This document shows, piece after piece, positions 1-64,000 of a DNA stretch of 64,000 nt (position 1 is its first letter; the number at the start of each line of letters is the position of its first letter). The stretch is from Petrotoga sp. 9PWA.NaAc.5.4 (lineage in GTDB: Bacteria; Thermotogota; Thermotogae; Petrotogales; Petrotogaceae). The stretch covers positions 62,001 through 126,000 of the forward strand of contig NZ_AZRK01000009.1 of the NCBI RefSeq assembly GCF_002895485.1. Reading direction: 5' to 3'. A program made the position numbers and the translations under genes. Under the pieces are notes generated by a model that worked only from the letters and a program-made list of their open reading frames with translations, was not told the origin of the DNA and searched no databases.

Positions 1-786
1 TCTAAAGATTTTTAAAATCCAATGAGTTTGAATTAAATTTTCACAGTTAGTTCCTTCTTCTTTCCAAAGAAAAGGAGCTGCATCCATTCTAAAGCCATCT
101 ACGCCATGTTCTTTCCAAAAAGTAAAGACTTTTATCATTTCTACCAATACGTCAGGATTTTTATAGTTTAAATCGGGCTGTATCTCATAAAACCTATGAA
201 AATAGTAATCGTTTGTTTCTGGGTTATAAGTCCAGTTGCTATTTACCATACCTTTAAATAAAAGTCGAGCTTGAGAATATTTTTTATCATCAATACTCCA
301 AATATAATAATCTCTATATTTTGAATCTTTCGATTTTTTTGCTTCTTGAAACCAAGGGTGTTCTATGGAAGTATGGTTTATTGCAATGTCAAATAAAATT
401 TTGATGCCTTTATCATGAGCTACTTCAACAAATTTAAAAAAGCTTTCGTTTCCTCCTAACTCTTTTCTGACATTATAAAAATCTGAAATATCAAACCCTT
501 GATCTTTCATTGGAGATTCTAATATAGGTAGTAACCATAGTATAGTAACTCCTAAATCCTTCAGATAATCTAATTTTTCTGTCATTTTCTCAAAATTGCC
601 TGCAAACAAATCAACATAAGTTGAATATAATAATCCTTTTTTGTACCAAAACTTATCCTCAGGCATGTATGTTATGAAATCTTTTTTAGTTTTCAAAAAG
701 TTTATAAATTCGTCTAATTTTTCTTGATATTTATTAAAATAAAGTTTGTTCCACAACGTTTTTATTCTTTCTAATAATTCATTCAT
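1..786 (-). CDS. treS: Trehalose synthase-type GH13 enzyme, C-terminus cut by window edge
   Basis: This open frame of 262 codons runs off the left edge, so only the N-terminal part is seen. It reads as a GH13 alpha-amylase-fold enzyme: region I DIAINHTS (about residues 133-140), HPWFQEA, and region II GFRMDAAPF with the expected nucleophile Asp near residue 235. The stretch EGTNCENLIQTH just after region II is typical of trehalose synthase (maltose alpha-glucosyltransferase, GH13_16), which converts maltose to trehalose. The acid/base Glu and region IV are outside the window. About 45 residues precede the barrel, a little long for the family. The ATG follows GAGGTG at good spacing and lies 20 nt after the nucleotidyltransferase stop, so it probably ends the surface-sugar operon. 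Another GH13_16 activity cannot be excluded. Confidence 0.75.
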   Translation of the reverse strand, partial: MNELLERIKTLWNKLYFNKYQEKLDEFINFLKTKKDFITYMPEDKFWYKKGLLYSTYVDLFAGNFEKMTEKLDYLKDLGVTILWLLPILESPMKDQGFDISDFYNVRKELGGNESFFKFVEVAHDKGIKILFDIAINHTSIEHPWFQEAKKSKDSKYRDYYIWSIDDKKYSQARLLFKGMVNSNWTYNPETNDYYFHRFYEIQPDLNYKNPDVLVEMIKVFTFWKEHGVDGFRMDAAPFLWKEEGTNCENLIQTHWILKIFR

Positions 787-806
787 TGTTTAACACCTCA
801 AAAATT

Positions 807-1880
807 TTATTTTGGGATTTGTATATTGCTATAATCTCCAACAATAAGTTTTATGGAATAAGGTTTTCGTTCTGCAGAGATCAAGGTAGCATTTTCTCCA
901 ATAATAGAAGAATCAATTCTAAGAGAAATATTCGCTATGTTTGCATCGTTTAATATAATGCTGTTTTCTATCTCTGAGGAAGTAATATAAACTCCGTCCC
1001 CAATACTTGTATATGGTCCGATATATGCGTTATTAATTGTCGTATTTTCACCTATTATAGCTGGTCCCCTAACTACCGAATTTATAATTTTAGTATTTTT
1101 TCCAATTTTTACTTTACCTTGAACTAAAGAATCTTGCCTTACATCTCCTTCGATCGATATATCTCTCAACTCACCCAATATGGTTCTATTTGCTTCGATA
1201 AGATCTTCAGGTTTTCCTGTATCTTTCCACCATCCATCTATTATATAGGCACCAACATTTTTTGAGTTTTCTATAAGCCATTGAATAGCGTCTGTAATTT
1301 CAAGTTCCCCTCTCCAGGAAGGAGAAATATTGTCTATAGCTTCAAATATTTTAGGAGTAAATATATACACACCAATTATGGCAAGATTAGATGGAGCATC
1401 TTTCGGTTTTTCAATAACTTTTACAACTTTTGAATCTTCAATTACAGCAATCCCAAAGTTTGAGGGATTGTCAATTGGAGTTAACAAAATATAAGATTCA
1501 AAACTTCCTTGCTTAAATTTCTCTATGAATTTTTTGAGGTCAAAATTTATTAAGTTGTCTCCTAAGTACATTACAAAATTGTCTGAATCGATAAAACTTT
1601 GAGAAACTTTTACAGCATGTGCAAGCCCTTGAGGGTGTTCTTGAATTATATAAGTTATTTTTAAATCAAATTTACTTCCATCGCCTAAAACTTTTTGAAA
1701 ATCTTCTATATTTTCGGGACTCACTACTAATCCTATGTCTATTATTCCAGCTTCTTTTATTTTCTCTAAACTGTACATGATAGTAGGCTTGTTTGCAATA
1801 GGTATTAAAGGTTTTGCGTTTGTAAAAGTTAAAGGTCTTAATCGTGTTCCCTTACCTGCACATAGTATTAATGCTTTCAT
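807..1880 (-). CDS. Glucose-1-phosphate thymidylyltransferase, long form
   Basis: This nucleotidyltransferase makes an NDP-sugar (probably dTDP-glucose) from NTP and glucose-1-phosphate in the cytoplasm. It starts with the nucleotide loop LCAGKGTRLRPLTF. EKPK lies mid-domain, and from about residue 245 there is a left-handed beta-helix of hexapeptides (IGENTTI, IGDGVYI), as in the 'RmlA long' group of about 355 residues. I place the start at 1880 (357 aa). The upstream ATG at 1910 lies before the ribosome site AAAGGAGG, which sits 9 nt before ATG 1880; ATG 1886 is only 3 nt from it. It follows the 4,6-dehydratase with almost no gap, so the two are probably co-transcribed for cell-surface polysaccharide synthesis. 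Thymidylyl versus uridylyl preference cannot be settled from sequence. Confidence 0.85.
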   Translation of the reverse strand: MKALILCAGKGTRLRPLTFTNAKPLIPIANKPTIMYSLEKIKEAGIIDIGLVVSPENIEDFQKVLGDGSKFDLKITYIIQEHPQGLAHAVKVSQSFIDSDNFVMYLGDNLINFDLKKFIEKFKQGSFESYILLTPIDNPSNFGIAVIEDSKVVKVIEKPKDAPSNLAIIGVYIFTPKIFEAIDNISPSWRGELEITDAIQWLIENSKNVGAYIIDGWWKDTGKPEDLIEANRTILGELRDISIEGDVRQDSLVQGKVKIGKNTKIINSVVRGPAIIGENTTINNAYIGPYTSIGDGVYITSSEIENSIILNDANIANISLRIDSSIIGENATLISAERKPYSIKLIVGDYSNIQIPK

Positions 1881-1902
1881 CGACATATTCCTCCTTTTAA
1901 TG

Positions 1903-3768
1903 TTATTCATCGATATAGTTGATCGTTGTTAAATCAACTTTTGAATCTTCTATGTAATCTTTAAAAAATTTTTCCAAACTGATTAAGTCTTCTTCTGTAA
2001 TAATTTTATTGACTTTATCTATAAAAGCCTTCAAATTATTTTTATTGAAAAAATTGTTAGTTGTTTTAGCAATATAAATTCTATCGTTTTTTGTTCTTTC
2101 AAAATTTTCATCTTGAAGGAAAAGTTCTTCGTAAAGTTTTTCACCGGGTCTAATACCTGTATAAACAATTTTTATATCTTGATTCGGAATATATCCAGAA
2201 AGCCTTATTAAATCTCTTGCCAATTGATCAATATTTACTGGCTCTCCCATATCCAGTACGAATATTTCTGATTTTCGAGCAAATTCTCCGCATTGTAAAA
2301 CCAGGGATACTGCTTCTGGTATAGTCATAAAATATCTCTTCATCTTTGGATGAGTTACAGTAACAGGACCTCCCTTTTTAATTTGCTCTTTAAATATTGG
2401 AATCACACTTCCTCTACTTCCTAAAACATTTCCAAATCTCACAATACCGTATTTCGTTTTAAAAGATTCTGACAAAGATTTTATAACCATTTCTCCCAAT
2501 CTTTTTGAAGCACCCATGACAGAAGTTGGTTTAATTGCTTTATCTGTTGAAATAAACACAAACCTTTCAACTCCAAATTCCCCCGCAAGTTTAGCTGTAT
2601 AATAAGTACCGAGAGTGTTAACTTTCAAAGCTTCAGTAGGATTCTTCTGCATTAATGGGACATGTTTATGTGCCGCAGCGTGAAAAACAACATCGAATTT
2701 ATGTTTCGAGAAAAGGTGCCTCATTCTATTCTCATCAGAAACATCTGCTATTATTTCTTCTATCTTTGCATTGGGGAATTTGTCTTCCAACTCATTTTTT
2801 ATTTGAAAAATGCTGTTTTCACCTTTTCCAAGTAAAAACAGTATTTCTGGATTCATGGGCAGTACCTGCCTACAAATTTCTGATCCAATACTTCCTCCAG
2901 CACCTGTTACTAAGATCTTTTTCCCTTTAACATAGTTTTTGATCTCGTCTAAATTTACTTTAACTTCTTTTCTTCCTAACAAATCTGATATATCTACGTC
3001 TCTTAAAAATCCCAGTGAAAGTTTGTTGTCCAATATTTCTAAAATACCAGGTAAAGTTTTTATCCTTACTTTTGTTGTATCAATATGGTTTATTATTGTT
3101 TTTATTTGGTCAGATGAAGCACTTGGAATAGCTATAACAACTTCTTTAATATTATAATCTTCAACAAATTCCATAACTTCATTTGTTTTTCCTAAAACTG
3201 GATAACCACGTATGTTTCTTCCAATTTTTTCTATATCGTCATCCAAAAATCCAACTACGAATCCTTCTTCAGGATGTCTTTCATATTCTTCTAATAATTC
3301 TGTACCAGCATCACCGGCTCCAATTATCAAAATATTTTTGCTACTTTGAAGATGTTTTGTGTTTTTTCTGTAATTTTTTGAAAACCAATATACCCTACTT
3401 GCAGAAACAAGAACTAAACCTACAATAGATGCGGTTGCTGCAACACTAAAAGGTAATACAAAAAAATTTGTAACATATCTTCTCAGTACCTCAAACATAA
3501 AAATGTTTATTAAAAAACCAATTAAAGTACTCTGAAATAAAGGTTTTAGTTCATTAAGGGTTGCAAAACGCCAAATATACTTATATATACCTGAATAATA
3601 AAAGGCTAAAACCATTACAATAGGAAACAAAATTAAGGGAGAAAAATATTTACTCATTTCCGCAAAATCAAGTTGGAATCTTATAAACATAGCTATTATG
3701 TAAGAAGCAAAAAATAAAAGATAATCAATGATCATTAATTTGAAAGACCTCTTAGAAAGAGATTTCAT
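1903..3768 (-). CDS. Membrane-anchored NDP-sugar 4,6-dehydratase (CapD/PglF/FlaA1 type)
   Basis: This is a 621 aa polytopic enzyme of surface-glycan synthesis. The first ~120 residues hold four membrane segments. A first Rossmann-like domain follows (NILIIGAGDAGTELL), then the catalytic SDR domain (ILVTGAGGSIGSEIC). The active-site region STDKAIKPTSVMGASK has Met where classical SDRs have Tyr, as in PglF/CapD UDP-N-acetylglucosamine 4,6-dehydratases. The start at 3768 is chosen because AGGAG lies 7 nt upstream; the frame stays open to 3825 but that extension has no ribosome site. It overlaps the end of the upstream aminotransferase by 17 nt. Together, dehydratase plus DegT aminotransferase suggest a 4-amino-4,6-dideoxy sugar; the substrate is inferred. 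Confidence 0.9.
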   Translation of the reverse strand: MKSLSKRSFKLMIIDYLLFFASYIIAMFIRFQLDFAEMSKYFSPLILFPIVMVLAFYYSGIYKYIWRFATLNELKPLFQSTLIGFLINIFMFEVLRRYVTNFFVLPFSVAATASIVGLVLVSASRVYWFSKNYRKNTKHLQSSKNILIIGAGDAGTELLEEYERHPEEGFVVGFLDDDIEKIGRNIRGYPVLGKTNEVMEFVEDYNIKEVVIAIPSASSDQIKTIINHIDTTKVRIKTLPGILEILDNKLSLGFLRDVDISDLLGRKEVKVNLDEIKNYVKGKKILVTGAGGSIGSEICRQVLPMNPEILFLLGKGENSIFQIKNELEDKFPNAKIEEIIADVSDENRMRHLFSKHKFDVVFHAAAHKHVPLMQKNPTEALKVNTLGTYYTAKLAGEFGVERFVFISTDKAIKPTSVMGASKRLGEMVIKSLSESFKTKYGIVRFGNVLGSRGSVIPIFKEQIKKGGPVTVTHPKMKRYFMTIPEAVSLVLQCGEFARKSEIFVLDMGEPVNIDQLARDLIRLSGYIPNQDIKIVYTGIRPGEKLYEELFLQDENFERTKNDRIYIAKTTNNFFNKNNLKAFIDKVNKIITEEDLISLEKFFKDYIEDSKVDLTTINYIDE

Positions 3769-5005
3769 TTTTTGTCTCCTGCAAACATTTAACAACAACT
3801 TTGTATACATGTTCTTGTTGTTCAAAGGTTATATTACTGAAAAAAGGTATAGCAAAGGTTAAACAAGATGTTAATTCCGCTTTTGGGAAATCTCCCTCAG
3901 AATAACCAAAAAATTTTTGATAAAAAGGTTGAAGATGAACAGGATGGAAATAATTTTTAGATTGAACTCCTCTTTCATTTAATTTTTTAAGAAATGTAAA
4001 TAAAAAATTTCTTAATCTTTCTATGATATTTTTCCATTCTTCACGATTTTTTTCACCTATTATTTTTATAGGTAACTCATAATTTACTACCCAGTTAGGA
4101 ATACTAACAAATTCTTTTATCCAATCTAAATTTAGGCGTAAGACAAAAACGAACCAACTTTGTGAAGTTGTCTCTTTGGGAATGTATGGCAATACAACAC
4201 TTTTTTCTTTCTTAAATAATTCAAAGTAATTATAAGCTTTTTCAGATCTTTTTTTACTAATCTCGCTTATTCTTGTCATCTGAGCATAACCTAAAGCCGC
4301 AGACATTTCATCCATGCGATAATTATAACCCAATCTTTCGCTTATTAGCCATTCTCCGCTTTTGCCTCTGCCTTGGTTAGACATGGATTTACATATGTCA
4401 TATAATTCTTCGTTGTCTGTTACAATTATCCCGCCTTCTCCGGTAGTAATTTGTTTGTTAGGGTAAAAAGCAAATGCCCCTGCCTGCCCAAAAGTACCTA
4501 ACTTTTTACCTTTATACTCTCCTCCTAAAGCTTCACATGAGTCTTCAATTATATTTACATTTTCTGGAAGCAATTTATATACTTTATCCCAATCAAGAGG
4601 AACGCCAAAAATATCTACTCCCATAAAAAGTTTAACATTCTTTTCAAGATTATTCTCGACAAAATACTTTAAATTTTCTTGTGAAATATTATAAGAAAAA
4701 GGATCTATATCAACAAATGTAGGAACCCCTCCTTCATATAAAGCAACATTGGCTGAAGATATGAAAGTAAAAGGAGTTACTATCATTTTTTGTCCTTTAT
4801 TAAAATTTAAAGCCTTAACAATAAGATGTAATGCTGAAGTTCCACTGTTAACAGCAACAGCATATTTTGAGCCGATGTATTCTTTTACAATGTTCTCAAA
4901 TTTATCAAGGTAAGGTCCTAAAGCCAATCTTCCAGAATTAAGTACATTAGATACATGCTCTTTTTCAGTTTCTGTTATATCTGCCCCAGAAAGTGGAACA
5001 AACAA
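3752..5005 (-). CDS. DegT/DnrJ/EryC1/StrS-family sugar aminotransferase
   Basis: This PLP-dependent enzyme of 417 aa transfers an amino group to a nucleotide keto-sugar. NSGTSALHL near residue 53 binds cofactor phosphate, EDSCEALGG near 154 supplies the ring-contacting Asp, and the Schiff-base Lys is in YPNKQITTGEGG at about 184. It has the family's extended length with a small insert near residue 330. Translation should begin at TTG 5005, 8 nt after AGGAG; an ATG slightly upstream is out of frame. It is followed by the 4,6-dehydratase with a short overlap, and the pair resembles the PglF/PglE or PseB/PseC modules that make 4-amino or 2,4-diamino dideoxy sugars for glycans. Confidence 0.9.
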   Translation of the reverse strand: MFVPLSGADITETEKEHVSNVLNSGRLALGPYLDKFENIVKEYIGSKYAVAVNSGTSALHLIVKALNFNKGQKMIVTPFTFISSANVALYEGGVPTFVDIDPFSYNISQENLKYFVENNLEKNVKLFMGVDIFGVPLDWDKVYKLLPENVNIIEDSCEALGGEYKGKKLGTFGQAGAFAFYPNKQITTGEGGIIVTDNEELYDICKSMSNQGRGKSGEWLISERLGYNYRMDEMSAALGYAQMTRISEISKKRSEKAYNYFELFKKEKSVVLPYIPKETTSQSWFVFVLRLNLDWIKEFVSIPNWVVNYELPIKIIGEKNREEWKNIIERLRNFLFTFLKKLNERGVQSKNYFHPVHLQPFYQKFFGYSEGDFPKAELTSCLTFAIPFFSNITFEQQEHVYKVVVKCLQETKNEISF

Positions 5006-5024
5006 AATATCATCTCCTATTTGT

Positions 5025-5891
5025 TTATAAAAAACTTTTTATTTTTTCATATTCACTTTGAGTAATATAGTTATTGTCCAAAAGTTTTTTTAAAACTCGT
5101 TGGGCTTTATCTTTATCTATTATAGAGGTTATTTCTGAAAAAATGGCACTATATTTTTCCTCTTCGGTTACATTTTTTATTTTATTTACTATTAGATCAT
5201 ATATTTTTTCTTCTTCATCTTCCATTACTTTTGAATTCTCATCTGAATCATTCTCTTGCTGCGATATATGGTTTGTGGATACTTCTTCAGTAGTTACAAT
5301 AGGGTTTTCCATTATAGAACCATCTTCAAAGTAATGCATGGTCGTTTCTCTAACCATAAAAAATAATAAAAACCACTCATATAAATCTAAAGTTATGATT
5401 CTAAAAAGCATGGCTACATTTCCATCTCTTAGTTTTATGAATCTATTTTTGACAATTTGATGTTGTAACTCTGATTCTTGAAGCTGCCATTGATCCTTAA
5501 TTATTCTGTTGATCATATTGGAATAAGAAATCCAACTCAATACAAAAACTCCCAAGATTAAATAAAGTGGCCATGATGGTAAGACAAAATTTTGTAGTTC
5601 TTCTAAACTTAAGGAAGCAATTTGTTCTATGATAACTGTGTAGAAAATAGACATAATAACAATAGAGATAACGTATAAAATAAACCAAATAAAAGGATTT
5701 TTTTTATCAATTTCAGGGAAGTTCCAATTATTTGATTCATAAACTTTTTTCATTCTTTCAATATGTGTTTTTCTATTTTTAATTAGGATGTGATAACTAA
5801 AAAATAATAAAGCTATTCCTACAAACTGTAATATTGGAATGTAGTATAATACAAAGCCTACCAAAATTAATATGGGTCTTATTATAATCAT
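5025..5891 (-). CDS. Membrane protein of unknown function with acidic C-terminal tail
   Basis: I do not recognise this 288 aa protein. It has about four or five hydrophobic segments: a hairpin in the first 30 residues, one near 70-95 (FIWFILYVISIVIMSIF), one near 108-128, and one near 165-180 (LYEWFLLFFMV). After residue ~200 comes an acidic soluble tail rich in Glu, Asp and Ser, then a short helical region (VLKKLLDNNYITQSEYEKI) resembling the small SHOCT-like domains found at the ends of membrane proteins. The start at 5891 is set by TGGAGGTAAAAATG; the ATG 12 nt upstream is part of the ribosome site itself. It follows hisS and precedes the sugar aminotransferase, but nothing ties it to either function. 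Confidence 0.8.
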   Translation of the reverse strand: MIIIRPILILVGFVLYYIPILQFVGIALLFFSYHILIKNRKTHIERMKKVYESNNWNFPEIDKKNPFIWFILYVISIVIMSIFYTVIIEQIASLSLEELQNFVLPSWPLYLILGVFVLSWISYSNMINRIIKDQWQLQESELQHQIVKNRFIKLRDGNVAMLFRIITLDLYEWFLLFFMVRETTMHYFEDGSIMENPIVTTEEVSTNHISQQENDSDENSKVMEDEEEKIYDLIVNKIKNVTEEEKYSAIFSEITSIIDKDKAQRVLKKLLDNNYITQSEYEKIKSFL

Positions 5892-5916
5892 TTTTACCTC
5901 CATATATTATTTATTA

Positions 5917-5982
5917 CTATCTTTAGAAATTCCAAAACTTAAGTCTTACAAATTTTTTAGCTTTAAATTTTTTCAAAAATAC
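5917..5982 (-). repeat. Tail-only copy of the dispersed intergenic element
   Basis: Between the hisS stop and the membrane-protein start lies the tail module alone. Read leftwards it runs GAGGTATTTTTGAAAAAA..., ending GGAATTTCTAAAGATAGTA. Its ribosome-site-like TGAGGT overlaps the hisS stop codon. A 17-codon frame from TTG 5976 to the stop at 5923 reads MKKFKAKKFVRLKFWNF, very like the frame at 46897-46950. Confidence 0.75.
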
Positions 5983-5983
5983 C

Positions 5984-7246
5984 TCATTCATTTAATTTTT
6001 CTAAGATTATTTCAGTTACCCAGCTTCTTTCAACTTGAGTTTGCTCACCACTTTCCATGTCTCTTATTGTTACTATGTCATTTGAAATTTCATCTTCCCC
6101 TAAAACTAATGTAAATCTAGCGTTCAATCTATCTGCATGTCTAAACTGTCCACTGAGATTTCTTTGAGAAATATTTAAAAAGGTTTTTATCCCTTTTTTT
6201 CTTAATTCTTTAGAAAGCTTTATGCCTTCTATTTGGCCTCTTTCCCCTTGAAAAGCTATATATACATCAATTAAAGCTCTTTTTTTTATTTTGACTTCTT
6301 CCTTTTTTAGTGCTTCGATAATTCTTTCTATGCCTAACGCAAAACCAACTGCAGGGGTTTTTGGACCGCCTAATTGTTCAACTAAATTATCATACCTCCC
6401 ACCCCCTACAATTACAGTTTGCTCTCCTAAATCTTTATGTATTACTTCAAAAGCAGTTTTAGAATAATAGTCTAATCCCCTAACTATTCTTGAATCTATT
6501 TCATAAGGGATTTCAAATATTTCTAAATATTTTTTTAAACTCTCGAAATCGTTACGGCTTTCTTCATCTAAATAATCAAGAATAGAAGGTGCTTTCTTTG
6601 CAGTCTCTATGTCTATTTTACAATCAAGCAATCTCAAAATGTTAGTGTTAAATCTTCTTTTGCAATCTTCGCATAAATTTGGTATAAGTGGTTCATAATA
6701 AACTTTCAAAGCTTTTTTGTAATTTTCTCTGCTTTTGGGAGTTCCTATACTATTAATTTTAATTTTAAAATTGTTTAATTTTAAGGTTGTTAAATAATCA
6801 AAAACTAAAACTATAAGTTCAGCATCAGCTAAAGGATGATCTGTTCCAAAAATTTCTGCCCCTATTTGATAAAATTCTCTATATCTTCCAGATTGTGGTT
6901 TTTCATACCTGAACATAGGTCCAATGTAAAAAAATTTTTGTGGTGATCCTAAATTTATCAAAGAATTTTCAATGTAAGCTCTAGCAACGGGGGCCGTCCC
7001 TTCCGGTCTTAATGTAATTAATCTACCTTTTTTATCTTCAAATGTATACATTTCTTTTTGAACTATATCAGTATCTTGCCCAATTCCTCTACTAAAAAGT
7101 TCCTCTTCTTCCATAATAGGGGTTCTAATTTCCATAAAACCATATCTATGAAATAAATCTTTGGCAGTATCTTCAACGTAGTTCCAGTAATCAATTTCAT
7201 CTCCAAAAATATCTTTTGTTCCTTTTATTCTTTTATAAGTGCCCAA
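5984..7246 (-). CDS. hisS: Histidine-tRNA ligase
   Basis: This is the class II aminoacyl-tRNA synthetase that charges tRNA-His; 420 aa is the usual length. It begins YKRIKGTKDIFGDE. Motif 1 follows, then motif 2 in FRYEKPQSGRYREFYQ, the histidine-specific RGLDYYSKTAFEV near residue 260, motif 3 in VGFALGIERI near 300, and the C-terminal anticodon-binding domain. Translation starts at TTG 7246, 9 nt after AGGAGG. The gene stands behind a 500-base array of the dispersed element, whose tail ends 33 nt before the start codon. Its own stop merges with another tail copy. Confidence 0.97.
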   Translation of the reverse strand: MGTYKRIKGTKDIFGDEIDYWNYVEDTAKDLFHRYGFMEIRTPIMEEEELFSRGIGQDTDIVQKEMYTFEDKKGRLITLRPEGTAPVARAYIENSLINLGSPQKFFYIGPMFRYEKPQSGRYREFYQIGAEIFGTDHPLADAELIVLVFDYLTTLKLNNFKIKINSIGTPKSRENYKKALKVYYEPLIPNLCEDCKRRFNTNILRLLDCKIDIETAKKAPSILDYLDEESRNDFESLKKYLEIFEIPYEIDSRIVRGLDYYSKTAFEVIHKDLGEQTVIVGGGRYDNLVEQLGGPKTPAVGFALGIERIIEALKKEEVKIKKRALIDVYIAFQGERGQIEGIKLSKELRKKGIKTFLNISQRNLSGQFRHADRLNARFTLVLGEDEISNDIVTIRDMESGEQTQVERSWVTEIILEKLNE

Positions 7247-7279
7247 AATTTATGTCCTCCTTAGAAGTAAAATTTTTAC

Positions 7280-7785
7280 TCACTTTAGAAATTATAAAAC
7301 TCAGATTCTATAAATGTTTTCACGCTTTACTTTTTCAAAATAACTTCTCAATTCTAATCATTACAAAACAGGAATTTCTTTAACTTCTTCGATACTCGTA
7401 CCGAGAAAGAAAAGAGAAGGCTTCGCCCTGAGCCCATTTTAAATTCAAAAGCTTATTTTTAGAAAACTCTCATTTCTAAAGTCCCTATCTATTACTTGCT
7501 AACCATGAATTTCTTTAACTTCTTCAGTACTCGTACCGAAAAAGAAGAGAGAGGACTTCGCCCTGAACCCATTTTAAATTCAAAAACTTATTTTTAGAAA
7601 ACTTTCATTTCTAAAGTCCCTATCTATTACTTGCTAACTATGATTTTTTTTAACTTCTTTGCTACGTTTAGTAAAGGATATGTTACGCCCTCTCAAACTT
7701 TCAGTCTGACAGACTTTCAACGAGGGGAATAAGGCTTCTTCTCGAACCTGTTTAAAATTCAAACCCTCATTTTTAGAAAATAGGG
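7280..7785 (-). repeat. Triple copy of the dispersed intergenic element upstream of hisS
   Basis: The 620-base gap between hisS and the S1-protein gene is mostly this array. Read leftwards towards hisS there are three heads and one tail. The junction GGGACTTTAGAAAT recurs near 7485 and 7620, a 135-base period. Heads carry the GGGC/GCCC hairpin (CAGGGCGAAGCC) and the CGGTAC...GTATCG or GTACTG hairpin. The tail ends ATAATTTCTAAAGTGAG. The third, outermost copy has about 55 extra bases near 7685-7735 with an inverted repeat AGTCTGACAGACT, and a decayed end. Confidence 0.85.
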
Positions 7786-7850
7786 TGTTTAATATATAAA
7801 AAGTAAAAAATAAAGCAATATATCTCGATGCCTTCTAAAAAGTATTTTAC

Positions 7851-7885
7851 CACAAAAATTTAGAGGGAGCGATAGCTCCCTCTAA
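7851..7885 (-). terminator. Rho-independent terminator of the S1-domain gene
   Basis: A perfect 11-bp stem TTAGAGGGAGC / GCTCCCTCTAA with a 4-base loop is followed, in the leftward direction, by ATTTTTG. It lies just beyond the stop of the S1-domain gene and separates it from the repeat array in front of hisS. Confidence 0.85.
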
Positions 7886-7904
7886 TTTCTATATTTTTTA
7901 TATT

Positions 7905-8279
7905 TTATCTTTTTCTTATATTGCGTTTTTTATCAAGATGTTTCCTATACTCAGAAATCTTTTTATCACTATCTTTTAGGTATTGGCTTAATCTTTTTTC
8001 GAAAGATTCAGATTTGATTTCAGAGTCTTGTTCTTCTACAGAAATATCTTTAAGTGACAATTCATACTTTCCATCTTTTGTTTTACCGATAACTTTACCT
8101 TCAACTTCCTGTCCCACTTCAAGAAATTCACTTATTTCTTTAACATATTTTTTAGATATTTTTGAAATATGCACAAAACCTTCTTCTTTATTTTCTAATT
8201 CAAGATAAGCTCCAAACTTTTTAATGTCAACTACTTTACCTTTAACGAAATCTCCCACAGATATACTTTCATTAACCAC
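7905..8279 (-). CDS. S1 RNA-binding domain protein
   Basis: This small protein (124 aa) consists of one S1 domain, residues ~5-75 (VGDFVKGKVVDIKKFGAYLE, EGFVHISKIS, GQEVEGKVIG, KYELSLKDI), followed by a highly charged Lys/Glu-rich tail ending in KKRNIRKR. Single-S1 proteins of this kind (YabR/GSP13-like) bind RNA or the ribosome; the precise role is unknown. The start is GTG 8279 behind GAGGT. It is downstream of rpmE with a 250-base gap of potential RNA structure, so it may be translated from the rpmE transcript. Confidence 0.85.
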   Translation of the reverse strand: MVNESISVGDFVKGKVVDIKKFGAYLELENKEEGFVHISKISKKYVKEISEFLEVGQEVEGKVIGKTKDGKYELSLKDISVEEQDSEIKSESFEKRLSQYLKDSDKKISEYRKHLDKKRNIRKR

Positions 8280-8289
8280 AGTTTATACC

Positions 8290-8450
8290 TCGCCCGTTTT
8301 TTTTTATTACGAAAACCTTGTTAAGCCGTAATATCCTTTTTATTTTTCATAAAAAGTATTTTGGACCTGGCGATGGTCTTCACCTCCACAAATTTTATCT
8401 ATTTTCGATTGATTAACGACATAAAATGTCGCCAACAAGGATCAATCGAA
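8290..8450 (-). other. Possible structured RNA leader between rpmE and the S1-domain gene
   Basis: The 252-base gap between these genes lacks the dispersed element and holds four stems in a row. CGATTGAT/ATCAATCG (8406-8413, 8441-8448) encloses CGACAT/ATGTCG (8417-8422, 8426-8431). GACC/GGTC is at 8364-8378, CTTTTTAT/ATAAAAAG at 8336-8356, and ATTACG/CGTAAT at 8306-8332. The 7-base CCTTGTT at 8316-8322 matches AACAAGG at 8434-8440, both in presumed loop or unpaired positions, so a long-range contact is possible. AT-rich DNA makes some of this likely by chance. Confidence 0.35.
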
Positions 8451-8533
8451 CAAAGCTTTTTAACTTTTTAACTGAATTTACCTATTATTTAGCTTTCTGA
8501 TAAATCCCCCCTACATAATATAATTTATAATGT

Positions 8534-8749
8534 TTAATTTTGCAAAAAATCTTTATATTTATTCTTAAACTTCTGAACTCTTCCTTCAGTGTCCAAAATT
8601 TGTGAACCCAATTCACCTTTATAGAATGGATGACATTCAGAACATACATCTAATCTAAAATTATCTATAGTTGAATACAGTGTATGTTCCGCACCACATG
8701 CACACTTAACAGTTATAAGTTTCATTTCTGGATGTATACCCGACTTCAC
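8534..8749 (-). CDS. rpmE: 50S ribosomal protein L31
   Basis: This is ribosomal protein L31, zinc-type, 71 aa: [20 protein letters not shown] followed by [12 protein letters not shown], giving the CxC...CxxC zinc set. The frame is open from ATG 8782, but the promoter -10 box ends only 4 bases before that ATG, which would therefore not be transcribed. GTG 8749 lies about 6 nt after AAAGAGGTG and gives the family's normal length and N-terminus (VKSGIHPEM), so I choose it. The gene has its own strong promoter and leads into the S1-domain gene. Confidence 0.93.
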
Positions 8750-8785
8750 TCCTAACACCTCTTTATTGTTAAATCTTTTCATTTA

Positions 8786-8815
8786 ATTATATCATAGTTG
8801 ATATAAATATGTCAA
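8786..8815 (-). promoter_or_regulatory. Sigma-70 promoter of rpmE
   Basis: Read leftwards: TTGACA at 8815-8810, an 18-base spacer, TATAAT at 8791-8786. Both hexamers are perfect. Transcription should start near 8779, which decides the rpmE start codon. Confidence 0.9.
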
Positions 8816-8828
8816 ATATAGTCATTTT

Positions 8829-9839
8829 TTAGAATTTACCAAGCTTTTTAAGTTTTTGAGAAATTTCTCTAACTTTTTGAGCCTTTTCTTCGGCTGCTAT
8901 TAATATACCGTTTTCACTTTCTACCACTATAATATTTGATAAACCTATGACACCAACGAACTTATCTGATTTGACAAAAACATTTTCACCATCTATAACT
9001 TCAACATTAAGATCTTTGTCACTGTACCCTGTTAATTCCCTTATTGATACCCAGTTTCCAACATCCGACCATATAAAGTTTGACTTGACCACAAAAACAT
9101 TTTTCGATTTTTCCATAAGGGCATAATCTATACTTATTTTCTCAACCTTAGGCATAACTTTTTTTAAATGAGAAAAATCTTTTGGATCAACATTTATAAG
9201 TTCTTTATATATTTCTGGAGCATATAAATTTATTTCTTTCAAAAAAGTATTCTTTTTCCACACGAACATGCCGCTATTCCAAAAAAAATTTCCTTTTTCT
9301 AAAAAACTTTTAGCTGTTTCTAAATTAGGTTTTTCGTGAAATGAAACGACCTTATAAATATTAGATTCTATATTTTCGCCAGCTTCAATATAACCGAAAC
9401 CAGTTTCAGGTCTTGTTGGATTAATTCCTATTGTAAATAAACCCTCATATTTTTCAGCGCCAACTATTGCGATATCTAAAGTTTCCCAAAAATCTTTTTT
9501 ACTTGGTATGTAATGGTCTGCAGGAAGTATGATTAAAGTTTCATTATTTTCAGCTAACTTTGTGCCGAGCATACAAGCTGGAGCGGTATTTTTTGGAATT
9601 GGTTCTAATATGATATTATCTTTGGGAAGTTCCGGAAGTTCTTTTAATGTCAGATCAAAATAATTTTCTGATGTAATTACATATATATCGTTTATATTCA
9701 TTTTATAAGTCAATCTCTCAAAGGTTTCCCTGATTAAACTTTTATCTGAAAAAAGTTTTAAAAATTGTTTTGGTTTTTCAGAACTTGATAAAGGCCAAAA
9801 TCTCTCTCCCGAACCACCTGCAAGAATTATGGCTTTCAT
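8829..9839 (-). CDS. manC: Mannose-1-phosphate guanylyltransferase
   Basis: The enzyme makes GDP-mannose from GTP and mannose-1-phosphate, feeding polysaccharide synthesis. Its 336 aa cover the nucleotidyltransferase domain (AGGSGERFWPLS at the N-terminus, EKPKQFL, LPADHYI near 105, FWNSGMFVWK near 205) plus a short C-terminal region. The phosphomannose isomerase domain of long ManC proteins is absent, as usual in Thermotogota and Firmicutes. The start is ATG 9839, behind TGGAGGTAAAA; the ATG 12 nt upstream is inside the ribosome site. It lies downstream of glgB across a divergent copy of the dispersed element. Confidence 0.92.
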   Translation of the reverse strand: MKAIILAGGSGERFWPLSSSEKPKQFLKLFSDKSLIRETFERLTYKMNINDIYVITSENYFDLTLKELPELPKDNIILEPIPKNTAPACMLGTKLAENNETLIILPADHYIPSKKDFWETLDIAIVGAEKYEGLFTIGINPTRPETGFGYIEAGENIESNIYKVVSFHEKPNLETAKSFLEKGNFFWNSGMFVWKKNTFLKEINLYAPEIYKELINVDPKDFSHLKKVMPKVEKISIDYALMEKSKNVFVVKSNFIWSDVGNWVSIRELTGYSDKDLNVEVIDGENVFVKSDKFVGVIGLSNIIVVESENGILIAAEEKAQKVREISQKLKKLGKF

Positions 9840-9865
9840 TTTTACCTCCATTTTCTTATAATTAT

Positions 9866-10130
9866 TTACTTGCTGCAGAAATTATAAAATCTACATTTTA
9901 TAAATGTTTTAAAACTTAGTTTTTTCAAAAAGACATCCACTATTCTAATTTTAAATAATTGTCTATTTTTTAATTTCTTCACCACCAAAATCAATGGTAT
10001 GCTGCACCATAAAAGATTTTTAACTTAACACGTCTTTGGTCATCGCAATGAAATCCCTTTCTGAACTCACTATAAATCAAAATCTTATTTCTCAAAAATC
10101 TTTATTTATAAAGTATCTATCTTATAATTA
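9866..10130 (-). repeat. Dispersed intergenic element flanked by an 11-bp direct repeat
   Basis: A divergent 265-base copy facing manC. CTTATAATTAT occurs at 9855-9865 and again at 10131-10141, immediately outside the element, as expected for a target-site duplication. The tail keeps a 20-codon TTG frame (9928-9866) beginning MKKLSFKTFIKC. The hairpins are decayed. Between it and the glgB stop (10142-10201) I see only a tandem AATATACTATT pair near 10173-10194. Confidence 0.8.
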
Positions 10131-10201
10131 TAATATAGATCTTTTAAAATTTTAAAGCTTAAATTTCTGAGACTAATAGTATATTAATAGTATATTACAT
10201 A

Positions 10202-12388
10202 TTACTTCGCTATGTATTTAAAATATAATGCGGCTAATGGGGGTAAAGTTATTATAATTGATTGATCTCTTCCATGAAAGGGAATATCTTGTGAATAAAC
10301 TTCTTTTGGGTTATCTACTCCACTACCATAATATTCAGTCCAATCTGTATTAAAAATTTCTTTGTATACTCCTTTTTTAGGTATCCCTATTCTGTAATTT
10401 TCTCGAGGTACTGGTGTGAAATTAAATACACAAATCATAATTTCTTCAGAATCTTTGGCTTTTCGTATGAACGATATAACACTATTATCATAATCATTAA
10501 AGTCTATCCATTCAAACCCTTCGTAGCTGTGATCTATTTCAAATAAAGATCTATGTTTTTTGTATAATTCATTTAGGTCTTTTACAAAAAGATTTATTTT
10601 ATTGTGAGGTTCATATTCGAGTAAATGCCAATCAAGACTATGTAAACAATCCCATTCTTTTCTTTGAGCTATATCTCCACCCATAAATAATAGTTTTTTT
10701 CCGGGATGAGCATACATGTAAGAATAAAAAAGTCTTAAATTAGCAAACTTTTGCCAATCATCACCCGGCATTTTCTCTAAAAGAGACCTTTTTCCATGAA
10801 CTACTTCATCGTGAGAAATAGAAAGTATAAAATTTTCTGAAAATGCATAAATCAAAGAAAAAGTGAGATCATTTTGATGATATTTTCTAAATATAGGATC
10901 TTTACTAAAATATCTTAAGGTATCATTCATCCAACCCATGTTCCATTTAAATGAAAAACCTAATCCCCCAGCATCCACAGGTTTTGTTATTCCTGGAAAA
11001 GCTGTTGATTCTTCTGCAATAGTTAATATTCCAGGAAAATATTCATATGTTACTGTATTTAATTGTTTTATAAAATCAATAGCTTCTAAATTTTCTCTAC
11101 CTCCGTATTTATTTGGTACCCATTCTCCAGGGTTTCTACTGTAATCAAGATAAAGCATAGATGCTACTGCATCCACTCTTAAGCCATCAATATGGTATTT
11201 ATCAAGCCAAAATAAGGCGTTGGAAAGCAAAAAGTTCTTTACTTCATGTCTTCCGTAGTTAAATATATATGTACCCCAATCTTTATGCTCGCCTAATCTT
11301 GGATCTAAATGTTCGTATAGAGCCGTACCATCATATCTTCCTAAAGCATGCGAATCTTTTGGAAAGTGGCCTGGTACCCAATCAATGAAAACTCCTATTC
11401 CATTTTGGTGCATAATATCAACGAAGTACATAAATTCTTCAGGTTTACCGAATCTACTTGTAGGAGCGAAATATCCTGTAACTTGGTATCCCCAAGAAAT
11501 ATCTAAAGGGTGTTCCGCCACAGGAAGTAACTCTATGTGTGTATAATGATGTTCTTTAAGGTATTTAGAAAGTTTATTCGCTAGTTCGATATAACTTAAG
11601 AATTCATTTTCATCTTTTCTCGCCCAAGAACCTAAGTGCACTTCATAGATTGACATCGGTTCTTCAAACCAATTTTTATTTTTTCTTTCTTCCATCCATT
11701 TTGAATCATTCCATTTGTATTTATTCTCAATATCGTAAACTATGGCAGCAGTTTTAGGTCTTACTTCAAAAAAGGTACCGTAAGGATCAGTTTTTAATAA
11801 TAATTCACTTGATTGTGTCTTTATTTCAAATTTGTAAAGATCTCCTTGTACCACTCCTGGTATAAAAATTTCCCATATACCAGAAGAACCTAATACTCTC
11901 ATTTGATGAACCCTTCCATCCCAATTATTAAAATTTCCCACTACGCTCACTCTTTTTGCATTGGGAGCCCACGTTGCGAATAAAACACCTTCTATTCCAT
12001 TTACTTTCATCGGATGTGCGCCTAATTTTTCATAAATTTTATAATGATTTCCTTCATTGAAAAGATATCTATCAAATTCAGAAATTATAGGTAAAAAAGA
12101 GTAAGGATCTTTGTAAGTCCATTTGTGACCATCTTCTGCAATACATTCAAATTCATAGTCGAAAAATTCGCTCCCTTCCACTTGTTTTTCAAAGAGTCCC
12201 GCTTCATGTATTTTTTCTAATTTTATTTTTTTGTCTTTGGTTATCAATTGTACTTCTGACGCAAAAGGTTGAATTGTCCTTATTACCAAATGTGAATTAT
12301 CAAGTTTTCTTAGTCCTAAATAAATGAAAGGATCATGGCAATCCCCATTTATCAACATTTCAACTTCTTGAGGATTTAAAATAGGCAT
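10202..12388 (-). CDS. glgB: 1,4-alpha-glucan branching enzyme
   Basis: GlgB (GH13_9) cuts an alpha-1,4 glucan and rejoins it by an alpha-1,6 bond to form glycogen branches. At 728 aa it is full length: an N-terminal CBM48-like region with [20 protein letters not shown], then the barrel with [10 protein letters not shown] (region I), [12 protein letters not shown] (nucleophile Asp about 406), AEESTAFPG (acid/base Glu about 459) and [10 protein letters not shown] (region IV), then a C-terminal beta domain. The start is ATG 12388, 9 nt after GGAG; the ATG at 12403 precedes the ribosome site. GlgP lies elsewhere in the window, and no glgA or glgC is visible. Confidence 0.97.
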
Positions 12389-12413
12389 GTTATCACTCTC
12401 CATTAGAATTTAA

Positions 12414-12510
12414 TATAATAATATCTTTAAAAATTCTAAAACTTAAACGCACCGGGTTTAATATAAATTCAAACGCTTACTTTTAAAAATTATTCGTTTC
12501 TAAATTATCT
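12414..12510 (-). repeat. Internally deleted copy of the dispersed element
   Basis: Only 97 bases, but both ends are present: the head start TTTAGAAACGAATAA and the tail end GAATTTTTAAAGATA, joined near ACCCGGTGCG. The 8-mer GAATTTAA lies on both sides (12406-12413 and 12511-12518). The outer copy forms the last codons of dprA, whose TAA stop directly adjoins the element. Confidence 0.7.
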
Positions 12511-13500
12511 GAATTTAACAATATACTTTCCATTTTCCTGAGAAATTTTCCCCATAATCTCTAATTGAGAAATAGTTGATAAAATTAAAGAAATATCTTC
12601 TTCTGGTAAATTGTCACATATCGTATCTAAATTATCCGTGCCTTCCTCAATTAATTTTAAAATCTTTTCTGCTAAACCGCTATTTTCACTTTCAACTAAA
12701 GAGGTATTTTCATATTCATTAATATTGAATATTTCCTGCAAATGTTTAAAAGAAAGCAAAGGAATGGCTCCTGAGTAAATCAAATAATTTGTGCCATAGG
12801 AGTTTGGGCGCGTAATATCTCCAGGAACAGCAATTACTTCTCTTCCATAGTCTAAGGCGTATCTGGCAGTTATTAAAGAACCACTTTTCTTTGCGGCTTC
12901 GACAATGATAGTTTTTTCAGATAAACCAGCTATTATTCTATTTCTATATGGAAAAGTATATTTAGCAGCTTTAGTTCCGGGAAAATATTCAGAAATTATT
13001 AGTCCTTCTTTTTTGATTTTGTGATACAACCATTCATTTGATTTAGGATATATTATATCAATGCCGTTGCCAAATATAGCTATTGTTTTTTTAGCATTTT
13101 GATGAGCTATTGCATCGATACCATATGCCATACCACTTACTATGGTGTAAGCATTTAGATTTTTTACAATTTCTTCACATATAGTTTTGCCGTAATTAGT
13201 GGGTTTCCTTGTTCCAACAATAGAAACAGTGTTACTTTTAAGAAGTGAAATATCTCCCATGAAGTAAAGTATAACAGGTGGATCACTTATATTTTTTAAT
13301 AGTTCAGGATATTCATCATCCCAGTAACTTAATATCTTTAAATCCTTTACTTGGTTTAATTGTTTCACTAATTGTCTTTTTCTATCCTCAAAATCTTCCT
13401 TAAATAAAGTGGGCAAAGTACAAGTTTTAACTATTTCTATTATTTCTTTGTTAGATTTTTTGTATCCTTCTTTAAGAGCTATTATATCTAATACATTCAA
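12505..13500 (-). CDS. dprA: DNA-processing protein DprA
   Basis: DprA/Smf binds single-stranded DNA taken up during transformation and loads RecA. The 331 aa show the usual order: an N-terminal helical part, the Rossmann-like core with VGTRKPTNYGK (~95), SGMAYGIDAIAH (~125), FGNGIDIIYP, TFPYRNRIIAGLSE and KSGSLITARYALDYGREV, then a C-terminal winged-helix-like tail (EEDISLILSTISQLEIMGK). ATG 13500 is behind GGAG. It is followed by glgB and preceded by the methyltransferase gene, separated by a short element remnant. Natural competence is suggested but not shown. Confidence 0.95.
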   Translation of the reverse strand: MNVLDIIALKEGYKKSNKEIIEIVKTCTLPTLFKEDFEDRKRQLVKQLNQVKDLKILSYWDDEYPELLKNISDPPVILYFMGDISLLKSNTVSIVGTRKPTNYGKTICEEIVKNLNAYTIVSGMAYGIDAIAHQNAKKTIAIFGNGIDIIYPKSNEWLYHKIKKEGLIISEYFPGTKAAKYTFPYRNRIIAGLSEKTIIVEAAKKSGSLITARYALDYGREVIAVPGDITRPNSYGTNYLIYSGAIPLLSFKHLQEIFNINEYENTSLVESENSGLAEKILKLIEEGTDNLDTICDNLPEEDISLILSTISQLEIMGKISQENGKYIVKFR

Positions 13501-13529
13501 CTTTTAAGTCTCCTTTATTTGGTAAAATA

Positions 13530-13613
13530 CTATCTTTAGAAATTTTAAGATCTCTGTCGGACCTATTTTAAATTCAGATGCTCATTTTCTGAAAATTATA
13601 ATTTCTAAAGTCC
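13530..13613 (-). repeat. Short element remnant with both ends
   Basis: This 84-base copy begins GGGACTTTAGAAATTA and ends TTAAAATTTCTAAAGATAGTA, with the hairpin core lost. Its first bases supply the TAG stop of the upstream methyltransferase gene (13605-13607). I see no clear flanking direct repeat. Confidence 0.65.
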
Positions 13614-14318
13614 CTGTTGCCTTTTCCAATCTGAGAAAAATATTGGAGCATGAATAACAAAATTTCTACCTCCATTTTTTCTAAAGATCACAGAAACAAG
13701 TTGGGCTTGTTTATCTTTGTTTCCGTATGCTATATATATATGCTGTGGTTTCAAGTTGTTTTTTTCTAAAAAAAATAAAAAATCTGACAAAACATATGGA
13801 TGAATTACAAAACAGCCTAAAGCTTTGTTTTTTAAAAGAAATTTTGATGCATAGACGAAATCTCCTAAGATTTCTATGCTTTCTGCAGATCTTGCTTCTC
13901 TTCTATCTTTTTTTTCGCTTTTTAATCCTTCAAAATAGTGTGGAGGATTGGAAATCAAAAAATCGAAAGATTCTGCATGAAAATGGCGACTTACATCTCT
14001 TGCATCAATATTTATAAATTCTACATTTTCTATGTTATTTGATTCTTTATTAAATATAGAAAAATTATATAATTCCCGCTGTATTTCAATTCCAGTAATC
14101 TTGATATCTTCATATAATTTTGCAAGGACTAAGCTAACATGTCCTATACCGCTTCCTAACTCTACTATAGAACAATTTGGTTTAACAGGCACAGTTGCTA
14201 TCAATAATACACTCGCGTGTGTGGGTAGATGTGAATTATTAGGGTATCTTAAATTTAAATTTCTGTAGATTTGATCTATCTTTCCTATTTTATCTTTGAA
14301 ATTCATTTCATGCACCAT
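13605..14318 (-). CDS. tRNA1(Val) (adenine-37-N6)-methyltransferase-like protein
   Basis: A 237 aa SAM-dependent methyltransferase of the TrmN6/YfiC type. It has the SAM loop VELGSGIGHVSLVLA near residue 55 and the N6-adenine signature SNPPHYFEG near 120, with His where NPPY/NPPF is more common. The family modifies A37 of tRNA-Val in E. coli, and that substrate is assumed here. The C-terminus ends in QQGL with a TAG lying within the inserted element, so the last residues may be altered compared with relatives. Start uncertain: ATG 14318, GTG 14315 or ATG 14306; ribosome sites are weak. It lies 18 nt after hflC. Confidence 0.8.
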   Translation of the reverse strand: MVHEMNFKDKIGKIDQIYRNLNLRYPNNSHLPTHASVLLIATVPVKPNCSIVELGSGIGHVSLVLAKLYEDIKITGIEIQRELYNFSIFNKESNNIENVEFINIDARDVSRHFHAESFDFLISNPPHYFEGLKSEKKDRREARSAESIEILGDFVYASKFLLKNKALGCFVIHPYVLSDFLFFLEKNNLKPQHIYIAYGNKDKQAQLVSVIFRKNGGRNFVIHAPIFFSDWKRQQGL

Positions 14319-14336
14319 ATTTAAATTAATGAATTA

Positions 14337-15197
14337 TTACTCTAGTTCATAGAAATATTTAAGTAGAGGTGAATCTGTTGGAATAAATAAAATACTGTCC
14401 TCAAAAGAATTTATATAGATATTAGTTATTCTCTGCAATTCAAAAAAATCTTCGTCTAAAGAATATGCTTGAGAATAAATAGCAGTGGAACTCGCTTCGG
14501 CTGTTCCTCTTATTATTTCGGCTTCTTTTTTAGCCTCTGAAATTATCATGCTTGCTTGTCTGTCAGCTTCTGACCGCATTTTTTGGGCTTCTCTTTCGCC
14601 CTCTGCTCGTATTTGTGAAGCAATAGAATATCTTTCAGCATTCATTCTCTCATAAACTGCCTGAGCATTTTCTTGTGGTAGATCAGTTCTTTTAACTCTA
14701 ACATCAACAATTTCTATACCAAAACTTTCTAAAGAATTTTTACTGCGATTTTTTATTTCATCCAATATTTCCAATCTTTTTTTTGAAAGTATTTCCTCAA
14801 ATGTATACTTCGCAATTACATCTCTAACGTGAGAATATACTATGTCATCTAACCTATTAAGAGCTACTTCAACAGTTCTTAAAGTTTCTATAAATTTTTG
14901 AGGATCCACTATTCTCCATATTGCATATGTGTCAGAAATTATAGTTTTTTTATCAGCTGTTATAACTCTTTCAGGTGCGATATCATAAATCATGTATCTC
15001 TTATCTAATTTAACAACATTATCAACAAAAGGAACCTTTAGGTAGATACCAGGGTCTGTCTTTACATTTTTTATTTGACCAAATCTTAAAACAACTGCTT
15101 GCTGAGTCTGATCCACAATGTAAAAAGAAGTTAATGAAAAAAATACACCCAAAAATATTATAATAATTATTATTGCCCATAAAGTAGTGTTTTTCAT
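14337..15197 (-). CDS. hflC: HflC, SPFH-domain membrane protein
   Basis: HflC pairs with HflK in a large membrane cage around the FtsH protease and modulates it. The 286 aa have one N-terminal membrane anchor (residues ~7-27), the SPFH/band-7 domain (VVLRFGQIKNVKTDPGIYLK, LDDIVYSHVRDVI) and a long coiled-coil with the typical ERMNAERYSIASQIRAEGE. The ATG overlaps the hflK stop (ATGA), a translational-coupling arrangement normal for this pair. Confidence 0.95.
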   Translation of the reverse strand: MKNTTLWAIIIIIIFLGVFFSLTSFYIVDQTQQAVVLRFGQIKNVKTDPGIYLKVPFVDNVVKLDKRYMIYDIAPERVITADKKTIISDTYAIWRIVDPQKFIETLRTVEVALNRLDDIVYSHVRDVIAKYTFEEILSKKRLEILDEIKNRSKNSLESFGIEIVDVRVKRTDLPQENAQAVYERMNAERYSIASQIRAEGEREAQKMRSEADRQASMIISEAKKEAEIIRGTAEASSTAIYSQAYSLDEDFFELQRITNIYINSFEDSILFIPTDSPLLKYFYELE

Positions 15198-16186
15198 TTC
15201 ATATCACCACCAATTAATTTGCTTAAATCAAGTAAATTTAAGCTATTTCCTTTTTCTGATAGAATTTTAATATTAGCATTCGAAATCATTTGTTCAACAG
15301 AATCAAGAATCATCCTTTTCCTTGTTATTTCTTCAGCGTTCTGATACTCATATAATATCGCTTTAAATCTTTCTGTTTCACCTGTTGCCTTAGCAACTTG
15401 CTCGTAAGCATAGGCTTGAGCTTCATTTAAAATTTTTTGAGCTTCTCCTTCGGCTTTTGGTATTATATTGTTTGTATATCTTCTAGCTTCATTTATAAAT
15501 TTCTCTTGGTCTTGTCTTGCGTTATTTACATCATCAAATGCAGCCACTACCGGATTCGGTGGATTAACTGATTGAAGATAAACATTTTCAATTTGAATAC
15601 CCGAATTGTAAGAATCAAGAATCTCTTGTATGATTTGGGCCGATTCCATGGCTATTCTATCTCTTTCAGTGGTTAAAACATCGTCCAAATTAGAAAGGGC
15701 AACCCTTTCTCTTAAGATACTTTCAGAAGTAACTTTAACTAAGTCGTGCCCTTGGATAACATTAAAAGCATAAGATATAGGATCGTTTATTCTATATTGA
15801 ACTACAGCTTCTATACTAATAATGTTTTCATCACCTGTTATCATATTTGCTTCCTCATTCACTGTTCTATAACTTAGAGTTGGGCCAGTGCCAAAAGTTC
15901 TAAATCCAATTTCTATTTTATTTATAGTTCTTACATTAACTTTAACGTGAGATTGAAAAGGATAAGGAAGATGAACGTGTATGCCAGGCCCTGTAGTTGA
16001 AGTATAAGCACCAAAAGTTTTCACCAAAGCAACTTCTGAAGGTCCAACTTGATAAACACCAGTTAGGAAATATGCGCCTAAGGCTACAATAATTATGATA
16101 ATTATAATACCTTTCCATCTATTGTTCCCATTTTTATTTTTTTCTCTGAATTCCTCGTTTGGATCAAAAATTTCATACTCAGCCAT
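15194..16186 (-). CDS. hflK: HflK, SPFH-domain membrane protein
   Basis: Partner of HflC in the FtsH-associated membrane complex. The 330 aa begin with a charged cytoplasmic segment (DPNEEFREKNKNGNN), then a membrane span at ~28-46 (IIIIIIIVALGAYFLTGVY), the band-7 domain (GPSEVALVKTFGAYT, GPGIHVHLPYPFQ), and a coiled-coil with NEARRYTNNIIPKAEGEAQK. The start is ATG 16186, placed 7 nt after GGAGG; an in-frame TTG at 16204 lies upstream of the site. It is first in the hflK-hflC-methyltransferase group. Confidence 0.95.
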   Translation of the reverse strand: MAEYEIFDPNEEFREKNKNGNNRWKGIIIIIIIVALGAYFLTGVYQVGPSEVALVKTFGAYTSTTGPGIHVHLPYPFQSHVKVNVRTINKIEIGFRTFGTGPTLSYRTVNEEANMITGDENIISIEAVVQYRINDPISYAFNVIQGHDLVKVTSESILRERVALSNLDDVLTTERDRIAMESAQIIQEILDSYNSGIQIENVYLQSVNPPNPVVAAFDDVNNARQDQEKFINEARRYTNNIIPKAEGEAQKILNEAQAYAYEQVAKATGETERFKAILYEYQNAEEITRKRMILDSVEQMISNANIKILSEKGNSLNLLDLSKLIGGDMK

Positions 16187-16241
16187 ATTTTTTCCTCCCT
16201 TCAAATTTACAAAAACACGAAATTTTAATTAGTTAAAAATA

Positions 16242-16256
16242 ATTATAACATAAAAG
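16242..16256 (-). promoter_or_regulatory. Extended -10 promoter of hflK
   Basis: Read leftwards, ATGTTATAATTATT carries TATAAT at 16247-16242 preceded by TG plus one base. No good -35 is seen. It is about 56 nt before the hflK start codon. Confidence 0.55.
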
Positions 16257-16474
16257 TTTCATTTATTGCTACTTAATTTACAAAAAATAATCTTTAACAA
16301 AAGATACAGAATTCGGCAATGAATGTTATAATATAAAAATAATCCACATAAAAGTCTGAGATAAAATATCAATTAAACCTCTTGTTTTAGAACGCAGAGA
16401 CAAAACCATTGTATATAACATCTTTCTACAATTCAAAAATAGCAAAGAAATAATGTTTTTATTTTAAACGTGTA

Positions 16475-16830
16475 AGTATTTTAGCAAAAAGAATTTTTAG
16501 GAAATAAGTTTTTGAATTTAAAAGCGGGTCCAGGGCGGAGCCCTTCTTCCCTCTTTCGGTACAAGTAGCGAAAAAATTAAAGGAATTCATATTTTGTAAA
16601 GATTAGAATTGAGGATTAGATAGAGATTTTGGAAATGAGAAGTTTTTAAAAATAAGCTTTTGAATTTAAAAGCGGGTCCAGGGCGGAGCCCTTCTCCATT
16701 TCTTTTGGTAAAAATAACGAAAAAGTTAAAGGATTTCATATTTTGTAAAGATTAGAATTGAGGAAGTATTTTTGAAAAAACTAAGATTCAAAAAATTATA
16801 GAATCTGATTTTCGGAATTTTTAAAGTGAG
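16475..16830 (+). repeat. Double copy of the dispersed element facing the epimerase gene
   Basis: The 670-base divergent gap between hflK and the epimerase holds two heads (boundary near 16625) and one tail, all oriented rightwards. Both heads contain GGGTCCAGGGCGGAGCCC; the first has CTTTCGGTACAAGTAGCG. The tail ends GGAATTTTTAAAGTGAG, 28 nt before the epimerase ATG. The remaining 16257-16474 holds an extended -10-like TGTTATAAT near 16324 and nothing else I can support. Confidence 0.85.
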
Positions 16831-16857
16831 TAAAAGTTTAGAATTTGGGAGGTATTT

Positions 16858-17799
16858 ATGGAAGAAAAAATAAAATACAAAATACTTGTTACAGGCGGAG
16901 CAGGATTCATAGGTTCTAACCTTGTAGATAAACTGATAGAAATTGGTCATACTGTAGTTGTGGTAGATAATCTTTCAACAGGGAATGCAGATTTTTTATC
17001 ACCGTTAGCTTTATTTTATCAACAGGATATTCGAGATTATAAGGTTTTAGATATGATTTTTGAATCACATAAATTTGATTATGTTTTTCATTTGGCGGCA
17101 CAAATTTCTGTTCCTGATTCTGTTAAAAATCCTAATAAAGACGCAGAAATTAACATAATGGGCACTTTAAATTTATTGGAACTTTGTTTAAAGTATGGGG
17201 TCAAGAAACTTATTTTTTCTTCTACAGGTGGTGCAATATACGGGGATAATGCACCAATACCAACAAGTGAAGAATATTGCCCACATCCTATGAGTCCTTA
17301 CGCTATTTCAAAATTGGCGAGTGAACATTATATAAGATTTTTTTCAGATCAATATTCATTGAACTATTCAATTTTGAGATATTCAAACGTTTATGGACCT
17401 AAGCAAACTCCTAAAGGGGAAGCAGGTGTAGTAGCTATTTTTACTGAAAAAATGTTAAACAATGAAGAAACATATATTTATGGAGATGGAGAGCAAGTTA
17501 GAGATTTTATACATGTATACGATGTTGTTGAAGCGAATATCTTATCTTTGCAGAAAGGTGATAAAGAAGTTATTAACATTTCTACAAATTCAAAAACCAC
17601 AATAAATGAACTTTTTAATATTATGAAGAAAGAAACAGAATATAATAAATTTCCCATTTATAAACCCCAAAGAGCCGGAGATATAAATGTTAGTTTGCTT
17701 TCAAACGATAAGGCAAAAATAGTTTTAGGTTGGTATCCAAAGTTAAAACTTCAAGAAGGAGTGAAGAACACTATTGACTGGTACAGAACCTCTATATGA
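16858..17799 (+). CDS. NDP-sugar epimerase/dehydratase (GalE-like SDR)
   Basis: A 313 aa extended short-chain dehydrogenase acting on a nucleotide sugar, probably a UDP-glucose 4-epimerase. The NAD loop VTGGAGFIGSNLVDKL is at residues 11-26, DNLSTGN follows the second strand, the catalytic Ser/Thr is in FSSTGGAIYGDN, and the Tyr/Lys pair is in SPYAISKLASEHY. YGDGEQVRDFIHVYDVV near 205 is typical of the family. The C-terminus is a little shorter than E. coli GalE. The start is ATG 16858 behind GGGAGG. Its last 26 nt overlap the start of rarA. Exact substrate not determined. Confidence 0.85.
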   Translation: MEEKIKYKILVTGGAGFIGSNLVDKLIEIGHTVVVVDNLSTGNADFLSPLALFYQQDIRDYKVLDMIFESHKFDYVFHLAAQISVPDSVKNPNKDAEINIMGTLNLLELCLKYGVKKLIFSSTGGAIYGDNAPIPTSEEYCPHPMSPYAISKLASEHYIRFFSDQYSLNYSILRYSNVYGPKQTPKGEAGVVAIFTEKMLNNEETYIYGDGEQVRDFIHVYDVVEANILSLQKGDKEVINISTNSKTTINELFNIMKKETEYNKFPIYKPQRAGDINVSLLSNDKAKIVLGWYPKLKLQEGVKNTIDWYRTSI

Positions 17800-19009
17800 A
17801 AAAATCAGGCCTCAAAAGATAGAAGATATTTTAGGTAATGAAAAGTTAAAAGAAATACTAAAAACCTGGGTAAATAATAAAAGAATAAGATCTTTCGTTA
17901 TTTGGGGAGAGCCAGGTAGTGGAAAGTCAACTATAATTAGAGCTTTATTAAATGACATTAAAGATTTATATGAAATTTATTCTATTTCTGGTGCTCTTGA
18001 AGGTAAGAAAAAGATAAAAAGTATTATAGAGAAAGAAAACAACCTTTTTTCGAAATCAAAACTACTGTTTGTGGATGAAATACATAGACTTAATAAGGCA
18101 GAACAAGATACTTTACTTTTAAGCGTTGAAACAGGTGAATTAACGCTGATAGGAGCGACAACCGAAAATCCTGCTATTAGCATTAACCCTGCATTACTAT
18201 CCAGGATCTTAGTTTTCAAGACTAACGAACTTGCCGAAAAAGATTATGAAATTTTATTTGATAATATTGAAAAATATTATGGTGATTTAAGAATAGAAAA
18301 AGAAGCAAGAAAAGCACTCGTCGAATACGCTGGAAAAGATATAAGAAGAATAATGAATTTAATAGAAACTACTAAAGAAGCTGGAAATAATCAAATAACT
18401 CTTGAATTGTTGAAAGATTTCACAGGATATCGATTGAATTATGATATAAAAAGTAAGTATGGTTTCATTTCTGCTTATATAAAAAGTGTAAGAGGTAGTG
18501 ATCCAGACGCCGCTATTTTATATCTTGCTTACATGTTAGAAAGCGGTGAAGATCCTATGTATATTGCAAGAAGAATGGTTATTTTATCTTCAGAAGATAT
18601 TGGCTTAGCTGACCCTAACGCTATAAACATAGCAGTTTCTGCGATGGTGGCAACAGAACATATAGGATATCCTGAATGTTATTTGCCTTTATCTGAAGCA
18701 ACACTTTATTTGTGTGCATGTCCAAAATCTAATTCGTCTTATTTAGCTTATGCTCAAGCTAAAGAATTTATAAGTCAAAATAATTTTGAAATACCTGCCA
18801 AATTAATAAATCCCTTAAATAAAACGATGCAAAAACAAGGATTCGGTTTAAATTATAAGTATCCTCACGATTATGGAGGATTTGTAAAAGAAAGTTATAT
18901 GCCTGAAGGTTTTGAAAAACTACAGTTTTTTACTCCCAAAGATATTGGCGTTGAAAAAAGGATAAAAGAAAGATTAAAAGAACTATGGAAAGATCAAAAA
19001 AAATATTAA
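17774..19009 (+). CDS. rarA: RarA/MgsA-type replication-recombination AAA+ ATPase
   Basis: RarA acts at stalled replication forks. This 411 aa protein has RPQKIEDILGNEKL at the N-terminus, Walker A GEPGSGKST (~47), Walker B LLFVDEIHRL, sensor 1 GATTENPA, Arg-finger region LLSRILVF, and the family-specific C-terminal domain with RGSDPDAAILYLAYMLESGE, SSEDIGLADP and the YPHDYGGFV tail. The only in-frame start near the front is TTG 17774, about 12 nt after GGAG and inside the upstream epimerase gene, so translation is probably coupled. The functional link to the epimerase is only positional. Confidence 0.93.
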   Translation: MTGTEPLYEKIRPQKIEDILGNEKLKEILKTWVNNKRIRSFVIWGEPGSGKSTIIRALLNDIKDLYEIYSISGALEGKKKIKSIIEKENNLFSKSKLLFVDEIHRLNKAEQDTLLLSVETGELTLIGATTENPAISINPALLSRILVFKTNELAEKDYEILFDNIEKYYGDLRIEKEARKALVEYAGKDIRRIMNLIETTKEAGNNQITLELLKDFTGYRLNYDIKSKYGFISAYIKSVRGSDPDAAILYLAYMLESGEDPMYIARRMVILSSEDIGLADPNAINIAVSAMVATEHIGYPECYLPLSEATLYLCACPKSNSSYLAYAQAKEFISQNNFEIPAKLINPLNKTMQKQGFGLNYKYPHDYGGFVKESYMPEGFEKLQFFTPKDIGVEKRIKERLKELWKDQKKY

Positions 19010-19014
19010 AAACG

Positions 19015-19050
19015 TGAAAATGAATTTTTTTTCATTTTTTAAAAATGAAA
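19015..19050 (+). terminator. AT-rich terminator after rarA
   Basis: AAAATGAA, four T, then TTCATTTTTT form an 8-bp AT-only stem with a T run just after the rarA stop. Weak because the stem has few G-C pairs. Confidence 0.45.
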
Positions 19051-19132
19051 AAGGAACAATGAAATATTTTTCACCAAAAACAAATAATTGTTAATAAATA
19101 TGAATAAAATTGTTTATTTAAACTTTTCTTGC

Positions 19133-19162
19133 TTGACAATTCGTGTTCACATATATTATAAT
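19133..19162 (+). promoter_or_regulatory. Sigma-70 promoter of the first Opp operon
   Basis: TTGACA at 19133-19138, an 18-base spacer and TATAAT at 19157-19162, both perfect. The transcript would carry an ~80-base leader before the ATPase gene. Confidence 0.88.
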
Positions 19163-19246
19163 TAATGGAGACATAATAAATAAAGGTTTTTTAGAAATAA
19201 AAAATAATAGGATTCGAACTTATAATCAGCTGATGAGGTGAATATA

Positions 19247-20302
19247 TTGGATATACCAATACTTGATGTGAGAAATTTAAGTACTCATTTTCCTATAGCA
19301 GAAGGAACAGTAAAAGCTGTAAATCAAGTTTTTTTTACCTTAAATAAAAATGAATCACTGGGTATTGTTGGAGAAACGGGATCAGGTAAAAGTGTTACGA
19401 TGAAGTCGGTTATGGGTTTAATAAAGAAACCTGGTTATGTTACGGAAGATAGTCAGATTTTGTTTTATACCGATGAGTTTAATAAAAAAGGTCAAAAAGA
19501 ATATGTAGATCTTGCAAAGATAAAATCAAAAGATTTTACTAGAATAAGAGGAAAACATATAGGCATGGTTTTTCAAGATCCAATGTCTTCGTTGAATCCA
19601 ATGTTTACAATAGCTGATCAAATGATAGAAACTATAGTATATCATCAGAACGTGTCAATTGATGAAGCAAGAGAGAGAGCTATAAAGCTTTTAGATGATG
19701 TAGGAATAGCTAATCCTGATGAAAGAATAGATAATTATCCTTTTCAGTTTTCAGGCGGGCAAAGGCAGAGGATAGTTATAGCTATAAGCCTTTCTTGTAA
19801 TCCTGAAATTCTTATAGCTGATGAACCAACTACTGCTTTAGATGTTACCATTCAAGCTCAAATATTAGAATTGATGAAAGATTTGCAAAACGAATATGAA
19901 ATGGGCTTAATATATATAACTCATGACTTATCTGTTATTGCTGAAATTGCAGATAAAGTTATGGTTATGTACGGTGGTACACAGATGGAAGTAGCAGACA
20001 TTTATACATTATTTGAAAAACCTATGCATCCATATACTAATGCACTATTTTCATGTATTCCAAGGCATGATATAAAGAAAGAGGAGCTCAATCCTATAAA
20101 AGGTCAGCCTCCAGTGATGCTTGATCCACCTCCATTGTGCCCTTTTTTGCCAAGATGTCAAAATTCAATAGATAAATGTAAGAAAGAATGGCCGGATCTT
20201 GTTGAAATTGAAGAAGATCATTTTTTGAGATGTTTTAATCCTAATACAACATTTTCTAAAGATGGCTCAAAATTTTTAGATAGCAGCAAGGAGGCACTTT
20301 AA
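19247..20302 (+). CDS. Opp/Dpp-type ABC transporter ATPase (OppD-like)
   Basis: One of two ATPases of a peptide/oligosaccharide importer. The ~351 aa show Walker A GETGSGKS (~45), [14 protein letters not shown] at the Q-loop, the signature [12 protein letters not shown], Walker [13 protein letters not shown], the switch His in [10 protein letters not shown], and the OppD-type C-terminal extension with CPFLPRC and C-rich spacing that can bind an Fe-S cluster in relatives. I start it at TTG 19247, 6 nt after GAGGTG; GTG 19238 lies inside that ribosome site. It overlaps the next ATPase gene by one base (TAATG). Confidence 0.92.
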
Positions 20303-21504
20303 TGCTTTTAAAAGTTCGAAATCTCAAAAAATATTTTCCTATAAAACAAGGGTTCTTGATAGATAGAACAGTAGGATATATAAAAGCAGTGGATGGAGTA
20401 AGCTTAGAGTTAGATGAAAATGAAACATATGGTTTAGTTGGAGAATCTGGTTGTGGAAAAACAACTGTAGGGAAAACTATTTTAAGATTAGAAGACCCGA
20501 CAACAGGCAAAATATTCCTAAACGATGAAGAGACATCACATTATTTTCTGAGTAAAAGAGAAGGGATAAAATATTTACAAAGAGAATACATTGATAAAGC
20601 AGATGAATTTTTAGATAAATTTGGAAGTAAAGAAAAAGTTTTAGAAGAAGTAGAGGATGTTGAAAAAAAATATCTCAAATACTATTTCGATAATGGTAAG
20701 GAAAAGTTCTTTGAATACATGTATAGAGGCATTGATGATAAAAGAGCGCAATTTAGAAAAAGTGTTCAAATTGTTTTTCAAGATCCAACTTCTTCGTTAA
20801 ATTCAAGAATGACCGTGGGTCAGATGTTGATGGAACCTTTGCTTTTTCATAGAATTGCTAAAAATAGGCTTCAAGCTAAAAATATTGTACTTGATATTTT
20901 ACAAAAAGTAGGCTTAAAATCATATCATTCAGATAGATATCCACATCAATTTTCTGGTGGACAAAGGCAAAGAGTTGCAGTAGCAAGAGCTATAATTTTA
21001 AATCCTAAATTGATAATTTTAGACGAGCCAACTTCAGCACTTGATGTTTCAGTTCAAGCACAAATAATTAATTTACTCAAAGAGTTACAGAAAGAATTTA
21101 AAGTTGGATATCTTTTTATTTCTCACGATTTGGGATTAGTAAGGTTTATTTCGGATCATGTAGGGGTTATGTATTTAGGAAGGGTCGTAGAATATGGAGA
21201 TGGAACTGAAATATTTGACAATACTTTACACCCATATTCTCAAGCTTTACTTGAAGCTGCACCATTACCTGATCCTAAGAAGAGAAGAGACAGAAAAAAG
21301 TACCTTGTAAAGGGACAAGTGCCAAGTCCAGTTAATAGACCTAAAGGATGTTTTTTCAATCCAAGATGTAGATTTGCAATGAACCTATGTAAAGAAAATT
21401 ATCCAGATTTTTATAAAGTTAATGAAAAACATCAAGTAGCATGCTTTTTATATCAAGCAGAAGAAAATTTTTCAAAGAATAAGGAAGTCAGTAAATTACA
21501 TTAA
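20302..21504 (+). CDS. Opp/Dpp-type ABC transporter ATPase (OppF-like) with ~75-residue insert
   Basis: Second ATPase of the importer, 400 aa against ~325-330 normally. Walker [10 protein letters not shown] is near residue 48, signature [12 protein letters not shown], Walker [13 protein letters not shown], switch His [10 protein letters not shown], and the C-terminal [15 protein letters not shown]. Between Walker A and the Q-loop ([10 protein letters not shown]) sits a charged, probably helical insert of about 75 residues (about 75-150; [18 protein letters not shown] within it) that normal OppF proteins lack. The reading frame is continuous, so it is a true insertion in the helical lid region rather than a frameshift. 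AAGGAGG precedes the ATG. Confidence 0.92.
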
Positions 21505-21533
21505 ACGAAAATAACAAAAAAGGAGGGGTATGC

Positions 21534-23294
21534 ATGAAAAAGTTTTTAGTGGTTTTAGTCCTTTTGTTAAGTACATTAGTACTTTTTGCTCAGGAGGCTT
21601 ACAATCCTGAGTGGTTGATAGCTGATGTAGAAGGTGGGAAAAAAGGTGGAACTCTTTACCTTGCAACAACAGCTGGTCCAAAAACCTTAAATACATACTG
21701 GGCTCAAGAGACTTCTTCGTCAGTTGTAATAAACCAAGGAGATATTTCACTTTTAGGTAGCGATTTTTATGGTCAACCTACGGAGCCTTCTCTTGCAAAG
21801 GAATGGGGCGTTGAGACTACAGAAGATGGAGGTACTCTATATTGGTTTGTAATGAGAGAAGGAGTAAAGTGGTCAGATGGTCATCCATTGACAATAGATG
21901 ATGTAGTATTTACATGGGAAAAAATTATAGTCCCGGATTTAACAGCTGATGGTAATGATTTTTATAAGGATTCAGAGGGAAACCTTCCAGAGCTAACGGT
22001 TGAAGGTAATAAACTTATGTTCAAATATCCAAGTAGATTTAGATTTGGATTTGAAACTTTGGGTGGTTTTGCAATAATGCCTAAACATGTTCTTGAAGAC
22101 AAAGTCACCGATGCAGAAACATTTCAGTCCACATGGACTGTTGAGCAGGTTAATCAAATAGTGGTAGGAGGACCGTTTAGAGTTACGGAATATATTGAAG
22201 GTGTGAGAGTAACTCTTGAAAGGAATCCTTATTATTTTGCTAAATCAAAAGACGGTGTTCAATTACCTTACCTTGATAGGATAGTTTTTGAAATTGTTTC
22301 GGACACGAACGTTGAAAGGTTAAAATTTGAAGCCGGTGAAATAGATATGATAGGGCCTCAAGCAAAGGACTTCCCTTCTTTGAGAGCAAAAGCTGCACAA
22401 AAAGGTTGGAGAGTAATAGTAGGTCCAACCACAGCGGCTTCTAACTTTGTTGCTTTTAATTTCAATGCGGCAGATCCTGTTCATAGAGAATGGTTTAGAA
22501 ACGATAATTTCAGGAAGGCTGTTGCGTATGCTTATGATAAGCAAACTATTATAGATACTTTGTACAATGGTTTAGGAGAGCCAACTTACGGTCCAAGAAC
22601 AAGTTCTTCTGCTTTCTATAATCCAGAAGTAGAAAATCTTGGTTTCAGATATTCTCTTGTTACAGCTCGAAGATTACTTCAAGAGGGAGGATTTTCTTGG
22701 AATGATAAAGGTCAATTAATAGACTGGAACGGAAATGTTGTAGAATTTGAGTTGAATACTAATGCTGAGAATGCAATGAGAGATGAAACCGCGGTTATTC
22801 TCGTAGATTCTTTGGCTAAACTTGGCATAAAAGTAAACTATAGACCTGTACAGTTTAATGCACTTGTTCAAAGAATGTATTCTCCGAACTGGGATGCTAT
22901 TATCATAGGGTTAGTTGGTGGAGACGATCCTGGTTGGGGTGGCAATGTATGGTTATTGGATGGAGGCTTACATTTCTGGAATTGGTCTCCAGAAGTTATG
23001 GATTGGGTAGATCCGAATGAATATTGGGTACATCCGGCAGAAAAAAGAATAGACGAAATAATGAGAATTCAACGTTCTATTTTAGACAAAGAAGAACTCC
23101 AAAAACTGTGGGATGAATGGCAATTATTGATCGCTGAAAATCAATTACTTGTTTATACTGTTTCTCAAAATTATTTGAATATCCATAAAAATACTTTGCA
23201 TTTGTATCCTGTAGAAAAATATGGAACGATTAATCCGTATGGGTACTCTTATTCACCTGGTTTATGGGCAATCGAGTACGCTTGGAAAGAATAA
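21534..23294 (+). CDS. ABC transporter periplasmic binding protein (SBP_bac_5)
   Basis: The substrate-binding component of the first Opp-type system, 586 aa. A Sec signal peptide (KKFLVVLVLLLSTLVLFAQ) has no lipobox Cys, so it is secreted to the periplasm under the toga rather than lipid-anchored. The family-5 fold is shown by LAKEWGVETTEDG, FVMREGVKWSDGHPLTIDDV and PYYFAKSKDGV. Family 5 proteins bind peptides, but in Thermotogota many bind oligosaccharides, so the ligand is open. AAAGGAGGGG precedes the ATG. A strong terminator follows, then a long gap before the permeases. Confidence 0.93.
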   Translation: MKKFLVVLVLLLSTLVLFAQEAYNPEWLIADVEGGKKGGTLYLATTAGPKTLNTYWAQETSSSVVINQGDISLLGSDFYGQPTEPSLAKEWGVETTEDGGTLYWFVMREGVKWSDGHPLTIDDVVFTWEKIIVPDLTADGNDFYKDSEGNLPELTVEGNKLMFKYPSRFRFGFETLGGFAIMPKHVLEDKVTDAETFQSTWTVEQVNQIVVGGPFRVTEYIEGVRVTLERNPYYFAKSKDGVQLPYLDRIVFEIVSDTNVERLKFEAGEIDMIGPQAKDFPSLRAKAAQKGWRVIVGPTTAASNFVAFNFNAADPVHREWFRNDNFRKAVAYAYDKQTIIDTLYNGLGEPTYGPRTSSSAFYNPEVENLGFRYSLVTARRLLQEGGFSWNDKGQLIDWNGNVVEFELNTNAENAMRDETAVILVDSLAKLGIKVNYRPVQFNALVQRMYSPNWDAIIIGLVGGDDPGWGGNVWLLDGGLHFWNWSPEVMDWVDPNEYWVHPAEKRIDEIMRIQRSILDKEELQKLWDEWQLLIAENQLLVYTVSQNYLNIHKNTLHLYPVEKYGTINPYGYSYSPGLWAIEYAWKE

Positions 23295-23317
23295 TAATTT
23301 AGATTCGATATATGTGA

Positions 23318-23347
23318 GAAGGCGGAGGGGAAACCTTCTGCCTTTTT
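23318..23347 (+). terminator. Terminator after the first binding-protein gene
   Basis: AAGGCGGAGG pairs with CCTTCTGCCTT (10 bp including two G-U) and is followed by five T. It should make the ATPase/binding-protein mRNA much more abundant than the downstream permease mRNA. Confidence 0.8.
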
Positions 23348-23475
23348 AAATTAGAGATAAGATGATTTATAAATAATATAAAATAAAAATGAAGATTTTT
23401 TAAAAATTTAAATCTAAAAGGCAGATAAAAGTTAGGCTGTAGAATTTTGAAAGACAGTAATTTTTTAAAATAAAT

Positions 23476-24032
23476 GATTTAGAAATTAAGATCTTTTGGG
23501 TAATAATTTTTAGAATTTAAAGTGGATTTAGTGTAAAGTCTTCTATCTATTTTCCATGCAAGTAGCGAAAAAGTTAAAGAAATTCATATTTTGTGAGGAT
23601 TAAAATTGATGATGTATTTTTGAAAAAACTAAATGTCAAAAAATTTGTAGAATCTGAGTTTCATAATTTTTAAAGTGAGTAAAAAAGTATAAATAGGTAC
23701 TTTAGAAATGACAACTTTCTAAAAACAAGCTTTTGAATTTATAACGGGTTCAGGGCCGAGCTCTCTCCTCTCTTCTTAGCTCCATGTAGCGAAAAAGTTA
23801 AAGAAATTCATATTTTGCAAGGATTAGATAAGAACTTTAGAAATGAGAATTTTTAAAAAATAAGATTTTGAATTTACAATGGGTTCAGGGCGGAGCCCTC
23901 TTCCCCACATTCGGTACAAGTACCGAAAAGTTAAAGAAATTCATATTTTGTGAGGATTAAAATTGATGATATATTTTTGAAAAAACTAAACGTCAAAAAA
24001 TTTGTAGAATCTTTCATAATTTTTAAAGTGAG
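23476..24032 (+). repeat. Three-copy array of the dispersed element upstream of permease genes
   Basis: This fills most of the 770-base gap before the permease gene. Copy 1 (23476-23680) and copy 3 (23834-24032) each have head and tail; copy 2 (23699-23830) is head only. The two tails (from GTTAAAGAAATTCATATT to AAAGTGAGTAAAAAAGTAT) are nearly identical, implying recent duplication. Copy 3 has perfect AGGGC/GCCCT and TTCGGTAC/GTACCGAA hairpins. Copy 1 holds a 17-codon TTG frame (23620-23673). 23348-23475 holds nothing I can identify. Confidence 0.85.
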
Positions 24033-24064
24033 TAAAAAAGTATGAAGGTAAGGAGGTACTTATT

Positions 24065-25039
24065 TTGCTTAAATACATAATTAGGAGATTAATTCTTGCC
24101 ATTCCTGTATTATTAGGCGTGTCTGTCGTATCTTTTTTTGTAATGCAACTTGCACCAGGAGATTTTTTAGATACTTATAGAATAAATCCAAACATATCTC
24201 GTGCTAAAATTCAAGAACTCGAAACTTTATATGGGTTGGATAAAGGACCTGTCACTCAGTATTTCCTGTGGTTAGGAAACGTTTTAAAAGGTAATTGGGG
24301 ATATTCTTTTGTTTATAAAATTGATGTGTGGGTTGTATTGATGAGAAGGCTTTCGGCAACTTTGTTGTTAGGAGTTACAACATTTATTTTTACTTGGGGA
24401 ATTGGCATACCTTTAGGTATAGTTAGTGCTTTGCATCAGTATAAAGCTACTGATCAGATCCTTACAACAATTGGTTTAATAGGGATTTCTATTCCAAACT
24501 TTTTTTTCGCACTTTTGTGGTTGATGTGGAGTGCAAATACAGGTATTTTTCCTATTGGAGGAATGTTATCTCGAGAGTTCGCTAATTTGCCCTGGTACAA
24601 GCAAATTGGAGATTATTTTTGGCATGTTACTGGACCCATGGTTACTTTAGGAACAGCTTCATTAGCTGGGACTATGCGTGTTATGAGAGGGCAAATGCTT
24701 GATGAAATGAATCAAGATTATGTAGAATTTGCAAGGGCAAAAGGAATGCCGGAAGATATTGTTATATACAAGCATACTTTAAGAAATGCGATAAACCCTA
24801 TAATTACCTCTCTTGGTTTCAGTTTATCTTCAATACTTGGAGGAGCTCTTATTACGGAATATATTTTTTCATGGCCGGGTCTCGGTACTTTAATGAGAGA
24901 TGCAATTTTTCAACAAGATATTTATTTAGTTATGGCTAATTTACTTTTGCAAGGAATATTGTTAGTTATTGGTAATTTAATAGCTGACTTATTATTAGCA
25001 GCTTCTGATCCTCGAGTAAGGCTTAGAATGAGTGCTTAA
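24065..25039 (+). CDS. Opp/Dpp-type ABC transporter permease (OppB-like)
   Basis: A 324 aa inner-membrane permease. The N-terminal segment IIRRLILAIPVLLGVSVVSFFV is the family hallmark, followed by LAPGDF and five further membrane spans. The EAA-type coupling loop is QDYVEFARAKGMPEDIVIYKHTLRNA near residue 225. The start is TTG 24065, 8 nt after AAGGAGG. It is separated from the ATPases and binding protein by the terminator and repeat array, so expression of the permease pair may be set independently. Confidence 0.93.
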   Translation: MLKYIIRRLILAIPVLLGVSVVSFFVMQLAPGDFLDTYRINPNISRAKIQELETLYGLDKGPVTQYFLWLGNVLKGNWGYSFVYKIDVWVVLMRRLSATLLLGVTTFIFTWGIGIPLGIVSALHQYKATDQILTTIGLIGISIPNFFFALLWLMWSANTGIFPIGGMLSREFANLPWYKQIGDYFWHVTGPMVTLGTASLAGTMRVMRGQMLDEMNQDYVEFARAKGMPEDIVIYKHTLRNAINPIITSLGFSLSSILGGALITEYIFSWPGLGTLMRDAIFQQDIYLVMANLLLQGILLVIGNLIADLLLAASDPRVRLRMSA

Positions 25040-25054
25040 TGGAGGGATAGATAA

Positions 25055-26737
25055 GTGGATGGCAAAAAAAATAAAGACGTAAAAGTTGACAATCAAATAG
25101 GTGAATTAGAAAACGGTGAAGAACTTTTTGAAAGAGAATTTATGTCTACACCTGCTCTTATTTGGAGAGCACTAAGGAAACATAAGTTAGGGATGATTTC
25201 TTTATGGGTTTTGATAATCCTTTATTTGTGTGCGATCTTTGCTGATTTTATATCTCCTATGAATCCTTTTAATAACCATATAAAGTATAGGTTTGCTCAA
25301 CCATCTAAAATATATAGAAAAGATATTTTTACGGGTGAAAGAATTGGTCCGCACACTTACCTTTATCTTTTAGAAAGGGATCCTGTAACTTATCAGAGTA
25401 GATATGTAGAGGCTACTCATTTTGATATAATAAAGGCATTAGATCCAGAATCAGGAGAGTTTACAACTTTTGAATTAGGAGCTTATAATTCTACCTACGG
25501 AGCTACCGTTACAGATATAACATATAATTTTAAAAATACGTTAATGGCTAAAACTGTTGATGGAGAATATATAGAACTAACAAGCAGTTATAAATATGAT
25601 CAAAACCTTATTCCTTTATATTATTTTGACATATATCAAAGTGAAACTAAGGTATCTTTAACTGAAGAAGGACTTATAGATGTTAATAATTCAAAATTTT
25701 TAGTTGGTGAACCTATTTTGACAAATATTGATACTCGAGATTTTATTATTGCCGAACATAAGAATAACTTTAGATATGGCTATAAGTTAGCTGATAAAGA
25801 AATTGTAAGTATAGATACCTTCACTGTTTTAGAAGAGATAGATGTTTATTTTGATTATTTACCAGTTGCCTTAACGCCATCTGATTTAAAAGCGGTTAAT
25901 CTAAAAAATTATCCAATTAAATTTTTTATACATTCTTGGGATTACAAACTTTTTGGCTTAATACCTACAGATTTACACTTGTTTGGCGTGGAAAAATCTT
26001 TGCTTCCCTCTATATCAGATTATTCATCTAATGATGGTATATTCTATTTATGGGGTTCAGATCAATATGGGAGAGATATACTAAGTAGAATATTTTTTGC
26101 TTCACGTATATCTTTATCTATTGGATTAGTAGGTATATTATTGACCTTCTCAATAGGCATACTTTTGGGTGGAGTTGCGGGCTATTTTGGAGGATGGATA
26201 GATGAAGTTCTTATGAGAATAACAGAGGTTTTAATGTCAATTCCAAGTTTGTATTTAATATTAACTTTAAGTGCTGTTTTGCCCAGCAACATTTCACCAG
26301 AAATAAGATACTTGTTGATTGTAGTAATATTATCTTTTATAGGATGGCCTGGCATGACAAGGGTTATTCGAGGTATGACTATGGGATTAAAACAAACCGA
26401 ATTTGTTGAGGCAGCAATTGCTTTGGGTTATCCACCACGAAAGGTGATATGGAATCATTTATTACCTAATACTTATACTTATGTTATTGTTTCAGCCACG
26501 CTTTCTATTCCTTCTTATATTCTTGGAGAAGCGAGTCTCAGTTTTTTAGGTGTAGGTATAACAGAACCAGGAGCTTCTTGGGGATTGATGCTTTCTCAGG
26601 CTCAAGATATAGAAGTTATGACGAATTATCCTTGGGTTTTAATACCAGGAATATTTATTTTCATAACAGTTCTTGCTTTTAACTTATTTGGCGATGCTAT
26701 AAGAGATGCTTTAGATCCAAGAGCTTTAGGAATATAA
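25055..26737 (+). CDS. Opp/Dpp-type ABC transporter permease (OppC-like) with large extracytoplasmic insert
   Basis: The partner permease, 560 aa instead of the usual ~300. A short cytoplasmic start is followed by membrane span 1 near 45-65 (ISLWVLIILYLCAIFADF). Then come about 260 residues with no membrane segments, predicted to be outside, and the standard DQYGRDILSRIFFASRISLSIG leading into the five remaining spans. The coupling loop is QTEFVEAAIALGYPPRKVIWNHLLPN. The GTG start lies behind GGAGGG, 15 nt after the OppB-like gene. The insert sits where OppC normally has only a short loop. Confidence 0.92.
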   Translation: MDGKKNKDVKVDNQIGELENGEELFEREFMSTPALIWRALRKHKLGMISLWVLIILYLCAIFADFISPMNPFNNHIKYRFAQPSKIYRKDIFTGERIGPHTYLYLLERDPVTYQSRYVEATHFDIIKALDPESGEFTTFELGAYNSTYGATVTDITYNFKNTLMAKTVDGEYIELTSSYKYDQNLIPLYYFDIYQSETKVSLTEEGLIDVNNSKFLVGEPILTNIDTRDFIIAEHKNNFRYGYKLADKEIVSIDTFTVLEEIDVYFDYLPVALTPSDLKAVNLKNYPIKFFIHSWDYKLFGLIPTDLHLFGVEKSLLPSISDYSSNDGIFYLWGSDQYGRDILSRIFFASRISLSIGLVGILLTFSIGILLGGVAGYFGGWIDEVLMRITEVLMSIPSLYLILTLSAVLPSNISPEIRYLLIVVILSFIGWPGMTRVIRGMTMGLKQTEFVEAAIALGYPPRKVIWNHLLPNTYTYVIVSATLSIPSYILGEASLSFLGVGITEPGASWGLMLSQAQDIEVMTNYPWVLIPGIFIFITVLAFNLFGDAIRDALDPRALGI

Positions 26738-26748
26738 TTAAATTTGAG

Positions 26749-26784
26749 AAAAACACTCTCAAAACTTTTTAGAGAGTGTTTTTT
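26749..26784 (+). terminator. Terminator of the first Opp operon
   Basis: AACACTCTC / GAGAGTGTT stem with a TTTTTT tail, 11 nt after the OppC-like stop. Confidence 0.9.
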
Positions 26785-26866
26785 AAAGTTCTATGAAATT
26801 TTTTTCATTATTTAGCAATAAACAGTAATATTTTTATATAAATGCTGTTAATCAAATTTTTCGCGC

Positions 26867-26896
26867 TTGACAAAGAGTCTTAAAAACTATTATAAT
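26867..26896 (+). promoter_or_regulatory. Sigma-70 promoter of the second Opp operon
   Basis: TTGACA at 26867-26872, 18-base spacer, TATAAT at 26891-26896. The leader is about 215 bases and contains a decayed copy of the dispersed element. Confidence 0.88.
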
Positions 26897-27016
26897 ATAG
26901 ATATATAGTTTTAACTTGCTTAAATTACAGTTCTAAGGTTGAAAAATGTTTGATTTTTTAGATTCTTATTAATGAATAAAAGTAATAATTGTTAAGAAAT
27001 TTGTGACACAAATTTA

Positions 27017-27085
27017 GACACTTTAGAAAGGAAGAAGTTTGAAAAATAAGGTTTTAAATTTGTAATTAGGTTGAAGAGGTGTTTT
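27017..27085 (+). repeat. Decayed dispersed element in a 5' leader
   Basis: GACACTTTAGAAAGGAAGAAG..., then AATAAGGTTTTAAATTTG and TTAGGTTGAAGAGG match the head but the hairpin arms are lost. It lies downstream of the promoter at 26867-26896 and in the orientation of the binding-protein gene, so it should be transcribed. Confidence 0.5.
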
Positions 27086-27120
27086 AAAGACAGTAACGTA
27101 AATTGTAAAGGAGGGGTATT

Positions 27121-29625
27121 ATGAAGAAAGTAAGTGTTCTTTGCGTGATGTTGGTGGTATTATTTTCTGCGGTTGTTTTTGCAGAAAAAGGTCCTATGCC
27201 TGACAAGGTGTATTTTGATGTTAGGATGCAACAAGAAGTTGCGGTTCGGGATGTTGCTGCAGGAAATCTTGATATATATATGAATTCAGTTCCAGCATCT
27301 ATTATGAATTCTTTGCCTCAGTCCATCTTGAATAATTTGGAAGTTTATTCTGTTCCATCTGGTTCGTGGTCCTTACTTTTTAACCCCGTTCCTAACGAGC
27401 CTCCTTATACTGTGAAAATTGGAAATAAAGAATATTTTAATCCTTTAGCTATACAAGAAGTAAGATTTGCTATGAACTTTTTGATAAATAGACAGTATAT
27501 TGTAGATGAGATTCAACAAGGTGCAGGAGGTCCAATGTTTACTGTGGCAACTCCGGGTCAGCCTGGAACCCAGCCTTACATAGAGATAGCTGCTAATATG
27601 GGATTAACACCTGAAGGAAATCAAGAATTAGCTCTTGAAATGATAGAAGAGGCCATGACGAAAGCGGCTAATTTGCCAGAAAACCGAGGAAGGTTAATAA
27701 AACAAGGCCAATGGTGGACATTTGATGGAGAACCTGTAACGTTGAAATTCTTGATTCGTGTTGATGATCCTGAAGGAAGATTAAAATCTGGAAGATACAT
27801 TGCCGATCAGATAGAAAAAGCTGGAATAAAAGTGGAAAGATTGGAAAGGGATAGGAGCGCTATTACAACAGCTTATTATTCAAATCCAGCTGATCTTGAA
27901 TGGCATATTTATACAGAAGGCTGGGGAGCAGGAGCAACAAGAAAGTATTGGCACCATATTGTATCTCAAATGTATGCTCCATGGTATGCTAATATGCCAG
28001 GTGGAGGAGATCCTGCTCACTGGAATTATGTGCACGAAGAAATCGATAATTTAACTCTAAAGGTCTATAGTGGTAACTTTTCTACAGAAGAAGAGTACTG
28101 GGATGCGATTTTAAGAGCGACAGAGTTAGGTTTGGAAGATTCTGTAAGAATATATATTTCATATCAGCAAGATTATTATGTAGCGAACAAAAATAATTAC
28201 AATAGAAGAGTGGTTTATGGATTAGGTGATGGCTTGAATCAGTGGTCTATTATAACCTCAGATACTAAAAATAGAGAATTAAGGGTAACTCAATATTCTG
28301 CTCAAGGTGTTTTATTTATGAGTGCGTGGGATCCAGTAGGAACAAACGGATTCAACGATACTTTTTCCATAAATATTGCTTCCACCATGTACGATTATGG
28401 GATGTTTGAGAGTCCGGCTTCTGCTGATATTACACCTGCAAAGATTATTCCAAGATTAGATACTTTGGATACAAAATTTGAGTTAGGCGAAGATGGAGAA
28501 CTAGTTGGATTGATAGAGGTTCCGGAAGATGCTATCAAATTTGATCCATTCACCAAGCAATGGGTGAATGTTGGTCCTGGATTAACTTCTATAAGTGTTT
28601 GTACATATGATATTGTATACGGTGTTTGGAATAATGGTGTTTCAGAAAGTTTGGCAGATTATATGTTTGGACCTGCTTATGCATGGGATCTTTCAGTTGA
28701 CTCTGGAAGTGGTGATACAAGGTATGATCCAACTTATTCGACAAGTATGATGCCAACATTAGAAGTTGAAGTTGCAAGAAAGCTTAACCCAGATGGTTCT
28801 ATAACGGTATGGTTCAATTATAATTTCCCTGTTGATCATATGTATCTTGCTTCATGGGGTGCCCCATGGTGGAATGTATCTGCTTCTAATCAACCTGTAG
28901 GAGTTTCATGGGAAATAGTTGAAGCTTTGACAAGATTAGTTGAAAAGGGAGGAGCTTCAGGGAGACAGTATACTTTCTCTGCAACTTCGGCAGGAGGGAA
29001 TGTTTATGAAGTAGATGTTATAGAACCAGTATGTGTTGGTGATATAAAAGTTGAATTGCAAAAAATGATTGATGAAAAGTATGTTCCAGTTTATATAAAA
29101 GATTATGTGACTCCCGAAGAAGCCGTTGAAAGATATAGAACTTCTCTTAATTTTATTAACAAGCATAACCATGCTTATATAGGGAACGGGCCATTTCTGA
29201 TGGAAAGATACGATCCCGTTGGAAGATTCGTTGAATTAACAGCAGTAAGAGATGAACGATATCCTTTTGAACGTGGTTATTGGAATGAATATTTTGAGAC
29301 CACAAGATTGAATATTGATGGAATAGATTTAGCTTTTGCAGCTCTTGCTGCTATTGATTTACCAGTGTATATACATGTATCTGAAGTTCTTTACCCTTAC
29401 GATACAGCTACTCCTGCAGAAGGAGGAAACGTTGAAGTTGCATTGATAGCCCTTGGTAATAAATGGACTTTTAAAGCAGAACCTGAAGCAGCAGGCTTGT
29501 TCTTGGCGACAATTCCATCAAGCGTTCTTATGACTTTAGAACCAGGTACTTATTCAGTAGTTGTTACAGCAACATCTGAAGGAGCAATACCTTCAACATA
29601 TTCAACATCGATAATTGTTTATTAA
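27121..29625 (+). CDS. Large ABC transporter binding protein (SBP_bac_5-like)
   Basis: This is the binding component of the second Opp-type importer, unusually large at 834 aa (family 5 proteins are usually 500-650). The signal peptide (KKVSVLCVMLVVLFSAVVFA) has no lipobox. Family-5 features include EVRFAMNFLINRQYIVDEIQ, IADQIEKAGIKVERL and GNGPFLMERYDPVGRF. The last ~100 residues (from about 735, DLPVYIHVSEVLYPYDTA) look like an added beta-sandwich: short alternating strands ending EGAIPSTYSTSIIVY. The ligand is unknown. AAAGGAGGGG precedes the ATG. Confidence 0.88.
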   Translation: MKKVSVLCVMLVVLFSAVVFAEKGPMPDKVYFDVRMQQEVAVRDVAAGNLDIYMNSVPASIMNSLPQSILNNLEVYSVPSGSWSLLFNPVPNEPPYTVKIGNKEYFNPLAIQEVRFAMNFLINRQYIVDEIQQGAGGPMFTVATPGQPGTQPYIEIAANMGLTPEGNQELALEMIEEAMTKAANLPENRGRLIKQGQWWTFDGEPVTLKFLIRVDDPEGRLKSGRYIADQIEKAGIKVERLERDRSAITTAYYSNPADLEWHIYTEGWGAGATRKYWHHIVSQMYAPWYANMPGGGDPAHWNYVHEEIDNLTLKVYSGNFSTEEEYWDAILRATELGLEDSVRIYISYQQDYYVANKNNYNRRVVYGLGDGLNQWSIITSDTKNRELRVTQYSAQGVLFMSAWDPVGTNGFNDTFSINIASTMYDYGMFESPASADITPAKIIPRLDTLDTKFELGEDGELVGLIEVPEDAIKFDPFTKQWVNVGPGLTSISVCTYDIVYGVWNNGVSESLADYMFGPAYAWDLSVDSGSGDTRYDPTYSTSMMPTLEVEVARKLNPDGSITVWFNYNFPVDHMYLASWGAPWWNVSASNQPVGVSWEIVEALTRLVEKGGASGRQYTFSATSAGGNVYEVDVIEPVCVGDIKVELQKMIDEKYVPVYIKDYVTPEEAVERYRTSLNFINKHNHAYIGNGPFLMERYDPVGRFVELTAVRDERYPFERGYWNEYFETTRLNIDGIDLAFAALAAIDLPVYIHVSEVLYPYDTATPAEGGNVEVALIALGNKWTFKAEPEAAGLFLATIPSSVLMTLEPGTYSVVVTATSEGAIPSTYSTSIIVY

Positions 29626-29662
29626 AAGTTAATCTCTTTGAAATAAAATATAGCAATCATTT

Positions 29663-29692
29663 ACAGGCGTCCCCTTAAAAGGGGAGGCCTGT
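29663..29692 (+). terminator. Intercistronic hairpin after the large binding-protein gene
   Basis: ACAGGC and CCCCTT pair with AAGGGG and GCCTGT, interrupted by one GT/AG mismatch. The tail is ATTTATGG, so U-poor: a partial terminator or 3'-end stabiliser that keeps the binding protein in excess over the permeases. Confidence 0.6.
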
Positions 29693-29737
29693 ATTTATGG
29701 TAATTATAGAAGTTAAGATGAAGAGGTGGTCAATTTT

Positions 29738-30787
29738 ATGTATTGGAGATACGCTATAAAAAGAATTCTTATGGGAATACTAATTTATGTAATCATTATT
29801 TTTATATATTCTATTCTTTTCAATACAGTTATGGAAGAAACTCTGAATGGTCAGATAATAGAGATTGTCAACGGAGAAATGCTCAAAATGTCACAAGTTG
29901 GAACAGATCCAGAATATTTGTTACAGTATAGGCAAATCAGGATCAAAGAATTAAGAACTTTGTATCATTTAGACGATCCTCTTCCCAGTAGAATCTTTTG
30001 GAGGGCTATAAATACATTAACTTTTAATTATGGCAATTCTACAATAATGAGGTCTTTCAAAGGAGAGACAGATGTTCTTGCTATAGTTTTAGAAAGAATT
30101 CCTTATACTTTGCTTCTTTTTACCGTTGCTATATTAATTGATATAGTTGTTGGAGTGTCTCTCGGAATAAAAAAAGCTCAAAGGGCAGGAAAATTAATGG
30201 ACCAAACTACTTCAATTATAACAATGGTAGTGTATGGTTTGCCAAGTTGGTGGTTTGGAATGGTGATGATTATGTTGTTTGCTTTTACTATTCCCATTTT
30301 CCCATCGGGTGGATTCAATAGTGTTCCACCTCCTAATACATTTTTGGCAAGAGTTGTAGATACTTTATATCACCTCGCTCTTCCTGTAATAACTTTAGTT
30401 TTCATAGGTTTTTGGGGAAGGGCATACTTAACAAGAAATATCGTTTTAGGAAATTTGCAAGAAGATTTTATAATGTCCGCCAGGGCAAGAGGTATACCTG
30501 AAAGGTCTGTTTTATATGGACATGCTATGAGAACTTCTGCACCTCCCATTCTTACCATGTCTTTGTTGTCTTTGTTAGCCTCCTTTAATGGAGCTCTTGT
30601 CTTCGAAGGTATATTCAGTTGGCCGGGTATGGGCAGTTTATATTGGGCAGCTGTTCAACAAAATGATATTCCTGTTTTATTGGGTAACCTATCAATAACA
30701 ACAGCTATTTATATAGGGGGTATCGTGGTTTTAGATTTAATCTATGGATTTCTTGATCCAAGAATAAAAGTAGGTGGAAAAGCGTGA
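29738..30787 (+). CDS. Opp/Dpp-type ABC transporter permease (OppB-like)
   Basis: Permease of the second importer, 349 aa. Hydrophobic span 1 (YAIKRILMGILIYVIIIFIYSI), an extracytoplasmic section of about 80 residues, then the ordinary core; the coupling loop is EDFIMSARARGIPERSVLYGHAMR near residue 240. ATG 29738 is preferred: GAGGTGG is 8-9 nt upstream, while GTG 29726 is within that site. Its end overlaps the OppC-like gene by 4 bases. Confidence 0.92.
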   Translation: MYWRYAIKRILMGILIYVIIIFIYSILFNTVMEETLNGQIIEIVNGEMLKMSQVGTDPEYLLQYRQIRIKELRTLYHLDDPLPSRIFWRAINTLTFNYGNSTIMRSFKGETDVLAIVLERIPYTLLLFTVAILIDIVVGVSLGIKKAQRAGKLMDQTTSIITMVVYGLPSWWFGMVMIMLFAFTIPIFPSGGFNSVPPPNTFLARVVDTLYHLALPVITLVFIGFWGRAYLTRNIVLGNLQEDFIMSARARGIPERSVLYGHAMRTSAPPILTMSLLSLLASFNGALVFEGIFSWPGMGSLYWAAVQQNDIPVLLGNLSITTAIYIGGIVVLDLIYGFLDPRIKVGGKA

Positions 30788-32175
30788 AAAAAAATAAATC
30801 AATTAATGGTCCACTTAGAGATTTTTGGAATGAATTTAAGCAATATAAGTATGGTGTTGTAGGAATTATTTTTCTCATAGTTTTTATTATTCTAGTGGTT
30901 TTTGAAAGATTTTTGGTTCCTTTCCCAGAAGCATCAAGTAGATGGAGAGATATTACCTACTGGGAAGATAATCCAAGAAGTGTGCCTCCTGTTTGGATTA
31001 ATTTCTTCACTTCAAAAGATTATACACCTACCGTCTACTTTGAAGATTTAGAATTTGCAGAAAATCAGCTTGCTCCAACTATAACGGCAATGAATTATGT
31101 TTTAGAATATGAATATGATTACGATATTCCTCCTGTTGATATGATTTTGAGAGGTAGATATCAAGGTAACTTTACTGCTAACATCGTTGTCGAAAGACCT
31201 GATGGAACTACTGTAAATTTAGTGAATAAAAATTTTACTGCACCTACTATGAGAGATTTTCGTATTTCTTTGGTCAATGAAGCACAAAACAGTGTAAGAA
31301 ATTTTGCAAGAAGATATCAACCCAATGTTCCACAAAATATTAGTATTTTTAGCATTTTATTTTCACAAGCCAACGAAAATATTATATCAAGTCCTCAGCC
31401 TTTAAAGGGGACATATAAATTTAATATAAACTTGATTAAAACTTCTTCCAATACTGTTATTGAAGAACCTATATTTATTGTTTCTGGCAGTGCTTCTGGT
31501 TTATTAGGAACAGATAACTCTAAAAGAGATATTTGGAGTGGTTTAGTTGCTGGACTAAAGTGGGCTTTGTTTATAGGACTTTTTACTTCTGCCATTTCTG
31601 TAGGAGTTGGAGTGATTTATGGTGTTGTATCTGCTTATTATGGAGGTATAGTCGATTCGATTATGCAAAGAATATGGGAAGTATTTATAAATATTCCATT
31701 GTTACCGGTTTTAATTGTGTTATCCGCTATATTCCAACCGAGCATTTGGACATTGATAATTATGATGTGTTTGTTTTTCTGGGTTGGACCTGTTAAGACC
31801 GTTAGAAGTATGGCTTTGCAAATAAAAGAAGAGACATTCGTAGAAGCTGCAAAAGCTTTAGGAGCCTCTAATTCACGAATAATTTTTAGACATATAGTTC
31901 CTATGCTTATACCTTATGCTTTTGCAAGTATGGCATTAAATGTACCGAGTGCTATAGTATACGAAGCTACAGTTAGTTTGTTAGGATTGGGTGATGCTTC
32001 AATAGTAACATGGGGTCAGATTCTACATGATGCTTTTAGCGGTGGTGCTGTTATAAGTGGTTATTGGTGGTGGATAGTCCCGCCAGGAATAGCGATTGCC
32101 CTTGTTGGAATGACTTTCGCATTTTTAGGTTTTGCGATGGATACTATCCTAAATCCAAAATTAAGAACGAGGTAG
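30784..32175 (+). CDS. Opp/Dpp-type ABC transporter permease (OppC-like) with extracytoplasmic insert
   Basis: At 463 aa it is longer than the ~300 aa norm. Span 1 is near 22-44 (YGVVGIIFLIVFIILVVF). About 190 residues without membrane spans follow (they include RPDGTTVNLVNKNFTAP, a beta-rich section). Then GTDNSKRDIWSGLVAGLKWALFIG starts the conserved core, with coupling loop EETFVEAAKALGASNSRIIFRH. The GTG start overlaps the previous stop (GTGA). It shares the insertion habit of the other OppC-like permease but the inserted sequence looks unrelated. Confidence 0.92.
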   Translation: MKKNKSINGPLRDFWNEFKQYKYGVVGIIFLIVFIILVVFERFLVPFPEASSRWRDITYWEDNPRSVPPVWINFFTSKDYTPTVYFEDLEFAENQLAPTITAMNYVLEYEYDYDIPPVDMILRGRYQGNFTANIVVERPDGTTVNLVNKNFTAPTMRDFRISLVNEAQNSVRNFARRYQPNVPQNISIFSILFSQANENIISSPQPLKGTYKFNINLIKTSSNTVIEEPIFIVSGSASGLLGTDNSKRDIWSGLVAGLKWALFIGLFTSAISVGVGVIYGVVSAYYGGIVDSIMQRIWEVFINIPLLPVLIVLSAIFQPSIWTLIIMMCLFFWVGPVKTVRSMALQIKEETFVEAAKALGASNSRIIFRHIVPMLIPYAFASMALNVPSAIVYEATVSLLGLGDASIVTWGQILHDAFSGGAVISGYWWWIVPPGIAIALVGMTFAFLGFAMDTILNPKLRTR

Positions 32176-32181
32176 ATAAAT

Positions 32182-33156
32182 ATGAATGATGTTTTAACAG
32201 TCAATAATTTAAAAGTTTATTATTTTACCCGAAAGGGAGTCGTTAAAGGATTGGATGATGTAAGTTTTTCTCTCAGAAATGGAGAAACGTTGGGTTTAGT
32301 AGGAGAGTCTGGTTGCGGTAAAAGTACTTTGGGGATGGGTTTATTAAGAATGCCCAATCCTCCCGGAAAGATTGTTGGAGGAGAAATTATTATAGATAAT
32401 GAAAATATCGTTCCTTTAAAAGAAAGTGAAGTAAGAAAAAGAATAAGATGGAATAAGATATCTATGGTATTTCAAGGAGCTATGAACAGTCTAACACCTG
32501 TTTATACAATAAAAAAACAGATGATAGAAACCCTTCAAAATCATAAAGAGATGGAAGAAGAAGAAGCAATTAAAATTATAAAGAAGTATCTTAATCATGT
32601 AGGTTTGTCTGAAGATATTTTAAGAAGATATCCTCACGAACTTTCTGGTGGGATGAAACAACGTGTTGTAATTGCGATGGCTTTGTTTTTGGAACCAAAA
32701 ATAATCATCGCTGATGAACCCACAACTGCCTTGGATGTTGTTGTCCAGGCACAGATAATAAATCTTTTAAAAACTTTGAAGAAAGAACTTAATCTTTCCT
32801 TTATTTTTATAACCCATGATTTAGCTACAGAAGCTGAAGTTTCTGATAGAATAATGGTTATGTATGCCGGAAAAACTGCTGAAATAGGAACAAATTACCA
32901 AATTTATGGGCCCCAAGGTCCTGCACATCCATATACAAAAGGTTTGCTATCTTCTACTCCCAGATTGCATCAAAAAGTAGAAGAGTTAGATTTTATACCT
33001 GGTGTGCCACCCGATCTTCTAAATCCTCCAACTGGATGTAGATTCCATCTTCGTTGTCCGGTTGCTTTTGATAAGTGTAAAATGAAAGAACCACCTTTAA
33101 AAGAGATAGAGCCTGAGCATTTTGTTGCTTGTTGGAGGTGTTATGAAGATGAATGA
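32182..33156 (+). CDS. Opp/Dpp-type ABC transporter ATPase (OppD-like)
   Basis: 324 aa. Walker A GESGCGKST, Q-loop MVFQGAMNSLTPVY, signature LSGGMKQRVVIA, Walker [13 protein letters not shown], switch ITHDLATEAE, and the C-terminal CRFHLRCPVAFDKCK, a Cys pattern shared by OppD-type ATPases. The substitution of FQGAMNS for the usual FQDP is a known variant in Dpp/Nik-type ATPases. The ATG is behind GAGGT, 6 nt after the permease stop. Confidence 0.93.
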   Translation: MNDVLTVNNLKVYYFTRKGVVKGLDDVSFSLRNGETLGLVGESGCGKSTLGMGLLRMPNPPGKIVGGEIIIDNENIVPLKESEVRKRIRWNKISMVFQGAMNSLTPVYTIKKQMIETLQNHKEMEEEEAIKIIKKYLNHVGLSEDILRRYPHELSGGMKQRVVIAMALFLEPKIIIADEPTTALDVVVQAQIINLLKTLKKELNLSFIFITHDLATEAEVSDRIMVMYAGKTAEIGTNYQIYGPQGPAHPYTKGLLSSTPRLHQKVEELDFIPGVPPDLLNPPTGCRFHLRCPVAFDKCKMKEPPLKEIEPEHFVACWRCYEDE

Positions 33157-34186
33157 TGAAATAATATTGAGTGTAAAGAATTTAAAAAAATGGTTTCCTC
33201 TGAGAAGAACCATTAAAGAATTTTTTTCTGGAGATAGAAGATGGGTAAGAGCTGTCGATGGGGTAAGTTTTGATGTGAAAAGAGGAGAAATATTTTCTTT
33301 GATAGGAGAATCTGGATGTGGTAAAACAACGACAGGAAGGTTGATAATGAAATTGGAAGAAGCAACAGATGGAGAAATAATATTCAAAAATGAAAATATA
33401 ATTTCTTTTTCAACTTTGGAAAAAATCAAAGCATACAAAGAACAAGTTCAAATGATTTTTCAAGATCCATATGCCTCAATGAATCCAAGGTTTAAGATAA
33501 GGGATGTTTTATCTGAACCTTTGATAATTCATAAAAAAGCTAAAACCTTAGAAGAGAGAGAAAATTTGGTAAGAAAAACGCTTGAAGAAGTAAAACTTAT
33601 TCCTCCAGAAGAATTTATGGATAGATATCCTCACATGTTAAGTGGCGGTCAAAGGCAGAGAGTTGCAACTGCAAGAACCTTGATATTATCACCAGAATTA
33701 ATAGTGGCAGATGAGCCCGTTTCTATGATAGATTTGTCAACGAGAGCGGAAATTTTACACATGATGAAAGAAGTTCAAAAAAATTTACAACTAACATATA
33801 TTTATATAACTCATGATTTATCTACAGCAAGATACTTTTGCGATAGAATAGCTGTTATGTATCTTGGAAAAATAGTTGAATTAGGTAATGCAGACGAAAT
33901 AATTGAAAATCCTTTACACCCTTACACTAAAGCTCTTATAGAAGCCGTACCAGAACCTTTACCTGGTAAAGAGAATCAGATTAAAGAGATCCCAATAAAA
34001 GGGGAAGTGCCATCTGCTGCAAATGTGCCTAAAGGATGCAGATTTCATCCAAGATGTATCTATGCCCAGCCGAAATGCTATGAAAGTGTAGAAGACCCTG
34101 AGCTTGTAGAAGATTCTAATGGACATTTTGTTGCCTGTTATAGGTATAAAGAAATTAATACTGTTCCAGAAAAGGCTAATAGGTAG
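33143..34186 (+). CDS. Opp/Dpp-type ABC transporter ATPase (OppF-like)
   Basis: Last gene of the second importer, 347 aa, with normal OppF length and no insert. Walker [11 protein letters not shown]-loop MIFQDPYASMNPRF, signature [12 protein letters not shown], Walker B LIVADEPVSMIDLS, switch ITHDLSTARYF, then GCRFHPRC near the C-terminus. ATG 33143 is chosen because GGAGG lies just before it and the upstream in-frame TTG 33122 precedes that site; ATG 33149 is also possible. It overlaps the OppD-like gene by 14 bases. Confidence 0.92.
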   Translation: MKMNDEIILSVKNLKKWFPLRRTIKEFFSGDRRWVRAVDGVSFDVKRGEIFSLIGESGCGKTTTGRLIMKLEEATDGEIIFKNENIISFSTLEKIKAYKEQVQMIFQDPYASMNPRFKIRDVLSEPLIIHKKAKTLEERENLVRKTLEEVKLIPPEEFMDRYPHMLSGGQRQRVATARTLILSPELIVADEPVSMIDLSTRAEILHMMKEVQKNLQLTYIYITHDLSTARYFCDRIAVMYLGKIVELGNADEIIENPLHPYTKALIEAVPEPLPGKENQIKEIPIKGEVPSAANVPKGCRFHPRCIYAQPKCYESVEDPELVEDSNGHFVACYRYKEINTVPEKANR

Positions 34187-34190
34187 GAAT

Positions 34191-34229
34191 AAAAATATCC
34201 CCACGATTACTAATCGTGGGGATATTTTT
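34191..34229. terminator. Bidirectional terminator between convergent genes
   Basis: AAAAATATCCCCACGATTA and TAATCGTGGGGATATTTTT form a near-perfect palindrome with A/T runs on both sides. It ends both the Opp operon and the Nudix gene, whose TAA stop lies at its edge. Confidence 0.93.
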
Positions 34230-34812
34230 AGATATTTTCTAAGGCAATTTTAGTCCAACCTTCTAAATTTACGTATGGCATTTGTAGTATTTCTTCTTTT
34301 TTAAGCCACTTACTTTGAAAGTTTTCTACTTCTTTGATTTCAGCATGTTCAACAAACCCTATAAATAAAATTCCTAAATGTACGTTTGATACTTCTTCAG
34401 AGTCATCGTTTATTATTCCTTTATAAATATATTTTGAATTTGAAGTAAGCCATAACTCTTCGTTGATTTCTCTATCCATGCCGTTGAAGAACGTTTGTTC
34501 TTTAGAGATTCCTATATCATTTTTGTTTATGTGTCCACCAATACCAATAGAGATCTTATTGTGTAGTCGCTTTTCTCCTTGATTTTGAGTTCTTTTCAGG
34601 ACTAAAATCTTATTTTCTTTATTCTTAAAAACAACGTATGGGATTATTTGCCTAAAATTGTTATCACTTTCTATTTTATTTCTCTCATAAAAATTTCCGT
34701 ATTCTAAAATTTTTCCAAAATCAGAAAATTTTATCTTTATAAAGTTTTTAAAATCTGCATTTATTTTTTCGTTTATTATTCTGTTTGAGACCGCCAAAAT
34801 TTGTTCATTCAT
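34228..34812 (-). CDS. Nudix-family hydrolase
   Basis: A 194 aa Nudix protein; the family cleaves nucleoside diphosphate-X substrates. The central fold contains [18 protein letters not shown] and the box ending [12 protein letters not shown], giving the REUxEE core; the spacing from GGH to RE is longer than in the classic GX5EX7RE box. The first 60 residues are not recognisable. Its ATG overlaps the hslV stop (ATGA), so it is translationally coupled to hslV. Substrate unknown. Confidence 0.75.
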
Positions 34813-35342
34813 TCTATAATCTCCAACGTAATATTATCGTTTGTATAAATACATATTTCTCCAGCTATTTTCAAAGATTGTTTTGCAATTTCTTCGGCAT
34901 CCAACTCTGTATTTCTCAAAAGAGCCATAGCTGCCGCGTAAGCATAAGGTCCACCAGAACCTATAGCTATCGCATTCTCTTGTGGCTCCATAACTTCGCC
35001 ATTTCCAGAAATTAATAACATATTTTCTTTGTCAGCAACAAGTAATAGAGCTTCTAACCTTCTTAAAGCTTTATCCATTCTCCATTCTTTTGTTAAATCA
35101 ACTGCTGCTTTCATCAAATTACCATGAGATGCTTTATATTTTCCTTCAAATCTTTCATATAAAGCTAAAGCATCCGCGACAGAACCAGCGAACCCTGATA
35201 TTACTTTTCCATCGCCTATTCTTCTAACCTTTTTTGCGTTTCCTTTGAAGACAGTTTCGCCCATTGTTACTTGGCCATCTCCACCTATGACAGTTTTACC
35301 ATTTTTTTTAACACCTATTATTGTCGTTCCATTAAATTGCAT
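34809..35342 (-). CDS. hslV: ATP-dependent protease subunit HslV
   Basis: The proteasome-like peptidase of HslUV, 177 aa. The sequence [28 protein letters not shown] matches HslV, with the catalytic Thr exposed after processing at GTT (Thr about residue 6); [15 protein letters not shown] is near 125. HslV normally needs the ATPase HslU, usually encoded next door. Here the neighbours are a Nudix gene and ddl, so hslU must be elsewhere or absent. AGGAGG precedes the ATG. Confidence 0.95.
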
Positions 35343-35372
35343 CTAAAAAACCTCCTTAGCACATTTTGATTA

Positions 35373-35869
35373 CTTACTTTAGAAATTTTAAAACTTAGTT
35401 TTTCAAAAATACCTCCTAAACTCTAATCCTAACAGAATATGAATTTCTTTAATTTTTTCGCTATGTGTAGCTAAGAAGAGAGGGGAGGGCTCTGCCCTGG
35501 ACCCGCTATAAATTCAAAATTCTATTTTTAGAAAATTCTCATTTCTAAAGTCCCTGCTTCTTTTCTAATAATTCTAAGTTCTAATCCTTACTAATCCCTA
35601 ATTTTTTTTACCTTTTTCGGTACTTGTACCGAAGGAAGGGGGAGAGGGCTCTGCCCTGGACCCGCTATAAATTCAAAATTCTATTTTTAGAAAATTCTCA
35701 TTTCTAAAGTCCCTGCTTTTTTTCTAATAATTCTAAGTTCTAATCCTTACTAATCCCTAATTTTTTACCTTTTTCGGTACTTGTACCGAAGGAAGGGGGA
35801 GAGGGCTCCGCCCTGACCCCATTATAAATTCAAGATGTTATTTTCTAAAAAATATCATTTCTAAAGTCC
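35373..35869 (-). repeat. Tandem three-copy array of the dispersed element upstream of hslV
   Basis: The 560-base gap between ddl and hslV. Three heads and one tail point at hslV. Boundaries (CAGGGACTTTAGAAATGAG) recur at about 35555 and 35714, a 159-base period, and copies 2 and 3 are almost identical. Each head has AGGGC/GCCCT and a second hairpin, TTCGGTAC/GTACCGAA in two copies and TAGCTA...TAGCG in the one nearest hslV. The tail has GGAGGTATTTTTG but is shortened. Confidence 0.88.
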
Positions 35870-35904
35870 TTATAAATTAACTCACTATTTTGATAGCTCA
35901 TGTT

Positions 35905-36792
35905 TTAGTAGATATTGTGATTTTGAAGAATAATCCTTATTAAATCGTCAAAAGTAATTCCAACAGCTTTAGCAGAAGTTGGAAGATCGCTTAAATCTGT
36001 TAAGCCAGGAACAGTGTTAACTTCAAGCACATAAATTTCATTCTCTGTGAGGATTGCATCTATTCTTAACATATCTTTGAACTGTAGTAAGTTTAAAATA
36101 GTTTTTCCTATATTTTCAATTTTATTTAGTATTTTTTCTGGTGTATGTTTCCACGGTATTAGAGTAGTTAATCCTTCAGTATACTTTGCTTCATAATCAT
36201 AAAATTCTTTCTTTGGAATAATTTCAAGTATAGGTAACAGTACGAAATCTTCTTTTTTTTGAATGTAAGATATGGTTATCTCAGTACCTTTTATGTATTT
36301 TTGTATCAAGATTTCATGAAATTCTTTTAAATTCTGATTTAAGTATCTTTCATATTCTTCTTTATTATGAATAATAAAAACACCTTTACTTGAACCACTC
36401 TTTCTTGGTTTAATAATTAAGGGAAATTCAAAAGGATTATTTATAAATTTTGTTGTATATATTGTTTCGGGCATGGGAAATAGGTTTTTATATAAACTAT
36501 AGAAAGTGTATTTATCATAAGTCGCAAAACAAGACTCAGGTTTAGAACACGTATAATCAATTTCCAAAAATTCTAAAAGTGAAGCTAATCTTCCATCTTC
36601 TCCATAATCTCCATGAACAATGTTAAAAACAAATTTATAATTCTGAATTTTTTCTATAAAATTATTTTCTATTAAATCTATTATTATTGGATTGTGACCT
36701 AAAATTTTTAAACTTTTAAAGATATTTTCAGCACTTTTAAAAGATATTTCTCTTTCTAAGGATTTTCCTCCTGCGATAATAGGAATATTCAT
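35905..36792 (-). CDS. ddl: D-alanine--D-alanine ligase
   Basis: Ddl makes D-Ala-D-Ala for peptidoglycan using ATP. The 295 aa show the ATP-grasp fold: IIAGGKSLEREISFKSA at the N-terminus, VHGDYGEDGRLASLLEFL near 60, FPLIIKPRKSGSSKGV near 122, EILIQKYIKGTEITISY, and VLEVNTVPGLTDLSDLPTSA near 255 for metal binding and the active-site serine. It is slightly shorter than E. coli DdlB. GAGGGG precedes the ATG, 12 nt after nrdJ. Confidence 0.95.
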   Translation of the reverse strand: MNIPIIAGGKSLEREISFKSAENIFKSLKILGHNPIIIDLIENNFIEKIQNYKFVFNIVHGDYGEDGRLASLLEFLEIDYTCSKPESCFATYDKYTFYSLYKNLFPMPETIYTTKFINNPFEFPLIIKPRKSGSSKGVFIIHNKEEYERYLNQNLKEFHEILIQKYIKGTEITISYIQKKEDFVLLPILEIIPKKEFYDYEAKYTEGLTTLIPWKHTPEKILNKIENIGKTILNLLQFKDMLRIDAILTENEIYVLEVNTVPGLTDLSDLPTSAKAVGITFDDLIRIILQNHNIY

Positions 36793-36804
36793 TTTTTACC
36801 CCTC

Positions 36805-39312
36805 TCAAGAACATTTAGACCAACCACATTTTGTGCATGAAATGCATCCTGATTCGTTTATTAAAGTATTTTTTGATAGACAGCTTGGACAATATCTATT
36901 ACCTTCAGAATCTATATAGTAGCCTTCTTCATATTTTAAATCATTTGCATAAACAAACTTTTCTATTTCTTCTTTAGTTTTTGGAAAACCTGTCCTGATG
37001 AATTTATAATCAGTAGGTTCTTTTTCCCATAGTTGCTCAAAATCCTTTAAAGCTTTATTTATTTCTTCTGCAAGTTCTTTACAGTAGTTGCCTTTAACTT
37101 TTTTCAATTGTTCGACTATTTCATCAGTAGATACCCCTGCTCTTAAAGCAATAGAAGACAATCTCCCTATTACTTCGGCAGTTTCTGTACCATCTGACAA
37201 GAAAATCTCCACTGCTTCCCCTACATCATCAAAAGAAACAGTAACATAAACTGTGCTATTATTATATTTGAACTTTCGAGTTACGCTTCTTAAAGTTTCT
37301 TTTCTTGGTCGAGCTCTCAATTTGTGCTTTTCGTCAATTACAAAAAATGTGACATTCTTTTCTTTTTTTTGATCAGATGATGCAGAAGTAAGAACTTGTG
37401 TTTCTAAACTTCCGTTTCTGTAAATTGTTAATCCTTTTATATTCAAGTCCAGAGCTCTCAAATAGATAGATTTAACGTCATCTACGCTTGCTGATTGAGG
37501 CATATTTATTGTTTTAGAACAAGATGCATCAAGGTAACTTTGTATAACATGTTGTGCGAGTAAATGGTCTTCAGGTTTAATATCCATAGAAGTAACAAAA
37601 ACTTTTTTAATCTCTTCAGGAATTGATTGGATTTGTTGAATGCTTCCTTTTTCTATTATTTCGGTTTTTAATTCTTCTGTTAAAGCTGTTCCTAATCTTT
37701 CAATTAATATTGGGTTTATATATGAAAGAGGAACTCTTTCGCCTTCTTTAGTTATCATATATCTTGTATATGACAAAAGAAAATTTGGTTCGATACCACT
37801 TGAAGTATCTGCTAAGTTGGAGATAGATCCTGTAGGGGCAATAGTATTTGTTTGAACATTTCGTTTGTACTGTTTTGCTTCAGTAAAGAAATGTTTTCTA
37901 ATTTTTTCATTCCATATTTTTAAATCTTCGTCAATTCCGTCTTCTAACATAACAAAAGGAATGAATCCTTGAGGATATTTCGATCTTTCAAAATCTGGGA
38001 AATTGCCTCTTTCTTCAGCTAATTTACTACTTGAAACATGAGAATAATAGGCTAATTGAGCCGTTATTTTAGCCATAAGTTTTCTTCCAAATTCAGAATT
38101 ATAAGGGATATCTTTTTTGAACAAAGCATCTGCTAATCCCATTATTCCCAATCCGATAAACCTTTGTTTTTTAGAAATTTCTTCTATTTGGCTTAAAGGA
38201 TATATATTGGCATCTATAACATCGTCTAAGAACCTTATTGACCAATACACTATCTCTTCGAAATCTTTTGCAGAATCAGCATTTGGGTTTCCAAGGTCTA
38301 TTTCCTCTATCAATTTTGATATGTCTATTGAACCAAGATTGCAACTTCCAAAAGGAGGTAACGGTTCTTCCCCACATGGATTAGTTGAAGTTACAGGAGT
38401 ATATTCACTCATAGCATAATATTGATTATGTCTTCCAAGAAAGAGCATTCCTGGGTCGCCTGTTTTCCAAGCATTTTCAGCCATTTTATCTATTAAATCT
38501 TTTGCTTTTATTTTTTTGTAAATATTTGAAGTAGGATGTTTTAAATCAATTTCTTGATCATTTTTTAGAAATGCCTTAAATTCCTCAGGATTGTCGATAT
38601 TCACCGAGATATTGAAGTAATTTAATACGTTGTTTCCAGAATTATCTTTTTTTGAATATATAAAATCTAAAATATCTGGGTGATCATACCTTAAAACAGC
38701 CATTTGAGCAGCTCTTCTTGAACCACCTTGTTCTATTGTAGATGCTGCTGTGTTAAAAACATGCATAAAACTCACTGGACCGGAAGATTTTCCACCTGTA
38801 CCAGCTATTGAGGATCCTTTAGGCCTCAATGTTGAAAAGTCATATCCAACTCCACCACCGTATTTCATTATTAGAGCTGCGTTTTTAACTGCGTCAAATA
38901 TGGAAGAGAGTGAATCATCCATAGGTATGACGAAACAAGCTGATAGCATATTATGTTTAGATCGAGAATCAAATATAGTTTTATAATCTTCTAAAGTCAT
39001 TTCTTCTACATCTTTTTTGAATATTGATTTGTCCATTGTTTTACCAGCGTTGAAGATAGTTGGACTATTTGGTAAGAAAATTCTTGATTTTATTAATTTA
39101 TAAAATTGTTCTTCGGCTTCTTTAATTTTCTTTATATCGTCAGTATAAACAATTTCTGCCGCAGCAACATGTCTAGCTATTCTTTTTGAAACTTCTTTCC
39201 AACTGTTTTCTAAGTAATTACCTTCACCATCTTTTAAAAAATATCTATCTTTTAAAATTGTAACTGCATTAGGAGAAGGATCCACGTTAAGCCATTTATT
39301 AACAGTCAACAT
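36805..39312 (-). CDS. nrdJ: Adenosylcobalamin-dependent class II ribonucleotide reductase
   Basis: This reduces ribonucleotides to deoxyribonucleotides with a B12-derived radical, so it works with or without oxygen. The 835 aa include SACFVIPMDDSLSS (substrate Cys), GGVGYDFSTLRPKGS, GGSRRAAQMAVLRYDHPDI, STNPCGEEPLPPFGSCNLGS (radical Cys and Glu), NTIAPTGSIS near 490, and a C-terminal cysteine-rich tail CPSCLSKN...CTKCGWSKC that can bind zinc and re-reduce the active site, as in Thermotoga NrdJ. The upstream 90 bases carry two NrdR boxes around the -10 element, so it should be repressed by NrdR when dATP is high. Confidence 0.97.
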   Translation of the reverse strand: MLTVNKWLNVDPSPNAVTILKDRYFLKDGEGNYLENSWKEVSKRIARHVAAAEIVYTDDIKKIKEAEEQFYKLIKSRIFLPNSPTIFNAGKTMDKSIFKKDVEEMTLEDYKTIFDSRSKHNMLSACFVIPMDDSLSSIFDAVKNAALIMKYGGGVGYDFSTLRPKGSSIAGTGGKSSGPVSFMHVFNTAASTIEQGGSRRAAQMAVLRYDHPDILDFIYSKKDNSGNNVLNYFNISVNIDNPEEFKAFLKNDQEIDLKHPTSNIYKKIKAKDLIDKMAENAWKTGDPGMLFLGRHNQYYAMSEYTPVTSTNPCGEEPLPPFGSCNLGSIDISKLIEEIDLGNPNADSAKDFEEIVYWSIRFLDDVIDANIYPLSQIEEISKKQRFIGLGIMGLADALFKKDIPYNSEFGRKLMAKITAQLAYYSHVSSSKLAEERGNFPDFERSKYPQGFIPFVMLEDGIDEDLKIWNEKIRKHFFTEAKQYKRNVQTNTIAPTGSISNLADTSSGIEPNFLLSYTRYMITKEGERVPLSYINPILIERLGTALTEELKTEIIEKGSIQQIQSIPEEIKKVFVTSMDIKPEDHLLAQHVIQSYLDASCSKTINMPQSASVDDVKSIYLRALDLNIKGLTIYRNGSLETQVLTSASSDQKKEKNVTFFVIDEKHKLRARPRKETLRSVTRKFKYNNSTVYVTVSFDDVGEAVEIFLSDGTETAEVIGRLSSIALRAGVSTDEIVEQLKKVKGNYCKELAEEINKALKDFEQLWEKEPTDYKFIRTGFPKTKEEIEKFVYANDLKYEEGYYIDSEGNRYCPSCLSKNTLINESGCISCTKCGWSKCS

Positions 39313-39331
39313 AATAAAAACCCCCTTATAA

Positions 39332-39373
39332 CAATATATAGTATTATGTGGTATATATTATAACTATATATTG
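39332..39373 (-). promoter_or_regulatory. Pair of NrdR boxes over the nrdJ promoter
   Basis: CAATATATAG at 39332-39341 and CTATATATTG at 39364-39373 both match the NrdR core C-W-ATATAT-W-G exactly. Their centres are 32 bp apart, three helix turns, the spacing known for NrdR. A TATAAT on the coding strand (39362-39357) lies between them, so bound NrdR would cover the promoter. Confidence 0.88.
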
Positions 39374-39400
39374 TTAATCGGGGATGAATTTTTTGAGAAG

Positions 39401-41968
39401 TTACTCAGGATATTTTACCATTCCCATTAAGTAATTTTTGTGTGGCATAAATGGATGATTTGGAGATACTCTTACATTTATTCCATATTCTCCTCTATCT
39501 TCAATAATAAATTTACCTGTGTATAAATAAGTATCTTTTTGAATTTCCTTTTCAAGCTTCATATCGTAGGTTTTTATTTCAACAGTTTTTCCATTATCAA
39601 GTTTAGCTACTACTATTTCGGGTAATATTGAATCAGGACCTATACCTGGAAGATATATTTCGGCTCTCATACTTATTTCTTCTTCGGCGTTAAGAATCCC
39701 TGATAAATCATTTCCATATATTACATGTATTTTTATAGAATTCCAATTTTCTTTTAACAACTTAACCCAACGCGCAAATTCTTTAGCTATTTTGAAATTT
39801 TCAGAAGAAAATTTTTTATATTGCTCAAGAGCTGGCATATAAAATTTTTGAGTATATTCTTTTAGCATCCTCGATGTATTAAAAAATGATGTTACACTTT
39901 TTATGGATTCTTTCATTTTTTCTACCCATTCTTTTGAAAAATCTACATGGTCTTTTTTGTAATACAAGGGTATGATTTGTTTTTCAAGTTGGTTGTAAAT
40001 AGAAACGCTATCTATTCTGTCTTGAAGTTCGTGATCTTCATAATCTCTATTATCTCCAATAGCCCAACCGTTCTTTGCATTGTATCCTTCAACCCACCAT
40101 CCATCTAAAACAGAAAAATTTATAGCTCCGTTCATTCCAGACTTTTGTCCAGAAGTTCCAGAAGCTTCGTGTGGTCTTCTTGGATTATTTAACCATATAT
40201 CTACTCCACTTACTAAATATCTTGCCATTTCTATATCGTAATTCTCTAAGATAATAATTTTATTGTGAAATTCGGGTTTCCTTGAATATTCATATATTTT
40301 TTTGATTATTTCTTGACCAGACTTATCAGCCGGATGAGCTTTTCCCGCAAAAATAATTTGTACCGGTTTATTAGGATCGTTCAATATTTTTTTGAGACGT
40401 TCAACGTCCTTGAATATTAAATCAGCTCTTTTATAAGTTGCGAATCTTCTAGCAAATCCAATGGTAAGAGCCTTTTCATCTCCAATGTTTTCTACTTCTT
40501 GCAGTTGCTCTACAGTTTCACCGTGTCTCATTCTTTGTTCTTTTATGGAACGATGAATAAAATCTATTAATTGCTTTTTTAGTTTTAGATGCATGTTCCA
40601 TAACTCATTATCGGGGATTTCACTTATTTTATTCCACAGTTCTGGATCGTCTATATAAGACATCCAGTTTTCTCCTAAGTATTTCTTCAAAAAGTCTTGT
40701 AATAATGGATTCAACCATGTATTAATATGGACACCATTGGTAACATAATTTATAGGAACTTCCAACCATTCTATGCCTGGCCAAACATGATTCCACAATT
40801 TCCTTGAGACAATTCCATGAAGTTTTGAAACCCCATTTGCTCGTCCGGAAAGTTTCAGGGCCAAAATAGTCATTGAGAATAATTCTTCTCCATTTTCTCG
40901 TTTTTCTAAACCAAGTTCTATAAACTCTTGTCTTGCAGCTTTTAATTCAGGCCAAAAATCGCCGAAATACTTATCTATTAATGAAATAGGAAATACATCA
41001 TTACCAGCTGGAACTGGAGTATGAGTAGTAAAAACGCTTCCAGCTTTTACTGATTCTATAGCTTCTTTGAAGGTTAAGCTCTGTTCTTGAACTAATTCTC
41101 TAATTTTTTCTAATCCTAAAAAGGCTGCATGACCTTCGTTCATATGCCATACAGATGGAGAGTATCCTAATTTTCTAATGGCTCTTACTCCACCGATTCC
41201 TATTAATATTTCTTGTTTTATTCTCATTTCAAGATCTCCACCATATAAAGTGGAAGTAATTTCTCTATCTTCTGGATCGTTCTGTTTCAAGTCAGTATCC
41301 AAAAGATATAATTTTACCCTTCCAACATTCATTTCCCAAACTTTTGCATATACTTTTCTTCCTAATAAATTAAGATCGACATAAATTTCTTCGCCTTTGT
41401 CATTTTTGGCTGGAAAAATTGGAAAATCGGAAAAATCGTAATCAAAATAAATACTTTCTTGCCAACCTTCTGCATTTATTTTTTGTTGAAAATACCCTTT
41501 TCTATACAACAATCCCACCGCTATTAAAGGAATTCCTAAATCACTTGCGCTTTTAATGTGGTCTCCTGCTAATATTCCAAGTCCTCCTGAATACATAGGA
41601 AAAGATTCATGTATTCCATATTCCATACAAAAGTATGCAATTTCTCCATAATTAAATTTACTGTGAGTCTTTCTAAACCAATTATTTTCATTTTCATTCA
41701 TATAATTATGAAATTTTTCCATAACTTTTAAATATAAATCATAGAATTCAGGATCATTTGCAGCTTTATTTAAATTCTTCTGCTCAACTTTTTTTAAGAA
41801 TAAAACAGGATTTCTTTTTGTGGAGTTCCAAAGGTTTTCATCAATTTTTTCAAATAAATTTTGAGCATCATAATTCCACGTCCACCACATATTCTCAGAA
41901 AGTTCCTTTAATCCTGATATGTTTTCTGGCAATTTAGGAACAACCGTAATTTTGCTTATAAAATTCAC
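39401..41968 (-). CDS. glgP: Alpha-glucan (maltodextrin) phosphorylase
   Basis: This GT35 enzyme releases glucose-1-phosphate from glycogen or maltodextrin. The 855 aa belong to the divergent bacterial/archaeal group: ENMWWTWNYDA near the N-terminus, AYFCMEYGIHESFPMYSGGL, GHAAFLGLEKIREL, GFARRFATYKRADL, and the PLP site EASGTSGQKSGMNGAINF with the cofactor Lys, equivalent to EASGTGNMKF in classical phosphorylases. The start is GTG 41968, 6 nt after GGGAGGG; the in-frame TTG at 41983 lies before the site. With glgB it forms the window's glycogen pair, though the genes are about 27 kb apart. Confidence 0.93.
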   Translation of the reverse strand: MNFISKITVVPKLPENISGLKELSENMWWTWNYDAQNLFEKIDENLWNSTKRNPVLFLKKVEQKNLNKAANDPEFYDLYLKVMEKFHNYMNENENNWFRKTHSKFNYGEIAYFCMEYGIHESFPMYSGGLGILAGDHIKSASDLGIPLIAVGLLYRKGYFQQKINAEGWQESIYFDYDFSDFPIFPAKNDKGEEIYVDLNLLGRKVYAKVWEMNVGRVKLYLLDTDLKQNDPEDREITSTLYGGDLEMRIKQEILIGIGGVRAIRKLGYSPSVWHMNEGHAAFLGLEKIRELVQEQSLTFKEAIESVKAGSVFTTHTPVPAGNDVFPISLIDKYFGDFWPELKAARQEFIELGLEKRENGEELFSMTILALKLSGRANGVSKLHGIVSRKLWNHVWPGIEWLEVPINYVTNGVHINTWLNPLLQDFLKKYLGENWMSYIDDPELWNKISEIPDNELWNMHLKLKKQLIDFIHRSIKEQRMRHGETVEQLQEVENIGDEKALTIGFARRFATYKRADLIFKDVERLKKILNDPNKPVQIIFAGKAHPADKSGQEIIKKIYEYSRKPEFHNKIIILENYDIEMARYLVSGVDIWLNNPRRPHEASGTSGQKSGMNGAINFSVLDGWWVEGYNAKNGWAIGDNRDYEDHELQDRIDSVSIYNQLEKQIIPLYYKKDHVDFSKEWVEKMKESIKSVTSFFNTSRMLKEYTQKFYMPALEQYKKFSSENFKIAKEFARWVKLLKENWNSIKIHVIYGNDLSGILNAEEEISMRAEIYLPGIGPDSILPEIVVAKLDNGKTVEIKTYDMKLEKEIQKDTYLYTGKFIIEDRGEYGINVRVSPNHPFMPHKNYLMGMVKYPE

Positions 41969-41997
41969 TTTCTTCCCTCCCAAATTTATTTCTATAC

Positions 41998-42158
41998 TGC
42001 CTTCAAAATTTCCAAAACCTCTATTTTACATATGCTTTAAGTTAAATTTACAAAATGTTCCCTTAATTCTGATTTTTATAAATCGTCTATTTCTTTGACT
42101 TTTCTGATACTTGTAACCAATGAGAAAGTATTACTTTAACATTTTTATCTCTTAAATT
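41998..42158 (-). repeat. Decayed dispersed element upstream of glgP
   Basis: The end facing glgP reads TTTGGAAATTTTGAAGGCAG (tail) and the far end TTTAAGAGATAAAAATG (head). The central hairpins are reduced to TTGGTTACAAGTATCAG-like remnants. It lies between the unknown 242 aa gene and glgP. Confidence 0.5.
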
Positions 42159-42179
42159 ATTATATATTTATATGAAGTA

Positions 42180-42908
42180 TTAAAAAATATTAGGGAAATT
42201 TGATTCAGTTATCATAATTAATTCTCCAAAATTTTGTGTATCTTTTTCTAAATAATATATCTTATTGAAAAGGCCATACTTTTTTGAAATAAAAAATAAA
42301 AATCCATCAGATTCTCCGATAGTTTCTATAAAATTTTTTGGAATAAAAAAATTATTATTAGGAATGTTTATTGAATATCGATCTTCTTCTTCCTTAATAT
42401 AATTATAATTCTCAATATCTGGTACCCGTAGAATCTTGACATGATTAATATTTTCAACGAAAATGAAAATATTTTCAACTAACTTTTCGTTTGGAACGAT
42501 AACAAATTTAAAGAAATTACCGTTATTTTGAATTACCGCATATTCTAATCCTCTGAAATCGTATGATGGATATGAAACAATAGCCATCTCAGAGTTTTGA
42601 AAAAAGAAAAATCTATCATCAAAAGTTTGAATAGTGAATGACCCAAAGTCTGTATTAACCATATATAAGTTGGTATAATCTGTTTTTTCTATAGTAATAT
42701 TAGACACATTTTCAGTAAAAGGAAAGGTTTTTACCCTTTTATATCCGGATTCTTTTATTTTTACATAGGGATAATAATGATGAGTTTCAAGATTTTCTTC
42801 GTATATATTCCACAAAATTATTGTAGCAAAATATATTACCGCCATAGAACCGATTATTGTTAATAAATTTTTCAAACTACTTTTATTTTCAGAATCTTTT
42901 TCCTTCAT
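42180..42908 (-). CDS. Unknown protein with one N-terminal membrane anchor
   Basis: I do not recognise this 242 aa protein. After a short charged start (KEKDSENKSSLKN) there is one membrane segment at ~14-35 (LLTIIGSMAVIYFATIILWNIY), then ~205 residues predicted outside, rich in Asn, Phe and Tyr with many short beta-like stretches. No catalytic motif or cysteine pattern is visible. It lies 15 nt after nadE and before glgP in the same direction, with base composition like its neighbours. Confidence 0.7.
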   Translation of the reverse strand: MKEKDSENKSSLKNLLTIIGSMAVIYFATIILWNIYEENLETHHYYPYVKIKESGYKRVKTFPFTENVSNITIEKTDYTNLYMVNTDFGSFTIQTFDDRFFFFQNSEMAIVSYPSYDFRGLEYAVIQNNGNFFKFVIVPNEKLVENIFIFVENINHVKILRVPDIENYNYIKEEEDRYSINIPNNNFFIPKNFIETIGESDGFLFFISKKYGLFNKIYYLEKDTQNFGELIMITESNFPNIF

Positions 42909-42923
42909 AATTTAATTGCTCCT

Positions 42924-44654
42924 TTAAATCCAAGGTTTATATTTATTTGTTATTGGCATTCTTCTATCTTTACCAAAACTTCTTTCCGTTAATTTTATTC
43001 CAGGAGCAGATTGTCTTCTTTTGTATTCGTTCTGATTTACCATGTTTATTATTCTTTGAAGTAACTCGCTATCGTATCCTTCGTTTAATAATTCGTCGTA
43101 AGACATTTCTCTATCTATGTATTTAAATAATATTTCATCTAATATTTCATAAGGTGGTAATGTATCTTGATCTTTTTGATTGGGTCTTAATTCGGCAGAA
43201 GGAGCTTTTTCAAAAATAGACTTTGTTATTATTTCTTTGCCGTGAATTTCATTATATTTTTTCGCCACTTTGTATAGGTCGGTTTTGTACAAGTCCTTGA
43301 TCGGTGAAAAACCACCTGCCATATCACCATAAAGGGTGGCATATCCTGTGGCAGCCTCACTTTTATTACCACAAGCTAAGGCTAAATAACCAAATTTATT
43401 TGAAAAAGCCATAACGATGTTACCACGGATTCTTGCCTGAATATTTTCTTCTGTTTTATCAAAAGGTAAGTCTTTAAAACTACCTTTTAAATCTTCCATG
43501 TAACAGTCGTATATGTTGGTTATTGGAATTATTTCGTAATCTATTCCTAAATTTTTAGAAAGTTGCAGAGCATCTTCAACACTTTCTTTTGAAGAAAATT
43601 TAGAAGGCATTATAAGACCTAATACATTATTTGAACCTATCGCATCTGAAGCGATACAGGCTACCAAAGAGGAGTCAATACCTCCACTTAAGCCAAAAAC
43701 CACACTTTTAAATCCATTTTTTTTAATGTAATCTGTTATGCCTACTTTTATAGCCAAATAAATCTGAGTATAAGTGTCAGTAGATTCTTTTTTAATAAAA
43801 GGCAAAGGAACTTTTTGACTAATTTTTTTATCTATAGGAACCGTATTTACATCGCTGTAGTAAATACTTGTGTTGTAATGTTTTCTTTTTCCCTCACGAA
43901 GGTTGGCTCTGGTTGGCTCTAATGGATCTATGTCTACTAAGTATAAGCCTTCTTCAAAATGAGGGGCACTCATTTCTATTTCTCCATATGGATTTATAAC
44001 TACACTTCTTCCATCAAAAACCAATTCATCTTGGCCCCCCACAATATTACAATATACTATCCAACTTGATAGTTCAGAAGCTCTGGTTTTCAGCATTTCA
44101 AATCTGACTTTATCTCGTTCTTTATAAAAGGGTGATGAGGATAGATTCAAGATGATATTTGCGCCATGTTGAGCAAGAGAAAGCGCCGGACCATTAGGTA
44201 CCCAAATATCTTCACAAATAGTTATCCCAAGTTTAATATTATTAATTTCTATTAGAGTAGGAATCTTTCCCGGGGTGAAATATCTTTTTTCATCAAAAAC
44301 AGAATAATTTGGCAAAAACATTTTTCTATAATTACCGTATAGCTTTCCTTCGTAAATAATAAAAGCAGCGTTGTATGATTCAATATCCCAGTCTACTGCT
44401 CCTAAAATTATAATTATATCTTTTGACTTACTAAATTTTAATACTTCTTCTATGCCGCTTAACGAATCTCTTAAAAATTGGGTTTTCAAAATCAAATCTT
44501 CTGGAGGATATCCATTTAAAGCTAATTCAGGAAAGATTATTATATCAGCTTTATTATTGCATGCTTCATCAATAAATTTTTTAATCTTTTCCAGGTTTAT
44601 AAGATAATCACCAACAGTGGCATTCATTTGGGCCATGGCAATTCTAATTTTCAT
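42924..44654 (-). CDS. nadE: Glutamine-dependent NAD+ synthetase
   Basis: The last step of NAD synthesis: deamido-NAD+ plus glutamine-derived ammonia. The 576 aa fuse an N-terminal nitrilase-type glutaminase (Glu in IIFPELALNGYPPEDL, Lys in YRKMFLPNYSVFDE, Cys in ITICEDIW) to the C-terminal synthetase with P-loop SGGIDSSLVA near 325 and GDMAGGFSPIKDLYKTDLY. This is the two-domain bacterial form of normal length. It is followed at 15 nt by the unknown membrane-anchored protein. Confidence 0.96.
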   Translation of the reverse strand: MKIRIAMAQMNATVGDYLINLEKIKKFIDEACNNKADIIIFPELALNGYPPEDLILKTQFLRDSLSGIEEVLKFSKSKDIIIILGAVDWDIESYNAAFIIYEGKLYGNYRKMFLPNYSVFDEKRYFTPGKIPTLIEINNIKLGITICEDIWVPNGPALSLAQHGANIILNLSSSPFYKERDKVRFEMLKTRASELSSWIVYCNIVGGQDELVFDGRSVVINPYGEIEMSAPHFEEGLYLVDIDPLEPTRANLREGKRKHYNTSIYYSDVNTVPIDKKISQKVPLPFIKKESTDTYTQIYLAIKVGITDYIKKNGFKSVVFGLSGGIDSSLVACIASDAIGSNNVLGLIMPSKFSSKESVEDALQLSKNLGIDYEIIPITNIYDCYMEDLKGSFKDLPFDKTEENIQARIRGNIVMAFSNKFGYLALACGNKSEAATGYATLYGDMAGGFSPIKDLYKTDLYKVAKKYNEIHGKEIITKSIFEKAPSAELRPNQKDQDTLPPYEILDEILFKYIDREMSYDELLNEGYDSELLQRIINMVNQNEYKRRQSAPGIKLTERSFGKDRRMPITNKYKPWI

Positions 44655-44776
44655 AATTGATTAGCCGCGCTTCTTCGTGATTCAGTAATAAGAAAAGCAG
44701 CTTTATCTCCTTTCTGCAATAAATTATTTAATAAGTTTAATTACAGTTTTGACCATAGGTAACTTATTATATTTTA

Positions 44777-45709
44777 TCATTCTTTCCATAATAAATCAAA
44801 TTTTCTATTTATGGCTTTTGAAATTCCTTTATTTTTAATTATTAAAACTATCTCGTCATTTTTTTCTCTTGCTCTATAAGTTAAATTATAGCTTCCTATA
44901 ATAAAAGTTTCTTCGTCTATAATTAAAGCCTTAGCATGAATATCGTTTCTATATTTTAATTCTACTCCCAATATAAATTTTAAAGGAGATTCATATATCC
45001 TATTCCAATCATCAGATAAAATTCTTATCTTTACATTTTTTGAAGACATCTTTTCTAAAATCTCAACAAAATATGGATCGGTAAAAGAATATGCGATTAC
45101 ATTTACAAATTCCTTTGCTTTTTTAATTTCTTTTAATATTTCATTATAGATCTTTTCAGATGGCCCTGTTATAATTCTTACATTTCCTAATTCTGTACCC
45201 ATAAGATTGACATTAATTTGTTCTTTATTAATTCCGAATTTGCCTTTTTTAAAATTATTTAATTCTTTAAGAAAAACTTTTACGATTTCTTTTTCTTCAG
45301 TATAGATAAAAATATTAAAATCTTTCATTAAGCCACTTTCTGTAAAATTACCTGTTCCAAACAACACAGATTGATCATCAAAAACTATAAACTTTTCATG
45401 TAGATAACCGTCTCGATTTTTGTCATATTTTATTGACAAATCATAATTTCCAGAATAACCGCCTTCGTATTCTAAAAATATTTCGTAGTTAGTTTTTAAA
45501 ATCTCTTCAGATATAGTATCGTCTAAACTAAAAGAAACCAACCTTATGCTTTTAGAACTTTCAATCTTTTTTTTCAGAAAGAAAGTTAATTCTTCTCCTG
45601 AAAAAAATAGTTGGTAGGAATAAATAAGGTTGGTCAAAAGTAAGAAAAACAAAATAAAGATCAAACTTTTTTTATTAAAAATTTCTTTTAACATTTCAAT
45701 ATTTTTCAC
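44777..45709 (-). CDS. Phospholipase D-like (HKD) protein, probably secreted or anchored
   Basis: A 310 aa protein with an N-terminal hydrophobic segment ([16 protein letters not shown]) and two HKD half-sites: [20 protein letters not shown] near 103 and [20 protein letters not shown] near 263. Both H, K and D residues are kept, so it should be an active phosphodiesterase; the family includes phospholipases, cardiolipin synthases and nucleases of the Nuc/mitoPLD type. The size and GTGNFT/GSYNLT pattern resemble the endonuclease-like branch. The GTG start overlaps the sat stop (GTGA). Substrate not known. Confidence 0.82.
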
Positions 45710-46860
45710 TTTTTCATGTAATATTCCATGAGTATCTCAGCGACTTCTGGTCTTGTAAACTCTTTTGGAGGTTTTTCTCCTTTTGAAAGCATTTCTCTTA
45801 CTGTGGTTCCACTTAAAAAGACATGATCTTCATTACCATGAGGACAAGTTTTTGCAGTTGCCATATTTTCACATTTTTTACAGTAAAAAGAGTTCTCAAA
45901 TTTTAAAGGAACTATCTCGATCTCTTCTGGTTTAAATTGATCAAATATTTCTTGAGCTTCGTATGTACCATAATAATTTCCGACTCCGGCATGATCCCTT
46001 CCTACAATAAAATGAGTGCACCCATAATTCTTCCTACATATTGCGTGAAAAACAGCCTCTTTAGGTCCTGCGTATCTCATATTTACAGGAAATACACCCA
46101 AACACACCCTTTCCTTGGGGTAATATTTATCAAGGATAACTTCATAAGATTTCATTCTAACATCAGATGGAATATCCTCATTTTTTGTCTTTCCAACTAA
46201 TGGGTTTATGAATAATCCGTCTACAATTTCAAGAGCAGTTTTTTGTAAATATTCATGTGCTCTATGTATAGGATTTCTCGTTTGAAAAGCTACAATAGTT
46301 CTCCATCCTTTTTCTGAAAATATTCTTCTTGTATCAACAGGATCGAATCTGTATTGTTTAAAATCTTCATGTTCAATCCTGTTTAGTAGAGTGACATTTC
46401 CTCCCAAAGCGATATTTCCTTGTTCGTATAAAAAATGTACTCCAGGATGTTTTTCTTCAGTAGTTTTGTAAACATTCAAAGCCTCTTTTTGTTTTGTTCT
46501 TTCGAATTTATCTGTGAGATGTAGTACAGCATATACTTTTCTATCTTCTTCAGACTTTACTATTATATCTTCTCCTATATTTAATTCATTAGCAACTTCT
46601 TTATTGACTGATAAAACAATAGGTATCGGCCATACAATTCCATTCGCTAATCTCATGTTTTCCAAAACAGAATCATAGTCTTTTTTACTCATGAATCCTT
46701 CTAACGGACTAAATAAGCCAGTAGCAATATTTTCTAACTCGGTTAGATCAAAGTAAGAAACAGTTATCGACTTTAGCTCTTTTGATTTTCTTATCCAATA
46801 TTCTTTCTCATCCTGAGAAGCAATTCTGCTTATTAACTTTCCACCGTGTGGCTTGATCAT
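45706..46860 (-). CDS. sat: Sulfate adenylyltransferase (ATP sulfurylase)
   Basis: Sat makes adenosine 5'-phosphosulfate from ATP and sulfate (or the reverse). The 384 aa have [14 protein letters not shown] near 52, the ATP site [15 protein letters not shown] near 190, [12 protein letters not shown] near 285, and a zinc-type [16 protein letters not shown] near 345, all usual for the homo-oligomeric bacterial and archaeal form. No APS kinase, APS reductase or sulfate transporter gene is near; instead it is coupled to the PLD-like gene. AGGAGG precedes the ATG. Confidence 0.95.
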
Positions 46861-46888
46861 TAAAAAACCTCCTATTATAAGATTTGTA

Positions 46889-47229
46889 TGCTCACTTTAG
46901 AAATTACAAAACCTAAGTTTTGCCAATCTTTTAGTTTTAAATTTTTTCAAAATACCTCCATAACTCTAATACTTACTAACTATGAGTTCCTTTAACTTCT
47001 TCGCTACGTTTAGCGAAAGAGAGGGGGAGGGCTCCGCCCTGGACCCGTTGTAAATTCAAAATCTTACTTTTAGAAAATTCTCATTTCTAAAGTTCTTATC
47101 TAATCCTTGCAAAATATGAATTTCTTTAGTTTTTCGGTACTTGTACCGAAAGAAGGGGGGGAAGGCTCCGCCCTGGACCCGTTGTAAATTCAAAATCTTA
47201 TTTTTAAAAAATTCTCATTTCTAAAGTCC
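46889..47229 (-). repeat. Two-copy dispersed element with a 13-bp target-site duplication
   Basis: The 400-base gap between the MBL hydrolase and sat. TATAAGATTTGTA occurs at 46876-46888 and 47230-47242, exactly flanking the element. Inside, facing sat, are two heads (boundary near 47096) and one tail. Both heads have GGGTCCAGGGCGGAGCC; the second hairpin is TTCGGTAC/GTACCGAA in one and TTCGCTA/TAGCGAA in the other, a compensated G-C to C-G swap. The tail holds a 17-codon TTG frame (46950-46897) reading MKKFKTKRLAKLRFCNF behind GGAGG. Confidence 0.9.
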
Positions 47230-47264
47230 TATAAGATTTGTACTTTCATAGTTTAATAATTATA

Positions 47265-47840
47265 TCATATGCTACTTTCAAAGATCATATAGGGATTTAC
47301 TTTCAATAGGTCTTTTAAAAAAGCGGTTCTTGAATGACCTGGAGCAATTATTGTATCTTCCGGGAGATTTAATAAATACTCTTTTAAGGTTTTGAGAGAT
47401 TTTTTCATTTGTTCTGATGAGGAGCCTGCTAAATCTGTTCTACCAATTGAATCAAAAAATAACGTATCACCTGTAAATAAATAATTCTCTATGTGAATTA
47501 TACAAGAACCCGGCGTGTGACCAGGGGTATGTAATATGTTAAAAGAATGGGTGATATCTTTCCACTCTCCTTGCCAAGAAAAAGGACTTCCTATATACTC
47601 CGAAAAATTTTTTCGTGGATCTCTCAATAATTCAACGTCTAAGGGATGAATATAAAGTTCTTTCACTTTTAATTCAGCTAACCCTATAATATGGTCAAAA
47701 TGTGCATGAGTTAATAAAACGATTATCTCATTGTTTATGTAATCACCGATATTTTTACCGGGATCTATTACAAACTTTTCATCTATTATGTAAGTATTTG
47801 TTTTCAATTCGTTACTTGTTACAATCTTTCTAACTTTCAA
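47265..47840 (-). CDS. Metallo-beta-lactamase-fold hydrolase (glyoxalase II-like)
   Basis: A 191 aa MBL-fold hydrolase. The metal motif LLTHAHFDHIIG is near residue 43, HTPGHTPGSCIIH near 108, FTGDTLFFDSIGRTDL near 122 and the last ligand in APGHSRTA near 166. This small cytoplasmic group is usually called hydroxyacylglutathione hydrolase-like; the true substrate is often unknown, and glutathione is not expected in Thermotogota. It follows pepF at 24 nt and is co-directional. Confidence 0.88.
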   Translation of the reverse strand: MKVRKIVTSNELKTNTYIIDEKFVIDPGKNIGDYINNEIIVLLTHAHFDHIIGLAELKVKELYIHPLDVELLRDPRKNFSEYIGSPFSWQGEWKDITHSFNILHTPGHTPGSCIIHIENYLFTGDTLFFDSIGRTDLAGSSSEQMKKSLKTLKEYLLNLPEDTIIAPGHSRTAFLKDLLKVNPYMIFESSI

Positions 47841-47864
47841 GAGAATGCCTCCATCTGTCTAATT

Positions 47865-49619
47865 TTAATCTAATTTATTTAAAAACTCTCGCTCTATAAA
47901 ATCAAATCCTCTTTCCCAAAAGGTTTTTTCTTTTATGTCTATATCTAATTTTTTCAATAATCTTTCAGGTGAATCGTTAGCTCCATTTGTTAAAAGTTCT
48001 TTATATTTTGGAACAAAAGATTTTCCCTCTTGCTTATATTTTTCATAAAGAGCGATTACTAAAAGATTCGCAAAATTATAAGCATACACATAGAATGGAG
48101 TATGAAATATATGCGGGATACTCGACCATTCGTAGTGATATTCTTCAGGAATTATTACGGAATTTCCGAACATTATTTTTGCTTCTTCTTTGTAAAGGTC
48201 TGAAAGTTCGTTCCAGCTCGCACTTCCATTTTCCGAAATCATTTTATGAGAAGTTATTTCAAACCTTGCAAACATATTTTGCCTGAACATGGTTGAAAAC
48301 ATATCTTCTATTTTCGAGGCTATAAATACAGTTTTTTCCTCATGCGGAAGGGTAGGCAGTATTTTATCCGTTACCAACATTTCTCCAAAGACAGACGCAA
48401 TTTCTGCCATTGTTAGAGGAGGATGGTAGTTCCAAAGATTTTGATTTGAGGCTAATGTACCATGAATACCATGGCCTAATTCGTGAGCTAATGTCATAAC
48501 ATCATCTAAGTTGCCATTGAAGTTCATCAAAATAAAGGGCTTATAATTTGGAATATAGTAAGAAGTGAAGGCACCACCTCTTTTACCTTTTCTTATATCT
48601 GAGTCTATTCTATTTTCTTTAAAAAATGAATTTACTATATCACCAAACTCTTTGTCAAATTCATAGTAAGAATCTAAAACTATTTTCTTAGCTTCGTCAA
48701 AGGTGTATTCTTTTTTTACTTTTTCCATCGGTGCATATATATCTGCAAGGGTAAGATCCATGCCTAATTTTTTTGCTTTCCATTTGTAATACTTATGAAC
48801 CATAGACGTTCTTTGAGTAGTTACTTCTATTACAGTTTTTACAATCTCATCGTCAACTTCGTTGTTCATATTTCGCATAGAAATCGGTTCTTTAAAATTT
48901 CTCAATGAAGCTTCGGTATCATAATTTTTAACTATGGAATTGTAGGTTTTTTCCAAAACCAATCTGTCTTTATCGTATCTTGTAAAAAATTCTTTCATAG
49001 CTCTTCTTCTTAATTCTTTATCTGGTTGTCTTCTCAAAGCTCTAACCTGAGGACCTGTTAACTTTTTAATTTCACCATCTATTGCTATATCGAATTCATA
49101 AGCATTTACAAGCCTTTCGTAAAGGTCTTGAAATCCTCCACGTGATGAATTATACATAGCTGCTAATACCCTTTCTGCGTCTTCAGACAAAACGTGGTGC
49201 TTAGATTTAATTAGTTTCTCAATTACGTGGTAGTAGTCCTTCAAATCTTCAGAATTCATAAATTCTTTAAGTTTTTGCTCACTTTGCTTTAGAAGAACAG
49301 GTTTCCAAAAAGATAATTCCATATCTATTTTTGAGTTGTAATCATCACACATAGCGTTTAATTTTTGGTTAACCTCATTGGAAGTATCAGCGGCATAATT
49401 CAAATGGGCATATTGAAATGTAAATGCAGCTTTTTTATATATTTTTTCATATTCGACAAAAAAGCTTTTTAGCTCAGATGCATTTAAATTAGGATCGGAA
49501 AGTCGTTCAAAATACTTATCTTTTAATTCTTTAGTAGCTAACAGGCTTTCTTCTAAATCCTTTTTGATTTTTTCATCTTTTGGAGAATTATAGAAAAAAG
49601 ACAAATCCCAACTTGACAT
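47865..49619 (-). CDS. pepF: Oligoendopeptidase F (M3 metallopeptidase)
   Basis: A cytoplasmic zinc oligopeptidase, 584 aa. The zinc motif HELGH is in TLAHELGHGIHGTL near residue 380, with the downstream Glu in MAEIASVFGEML, and the family ends with FWERGFDFIEREFL. Length is normal. With two Opp-type importers nearby it may degrade imported peptides, though that link is positional only. The leader contains a full dispersed-element copy. The ATG is behind AAGGGGG. Confidence 0.95.
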   Translation of the reverse strand: MSSWDLSFFYNSPKDEKIKKDLEESLLATKELKDKYFERLSDPNLNASELKSFFVEYEKIYKKAAFTFQYAHLNYAADTSNEVNQKLNAMCDDYNSKIDMELSFWKPVLLKQSEQKLKEFMNSEDLKDYYHVIEKLIKSKHHVLSEDAERVLAAMYNSSRGGFQDLYERLVNAYEFDIAIDGEIKKLTGPQVRALRRQPDKELRRRAMKEFFTRYDKDRLVLEKTYNSIVKNYDTEASLRNFKEPISMRNMNNEVDDEIVKTVIEVTTQRTSMVHKYYKWKAKKLGMDLTLADIYAPMEKVKKEYTFDEAKKIVLDSYYEFDKEFGDIVNSFFKENRIDSDIRKGKRGGAFTSYYIPNYKPFILMNFNGNLDDVMTLAHELGHGIHGTLASNQNLWNYHPPLTMAEIASVFGEMLVTDKILPTLPHEEKTVFIASKIEDMFSTMFRQNMFARFEITSHKMISENGSASWNELSDLYKEEAKIMFGNSVIIPEEYHYEWSSIPHIFHTPFYVYAYNFANLLVIALYEKYKQEGKSFVPKYKELLTNGANDSPERLLKKLDIDIKEKTFWERGFDFIEREFLNKLD

Positions 49620-49649
49620 GATAAAAACCCCCTTTTATTTTTTGATGAA

Positions 49650-49847
49650 CTTGCTTTAGAAATTCTGAAATTCAGATTCTATAAATATTTTTAGTTTTAA
49701 CTTTTCAAAAATATCTCCATGATTCTAATCATATTAATCATAAATTTCTTTAGCTTTTTCGCTATGTGTAACGAGAGAGGCAAAAAAGAATTATATCTTG
49801 AATCTGTTATAAATTCAAACGCTTATTTTTAAAATCTCTATTTAAGT
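49650..49847 (-). repeat. Dispersed element in the pepF leader
   Basis: One head and one tail facing pepF, ending CAGAATTTCTAAAGCAAG 30 nt before the start codon. The tail has GGAGATATTTTTG, but its frame is broken by a one-base loss. It lies wholly downstream of the -10 at 49866-49871, so it is transcribed with pepF. Confidence 0.8.
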
Positions 49848-49865
49848 AAAATAATTGTTTTTAGA

Positions 49866-49874
49866 ATTATAGCA
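49866..49874 (-). promoter_or_regulatory. Extended -10 promoter of pepF
   Basis: Read leftwards, TGCTATAAT: a perfect extended -10 with TATAAT at 49871-49866. A clear -35 is lacking. Start of transcription near 49859. Confidence 0.65.
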
Positions 49875-49945
49875 TATATAATTTTAAATTAGTTTGTTTT
49901 GCATATTATACTTTAGTATTTTACCGTTTTTGATTTATAATATTT

Positions 49946-50093
49946 TAGATACTTCAAAAATAAGGATTTTGGAAAAACGATGCTTTGAATTTAATTAGGT
50001 TTGGATAAGCCCCTTCCTTATTTGTAAAAGTAGTCAATAGGTTAGAGAAAATCAGTTATTCAAAAATAAATTTTAAAATTTCCAAATAAGATA
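49946..50093 (+). repeat. Decayed dispersed element with an 11-bp target-site duplication
   Basis: TTATAATATTT occurs at 49935-49945 and 50094-50104, directly flanking a 148-base copy that points towards the kinase gene. Head start GATACTTCAAAAATAAGG, TTTGAATTTAATTAGG; end AAAATTTCCAAATAAGATA. Hairpins are decayed. The downstream flanking repeat contains the TATAAT (50095-50100) that is the best -10 for the kinase gene. Confidence 0.7.
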
Positions 50094-50100
50094 TTATAAT
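50072..50100 (+). promoter_or_regulatory. Probable promoter of the xylulokinase-like gene
   Basis: TATAAT at 50095-50100 with a weak TTTAAA 17 bases upstream. The -10 is part of the element's flanking direct repeat. Confidence 0.5.
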
Positions 50101-50131
50101 ATTTCAAATAATTGCGAAAAGAGATGATATT

Positions 50132-51589
50132 ATGTCAACATTTATAGGTATAGATTTAGGAACTACCAATTTAAAAATACTTCTTTTTTCTTTAGAAAAA
50201 GGCATAATAGATTTTGAAAGTGAAAAGATTCAATCTTTTCAAGAAAAAGAAGGTTATCACGAACAGGATCCTTCGGAATGGATAAAAAAAACTATTAGAA
50301 TGTTGAAAATATTAATAAAGAGAAATAAAAGTTATGTTTCGGATATTAATGCAATAGGATTTTCCGGTCAAATGCATGGTTTAGTAGTGATAGATGAAGA
50401 AGGAGATCTTTTAAGACCTTGCATGACTTGGGTAGATCAAAGAGCGAAATTTGAGTCAAAGTATGTTTCAGAAAATATAGATATTTTTGAATTAACAGGC
50501 AATCTTTCTAATCCAAGTTTTACACTTCCTAAAATCCTTTGGCTAAAAAACAAAGAATCTAAAAATTATAAAAATGCCAAATGTTTTTTTCAGCCAAAGG
50601 ATTATTTAAGATATGCTTTGGGCAAAAATAAACCTTTAGTAACCGATAAGACAGATGCTTCAGCAACCCTGTTAATGGATATAAAGAATCAAAATTGGTC
50701 TAAAGAAATAATAGAAACTTTTGATTTAGATATTAAAAAACTCCCAGAAATCAAGAATTCATACGAGATAGTAGACATTTTAAGAAAAGATATTGCACAA
50801 GAGTTGGGCTTAAAATCAGATGTTTATCTAATTGCGGGTGCTGGAGATCAAGAAGCTGCGGCAGTAGGATTAGGAATAAATGAAGAAGATGAAGAATTTA
50901 TATCTTGTGGTACGGCCGCTCAGATACTTAGACCTACCTTTGATCCAATTTTAAATAAAGATTGTGGCCTACATTTATTTTGTCATCCTTTAAATGGATG
51001 GCACTATTTGGGAGCTTTGCAAAATGCTGGAAATGTTTTAGAATGGGCTTTGAAATGTTTGAATCTTGATTATAGTGATATAGAACAAATAAGTGGCAAA
51101 GAAGGAAATAATTTATATTTTTTACCTTATTTAACAGGAGAACGTACACCTATTATGGATGAAGATGCACGAGGTGTTTGGATAGGTTTAAATATTTCGC
51201 ACACAAAAATAGATATGTTAACGTCAGTTTTAGAAGGAGTAGCATTTTCGATAAAATTAGCGCATGAAAAAATTACAAATATTTTAGGAAAAGAAAAAGT
51301 TTCTTACTTTATAGGTGGTGCTGCAAAAAGTAATAAATGGTCTCAAATAATTGCCAATGTTGTTGGAAGAGAATTAGTAACTTTAAAATTATATGAAAGT
51401 TCTGCATATGGAGCAGCTTTATTAGCAGCAATGGGTTCTGAAAGTATAACTATTAAAGAGTTATCAAAATATATTCCGGAAACTAAAAAAACTATAATGC
51501 CAATTGATAAGATCTCTAATTATTATCAAACAAAATTTGGTAAATTTAGTAAGTTAGTTCAATTAGAAAAAGCTTTTAGAAATTACTAA
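50132..51589 (+). CDS. xylB: Xylulokinase-like FGGY sugar kinase
   Basis: This FGGY kinase of 485 aa phosphorylates a ketose, most like D-xylulose: FIGIDLGTTNLKILLF at the N-terminus, GFSGQMHGLVVID near 85 (the QMHG of xylulokinases), CMTWVDQRA near 110, ISCGTAAQILRP near 265, and YLTGERTPIMDEDARGVWIGL near 335. The C-terminal half has the FGGY region FIGGAAKSNKWSQIIANVVG. It leads a two-gene unit with the zinc dehydrogenase, ended by a strong terminator. Catabolism of a pentose or polyol is suggested. Confidence 0.85.
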   Translation: MSTFIGIDLGTTNLKILLFSLEKGIIDFESEKIQSFQEKEGYHEQDPSEWIKKTIRMLKILIKRNKSYVSDINAIGFSGQMHGLVVIDEEGDLLRPCMTWVDQRAKFESKYVSENIDIFELTGNLSNPSFTLPKILWLKNKESKNYKNAKCFFQPKDYLRYALGKNKPLVTDKTDASATLLMDIKNQNWSKEIIETFDLDIKKLPEIKNSYEIVDILRKDIAQELGLKSDVYLIAGAGDQEAAAVGLGINEEDEEFISCGTAAQILRPTFDPILNKDCGLHLFCHPLNGWHYLGALQNAGNVLEWALKCLNLDYSDIEQISGKEGNNLYFLPYLTGERTPIMDEDARGVWIGLNISHTKIDMLTSVLEGVAFSIKLAHEKITNILGKEKVSYFIGGAAKSNKWSQIIANVVGRELVTLKLYESSAYGAALLAAMGSESITIKELSKYIPETKKTIMPIDKISNYYQTKFGKFSKLVQLEKAFRNY

Positions 51590-51630
51590 AAGCAAAATAT
51601 TAATAAAATAAATTACAAGAAGGTGATGAT

Positions 51631-52608
51631 GTGAGAGCTATTTTTATAGAAAAACCTCATGAAATAAAAGTTATAAAAGTATTAGATCCTATACCAAAAG
51701 GAAATGAATCTTTAATAAAAGTATTAGGTTGTGGGGTATGTGGAACTGATTCAAAAATATATAAAGGCGAAACATTAGCAAGTTATCCTCTTATTCCCGG
51801 ACATGAAATTGTGGGAGAAATTGTAGAGTCAAAAAAATTTGAAAAAGGTACAAAGGTTACAATAGATCCAAATAAACCATGTGGAGTATGTGAATACTGT
51901 AGAGAAGGGAAGATACATCTTTGTATGAATTTACAAGCTGTTGGAGTAAATCGAGATGGGGGATTTGCAGAATTATTGTCTGTTCCAAATGACCTTATCT
52001 ACGAATTTAACAAAGATATTAGTATAAAAAATGCTATATTTGCTGAACCTCTTTCTTGTATTATTCATGGGTTAGACCTCTCCAATTTTTCATACACAGA
52101 CGACATTGCAATAATTGGAGGTGGAGCAATAGGGTTAATATTTTCAATATTGTTTAACAGATTTTCTATTGGGGGAAAGTTAATTTTTGAAATTTCTCAA
52201 GAAAAGATAGATTTTATAAAAAACGAATTTCATTTTCCAATTAGTCATCCAGAAAATTTTAATGATAATCATAATTTTGATATAGTATTCGAATGTTCAG
52301 GAAGTTTAACTGGTTTGGAGTTAGCTTATTCTTTAGTAAAAAAAGGAGGAAAGATTATAGACTTTGGTGTAACGCCTAAGGGAATGAAAACAAGAGAATT
52401 AGAACCATTTCAAATATATAGTCAAGAAATAACATTAATAGGTTCATATATAAACCCTTTTACAATGCAAAGAGCTGTAAAAATAATAAATTCAAATGAA
52501 TTTAATTTTGAAAAGCTGGTAACTGATGAAGGTGATTTAGACGAAGTAAAAGAGTATATTTCTGCTAACAAAAAACCTTTCTTAAAAGCTGCATACGTAA
52601 ATAAATAA
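51631..52608 (+). CDS. Zinc-dependent medium-chain alcohol/polyol dehydrogenase
   Basis: A 325 aa NAD(P)-dependent dehydrogenase of the sorbitol/threonine dehydrogenase group. The catalytic zinc Cys is in LGCGVCGTDSK near 34, His/Glu in PGHEIVGE near 57, the structural zinc uses CGVCEYCREGKIHLC near 85-99, and the nucleotide loop is IIGGGAIGLIF near 167. About 20 residues shorter than usual. GTG start behind AAGGTGATGAT. Located directly after the kinase, it probably oxidises a polyol to the ketose which the kinase phosphorylates (inference). Confidence 0.85.
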   Translation: MRAIFIEKPHEIKVIKVLDPIPKGNESLIKVLGCGVCGTDSKIYKGETLASYPLIPGHEIVGEIVESKKFEKGTKVTIDPNKPCGVCEYCREGKIHLCMNLQAVGVNRDGGFAELLSVPNDLIYEFNKDISIKNAIFAEPLSCIIHGLDLSNFSYTDDIAIIGGGAIGLIFSILFNRFSIGGKLIFEISQEKIDFIKNEFHFPISHPENFNDNHNFDIVFECSGSLTGLELAYSLVKKGGKIIDFGVTPKGMKTRELEPFQIYSQEITLIGSYINPFTMQRAVKIINSNEFNFEKLVTDEGDLDEVKEYISANKKPFLKAAYVNK

Positions 52609-52631
52609 TATTGTTTGATTATTAATTAGTT

Positions 52632-52661
52632 AAATCCCGTCTATCTTTAGATGGGATTTTT
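52632..52661 (+). terminator. Terminator of the kinase-dehydrogenase unit
   Basis: AAATCCCGTCTA pairs with TAGATGGGATTT (12 bp, one G-T) around a TCTT loop, then T run. Confidence 0.88.
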
Positions 52662-52814
52662 ATTTACAAAAAATTAACATAAATGTTTTTTAGATAAATT
52701 GTATCTTTTAAGGGATTCAATTAAATTTCTTTATTTTAATTGAAATTTACCTAATAATTTTATTTATACAGAAATATTGTTTAATATCTTCAAATTTCTT
52801 CTCGATGCTTAATT

Positions 52815-52842
52815 TTGATTTAAAAATTTGTTTATGTATAAT
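52815..52842 (+). promoter_or_regulatory. Promoter of the LacI-family regulator gene
   Basis: TTGATT at 52815-52820, 16-base spacer, TATAAT at 52837-52842. Transcription should start near 52849, immediately before the operator. Confidence 0.6.
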
Positions 52843-52856
52843 AAAGATAATGAAAC

Positions 52857-52868
52857 GCAAACGATTGC
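52857..52868 (+). promoter_or_regulatory. LacI-family operator in the regulator's own leader
   Basis: GCAAACGATTGC is a 10-of-12 palindrome around a central CG, like the GCAAACGTTTGC core of PurR/CcpA-type sites. It sits at about +8 to +20, so the regulator probably represses itself. I find no equally good copy before 50132 or 54207. Confidence 0.6.
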
Positions 52869-52896
52869 TTTAAAAATGCTAAATGGGGGTATAACT

Positions 52897-53916
52897 TTGA
52901 GGAAGATTACTATAAAAGATGTTGCAAAAGCTTTGAATATTGCTCCCTCAACTGTATCAAGAGCTTTATCAGGTAAACCTGGTGTTAGCGATGAATTGCG
53001 AGAAAAAATAATTCAAAAATCTAAAGAAATAGGATATATGAAAAATCTATCAGCAGAAAGTCTTAAAAATTCAAAGTCCAAAATTATTGGTGTAATAGCA
53101 TTTGATATAAGAAACCCATTTTTTTTAGAATTTTTAAAAGGAGTCGAGGATGTTTTATTTCCACGAGAATATAAGATTTTATTGAGTAATGTAGATGAAA
53201 ATGTCGAAAAAGAAAAGACTTACTTAAATTGGATGATTGGTCATGGTGTGGAAGGTATATTAGCTTCTCCTGTTACTGAAAAAAGTGGAAGAAGTAATTT
53301 GAAATTATATAAAGACTTTTATAAAATGGGAATTCCAATAGTATTCTACGATAGGATGTTTTATAATCAAGAACAGTTTGACTATGTAGTTGTGGATAAT
53401 CAAGATGCCATTATTCAAGCATTGATGCATTTAAAAGATATGAAACATAAAAAAATTGGAATTTTTTTATCAAAAAAGGGAATATTTACAATTGAAGAAA
53501 GATTGAAAGGGTTTTTAAAAGGTTGTGATTTGTTAAATATTGAGATTAAAGATGAGTGGATTTGTGAGGATATTTATCCTCATGAAAAAGCAATAAATGT
53601 TTTAAAAGAACTTAAAGATAAAAGTAATTTGCCTTCAGCCATTATAGCTACCAATAATAATATAACTAAATATCTTGTATATGCAGCAAAAAAACTTGAA
53701 ATAAAAATTCCAGAAGATCTATCTTTAATTGGTTTTGATGATATGCCCGAAAATGAATTGATAAATCCTCCATTAACAACAATAAAACAACCAGTTTTAG
53801 AAGAAGGGAAAATTGCTGCAACGGCTTTATTATCAAGAATAGAAGATAAATACAGCAAACCTATGAAGGTAATATTGAAAGCAGAACTAATAAAAAGGGA
53901 ATCGGTATCAAATTGA
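52897..53916 (+). CDS. LacI-family transcriptional regulator
   Basis: A 339 aa repressor. The N-terminal helix-turn-helix and hinge helix read TIKDVAKALNIAPSTVSRAL and GKPGVSDELREKI; the C-terminal periplasmic-binding-like sensor has GVIAFDIRNPFFLEFLKGVED, VPIVFYDRM-type strands and LSLIGFDDMPENELINPPLTT. The frame is open from 52828, but TTG 52897 is preferred: GGGGG lies 7 nt upstream and the HTH then begins at residue ~4 as in relatives. The sugar it senses is unknown; neighbours argue for control of the locus from 50 to 62 kb. Confidence 0.9.
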   Translation: MRKITIKDVAKALNIAPSTVSRALSGKPGVSDELREKIIQKSKEIGYMKNLSAESLKNSKSKIIGVIAFDIRNPFFLEFLKGVEDVLFPREYKILLSNVDENVEKEKTYLNWMIGHGVEGILASPVTEKSGRSNLKLYKDFYKMGIPIVFYDRMFYNQEQFDYVVVDNQDAIIQALMHLKDMKHKKIGIFLSKKGIFTIEERLKGFLKGCDLLNIEIKDEWICEDIYPHEKAINVLKELKDKSNLPSAIIATNNNITKYLVYAAKKLEIKIPEDLSLIGFDDMPENELINPPLTTIKQPVLEEGKIAATALLSRIEDKYSKPMKVILKAELIKRESVSN

Positions 53917-53970
53917 AAATTTGTAAATATAAAAAATTTTGGGTTTTAAGATATATTTCATAAAATATTA

Positions 53971-54180
53971 TACCTACTTTAGAAATGAGAATTTCTAAAA
54001 ATAAGTTTTTGAATTCGAAATGGATTCAAGGCGAAGCTCCACCATCTTCCTTGGTGCAAGTACCAAAAATGTTAAAAAAATTAAGAATTAGTGAAGATTA
54101 GAAGCGGGAAAATATTTTGCAAAAAAATCAAATCTAAAACATGTATATAATAAGGATTTTGGAATTTCTGAAGGTAGTAA
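53971..54180 (+). repeat. Dispersed element with a 9-bp target-site duplication
   Basis: AAAATATTA occurs at 53962-53970 and 54181-54189, directly flanking this 210-base copy. It faces the binding-protein gene. Its ends are TACCTACTTTAGAAATGAG and GGAATTTCTGAAGGTAGTAA. The second hairpin reads CTTGGTGC AA GTACCAA, where the usual C-G pair is replaced by T-A on both arms. Confidence 0.85.
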
Positions 54181-54206
54181 AAAATATTACTTACGGAGGT
54201 GGAATT

Positions 54207-55463
54207 ATGAAATTCAAGAACAGTTTTTTAATTGGTATGATTGTCGTTTGCTTATCACTGGTTTTTGGTGCGCAGAAAACAACTTTGTATTTCACGACTT
54301 TATTTCATAGTGGTGATGCTCAAGCAATGGAAAAGATAGTGCAAAGGATCAACCAGGAATCTGATGATATGTTCGTTATATTAGTTCAAGGGGCGTGGGA
54401 AAATTACTATGCCCAATTAATAAATCAAGTTGTAGCTGGGAATGCTCCACAAGTAGGTGTAATTCATTCAAACATGTTTCCAAGTATGAAAGACGCTTTA
54501 ACTCCTTTGAATGCTTCTCCAGCGGGGAATTTACTTGAAAAAGCAGGTTTTGCAAGAAATGATTTTCTAACTGATGTGTGGGATTCCTCCACTTTTGATG
54601 GAAAACAATATGGTATTCCTTTAGATACGCACATGTGGGCTATGTGGTATAACAAGGATATTTTTGAAAAAGCTGGCTTAGATCCTGAGAATCCTCCAAC
54701 AAACGCTGAAGAATTAAAATATGCTGCTGATAAAATAAAGGATGCTGGATATTATGCGGTTCACTTTGCTGAAGATGGGCTTGCAAGGAAATTAATGAGA
54801 GCTTGGTACATTTTATATTGGCAGCAAGGTGGAGAATTATTTGATGAAAATTACTCAAAAGCTACTTTCAATAATGAAAAAGGATTAAAAGCGTTAGAAT
54901 ATCTTGTAAATAGTGTTCAAAAATGGGGTTGGAATACTAAAGGTACTGATGGTTTCAAACAATTTGCAGCAGGGCAGTTAGGCATATTGTTTGCAGGCAA
55001 TTGGTATTATTACACTGCAGAAGAAGCACGGATAAATTATGGGGTTGCTAAAATACCTCTTATTTTTGATAAACCAGCTACTTGGGGGAATAGCCATAAT
55101 TTAGTTATTCCTAAGCAAGCGACGACTAATCCTGAAATTTATGAAAATTCTATAGAATTAATAAGAAGGATAACAGAATTAAGTGAAATGTGGGGAATAT
55201 TTGGTGGTCATATTCCAGCCTATAATGATTCAAGAACATCACAAGAACTTTTAAATGCTCCGGTTTGGGGAAAAAGCTTAAAAGTATTTAGTCAAATGGC
55301 AGAAGAAGGATATTTACACTATCCACCTAATCATCCAAAAGCCGCTGAATTAGAAAATGCTATTCAAGTTTATATTCAACAGGCGTATAATGGAACTCTT
55401 ACTCCTTCCGAAGCCCTACGAAGAGCAGAAGCCGAATGTAATAGAATTCTGTCTGAAAAGTAG
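54207..55463 (+). CDS. Sugar ABC transporter binding protein (SBP_bac_1, CUT1)
   Basis: A 418 aa extracellular sugar-binding protein of the MalE/UgpB type. The signal peptide (KFKNSFLIGMIVVCLSLVFGAQ) carries no usable lipobox. TLYFTTLFHSGDAQAMEKIV and TFDGKQYGIPLDTHMWAMWY are typical of family 1. The start is ATG 54207 behind GGAGGTG; the frame is open from 54141 but that stretch is element sequence. It begins an operon of seven genes (to 62200). Ligand probably an oligosaccharide or glycerophospho-type compound; not resolved. Confidence 0.9.
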   Translation: MKFKNSFLIGMIVVCLSLVFGAQKTTLYFTTLFHSGDAQAMEKIVQRINQESDDMFVILVQGAWENYYAQLINQVVAGNAPQVGVIHSNMFPSMKDALTPLNASPAGNLLEKAGFARNDFLTDVWDSSTFDGKQYGIPLDTHMWAMWYNKDIFEKAGLDPENPPTNAEELKYAADKIKDAGYYAVHFAEDGLARKLMRAWYILYWQQGGELFDENYSKATFNNEKGLKALEYLVNSVQKWGWNTKGTDGFKQFAAGQLGILFAGNWYYYTAEEARINYGVAKIPLIFDKPATWGNSHNLVIPKQATTNPEIYENSIELIRRITELSEMWGIFGGHIPAYNDSRTSQELLNAPVWGKSLKVFSQMAEEGYLHYPPNHPKAAELENAIQVYIQQAYNGTLTPSEALRRAEAECNRILSEK

Positions 55464-55471
55464 TCTTTTTC

Positions 55472-55507
55472 AAGTTGAAGAGGTAAGAATCCTTACCTCT
55501 TCAACTT
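55472..55507 (+). terminator. Perfect 16-bp intercistronic hairpin after the binding-protein gene
   Basis: AAGTTGAAGAGGTAAG and CTTACCTCTTCAACTT pair fully around AATC. No T run follows (AATATGAA), so it is more likely a 3'-stabilising or processing hairpin than a full terminator. Confidence 0.7.
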
Positions 55508-55533
55508 AATATGAATTTCGTGAGGTGGTTTAG

Positions 55534-56412
55534 TTGAAAAAAGCTCTTAGAGATCAATGGAGCGGAATTTTTTTTGCACTTCCTTTCATGATAATATGGG
55601 GTGTTTTTACATTATGGCCAGTAATTTCTGGTTTCATTATTAGTTTACATAACTGGGATCCTTTAAGAGGGTCCGAATTTATAGGTTTTAAAAATTATAC
55701 CTATTTGTTTACAAGTGAAAGGTTTTGGAATGCTTTTTTAAATACCTTTGAATTTGCTATTATTATGATCCCTCTTACACTGGTTTTTGGTTTATTGTTT
55801 GCCTTTTATTTATATTTTTCAAAAAGTAAAACTAAGGCCTTTGTTGAAAGTGCCCTTTTCTTCCCATATCTTTTGAATGTCTCTATAATAAGCCTTATTT
55901 GGAAATGGCTCTTTGATCCAGATTTTGGACTTATTATAGAATTTTTAAAAATGATTGGTATATCAAATCCCCCTCAATTTCTCAACCATCCCTTGTGGGT
56001 AATTCCTGCGATAGCTTTCGCAAGTTCATGGTGGCTAATGGGGTACAGAATGACAATCTTTAGAGCGGCCTTAGAAAGTCAACCCTTTGAAATTGTTGAA
56101 GCTGCATTAATAGATGGAGCAAATAAATGGCAAATTATGTTAAGAATACTTTTCCCACTCATAAGGCCACAGTTCCTTTTTGCAACAGTTTTAACTGTAA
56201 TATCTGGTTTTGATGTGTTGGGACAAGTAATGATCATGACTGATGGAGGTCCGGGAAGATCTTCCGAAGTTCTTGCACTATTATTATATAGAGAAGCTTT
56301 TTCTTATTTTAGAATGGGGAGGGCTGCGGCAATCGGCTTTATTTTATTCGTGGTAATTTTTATTTTTACTTTAATCGCGTTAAGGTACTTAGGAAAGGAT
56401 GTTAGTAAATAA
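55534..56412 (+). CDS. Sugar ABC transporter permease 1 (MalF/UgpA type)
   Basis: A 292 aa CUT1 permease with six membrane spans: IFFALPFMIIWGVFTLWPVISG at the N-terminus and the coupling loop EIVEAALIDGANKWQIMLRILFPLI near residue 190. TTG start behind GAGGTGG. Makes the transport channel with the next gene's product; no ATPase is encoded in this operon, so it should share one encoded elsewhere, as common for CUT1 systems. Confidence 0.92.
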   Translation: MKKALRDQWSGIFFALPFMIIWGVFTLWPVISGFIISLHNWDPLRGSEFIGFKNYTYLFTSERFWNAFLNTFEFAIIMIPLTLVFGLLFAFYLYFSKSKTKAFVESALFFPYLLNVSIISLIWKWLFDPDFGLIIEFLKMIGISNPPQFLNHPLWVIPAIAFASSWWLMGYRMTIFRAALESQPFEIVEAALIDGANKWQIMLRILFPLIRPQFLFATVLTVISGFDVLGQVMIMTDGGPGRSSEVLALLLYREAFSYFRMGRAAAIGFILFVVIFIFTLIALRYLGKDVSK

Positions 56413-56429
56413 TTTTAGGAGTGATTATT

Positions 56430-57251
56430 TTGAGGAAAACGAAAAATATTCGAATTTTTGATGTTATCATGATCATAATAGCTATTTTATGGCTTATACC
56501 TGTTTTTTGGATGATAAATACAGCTATTAAACCGACACCAGATATATTTACAACTCCACCAACATGGATACCAGAGCATTTTACTTTGGAACATATTAAA
56601 GCCGTTGTACAGAATTGGCCTTTTATTAAATGGTTATTAAATAGTATTTTGGTATCTGGGATTTCAACTTTAATTTCCCTTTTTTTGGCTATTCTTGCCG
56701 CATATTCATTCGCAAGAATAACGTGGAAGGGTAGAGATACAATATTTGTTATTTTATTAGCAAGCATGTTAATTCCTTGGCAAATAAATGCCGTTCCTCT
56801 ATACTTTTTAATGAATAATTTAAATTTATTGAATAAGCTTATTTCTGTTATTTTACCGATAACAGCTATGCCTATTAGTGTTTTTTTGCTTAGGCAATTT
56901 TTTGTAGGGATTCCAAGTGAGTTAGAAGATGCTGCAAGAATAGATGGGTGTAATAGAGTAAATACTCTTTTTCGTATCATCATTCCTGTTTCTGGTCCTG
57001 CACTTGCTGCCTTAGCTATATACATGTTCATATTTAGTTGGAATGAGTATTTTTGGAGTTTAATAACTTTACAAAGAGTTGAAAAATATACTTTACCAAT
57101 TGGTTTAAACATGTTGCAAGGTGCTTATGACATAGAATATGGATTACTTATGGCGGCTGCTTTTTTAGCTTCAATACCAGTTATGATTGTTTTTATAATT
57201 TTGAGGAGACATATTATAGAAGGTATGAGTTGGTCAGGTGTAACTAAATAA
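56430..57251 (+). CDS. Sugar ABC transporter permease 2 (MalG/UgpE type)
   Basis: The second CUT1 permease, 273 aa, six spans: DVIMIIIAILWLIPVFWMINTA at the front, coupling loop ELEDAARIDGCNRVNTLFRIIIP near 175, C-terminal end RRHIIEGMSWSGVTK typical of the family (GLT.GAVKG position). TTG 56430 lies 8 nt after AGGAG and is preferred over GTG 56421, which is inside the site. Confidence 0.92.
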   Translation: MRKTKNIRIFDVIMIIIAILWLIPVFWMINTAIKPTPDIFTTPPTWIPEHFTLEHIKAVVQNWPFIKWLLNSILVSGISTLISLFLAILAAYSFARITWKGRDTIFVILLASMLIPWQINAVPLYFLMNNLNLLNKLISVILPITAMPISVFLLRQFFVGIPSELEDAARIDGCNRVNTLFRIIIPVSGPALAALAIYMFIFSWNEYFWSLITLQRVEKYTLPIGLNMLQGAYDIEYGLLMAAAFLASIPVMIVFIILRRHIIEGMSWSGVTK

Positions 57252-57286
57252 AAATCAAATAAAATTATTCTTGTGAGGTGTTTTAA

Positions 57287-58186
57287 ATGCTTGGAGGAAT
57301 AGTTCCGGCAATGTTAACTCCTTTTAACAAAAAAGGAGAAATTGACGAAAAAGTAATAAAAGATTATTTGAATTTTGTTGAAGAAAAAAAAGTAAATGGT
57401 TTATTTATTGGAGGTACAACAGGAGAGGGAATATTATTAGAAAAGGAAGAAAAAAGGAAGCTCTTTGAAATAGTTCAAAAGTATGGAGGAGATATGCTTA
57501 ATATTGTAGCTCATTGTGGTTCTAATAATTTAATTCAAGCAAGAGAATTGATAGAATATGCTAAATATTATGAAATAGATACTGTTGGAGTGGTTGTACC
57601 TTTTTTTAATCATTATAGTCAGAAAGAAATATTTAATTTCTACAACCAATTAGCGAATGATTTTAGTGATATAGATTTATTTGTTTATAACATTCCTTCT
57701 TCGGCGAGAAATGAAATTGATATTGAAACAATGAAGGAATTATTTGCAGCTAATTCAAATATAAGAGGAATAAAAGATAGTTCAGGTAGTTTAGAAAAAA
57801 TTATTGATTTTGTTAATATATCAGAAAAAATAATCGTTATGGTAGGGGCAGATAGAATATTAATTTACGCATTAATATCAGGAGCAAAAGGAACGGTTTC
57901 AGGGCCAGCTGCAATATTTCCTGAACTATTTGTTAGATTAGTAGAAGAATATAATAATGGGCAAATAAAAGAAGCATTGGAAACACAAAATATTTTAGTA
58001 AAATTTTCTGAAGCAGTGGGATGGGGATACAGTATTCCGACTCTTAAAGCAGCAATGAAAATAAGAGGATTTGACTTCGGAGCGCCAAGGCCTCCATTTA
58101 ACCAACTTTCAGAAAGAGAAGAAAAAGACTTAAAATTGAGATTAGAAAAATTATGTAATGATTATAGTGTTCCTTTGAGAATTTAG
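57287..58186 (+). CDS. DapA/NanA-family aldolase or dehydratase
   Basis: A 299 aa class I aldolase-fold enzyme (dihydrodipicolinate synthase superfamily). PAMLTPFNKKGEIDE at the N-terminus, GGTTGEG near 42, the catalytic Tyr in YNIPSSA near 133 and the Schiff-base Lys in GIKDSSGS near 163. In a sugar operon such proteins are usually 2-keto-3-deoxy-sugar-acid aldolases or N-acetylneuraminate lyases rather than lysine-pathway enzymes. The presence of an Asp-box protein next door hints at sialic-acid-like substrates, but no other sialic-acid gene is present. Confidence 0.85.
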   Translation: MLGGIVPAMLTPFNKKGEIDEKVIKDYLNFVEEKKVNGLFIGGTTGEGILLEKEEKRKLFEIVQKYGGDMLNIVAHCGSNNLIQARELIEYAKYYEIDTVGVVVPFFNHYSQKEIFNFYNQLANDFSDIDLFVYNIPSSARNEIDIETMKELFAANSNIRGIKDSSGSLEKIIDFVNISEKIIVMVGADRILIYALISGAKGTVSGPAAIFPELFVRLVEEYNNGQIKEALETQNILVKFSEAVGWGYSIPTLKAAMKIRGFDFGAPRPPFNQLSEREEKDLKLRLEKLCNDYSVPLRI

Positions 58187-58209
58187 AAAACACAACAGGA
58201 GGTAATCAT

Positions 58210-59625
58210 ATGCAGAAAAGAAAAGTTGGTATAATCACATTTTCAGATGGAAGGGACTTTGTTCATGAAGAAACATTAGAGATGAACAAAAAATTTGAGG
58301 ATAGGTTAGTAAAAGCTTTGGAGAATACTGGGGAAATTGAAGTTGTTAGAGCTTCAGAGATAGTAAATAAACCCTCAAAAGCCAAAAAAGCCGGTAAAGA
58401 AATGATGAAAGCAGAAGTCGAGATGACAATTTTTAATTATTCTATATGGTGTTGGCCACATTTAAGTGTAATCTCTTCACTCTATGCACCAGGACCTTAT
58501 TTGACTTATGGTCAAATTAATCCTAAATATCCAGGAATGGTAGGACTTTTGGCTGCAGCTGGAGCATTAGAGCAAGTAGGAATATTTCCAGAAAGAGTTT
58601 GGGGAGAACCTGAAGACATAAAAGTAATAGAAAAATTACTGAAATTCGTTCGTGCAGCAAGTGCAGCATACAGGTTAAAAGGTGAAAGGTATGGAATGTT
58701 TGGTGGTAGACCTATGGGTATGTATACAGCATCTGCAAATGGAGACCAATGGATGAAAGAGTTTGGTATAGATGTTGAACAAATAGATCAATATGCACTT
58801 GTTTTAAAAGCTGAAAAAGTACCTGCTGAAAAGAAAAGAAAAGCTAGAGAATGGCTCGAAAAGTTATCAAATGTACAGTATGATGGTAAAAGATTAACTC
58901 CTGAAATTTTAGAAAAGCAAATAGGATTGTATTATGCGGCTTTAGAAATAATAAAAGAAGAAGAACTTGATTTTGTAGGATTTAAAGGTCAGCCGGAAAT
59001 GACAAACAATTATGCTACTATGGATATTGTAGAAGCCTTTTTAAACGATCCTTATGATTTTGATGGGCCAAAAGAGCCAATAGTTGCTGCAACCGAAACC
59101 GATATGGATGGAGCATTAACTATGGAGATATTCAAACATATAGCTCAGACTCCAGTATTATTCGCGGATGTTAGACATTACTTTAAGGTAGAAAATTTAC
59201 TTGATTTAGCAAATTCTGGACAGCACGCAACATATTTTGCTGGAAAATCTATGAAGCCTGAAGAAAATTTAAAGAACGTAATTATACATCCGGAAGACTT
59301 TTATTTTCCTGCCGGTGGTGGGGCAGTTAAACATTTTGCAGCACCTGGTAGAGTAACTCTTGCAAGATTAGCAAGGCAAGCTGGTCATTATGTCATGACT
59401 ATAGTTCCTGCTGAATTTGTAGAATTAAGCGATGAAGAAAAGAAAAGACTCAGTGAACAAGTACAAATTGAATGGCCTCATGCTTATGCAAAATTAGATA
59501 CAGATATGGAAACATTTTTAGAATATTATCCATGTAACCATACACATGGAGTTTATGGTAATTATGTTGATGAACTTATTAATTTCTGTAAGATAAAAGG
59601 CATTGATTATCAGATTTTGGATTAG
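58210..59625 (+). CDS. L-fucose/L-arabinose isomerase-family protein
   Basis: A 471 aa protein related to L-fucose isomerase. The N-terminal domain starts VGIITFSDGRDFVHEE; FNYSIWCWPHLSVIS near 78, RYGMFGGRPMGMYTAS near 160, and FVGFKGQPEMTNNYATMDI near 255 mark the family, with ATETDMDGALTMEIFKHI near 297 carrying likely metal ligands (Glu, Asp) and a His further on (VKHFAAPGRVTLARL). Family members interconvert aldoses and ketoses using Mn2+. The aldose acted on cannot be told; the FGGY kinase two genes on would take the ketose product. Confidence 0.82.
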   Translation: MQKRKVGIITFSDGRDFVHEETLEMNKKFEDRLVKALENTGEIEVVRASEIVNKPSKAKKAGKEMMKAEVEMTIFNYSIWCWPHLSVISSLYAPGPYLTYGQINPKYPGMVGLLAAAGALEQVGIFPERVWGEPEDIKVIEKLLKFVRAASAAYRLKGERYGMFGGRPMGMYTASANGDQWMKEFGIDVEQIDQYALVLKAEKVPAEKKRKAREWLEKLSNVQYDGKRLTPEILEKQIGLYYAALEIIKEEELDFVGFKGQPEMTNNYATMDIVEAFLNDPYDFDGPKEPIVAATETDMDGALTMEIFKHIAQTPVLFADVRHYFKVENLLDLANSGQHATYFAGKSMKPEENLKNVIIHPEDFYFPAGGGAVKHFAAPGRVTLARLARQAGHYVMTIVPAEFVELSDEEKKRLSEQVQIEWPHAYAKLDTDMETFLEYYPCNHTHGVYGNYVDELINFCKIKGIDYQILD

Positions 59626-59665
59626 GATATTAAAATGTTCGAAGAAATAAAATAAGGGGTGAAAA

Positions 59666-60661
59666 ATGGAAATTGTAAACAAATCTTTTATTTTTGAAAA
59701 TATCCCAAATAAAATTAGTTCGCATTCTGTTAGTTTATGTAAAGTTAGCAATACTGAGATATTGGCTTTTTGGTTTTCTGGTACTTGGGAAGGAGAAAAA
59801 GATGTAGATATTTTTTTCTCAAGATATAACATTATCAAAGATAAGTGGAGTAAACCGAAAATATTGATTCATGATCCATTTAGATCGCTTGGCAATACAA
59901 TTCCTATTGTTTTTGACGAAACGCTTAGGTTATATTACTGTGCCATGGAAGGAAAAGATTGGACAGAGTCATCATTATGGTATATTGAATCTTATGATAA
60001 AGGGTTTACTTGGAGCAAATCAAGAGCATTTTCTCCTCATGAAGATAGTCTTTTATTTGGAACGAAAATTCTTCCATTAGAAGATGGAAGATATGTTTTT
60101 CCACTTTACAACGAAAAATTATGGGTAAGTACACCTTATATTACAAGCAACATATTAGCAAACGAATGGCAAAAGATTGGAGAAATAAGAACTGAAAAAG
60201 GTAACATTCAACAAGATATGGTTGAATTGAATAAACATATCTTTTCTTTGCTTAGAACAAGAGATGGTTTTGTTTATAAAACTATATATGATTTTGAGAG
60301 TGGTCAATGGACTGAACCTGTTTCCATAGGTATACCAAATCCTAATTCAAGAATAGCTTTAGAGAAAATAAGTAATATTCTGATTTGTTGTTGTAATCCG
60401 ATTGGTCTTAATAAAGAAAATCTTACTACTGATCCAAGAAAATTATCTAATATTGAAGAAAGTTTTTGGGGAAAAAGGGAAAAGCTTTCTATATTTGTTT
60501 CAAGCGATGAGGGAAACACTTGGAATGAAGAAATAATTTTAGAAGAAAGTAAAGATAAAGAATACTCTTATCCATGGTTCCAGATAATTGATGAAACAAA
60601 AATAATGACTGCATATACGTATGAAAGGCAAAAAATTGCCTATGCAATAATCAAAATTTAA
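59666..60661 (+). CDS. Cytoplasmic Asp-box (sialidase-fold) protein
   Basis: A 331 aa six-bladed beta-propeller-type protein. Two clear Asp boxes of the S-x-D-x-G-x-T-W type are present: SYDKGFTWSKS near 111 and SSDEGNTWNEE near 275; a weaker one is near 50 (FFSRYNIIKDKWSKP). The family (BNR_2, sialidase superfamily) includes exo-sialidases and other glycosidases. There is no signal peptide, so it should act on a substrate already imported. No firm catalytic assignment is possible; it may be a glycoside hydrolase for the disaccharide brought in by the CUT1 system. Confidence 0.75.
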   Translation: MEIVNKSFIFENIPNKISSHSVSLCKVSNTEILAFWFSGTWEGEKDVDIFFSRYNIIKDKWSKPKILIHDPFRSLGNTIPIVFDETLRLYYCAMEGKDWTESSLWYIESYDKGFTWSKSRAFSPHEDSLLFGTKILPLEDGRYVFPLYNEKLWVSTPYITSNILANEWQKIGEIRTEKGNIQQDMVELNKHIFSLLRTRDGFVYKTIYDFESGQWTEPVSIGIPNPNSRIALEKISNILICCCNPIGLNKENLTTDPRKLSNIEESFWGKREKLSIFVSSDEGNTWNEEIILEESKDKEYSYPWFQIIDETKIMTAYTYERQKIAYAIIKI

Positions 60662-60679
60662 TACATAGGAGCGGTAAAT

Positions 60680-62200
60680 ATGTATTTAATTGGGATAGAT
60701 ATAGGAACTCAAAGCACTAAAGCAGTGATTACCGATGAAAATGGGGTAGTAATTGTAGAATCTTTAAAAGAGTATTCTGTATTAACTCCACAACCCAATT
60801 GGGCAGAGCAATGGCCTGATGTATGGTTTAATGCAGTAATAGATACACTTAAAAAAGTTTTAGAAAAATCTCAAATTCTACCCAAAGATATAGCAGGAGT
60901 TGCAATAAGTGGACTATATGGAGGATCTGGTATCCCTGTTGACAAGGAATTTAAGCCATTAAGACCGTGCCTGATTTGGATGGATAGAAGGGCGACAAAT
61001 GAAACAGATTGGGTTAAAAAGAATGTTCCTAAGGAAACTATATTTGGAATAACTGGGAATTATGTGGATAGTTATTTTGGTTTTACTAAAATGATGTGGC
61101 TAAAAAATAATGAGTCAGATATTTGGGAAAAAACGTATAAATTTGTAACACCTAAAGACTATGTAATATACAAATTAACAGGTGTTAACGCTATAGATTA
61201 CTCTTCTGCTGGAAATATCGGAGGTATTTTTGATATTCATAAAAAGTATTGGTCAAAGGAAATGTGTAAAATTTTGGGGATAGATATAGATAAATTGCCA
61301 GAAAACATTGTTAAATCATCAGATATTGTAGGTAAAATATCTAGAAAATATGCACAAGAAACAGGTCTCTTAGAAGGTACGCCTATAATAGCAGGGGGAA
61401 TTGATGCTCCAGTCGCACAGTTGAGTGCTGGATCAGTTTTTGAAGGAGAACATGTTGCTATGATCGGAACTTCCACTTGTTGGGGGAATATCCACGATGG
61501 AAAGTACCTCACGCCGGAATTAGTTAGCTATCCATATGTTGTAGATGATTTGGAAAAGATATATACTTTTGGTGGTGGAGCTACATCTGGAGCTATAGTT
61601 AGATGGTTCAGAGATGAATTTGGTAGTTATGAGAAAGAAATCGAAGATAAAACTGGGATCTCAGCGTACACACTTCTCGAATTGCAAGTTAAAGATATAC
61701 CAGCGAGTAGTGAAGGATTAATCGTTCTTCCATATTTTATGGGAGAAAGGTCTCCAATATGGGATTCCCATGCTAAAGGAACTATAGTTGGCTTAAGTTT
61801 ATATCACAAAAAAAAGCATATTTATAAAGCGTTTATGGAAGCGGTAGCTTATTCTTTAAGGCATAACATAGAAGAAGCCGAAAAAACTGGAATGAAGTTG
61901 AATGATGAATGTTATCTTGTAGGTGGAGTTGCAAAAAGTGATATATGGACACAAATTTTTGCGGATGTAACGGGGTATAATATGAAAAGAGCAAAACAAT
62001 CAGTAGAAGCCCCTTTGGGGGATGCCTTTTTAGTTGGGTTAGCAACTAAAATCTTTGAAAAACCTGAAAGCATTAAAAAATGGGTTCAATTTAAAGAAGA
62101 TGTTTTACCTAATAGTTCAAACAAACAAATTTACGATAAATATTTCAATATATACAAGCAGTTATATAAAAGTACAAAGGAAATTATGGAACAATTATAA
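60680..62200 (+). CDS. FGGY-family carbohydrate kinase
   Basis: A 506 aa sugar kinase, last gene of the operon. YLIGIDIGTQSTKAVITDE at the start, VAISGLYGGSGIPVD near 74 (LYGGSG instead of the QMHG of xylulokinases), CLIWMDRRATNE near 97, MIGTSTCWGN near 262, and YFMGERSPIWDSHAKGTIVGL near 355, with GGVAKSDIWTQIFADVTG in the C-terminal half. Sequence motifs differ from the kinase at 50132, so the two are not recent duplicates and probably act on different ketoses. Substrate open. Confidence 0.88.
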   Translation: MYLIGIDIGTQSTKAVITDENGVVIVESLKEYSVLTPQPNWAEQWPDVWFNAVIDTLKKVLEKSQILPKDIAGVAISGLYGGSGIPVDKEFKPLRPCLIWMDRRATNETDWVKKNVPKETIFGITGNYVDSYFGFTKMMWLKNNESDIWEKTYKFVTPKDYVIYKLTGVNAIDYSSAGNIGGIFDIHKKYWSKEMCKILGIDIDKLPENIVKSSDIVGKISRKYAQETGLLEGTPIIAGGIDAPVAQLSAGSVFEGEHVAMIGTSTCWGNIHDGKYLTPELVSYPYVVDDLEKIYTFGGGATSGAIVRWFRDEFGSYEKEIEDKTGISAYTLLELQVKDIPASSEGLIVLPYFMGERSPIWDSHAKGTIVGLSLYHKKKHIYKAFMEAVAYSLRHNIEEAEKTGMKLNDECYLVGGVAKSDIWTQIFADVTGYNMKRAKQSVEAPLGDAFLVGLATKIFEKPESIKKWVQFKEDVLPNSSNKQIYDKYFNIYKQLYKSTKEIMEQL

Positions 62201-62246
62201 GTAAATTATAAAAGTAAGAAATTAAATAATTAATAATCGAAAATAC

Positions 62247-62270
62247 AAGGGCTGGATTCAGCCCTTTTTT
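62247..62270 (+). terminator. Terminator of the sugar operon
   Basis: AAGGGCTG / CAGCCCTT with GATT loop and six T. Strong. Confidence 0.93.
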
Positions 62271-62325
62271 GATATACAGGAATGTATTTAAGAGTTTTAT
62301 TATATATTTTTATAAATTTAAAATT

Positions 62326-62353
62326 TTGAAACTTGTGTTTTTTGTTGTATAAT
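62326..62353 (+). promoter_or_regulatory. Promoter of glnA
   Basis: TTGAAA at 62326-62331, 16-base spacer, TATAAT at 62348-62353. It gives a ~210-base leader containing a dispersed-element copy. Confidence 0.7.
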
Positions 62354-62424
62354 CACAATTAATTGATAATAAACCATGGTATTTACATGTAATCAGCAAT
62401 AATGAAATATTTTTCTTTCTTATA

Positions 62425-62540
62425 GACGCTTTAGAAAGGGGGGTGAAAAATAGCTCAAAATTAGAATTGTAGAGGTATTTTTTAAAAAGTTAAATACTAG
62501 AATATTTATAAAATATGAATTTTATAATTTCAAAGTGAGT
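62425..62540 (+). repeat. Decayed dispersed element in the glnA leader
   Basis: Head start GACGCTTTAGAAAGG, tail TAGAGGTATTTTTT..., end ATAATTTCAAAGTGAGT, oriented towards glnA. The tail's TTG has become TTA, so no short frame. It lies between the promoter and the start codon. Confidence 0.65.
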
Positions 62541-62570
62541 ATTAACAAATTTTTTCGGGGAGGTATTAAA

Positions 62571-63893
62571 ATGACTAAGGAGGAACTTTTGAAACATGTA
62601 GAAAGTGAAGGAATAAAATATATAAGGCTTCAAATTACCGATATTAATGGGGCATTAAAGAATGTAGAAATACCTTCAACAGAATTGGAATCATCTTTAA
62701 ATAATGGAACAATGTTTGATGGCTCATCGATTGAAGGATTAGTTAGAATAAACGAATCGGATATGTTGCTTAAACCAGATATAGATACTTTTACGGTCTT
62801 ACCATGGACAGTTGAAAGGGAAAAAGTGGGAAGGTTTATCTGTGATATATATACTTCTTCTAATAAACATTTTGAAGGTGATCCAAGGTATGTGCTGAAA
62901 AAAGTTATGAACGAAATGAAACAGTTTGGTTATACACCTTGTGCAGGTCCTGAACCCGAATTTTTCATATTGCCAAGAGATGAAAAAACGCGTGAACCCT
63001 TGTTAATGACTTTAGACAGAGGCGGATATTTTGATTTACTTCCAATAGATTTGGGAGAAAGGGTAAGAAAAAATATGGTAGAAACTTTACAAAGTATGGG
63101 AATAAGGGTTGAAGCAGCACATCATGAAGTTGCTAATTCACAACATGAAATAGATTTTAGGTATGACAATGCTTTAAAGACGGCAGATAATATACAAACC
63201 TTCAAATTGGTTGTAAGAACAATAGCTTTGTTAAATGGATTATGGGCAACATTTATGCCAAAACCTTTTTTTGGTATGAATGGTTCTGGAATGCATACAC
63301 ATATAAGTATTTTTAAGGATGGTAAAAATATCTTTTATGATCCAAATAAGCCTTATAAATTGAGTGAAGAATTAAGATGGTTTATCGGAGGACTTTTTAA
63401 TCATATTGATGCCATAACTGCGATAGCTAATCCAACTATTAACTCTTACAAAAGATTAATTCCTGGTTACGAAGCCCCTGTAAATGTAGCCTGGTCAGTT
63501 GCAAATAGGAGTGCATTAATTAGAATACCTATGGCAAGGGAGAATGGAACAAGGTTAGAACTGAGGTCTCCTGATCCAACTGCGAATCCTTATTTTCTTT
63601 TAGCAAGTATTTTTGCAGCCGGTTTAGAAGGAATACAAAATAAGATAGAACCTCCTCAGCCTGTTGATGGGAACATATATGAAATGGATCGAAAGGAAAA
63701 AAGCGAAAAGAATATAAGATTTCTACCCGGGTCGCTCCAAGAGTCATTGGAAGTATTTAAAAATGACAAACTTATAGAAGAAGTTTTAGGGGCTCATATT
63801 TTTTCTAAGTTTATAGAATTAAAAGAGAAAGAAATTGAAGATTTTAGGATAGCAGTAACTGATTGGGAACTAAAGAGATATATTAATCAATTT
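62571..63893 (+). CDS. glnA: Glutamine synthetase, type I
   Basis: GlnA makes glutamine from glutamate, ammonia and ATP. The 440-residue protein has FDGSSIEG near 50, AGPEPEFFIL near 123, AAHHEVANSQHEIDFRY near 180, NGSGMHTHISIF near 238 and NPTINSYKRLIPGYEAPVNVAWS near 297. It lacks the adenylylation loop and the 25-residue insert of GSI-beta enzymes, so it belongs to GSI-alpha, controlled by feedback rather than adenylylation. ATG 62571 lies 7 nt after GGGGAGG; the frame opens at GTG 62535, but that is element sequence before the ribosome site. The stop codon ends at 63896. Nothing identifiable follows to the window end. Confidence 0.96.
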
Positions 63894-64000
63894 TAGTTTA
63901 ATAACTTATTTTTAGTTTAAAATGAAGTAGTATATAAATAATAATTTTTAAAAAAATGACAAAAGTTTGAAAATTTTATAAAAAAATGTATCATTAAATT

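What the first reader, a model, noticed from the sequence alone, without database searches (positions are those of the whole stretch)
7280..62540. A dispersed, directional intergenic element family in about twenty copies
One non-coding sequence family occurs at 5917, 7280, 9866, 12414, 13530, 16475, 23476, 27017, 35373, 41998, 46889, 49650, 49946, 53971 and 62425. Full form: a head (GGGACTTTAGAAATGAG, an AGGGC/GCCCT hairpin, a TTCGGTAC/GTACCGAA hairpin, GTTAAAGAAATTCATATT) followed by a tail (GAGGTATTTTTGAAAAAA to ATTTCTAAAGTGAG). Every copy I can orient points in the direction of the next downstream gene. In the divergent gap 49620-50131 there are two copies, each facing its own gene; the convergent gap at 34187-34227 has none. 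A mobile element without function would be expected in both orientations, so either insertion is directed or wrong-way copies are lost. I know of no described element of this form.
Basis: partly seen in the sequence, partly recalled or inferred. Interest (0 to 1): 0.85.

Follow-up and report, generated by a model that had tools for sequence, protein, structure and literature searches.

The report
Jumping DNA that targets ribosome-binding sites
A short piece of mobile DNA, present in hundreds of copies in this heat-loving bacterium, inserts in one orientation at a fixed 4-base distance in front of the signal where ribosomes start translating genes, and the likely enzyme that moves it, with the same habit in sister genera, was found.

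Summary
The genome has at least 150 strong copies; 341 head units lie in the 1.16 Mb examined, and elements cover about 3.7% of the DNA and a third of intergenic DNA in a 0.76 Mb sample. The element is a roughly 206-nt MITE: both ends are TANNNACTTTAGAAAT inverted repeats, flanked by 8-13 nt target duplications. Orientation comes from directed insertion, not mainly from loss of wrong-way copies. In 124 of 134 readable copies the tail ends 12-17 nt before AGGAGG (chance about 3%). Where a target duplication can be called, its edge lies exactly 4 nt from AGGAGG in 28 of 29 copies. Nested copies sit at the same distance from an AGGAGG inside other elements, where no gene starts, so the motif is what is read. 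The probable autonomous partner is a 1.6-kb insertion sequence with the same ends and the genome's only DDE_Tnp_1 (PF01609) gene, 14 nt before the AGGAGG of the gene apt. Its relatives in other genera sit 12-16 nt before SDs with the same polarity, with rare exceptions. No described Shine-Dalgarno-targeting element was found. How AGGAGG is recognised, and any effect on host genes, is untested.

The parts
5915..5985 (-). Tail-only copy before the gene 5025-5903; AGGAGG-like TGGAGG 13 nt beyond its end
   Evidence: R2 match 56.9 bits; flank listed
7277..7617 (-). Copy with two tandem heads (7490-7617, 7355-7482) and tail (7277-7347) before the gene at 7246; a degenerate further head at 7625-7795
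   Evidence: R1 and R2 matches
9867..10114 (-). Degenerate head (9998-10114) and good tail (9867-9937)
12419..12506 (-). Internally deleted copy
   Evidence: R1 39.4 bits; repeat family D8
13528..13611 (-). Internally deleted copy
   Evidence: R1 45.3 bits, R2 16.1 bits
16478..16832 (+). Copy with two heads (16478-16605, 16626-16754) and tail (16763-16832) before the gene at 16858
23395..23459 (+). Degenerate tail of an older copy
   Evidence: R2 24 bits
23476..23681 (+). Complete copy (head, tail), upstream member of a stack
23699..24034 (+). Copy with two heads and a tail, SD-proximal member of the stack; target duplication AAAAAGTATGAA followed by GGTA and AGGAGG
27020..27068 (+). Degenerate copy
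   Evidence: R1 31.1 bits, E 0.0024
35371..35867 (-). Copy with three tandem heads (35741-35867, 35582-35710, 35424-35551) and a shortened tail
41995..42157 (-). Degenerate head and tail
   Evidence: R1 25.6 bits, R2 41.9 bits
46889..47231 (-). Best-preserved copy: TA end at 47231, two heads, tail ending AGCA at 46889
   Evidence: R1 151.3 and 146.2 bits, R2 57.2 bits
47232..47242 (-). Distal copy of its target duplication, TACAAATCTTA
46878..46888 (-). SD-proximal copy of the target duplication, TACAAATCTTA, followed by TAAT and then AGGAGG
46868..46873 (-). AGGAGG Shine-Dalgarno of the gene 45706-46860, the target motif
49648..49847 (-). Head and tail facing the minus-strand gene in the divergent gap
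   Evidence: R1 76 bits, R2 53.6 bits
49951..50068 (+). Degenerate copy facing the plus-strand gene in the same divergent gap
   Evidence: R1 45 bits
53976..54179 (+). Complete copy (head, tail); target duplication with 4-nt spacer to CGGAGG
62472..62541 (+). Tail of a copy with a shrunken head starting near 62425
   Evidence: R2 38.8 bits

Best explanation
The family is a miniature inverted-repeat transposable element moved in trans by a small DDE transposase of the IS5/IS1182-like kind. The transposition complex reads AGGAGG, the Shine-Dalgarno motif, and cuts one strand exactly 4 nt on its 5' side and the other 8-13 nt further away. Because AGGAGG has a direction and the two element ends are not equivalent, every insertion has the same orientation, tail towards the motif. 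The SD and start codon are left intact, so the place is a tolerated landing site present at many genes. The target is regenerated after each insertion, so further copies stack at the same SD. The element also carries its own internal AGGAGG at the head-tail junction, so copies insert into copies; recombination between the two tails then leaves tandem heads followed by one tail. Shown by sequence: ends, duplications, orientation, exact spacing, the nested intermediates, the partner insertion sequence and its relatives' target. Inferred: that this transposase moves the MITE, that it (or a partner) reads the motif as DNA, and the recombination step.
For: Inverted ends and duplications: duplications called in 42% of 88 complete copies against 1.2% with shuffled flanks. 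Ruler: spacer of 4 nt in 28 of 29 copies while duplication length varies 8-13; the calling did not use the SD. 124 of 134 tails end 12-17 nt before AGGAGG with at most one mismatch; random intergenic points give 2.8%. Dose response: 47 of 119 genes with 6/6 AGGAGG carry an element, 22 of 158 with 5/6, 4 of 119 with 4/6 or less, p 2e-12. Nested insertions at the internal AGGAGG with duplications AGGATTAGA and AAGGATTAAA and 4-nt spacer. Partner: C2:50420-52043 has the same ends, a 10-bp duplication and the genome's only PF01609 gene, 14 nt before the AGGAGG of apt. Relatives of the transposase in 13 of 103 Thermotogota genomes; nearly every copy with a readable SD-side end lies 12-16 nt before an SD-like motif, the other end never. 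Polarity is shared: SD-side end ...AAATTCTAAA, far end ...AAATGA.
Against: No transposition was observed and no clean empty site from a near relative was available. None of 160 AGGAGG motifs inside genes carries a copy; purging by selection explains this, but so would a need for a translated or transcribed context. Two IS ends lie about 19 nt from the motif. A few tails have no AGGAGG (for example C2:120411). In stacks, the SD-proximal copy is not measurably younger. Orthologous genes in G003 are occupied together more often than chance (11 of 13; still seen with strong SDs), which plain targeting does not fully explain.
Confidence: 0.88

Rival explanations
1. Insertion is random or only AT-biased, and selection keeps just the copies that stand before a Shine-Dalgarno in this orientation because others harm expression.
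For: None of 160 AGGAGG motifs inside genes has a copy and convergent gaps are nearly empty, so purging certainly acts.
Against: Selection would not fix the duplication edge at exactly 4 nt from AGGAGG while the duplication length varies. Nested copies and the wrong-way copy obey the same distance without a gene. The insertion sequence shows the same spacing in several genera.
Confidence: 0.06
2. The elements are host-recruited leader RNAs: a regulatory 5' UTR domain with two hairpins that controls translation of the downstream gene, spread by transposition but kept for function.
For: Hairpins are kept by paired changes (83 cells changed on both sides against 43 in shuffles). Orthologous genes in G003 are occupied together (11 of 13), even when both SDs are perfect (7 of 7). 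The copies lie between upstream gene and SD, so they are probably transcribed.
Against: About 18% of eligible genes of unrelated function carry one, many copies are decayed or internally deleted, and copies at orthologous genes are mostly no more alike than random copies, so they look like separate insertions. Petrotoga-type genomes (g3) hold only a handful. Hairpins can equally serve transposition.
Confidence: 0.15
3. Motif recognition is not by the transposase itself but by a host factor or an RNA that pairs with AGGAGG, for example the 3' end of 16S rRNA or the CU-rich stretch of the element's own transcript.
For: The motif equals the anti-Shine-Dalgarno complement, and the head carries a CU-rich tract between its hairpins.
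Against: The full insertion sequence targets the same site with one 417-aa protein and its own internal sequence. The CU tract is not conserved in sequence.
Confidence: 0.1
4. The element is moved by some other, unseen enzyme, and the insertion sequence found is itself only a passenger with the same ends.
For: Other transposases exist in the genome (rve domain genes).
Against: It is the only PF01609 gene in the genome, is intact, and has the same ends, duplication length, spacer and polarity; its relatives or relics occur in the other genomes that carry the MITE.
Confidence: 0.06

Closest known systems
MITEs mobilised by a resident insertion sequence (for example Nezha, and BOX with ISSpn2 proposed as its mobiliser)
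   Same: Short, AT-rich, non-coding, hundreds of copies, inverted ends shared with an IS, target duplications, hairpins, tandem middle modules in BOX.
   Different: BOX follows the coding bias and is over-represented between convergent genes (PMC3049150); here insertion is fixed in orientation and distance to the Shine-Dalgarno.
IS1202 family (ISAjo2), pdif and dif hunters
   Same: An insertion sequence found in one orientation at a fixed distance (5 bp) from a short recognised site (PMC10132070).
   Different: Target is the XerC binding site; 5-bp duplications; TnsB-like transposase with TGT ends. Here the target is AGGAGG, duplications are 8-13 nt and ends begin with TA.
IS1182 family and IS1272
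   Same: Best NCBIfam match of the transposase is IS1182 (55.9 bits), with DUF772 and DDE_Tnp_1 domains.
   Different: Score is far below the family cut-off of 270. IS1272 replaces palindromes and makes no duplication (PMC5678879).
REP/BIME elements with RAYT transposases
   Same: Hundreds of intergenic palindromic copies per genome moved by a small resident transposase.
   Different: Here a DDE transposase, inverted ends, target duplications and a fixed place before the SD; from my own knowledge RAYTs are Y1 enzymes without duplications.
Transposons with safe-haven targets (Tn7 at glmS, Ty3 at tRNA genes; own knowledge)
   Same: Directed, orientation-specific insertion beside a gene without breaking it.
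   Different: Those use one gene or the Pol III machinery; this uses the translation start signal, present at many genes.

Membership tests
MITE | Terminal inverted repeats | tested here: met
   TANNNACTTTAGAAAT at both ends; visible
MITE | Target-site duplications | tested here: met
   42% of 88 complete copies against 1.2% control
MITE | No transposase of its own, small size | tested here: met
   Single-head copies mostly 204-208 nt; non-coding
MITE | Ends shared with an autonomous element in the genome | tested here: met
   C2:50420-52043
MITE | Movement by that transposase demonstrated | not testable with these tools
   Needs an assay
IS1182 family | Family model score over the curated cut-off | tested here: not met
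   NF033551: 55.9 bits, cut-off 270
IS1182 family | DUF772 and DDE_Tnp_1 domains | tested here: met
   PF05598 and PF01609 over cut-off
IS1182 family | Palindromic target in the described members (IS1272) | tested here: not met
   Target is AGGAGG at 4 nt, not a palindrome
IS1202 family | Insertion near dif/XerC sites, 5-bp duplication, TGT ends | tested here: not met
   Ends TA, duplication 8-13 nt, target AGGAGG
Known structured RNA (Rfam) | Match over gathering score | tested here: not met
   No match in the window
Cis-regulatory leader RNA | Conserved structure with compensatory changes | tested here: inconclusive
   Covariation above shuffles, but copies are related and hairpins may serve transposition
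Cis-regulatory leader RNA | Kept at orthologous genes across species | tested here: inconclusive
   11 of 13 occupied in both, yet copies look independently inserted

The most novel reading that the evidence does not exclude
The Shine-Dalgarno motif is found through base pairing by an RNA (the element's CU-rich transcript or the anti-Shine-Dalgarno of 16S rRNA) rather than by protein-DNA contact, making this an RNA-assisted DDE transposition system aimed at translation start sites.
Probability: 0.06. Interest if true: 0.95.

Novelty: new variant of a known kind. Interest (0 to 1): 0.8.

Why it matters
Transposons must land where they do not kill the host. This family appears to have solved that with a signal present at many genes in the genome: the ribosome-binding site. 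It explains an orientation bias that would otherwise look like regulation, explains how a third of intergenic DNA in a sample of a compact genome can be one repeat, and gives a natural test case of how a single small DDE enzyme reads an asymmetric 6-bp site with a 4-nt ruler. If the enzyme works outside its host it could be a tool that places DNA just before the coding start of many genes without breaking them.

Tried and rejected
Rfam scan of the window: nothing. Reading the tail as a promoter (TATAAT-like bases near its end): not conserved among copies, rejected by inspection. Apparent wrong-way copies: nearly all my ORF-caller errors. Exact pattern in genome contigs: no hit, own genome withheld. 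Plasmids (protein search with the transposase) and phages (DNA search with the element): no relatives. Solved structures: none similar to the transposase. Prediction that the SD-proximal member of a stack is youngest: not supported, 8 of 19. Clean empty site for the G008 insertion sequence: orthologous genes found in five relatives, but the upstream DNA has diverged too far. Pattern search for the SD-side end in ten further genomes: near chance level. Literature: no Shine-Dalgarno-targeting element found in nine searches; subscription journals are not covered. One further search was malformed and not run.
Full report
Observation. Repeat finding, models built from the window's own copies and direct reading confirm the family at the listed places, with head and tail as described. 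In 1.16 Mb of fetched stretches a sequence profile finds 341 heads and 170 tails. In the first 764 kb, elements cover 3.7% of all bases and 32% of intergenic bases. The same heads occur in five further genomes of the family: 149 and 74 in genus g4, 7 to 13 in three genomes of genus g3, none in the others looked at.

Orientation. In 364 kb my simple ORF caller put 85 of 93 heads in line with the next gene. The rest were inspected: nearly all face a real start that the caller had missed, such as cysC, mscL and dnaX. The one clear exception, C1:183644 on the minus strand, lies in the head region of an older plus-strand element and faces AAGGGAAG, an SD-like run, at the same distance.

Anatomy as a transposon. 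Flanks of complete copies show direct repeats immediately outside TA at both ends. The ends are TANNNACTTTAGAAAT and its inverse; single-head copies are mostly 204-208 nt. Duplications of 8-13 nt can be called in 42% of 88 complete copies, against 1.2% when flanks are shuffled among copies.

Target. Of 134 tails not followed by another copy, 124 end 12-17 nt before AGGAGG with at most one mismatch; 2.8% of random intergenic points would. Measured from the duplication instead, the distance to AGGAGG is 4 nt in 28 of 29 copies and 5 in one. That one, the window copy at 46889-47231, has lost a base in its far end, and read accordingly it is also 4. The duplication was called without using the SD, so the ruler is not circular. 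Occupancy rises with match to AGGAGG: 40%, 14%, 3% of genes at 6/6, 5/6 and 4/6 or less. Motifs that start no gene are used too: two copies sit before the AGGAGG at the head-tail junction of another copy, with duplications AGGATTAGA and AAGGATTAAA drawn from that element. Three of 31 intergenic non-SD motifs are occupied, against 51 of 193 SDs and 0 of 160 inside genes. The last figure is what purging of gene disruptions would give.

Tandem heads. An insertion before the internal AGGAGG gives head - [head tail] - duplication - AGGAGG - tail. The two nested loci show exactly this. Recombination between the two tails would leave head-head-tail with the junction GGATTAGA-TAGGGACTTT seen in the tandem copies. 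That last step is inference. Stacks of complete copies separated by the same 8-12 nt spacer follow from repeated insertion at one SD.

The partner. A search for paired ends with duplications gave one locus with a gene, C2:50420-52043. It holds the only PF01609 gene of the genome: 1624 bp, ends TACCCACTTTAGAAATGA and GAATTTCTAAAGTGACTA, duplication ATATATATAA, then AATT and AGGAGG of apt. The 417-aa transposase has DUF772 and DDE_Tnp_1 domains and resembles IS1182 and IS5 families below their cut-offs. In three aligned relatives D141, D250 and E356 are invariant, which I read as the catalytic triad. Relatives occur in 13 of 103 Thermotogota genomes, one of them a Fervidobacterium. In nearly every copy with a readable SD-side end, that end lies 12-16 nt before an AGGAGG-like motif, for example TTACCTTCAAAA-ATAA-AGGAGG in G008 and AAATGATAATA-ATTA-GGGAGG in the Fervidobacterium; two lie near 19 nt; the other end never lies beside such a motif. 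Tails of MITE copies in genus g3 obey the same rule, and G003 copies mostly face AGGAGG.

Function for the host. Hairpins are kept by paired changes above shuffles, and 15 of 288 orthologue pairs have an element in G003, 11 of them in both genomes. Most of these pairs are no more alike than random copies, so they look like separate insertions at favoured genes; one pair is nearly identical. This leaves room for a role in expression but does not show one. Known interspersed repeats such as ERIC and Correia elements alter transcripts (PMC3049150), so an effect on mRNA would be unsurprising.

Comparison. Orientation-fixed insertion near a short site is known for ISAjo2 (PMC10132070), and site-choosing members are known near IS1182 (PMC5678879). 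I found no description of a transposable element aimed at the Shine-Dalgarno. I therefore rate it a new variant of a known kind, with high interest because of the target and the precision.

Noticed in passing
G003:C1 about 1140810-1141250 (L083): Six partial heads in tandem with a period of about 75 nt, a different expansion from the 134-nt tandem heads of the window.
   Followed up: no
orthologue pairs between G000 and G003: Elements stand before the same genes in both genera more often than expected (11 of 13 with free space), yet the copies seem separately inserted.
   Followed up: partly
G000:C15 near 31600-31810 and G003 L075 near 5590-5990: A nearly identical copy before genes 90% alike (median 73%), possibly recent transfer between genera.
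   Followed up: no
window 54141 and 62535: The longest-ORF starts of these genes lie inside the element; the SD at about 54193 and 62556 suggests that the true starts are about 54206 and 62569.
   Followed up: partly
G000:C43:68020 (L069): A degenerate copy ends beside a terminator-like hairpin whose arm holds AAGGAGC, at 7 nt instead of 12-17.
   Followed up: no
G000:C34:8734-9366 and C45:1343-2160: Two decayed relatives of the transposase in the same genome, each with an SD-side end 12-13 nt before AGGAG.
   Followed up: partly
head, between the two hairpins: A CU-rich stretch of variable sequence that could pair with AGGAGG in a transcript; not tested.
   Followed up: no
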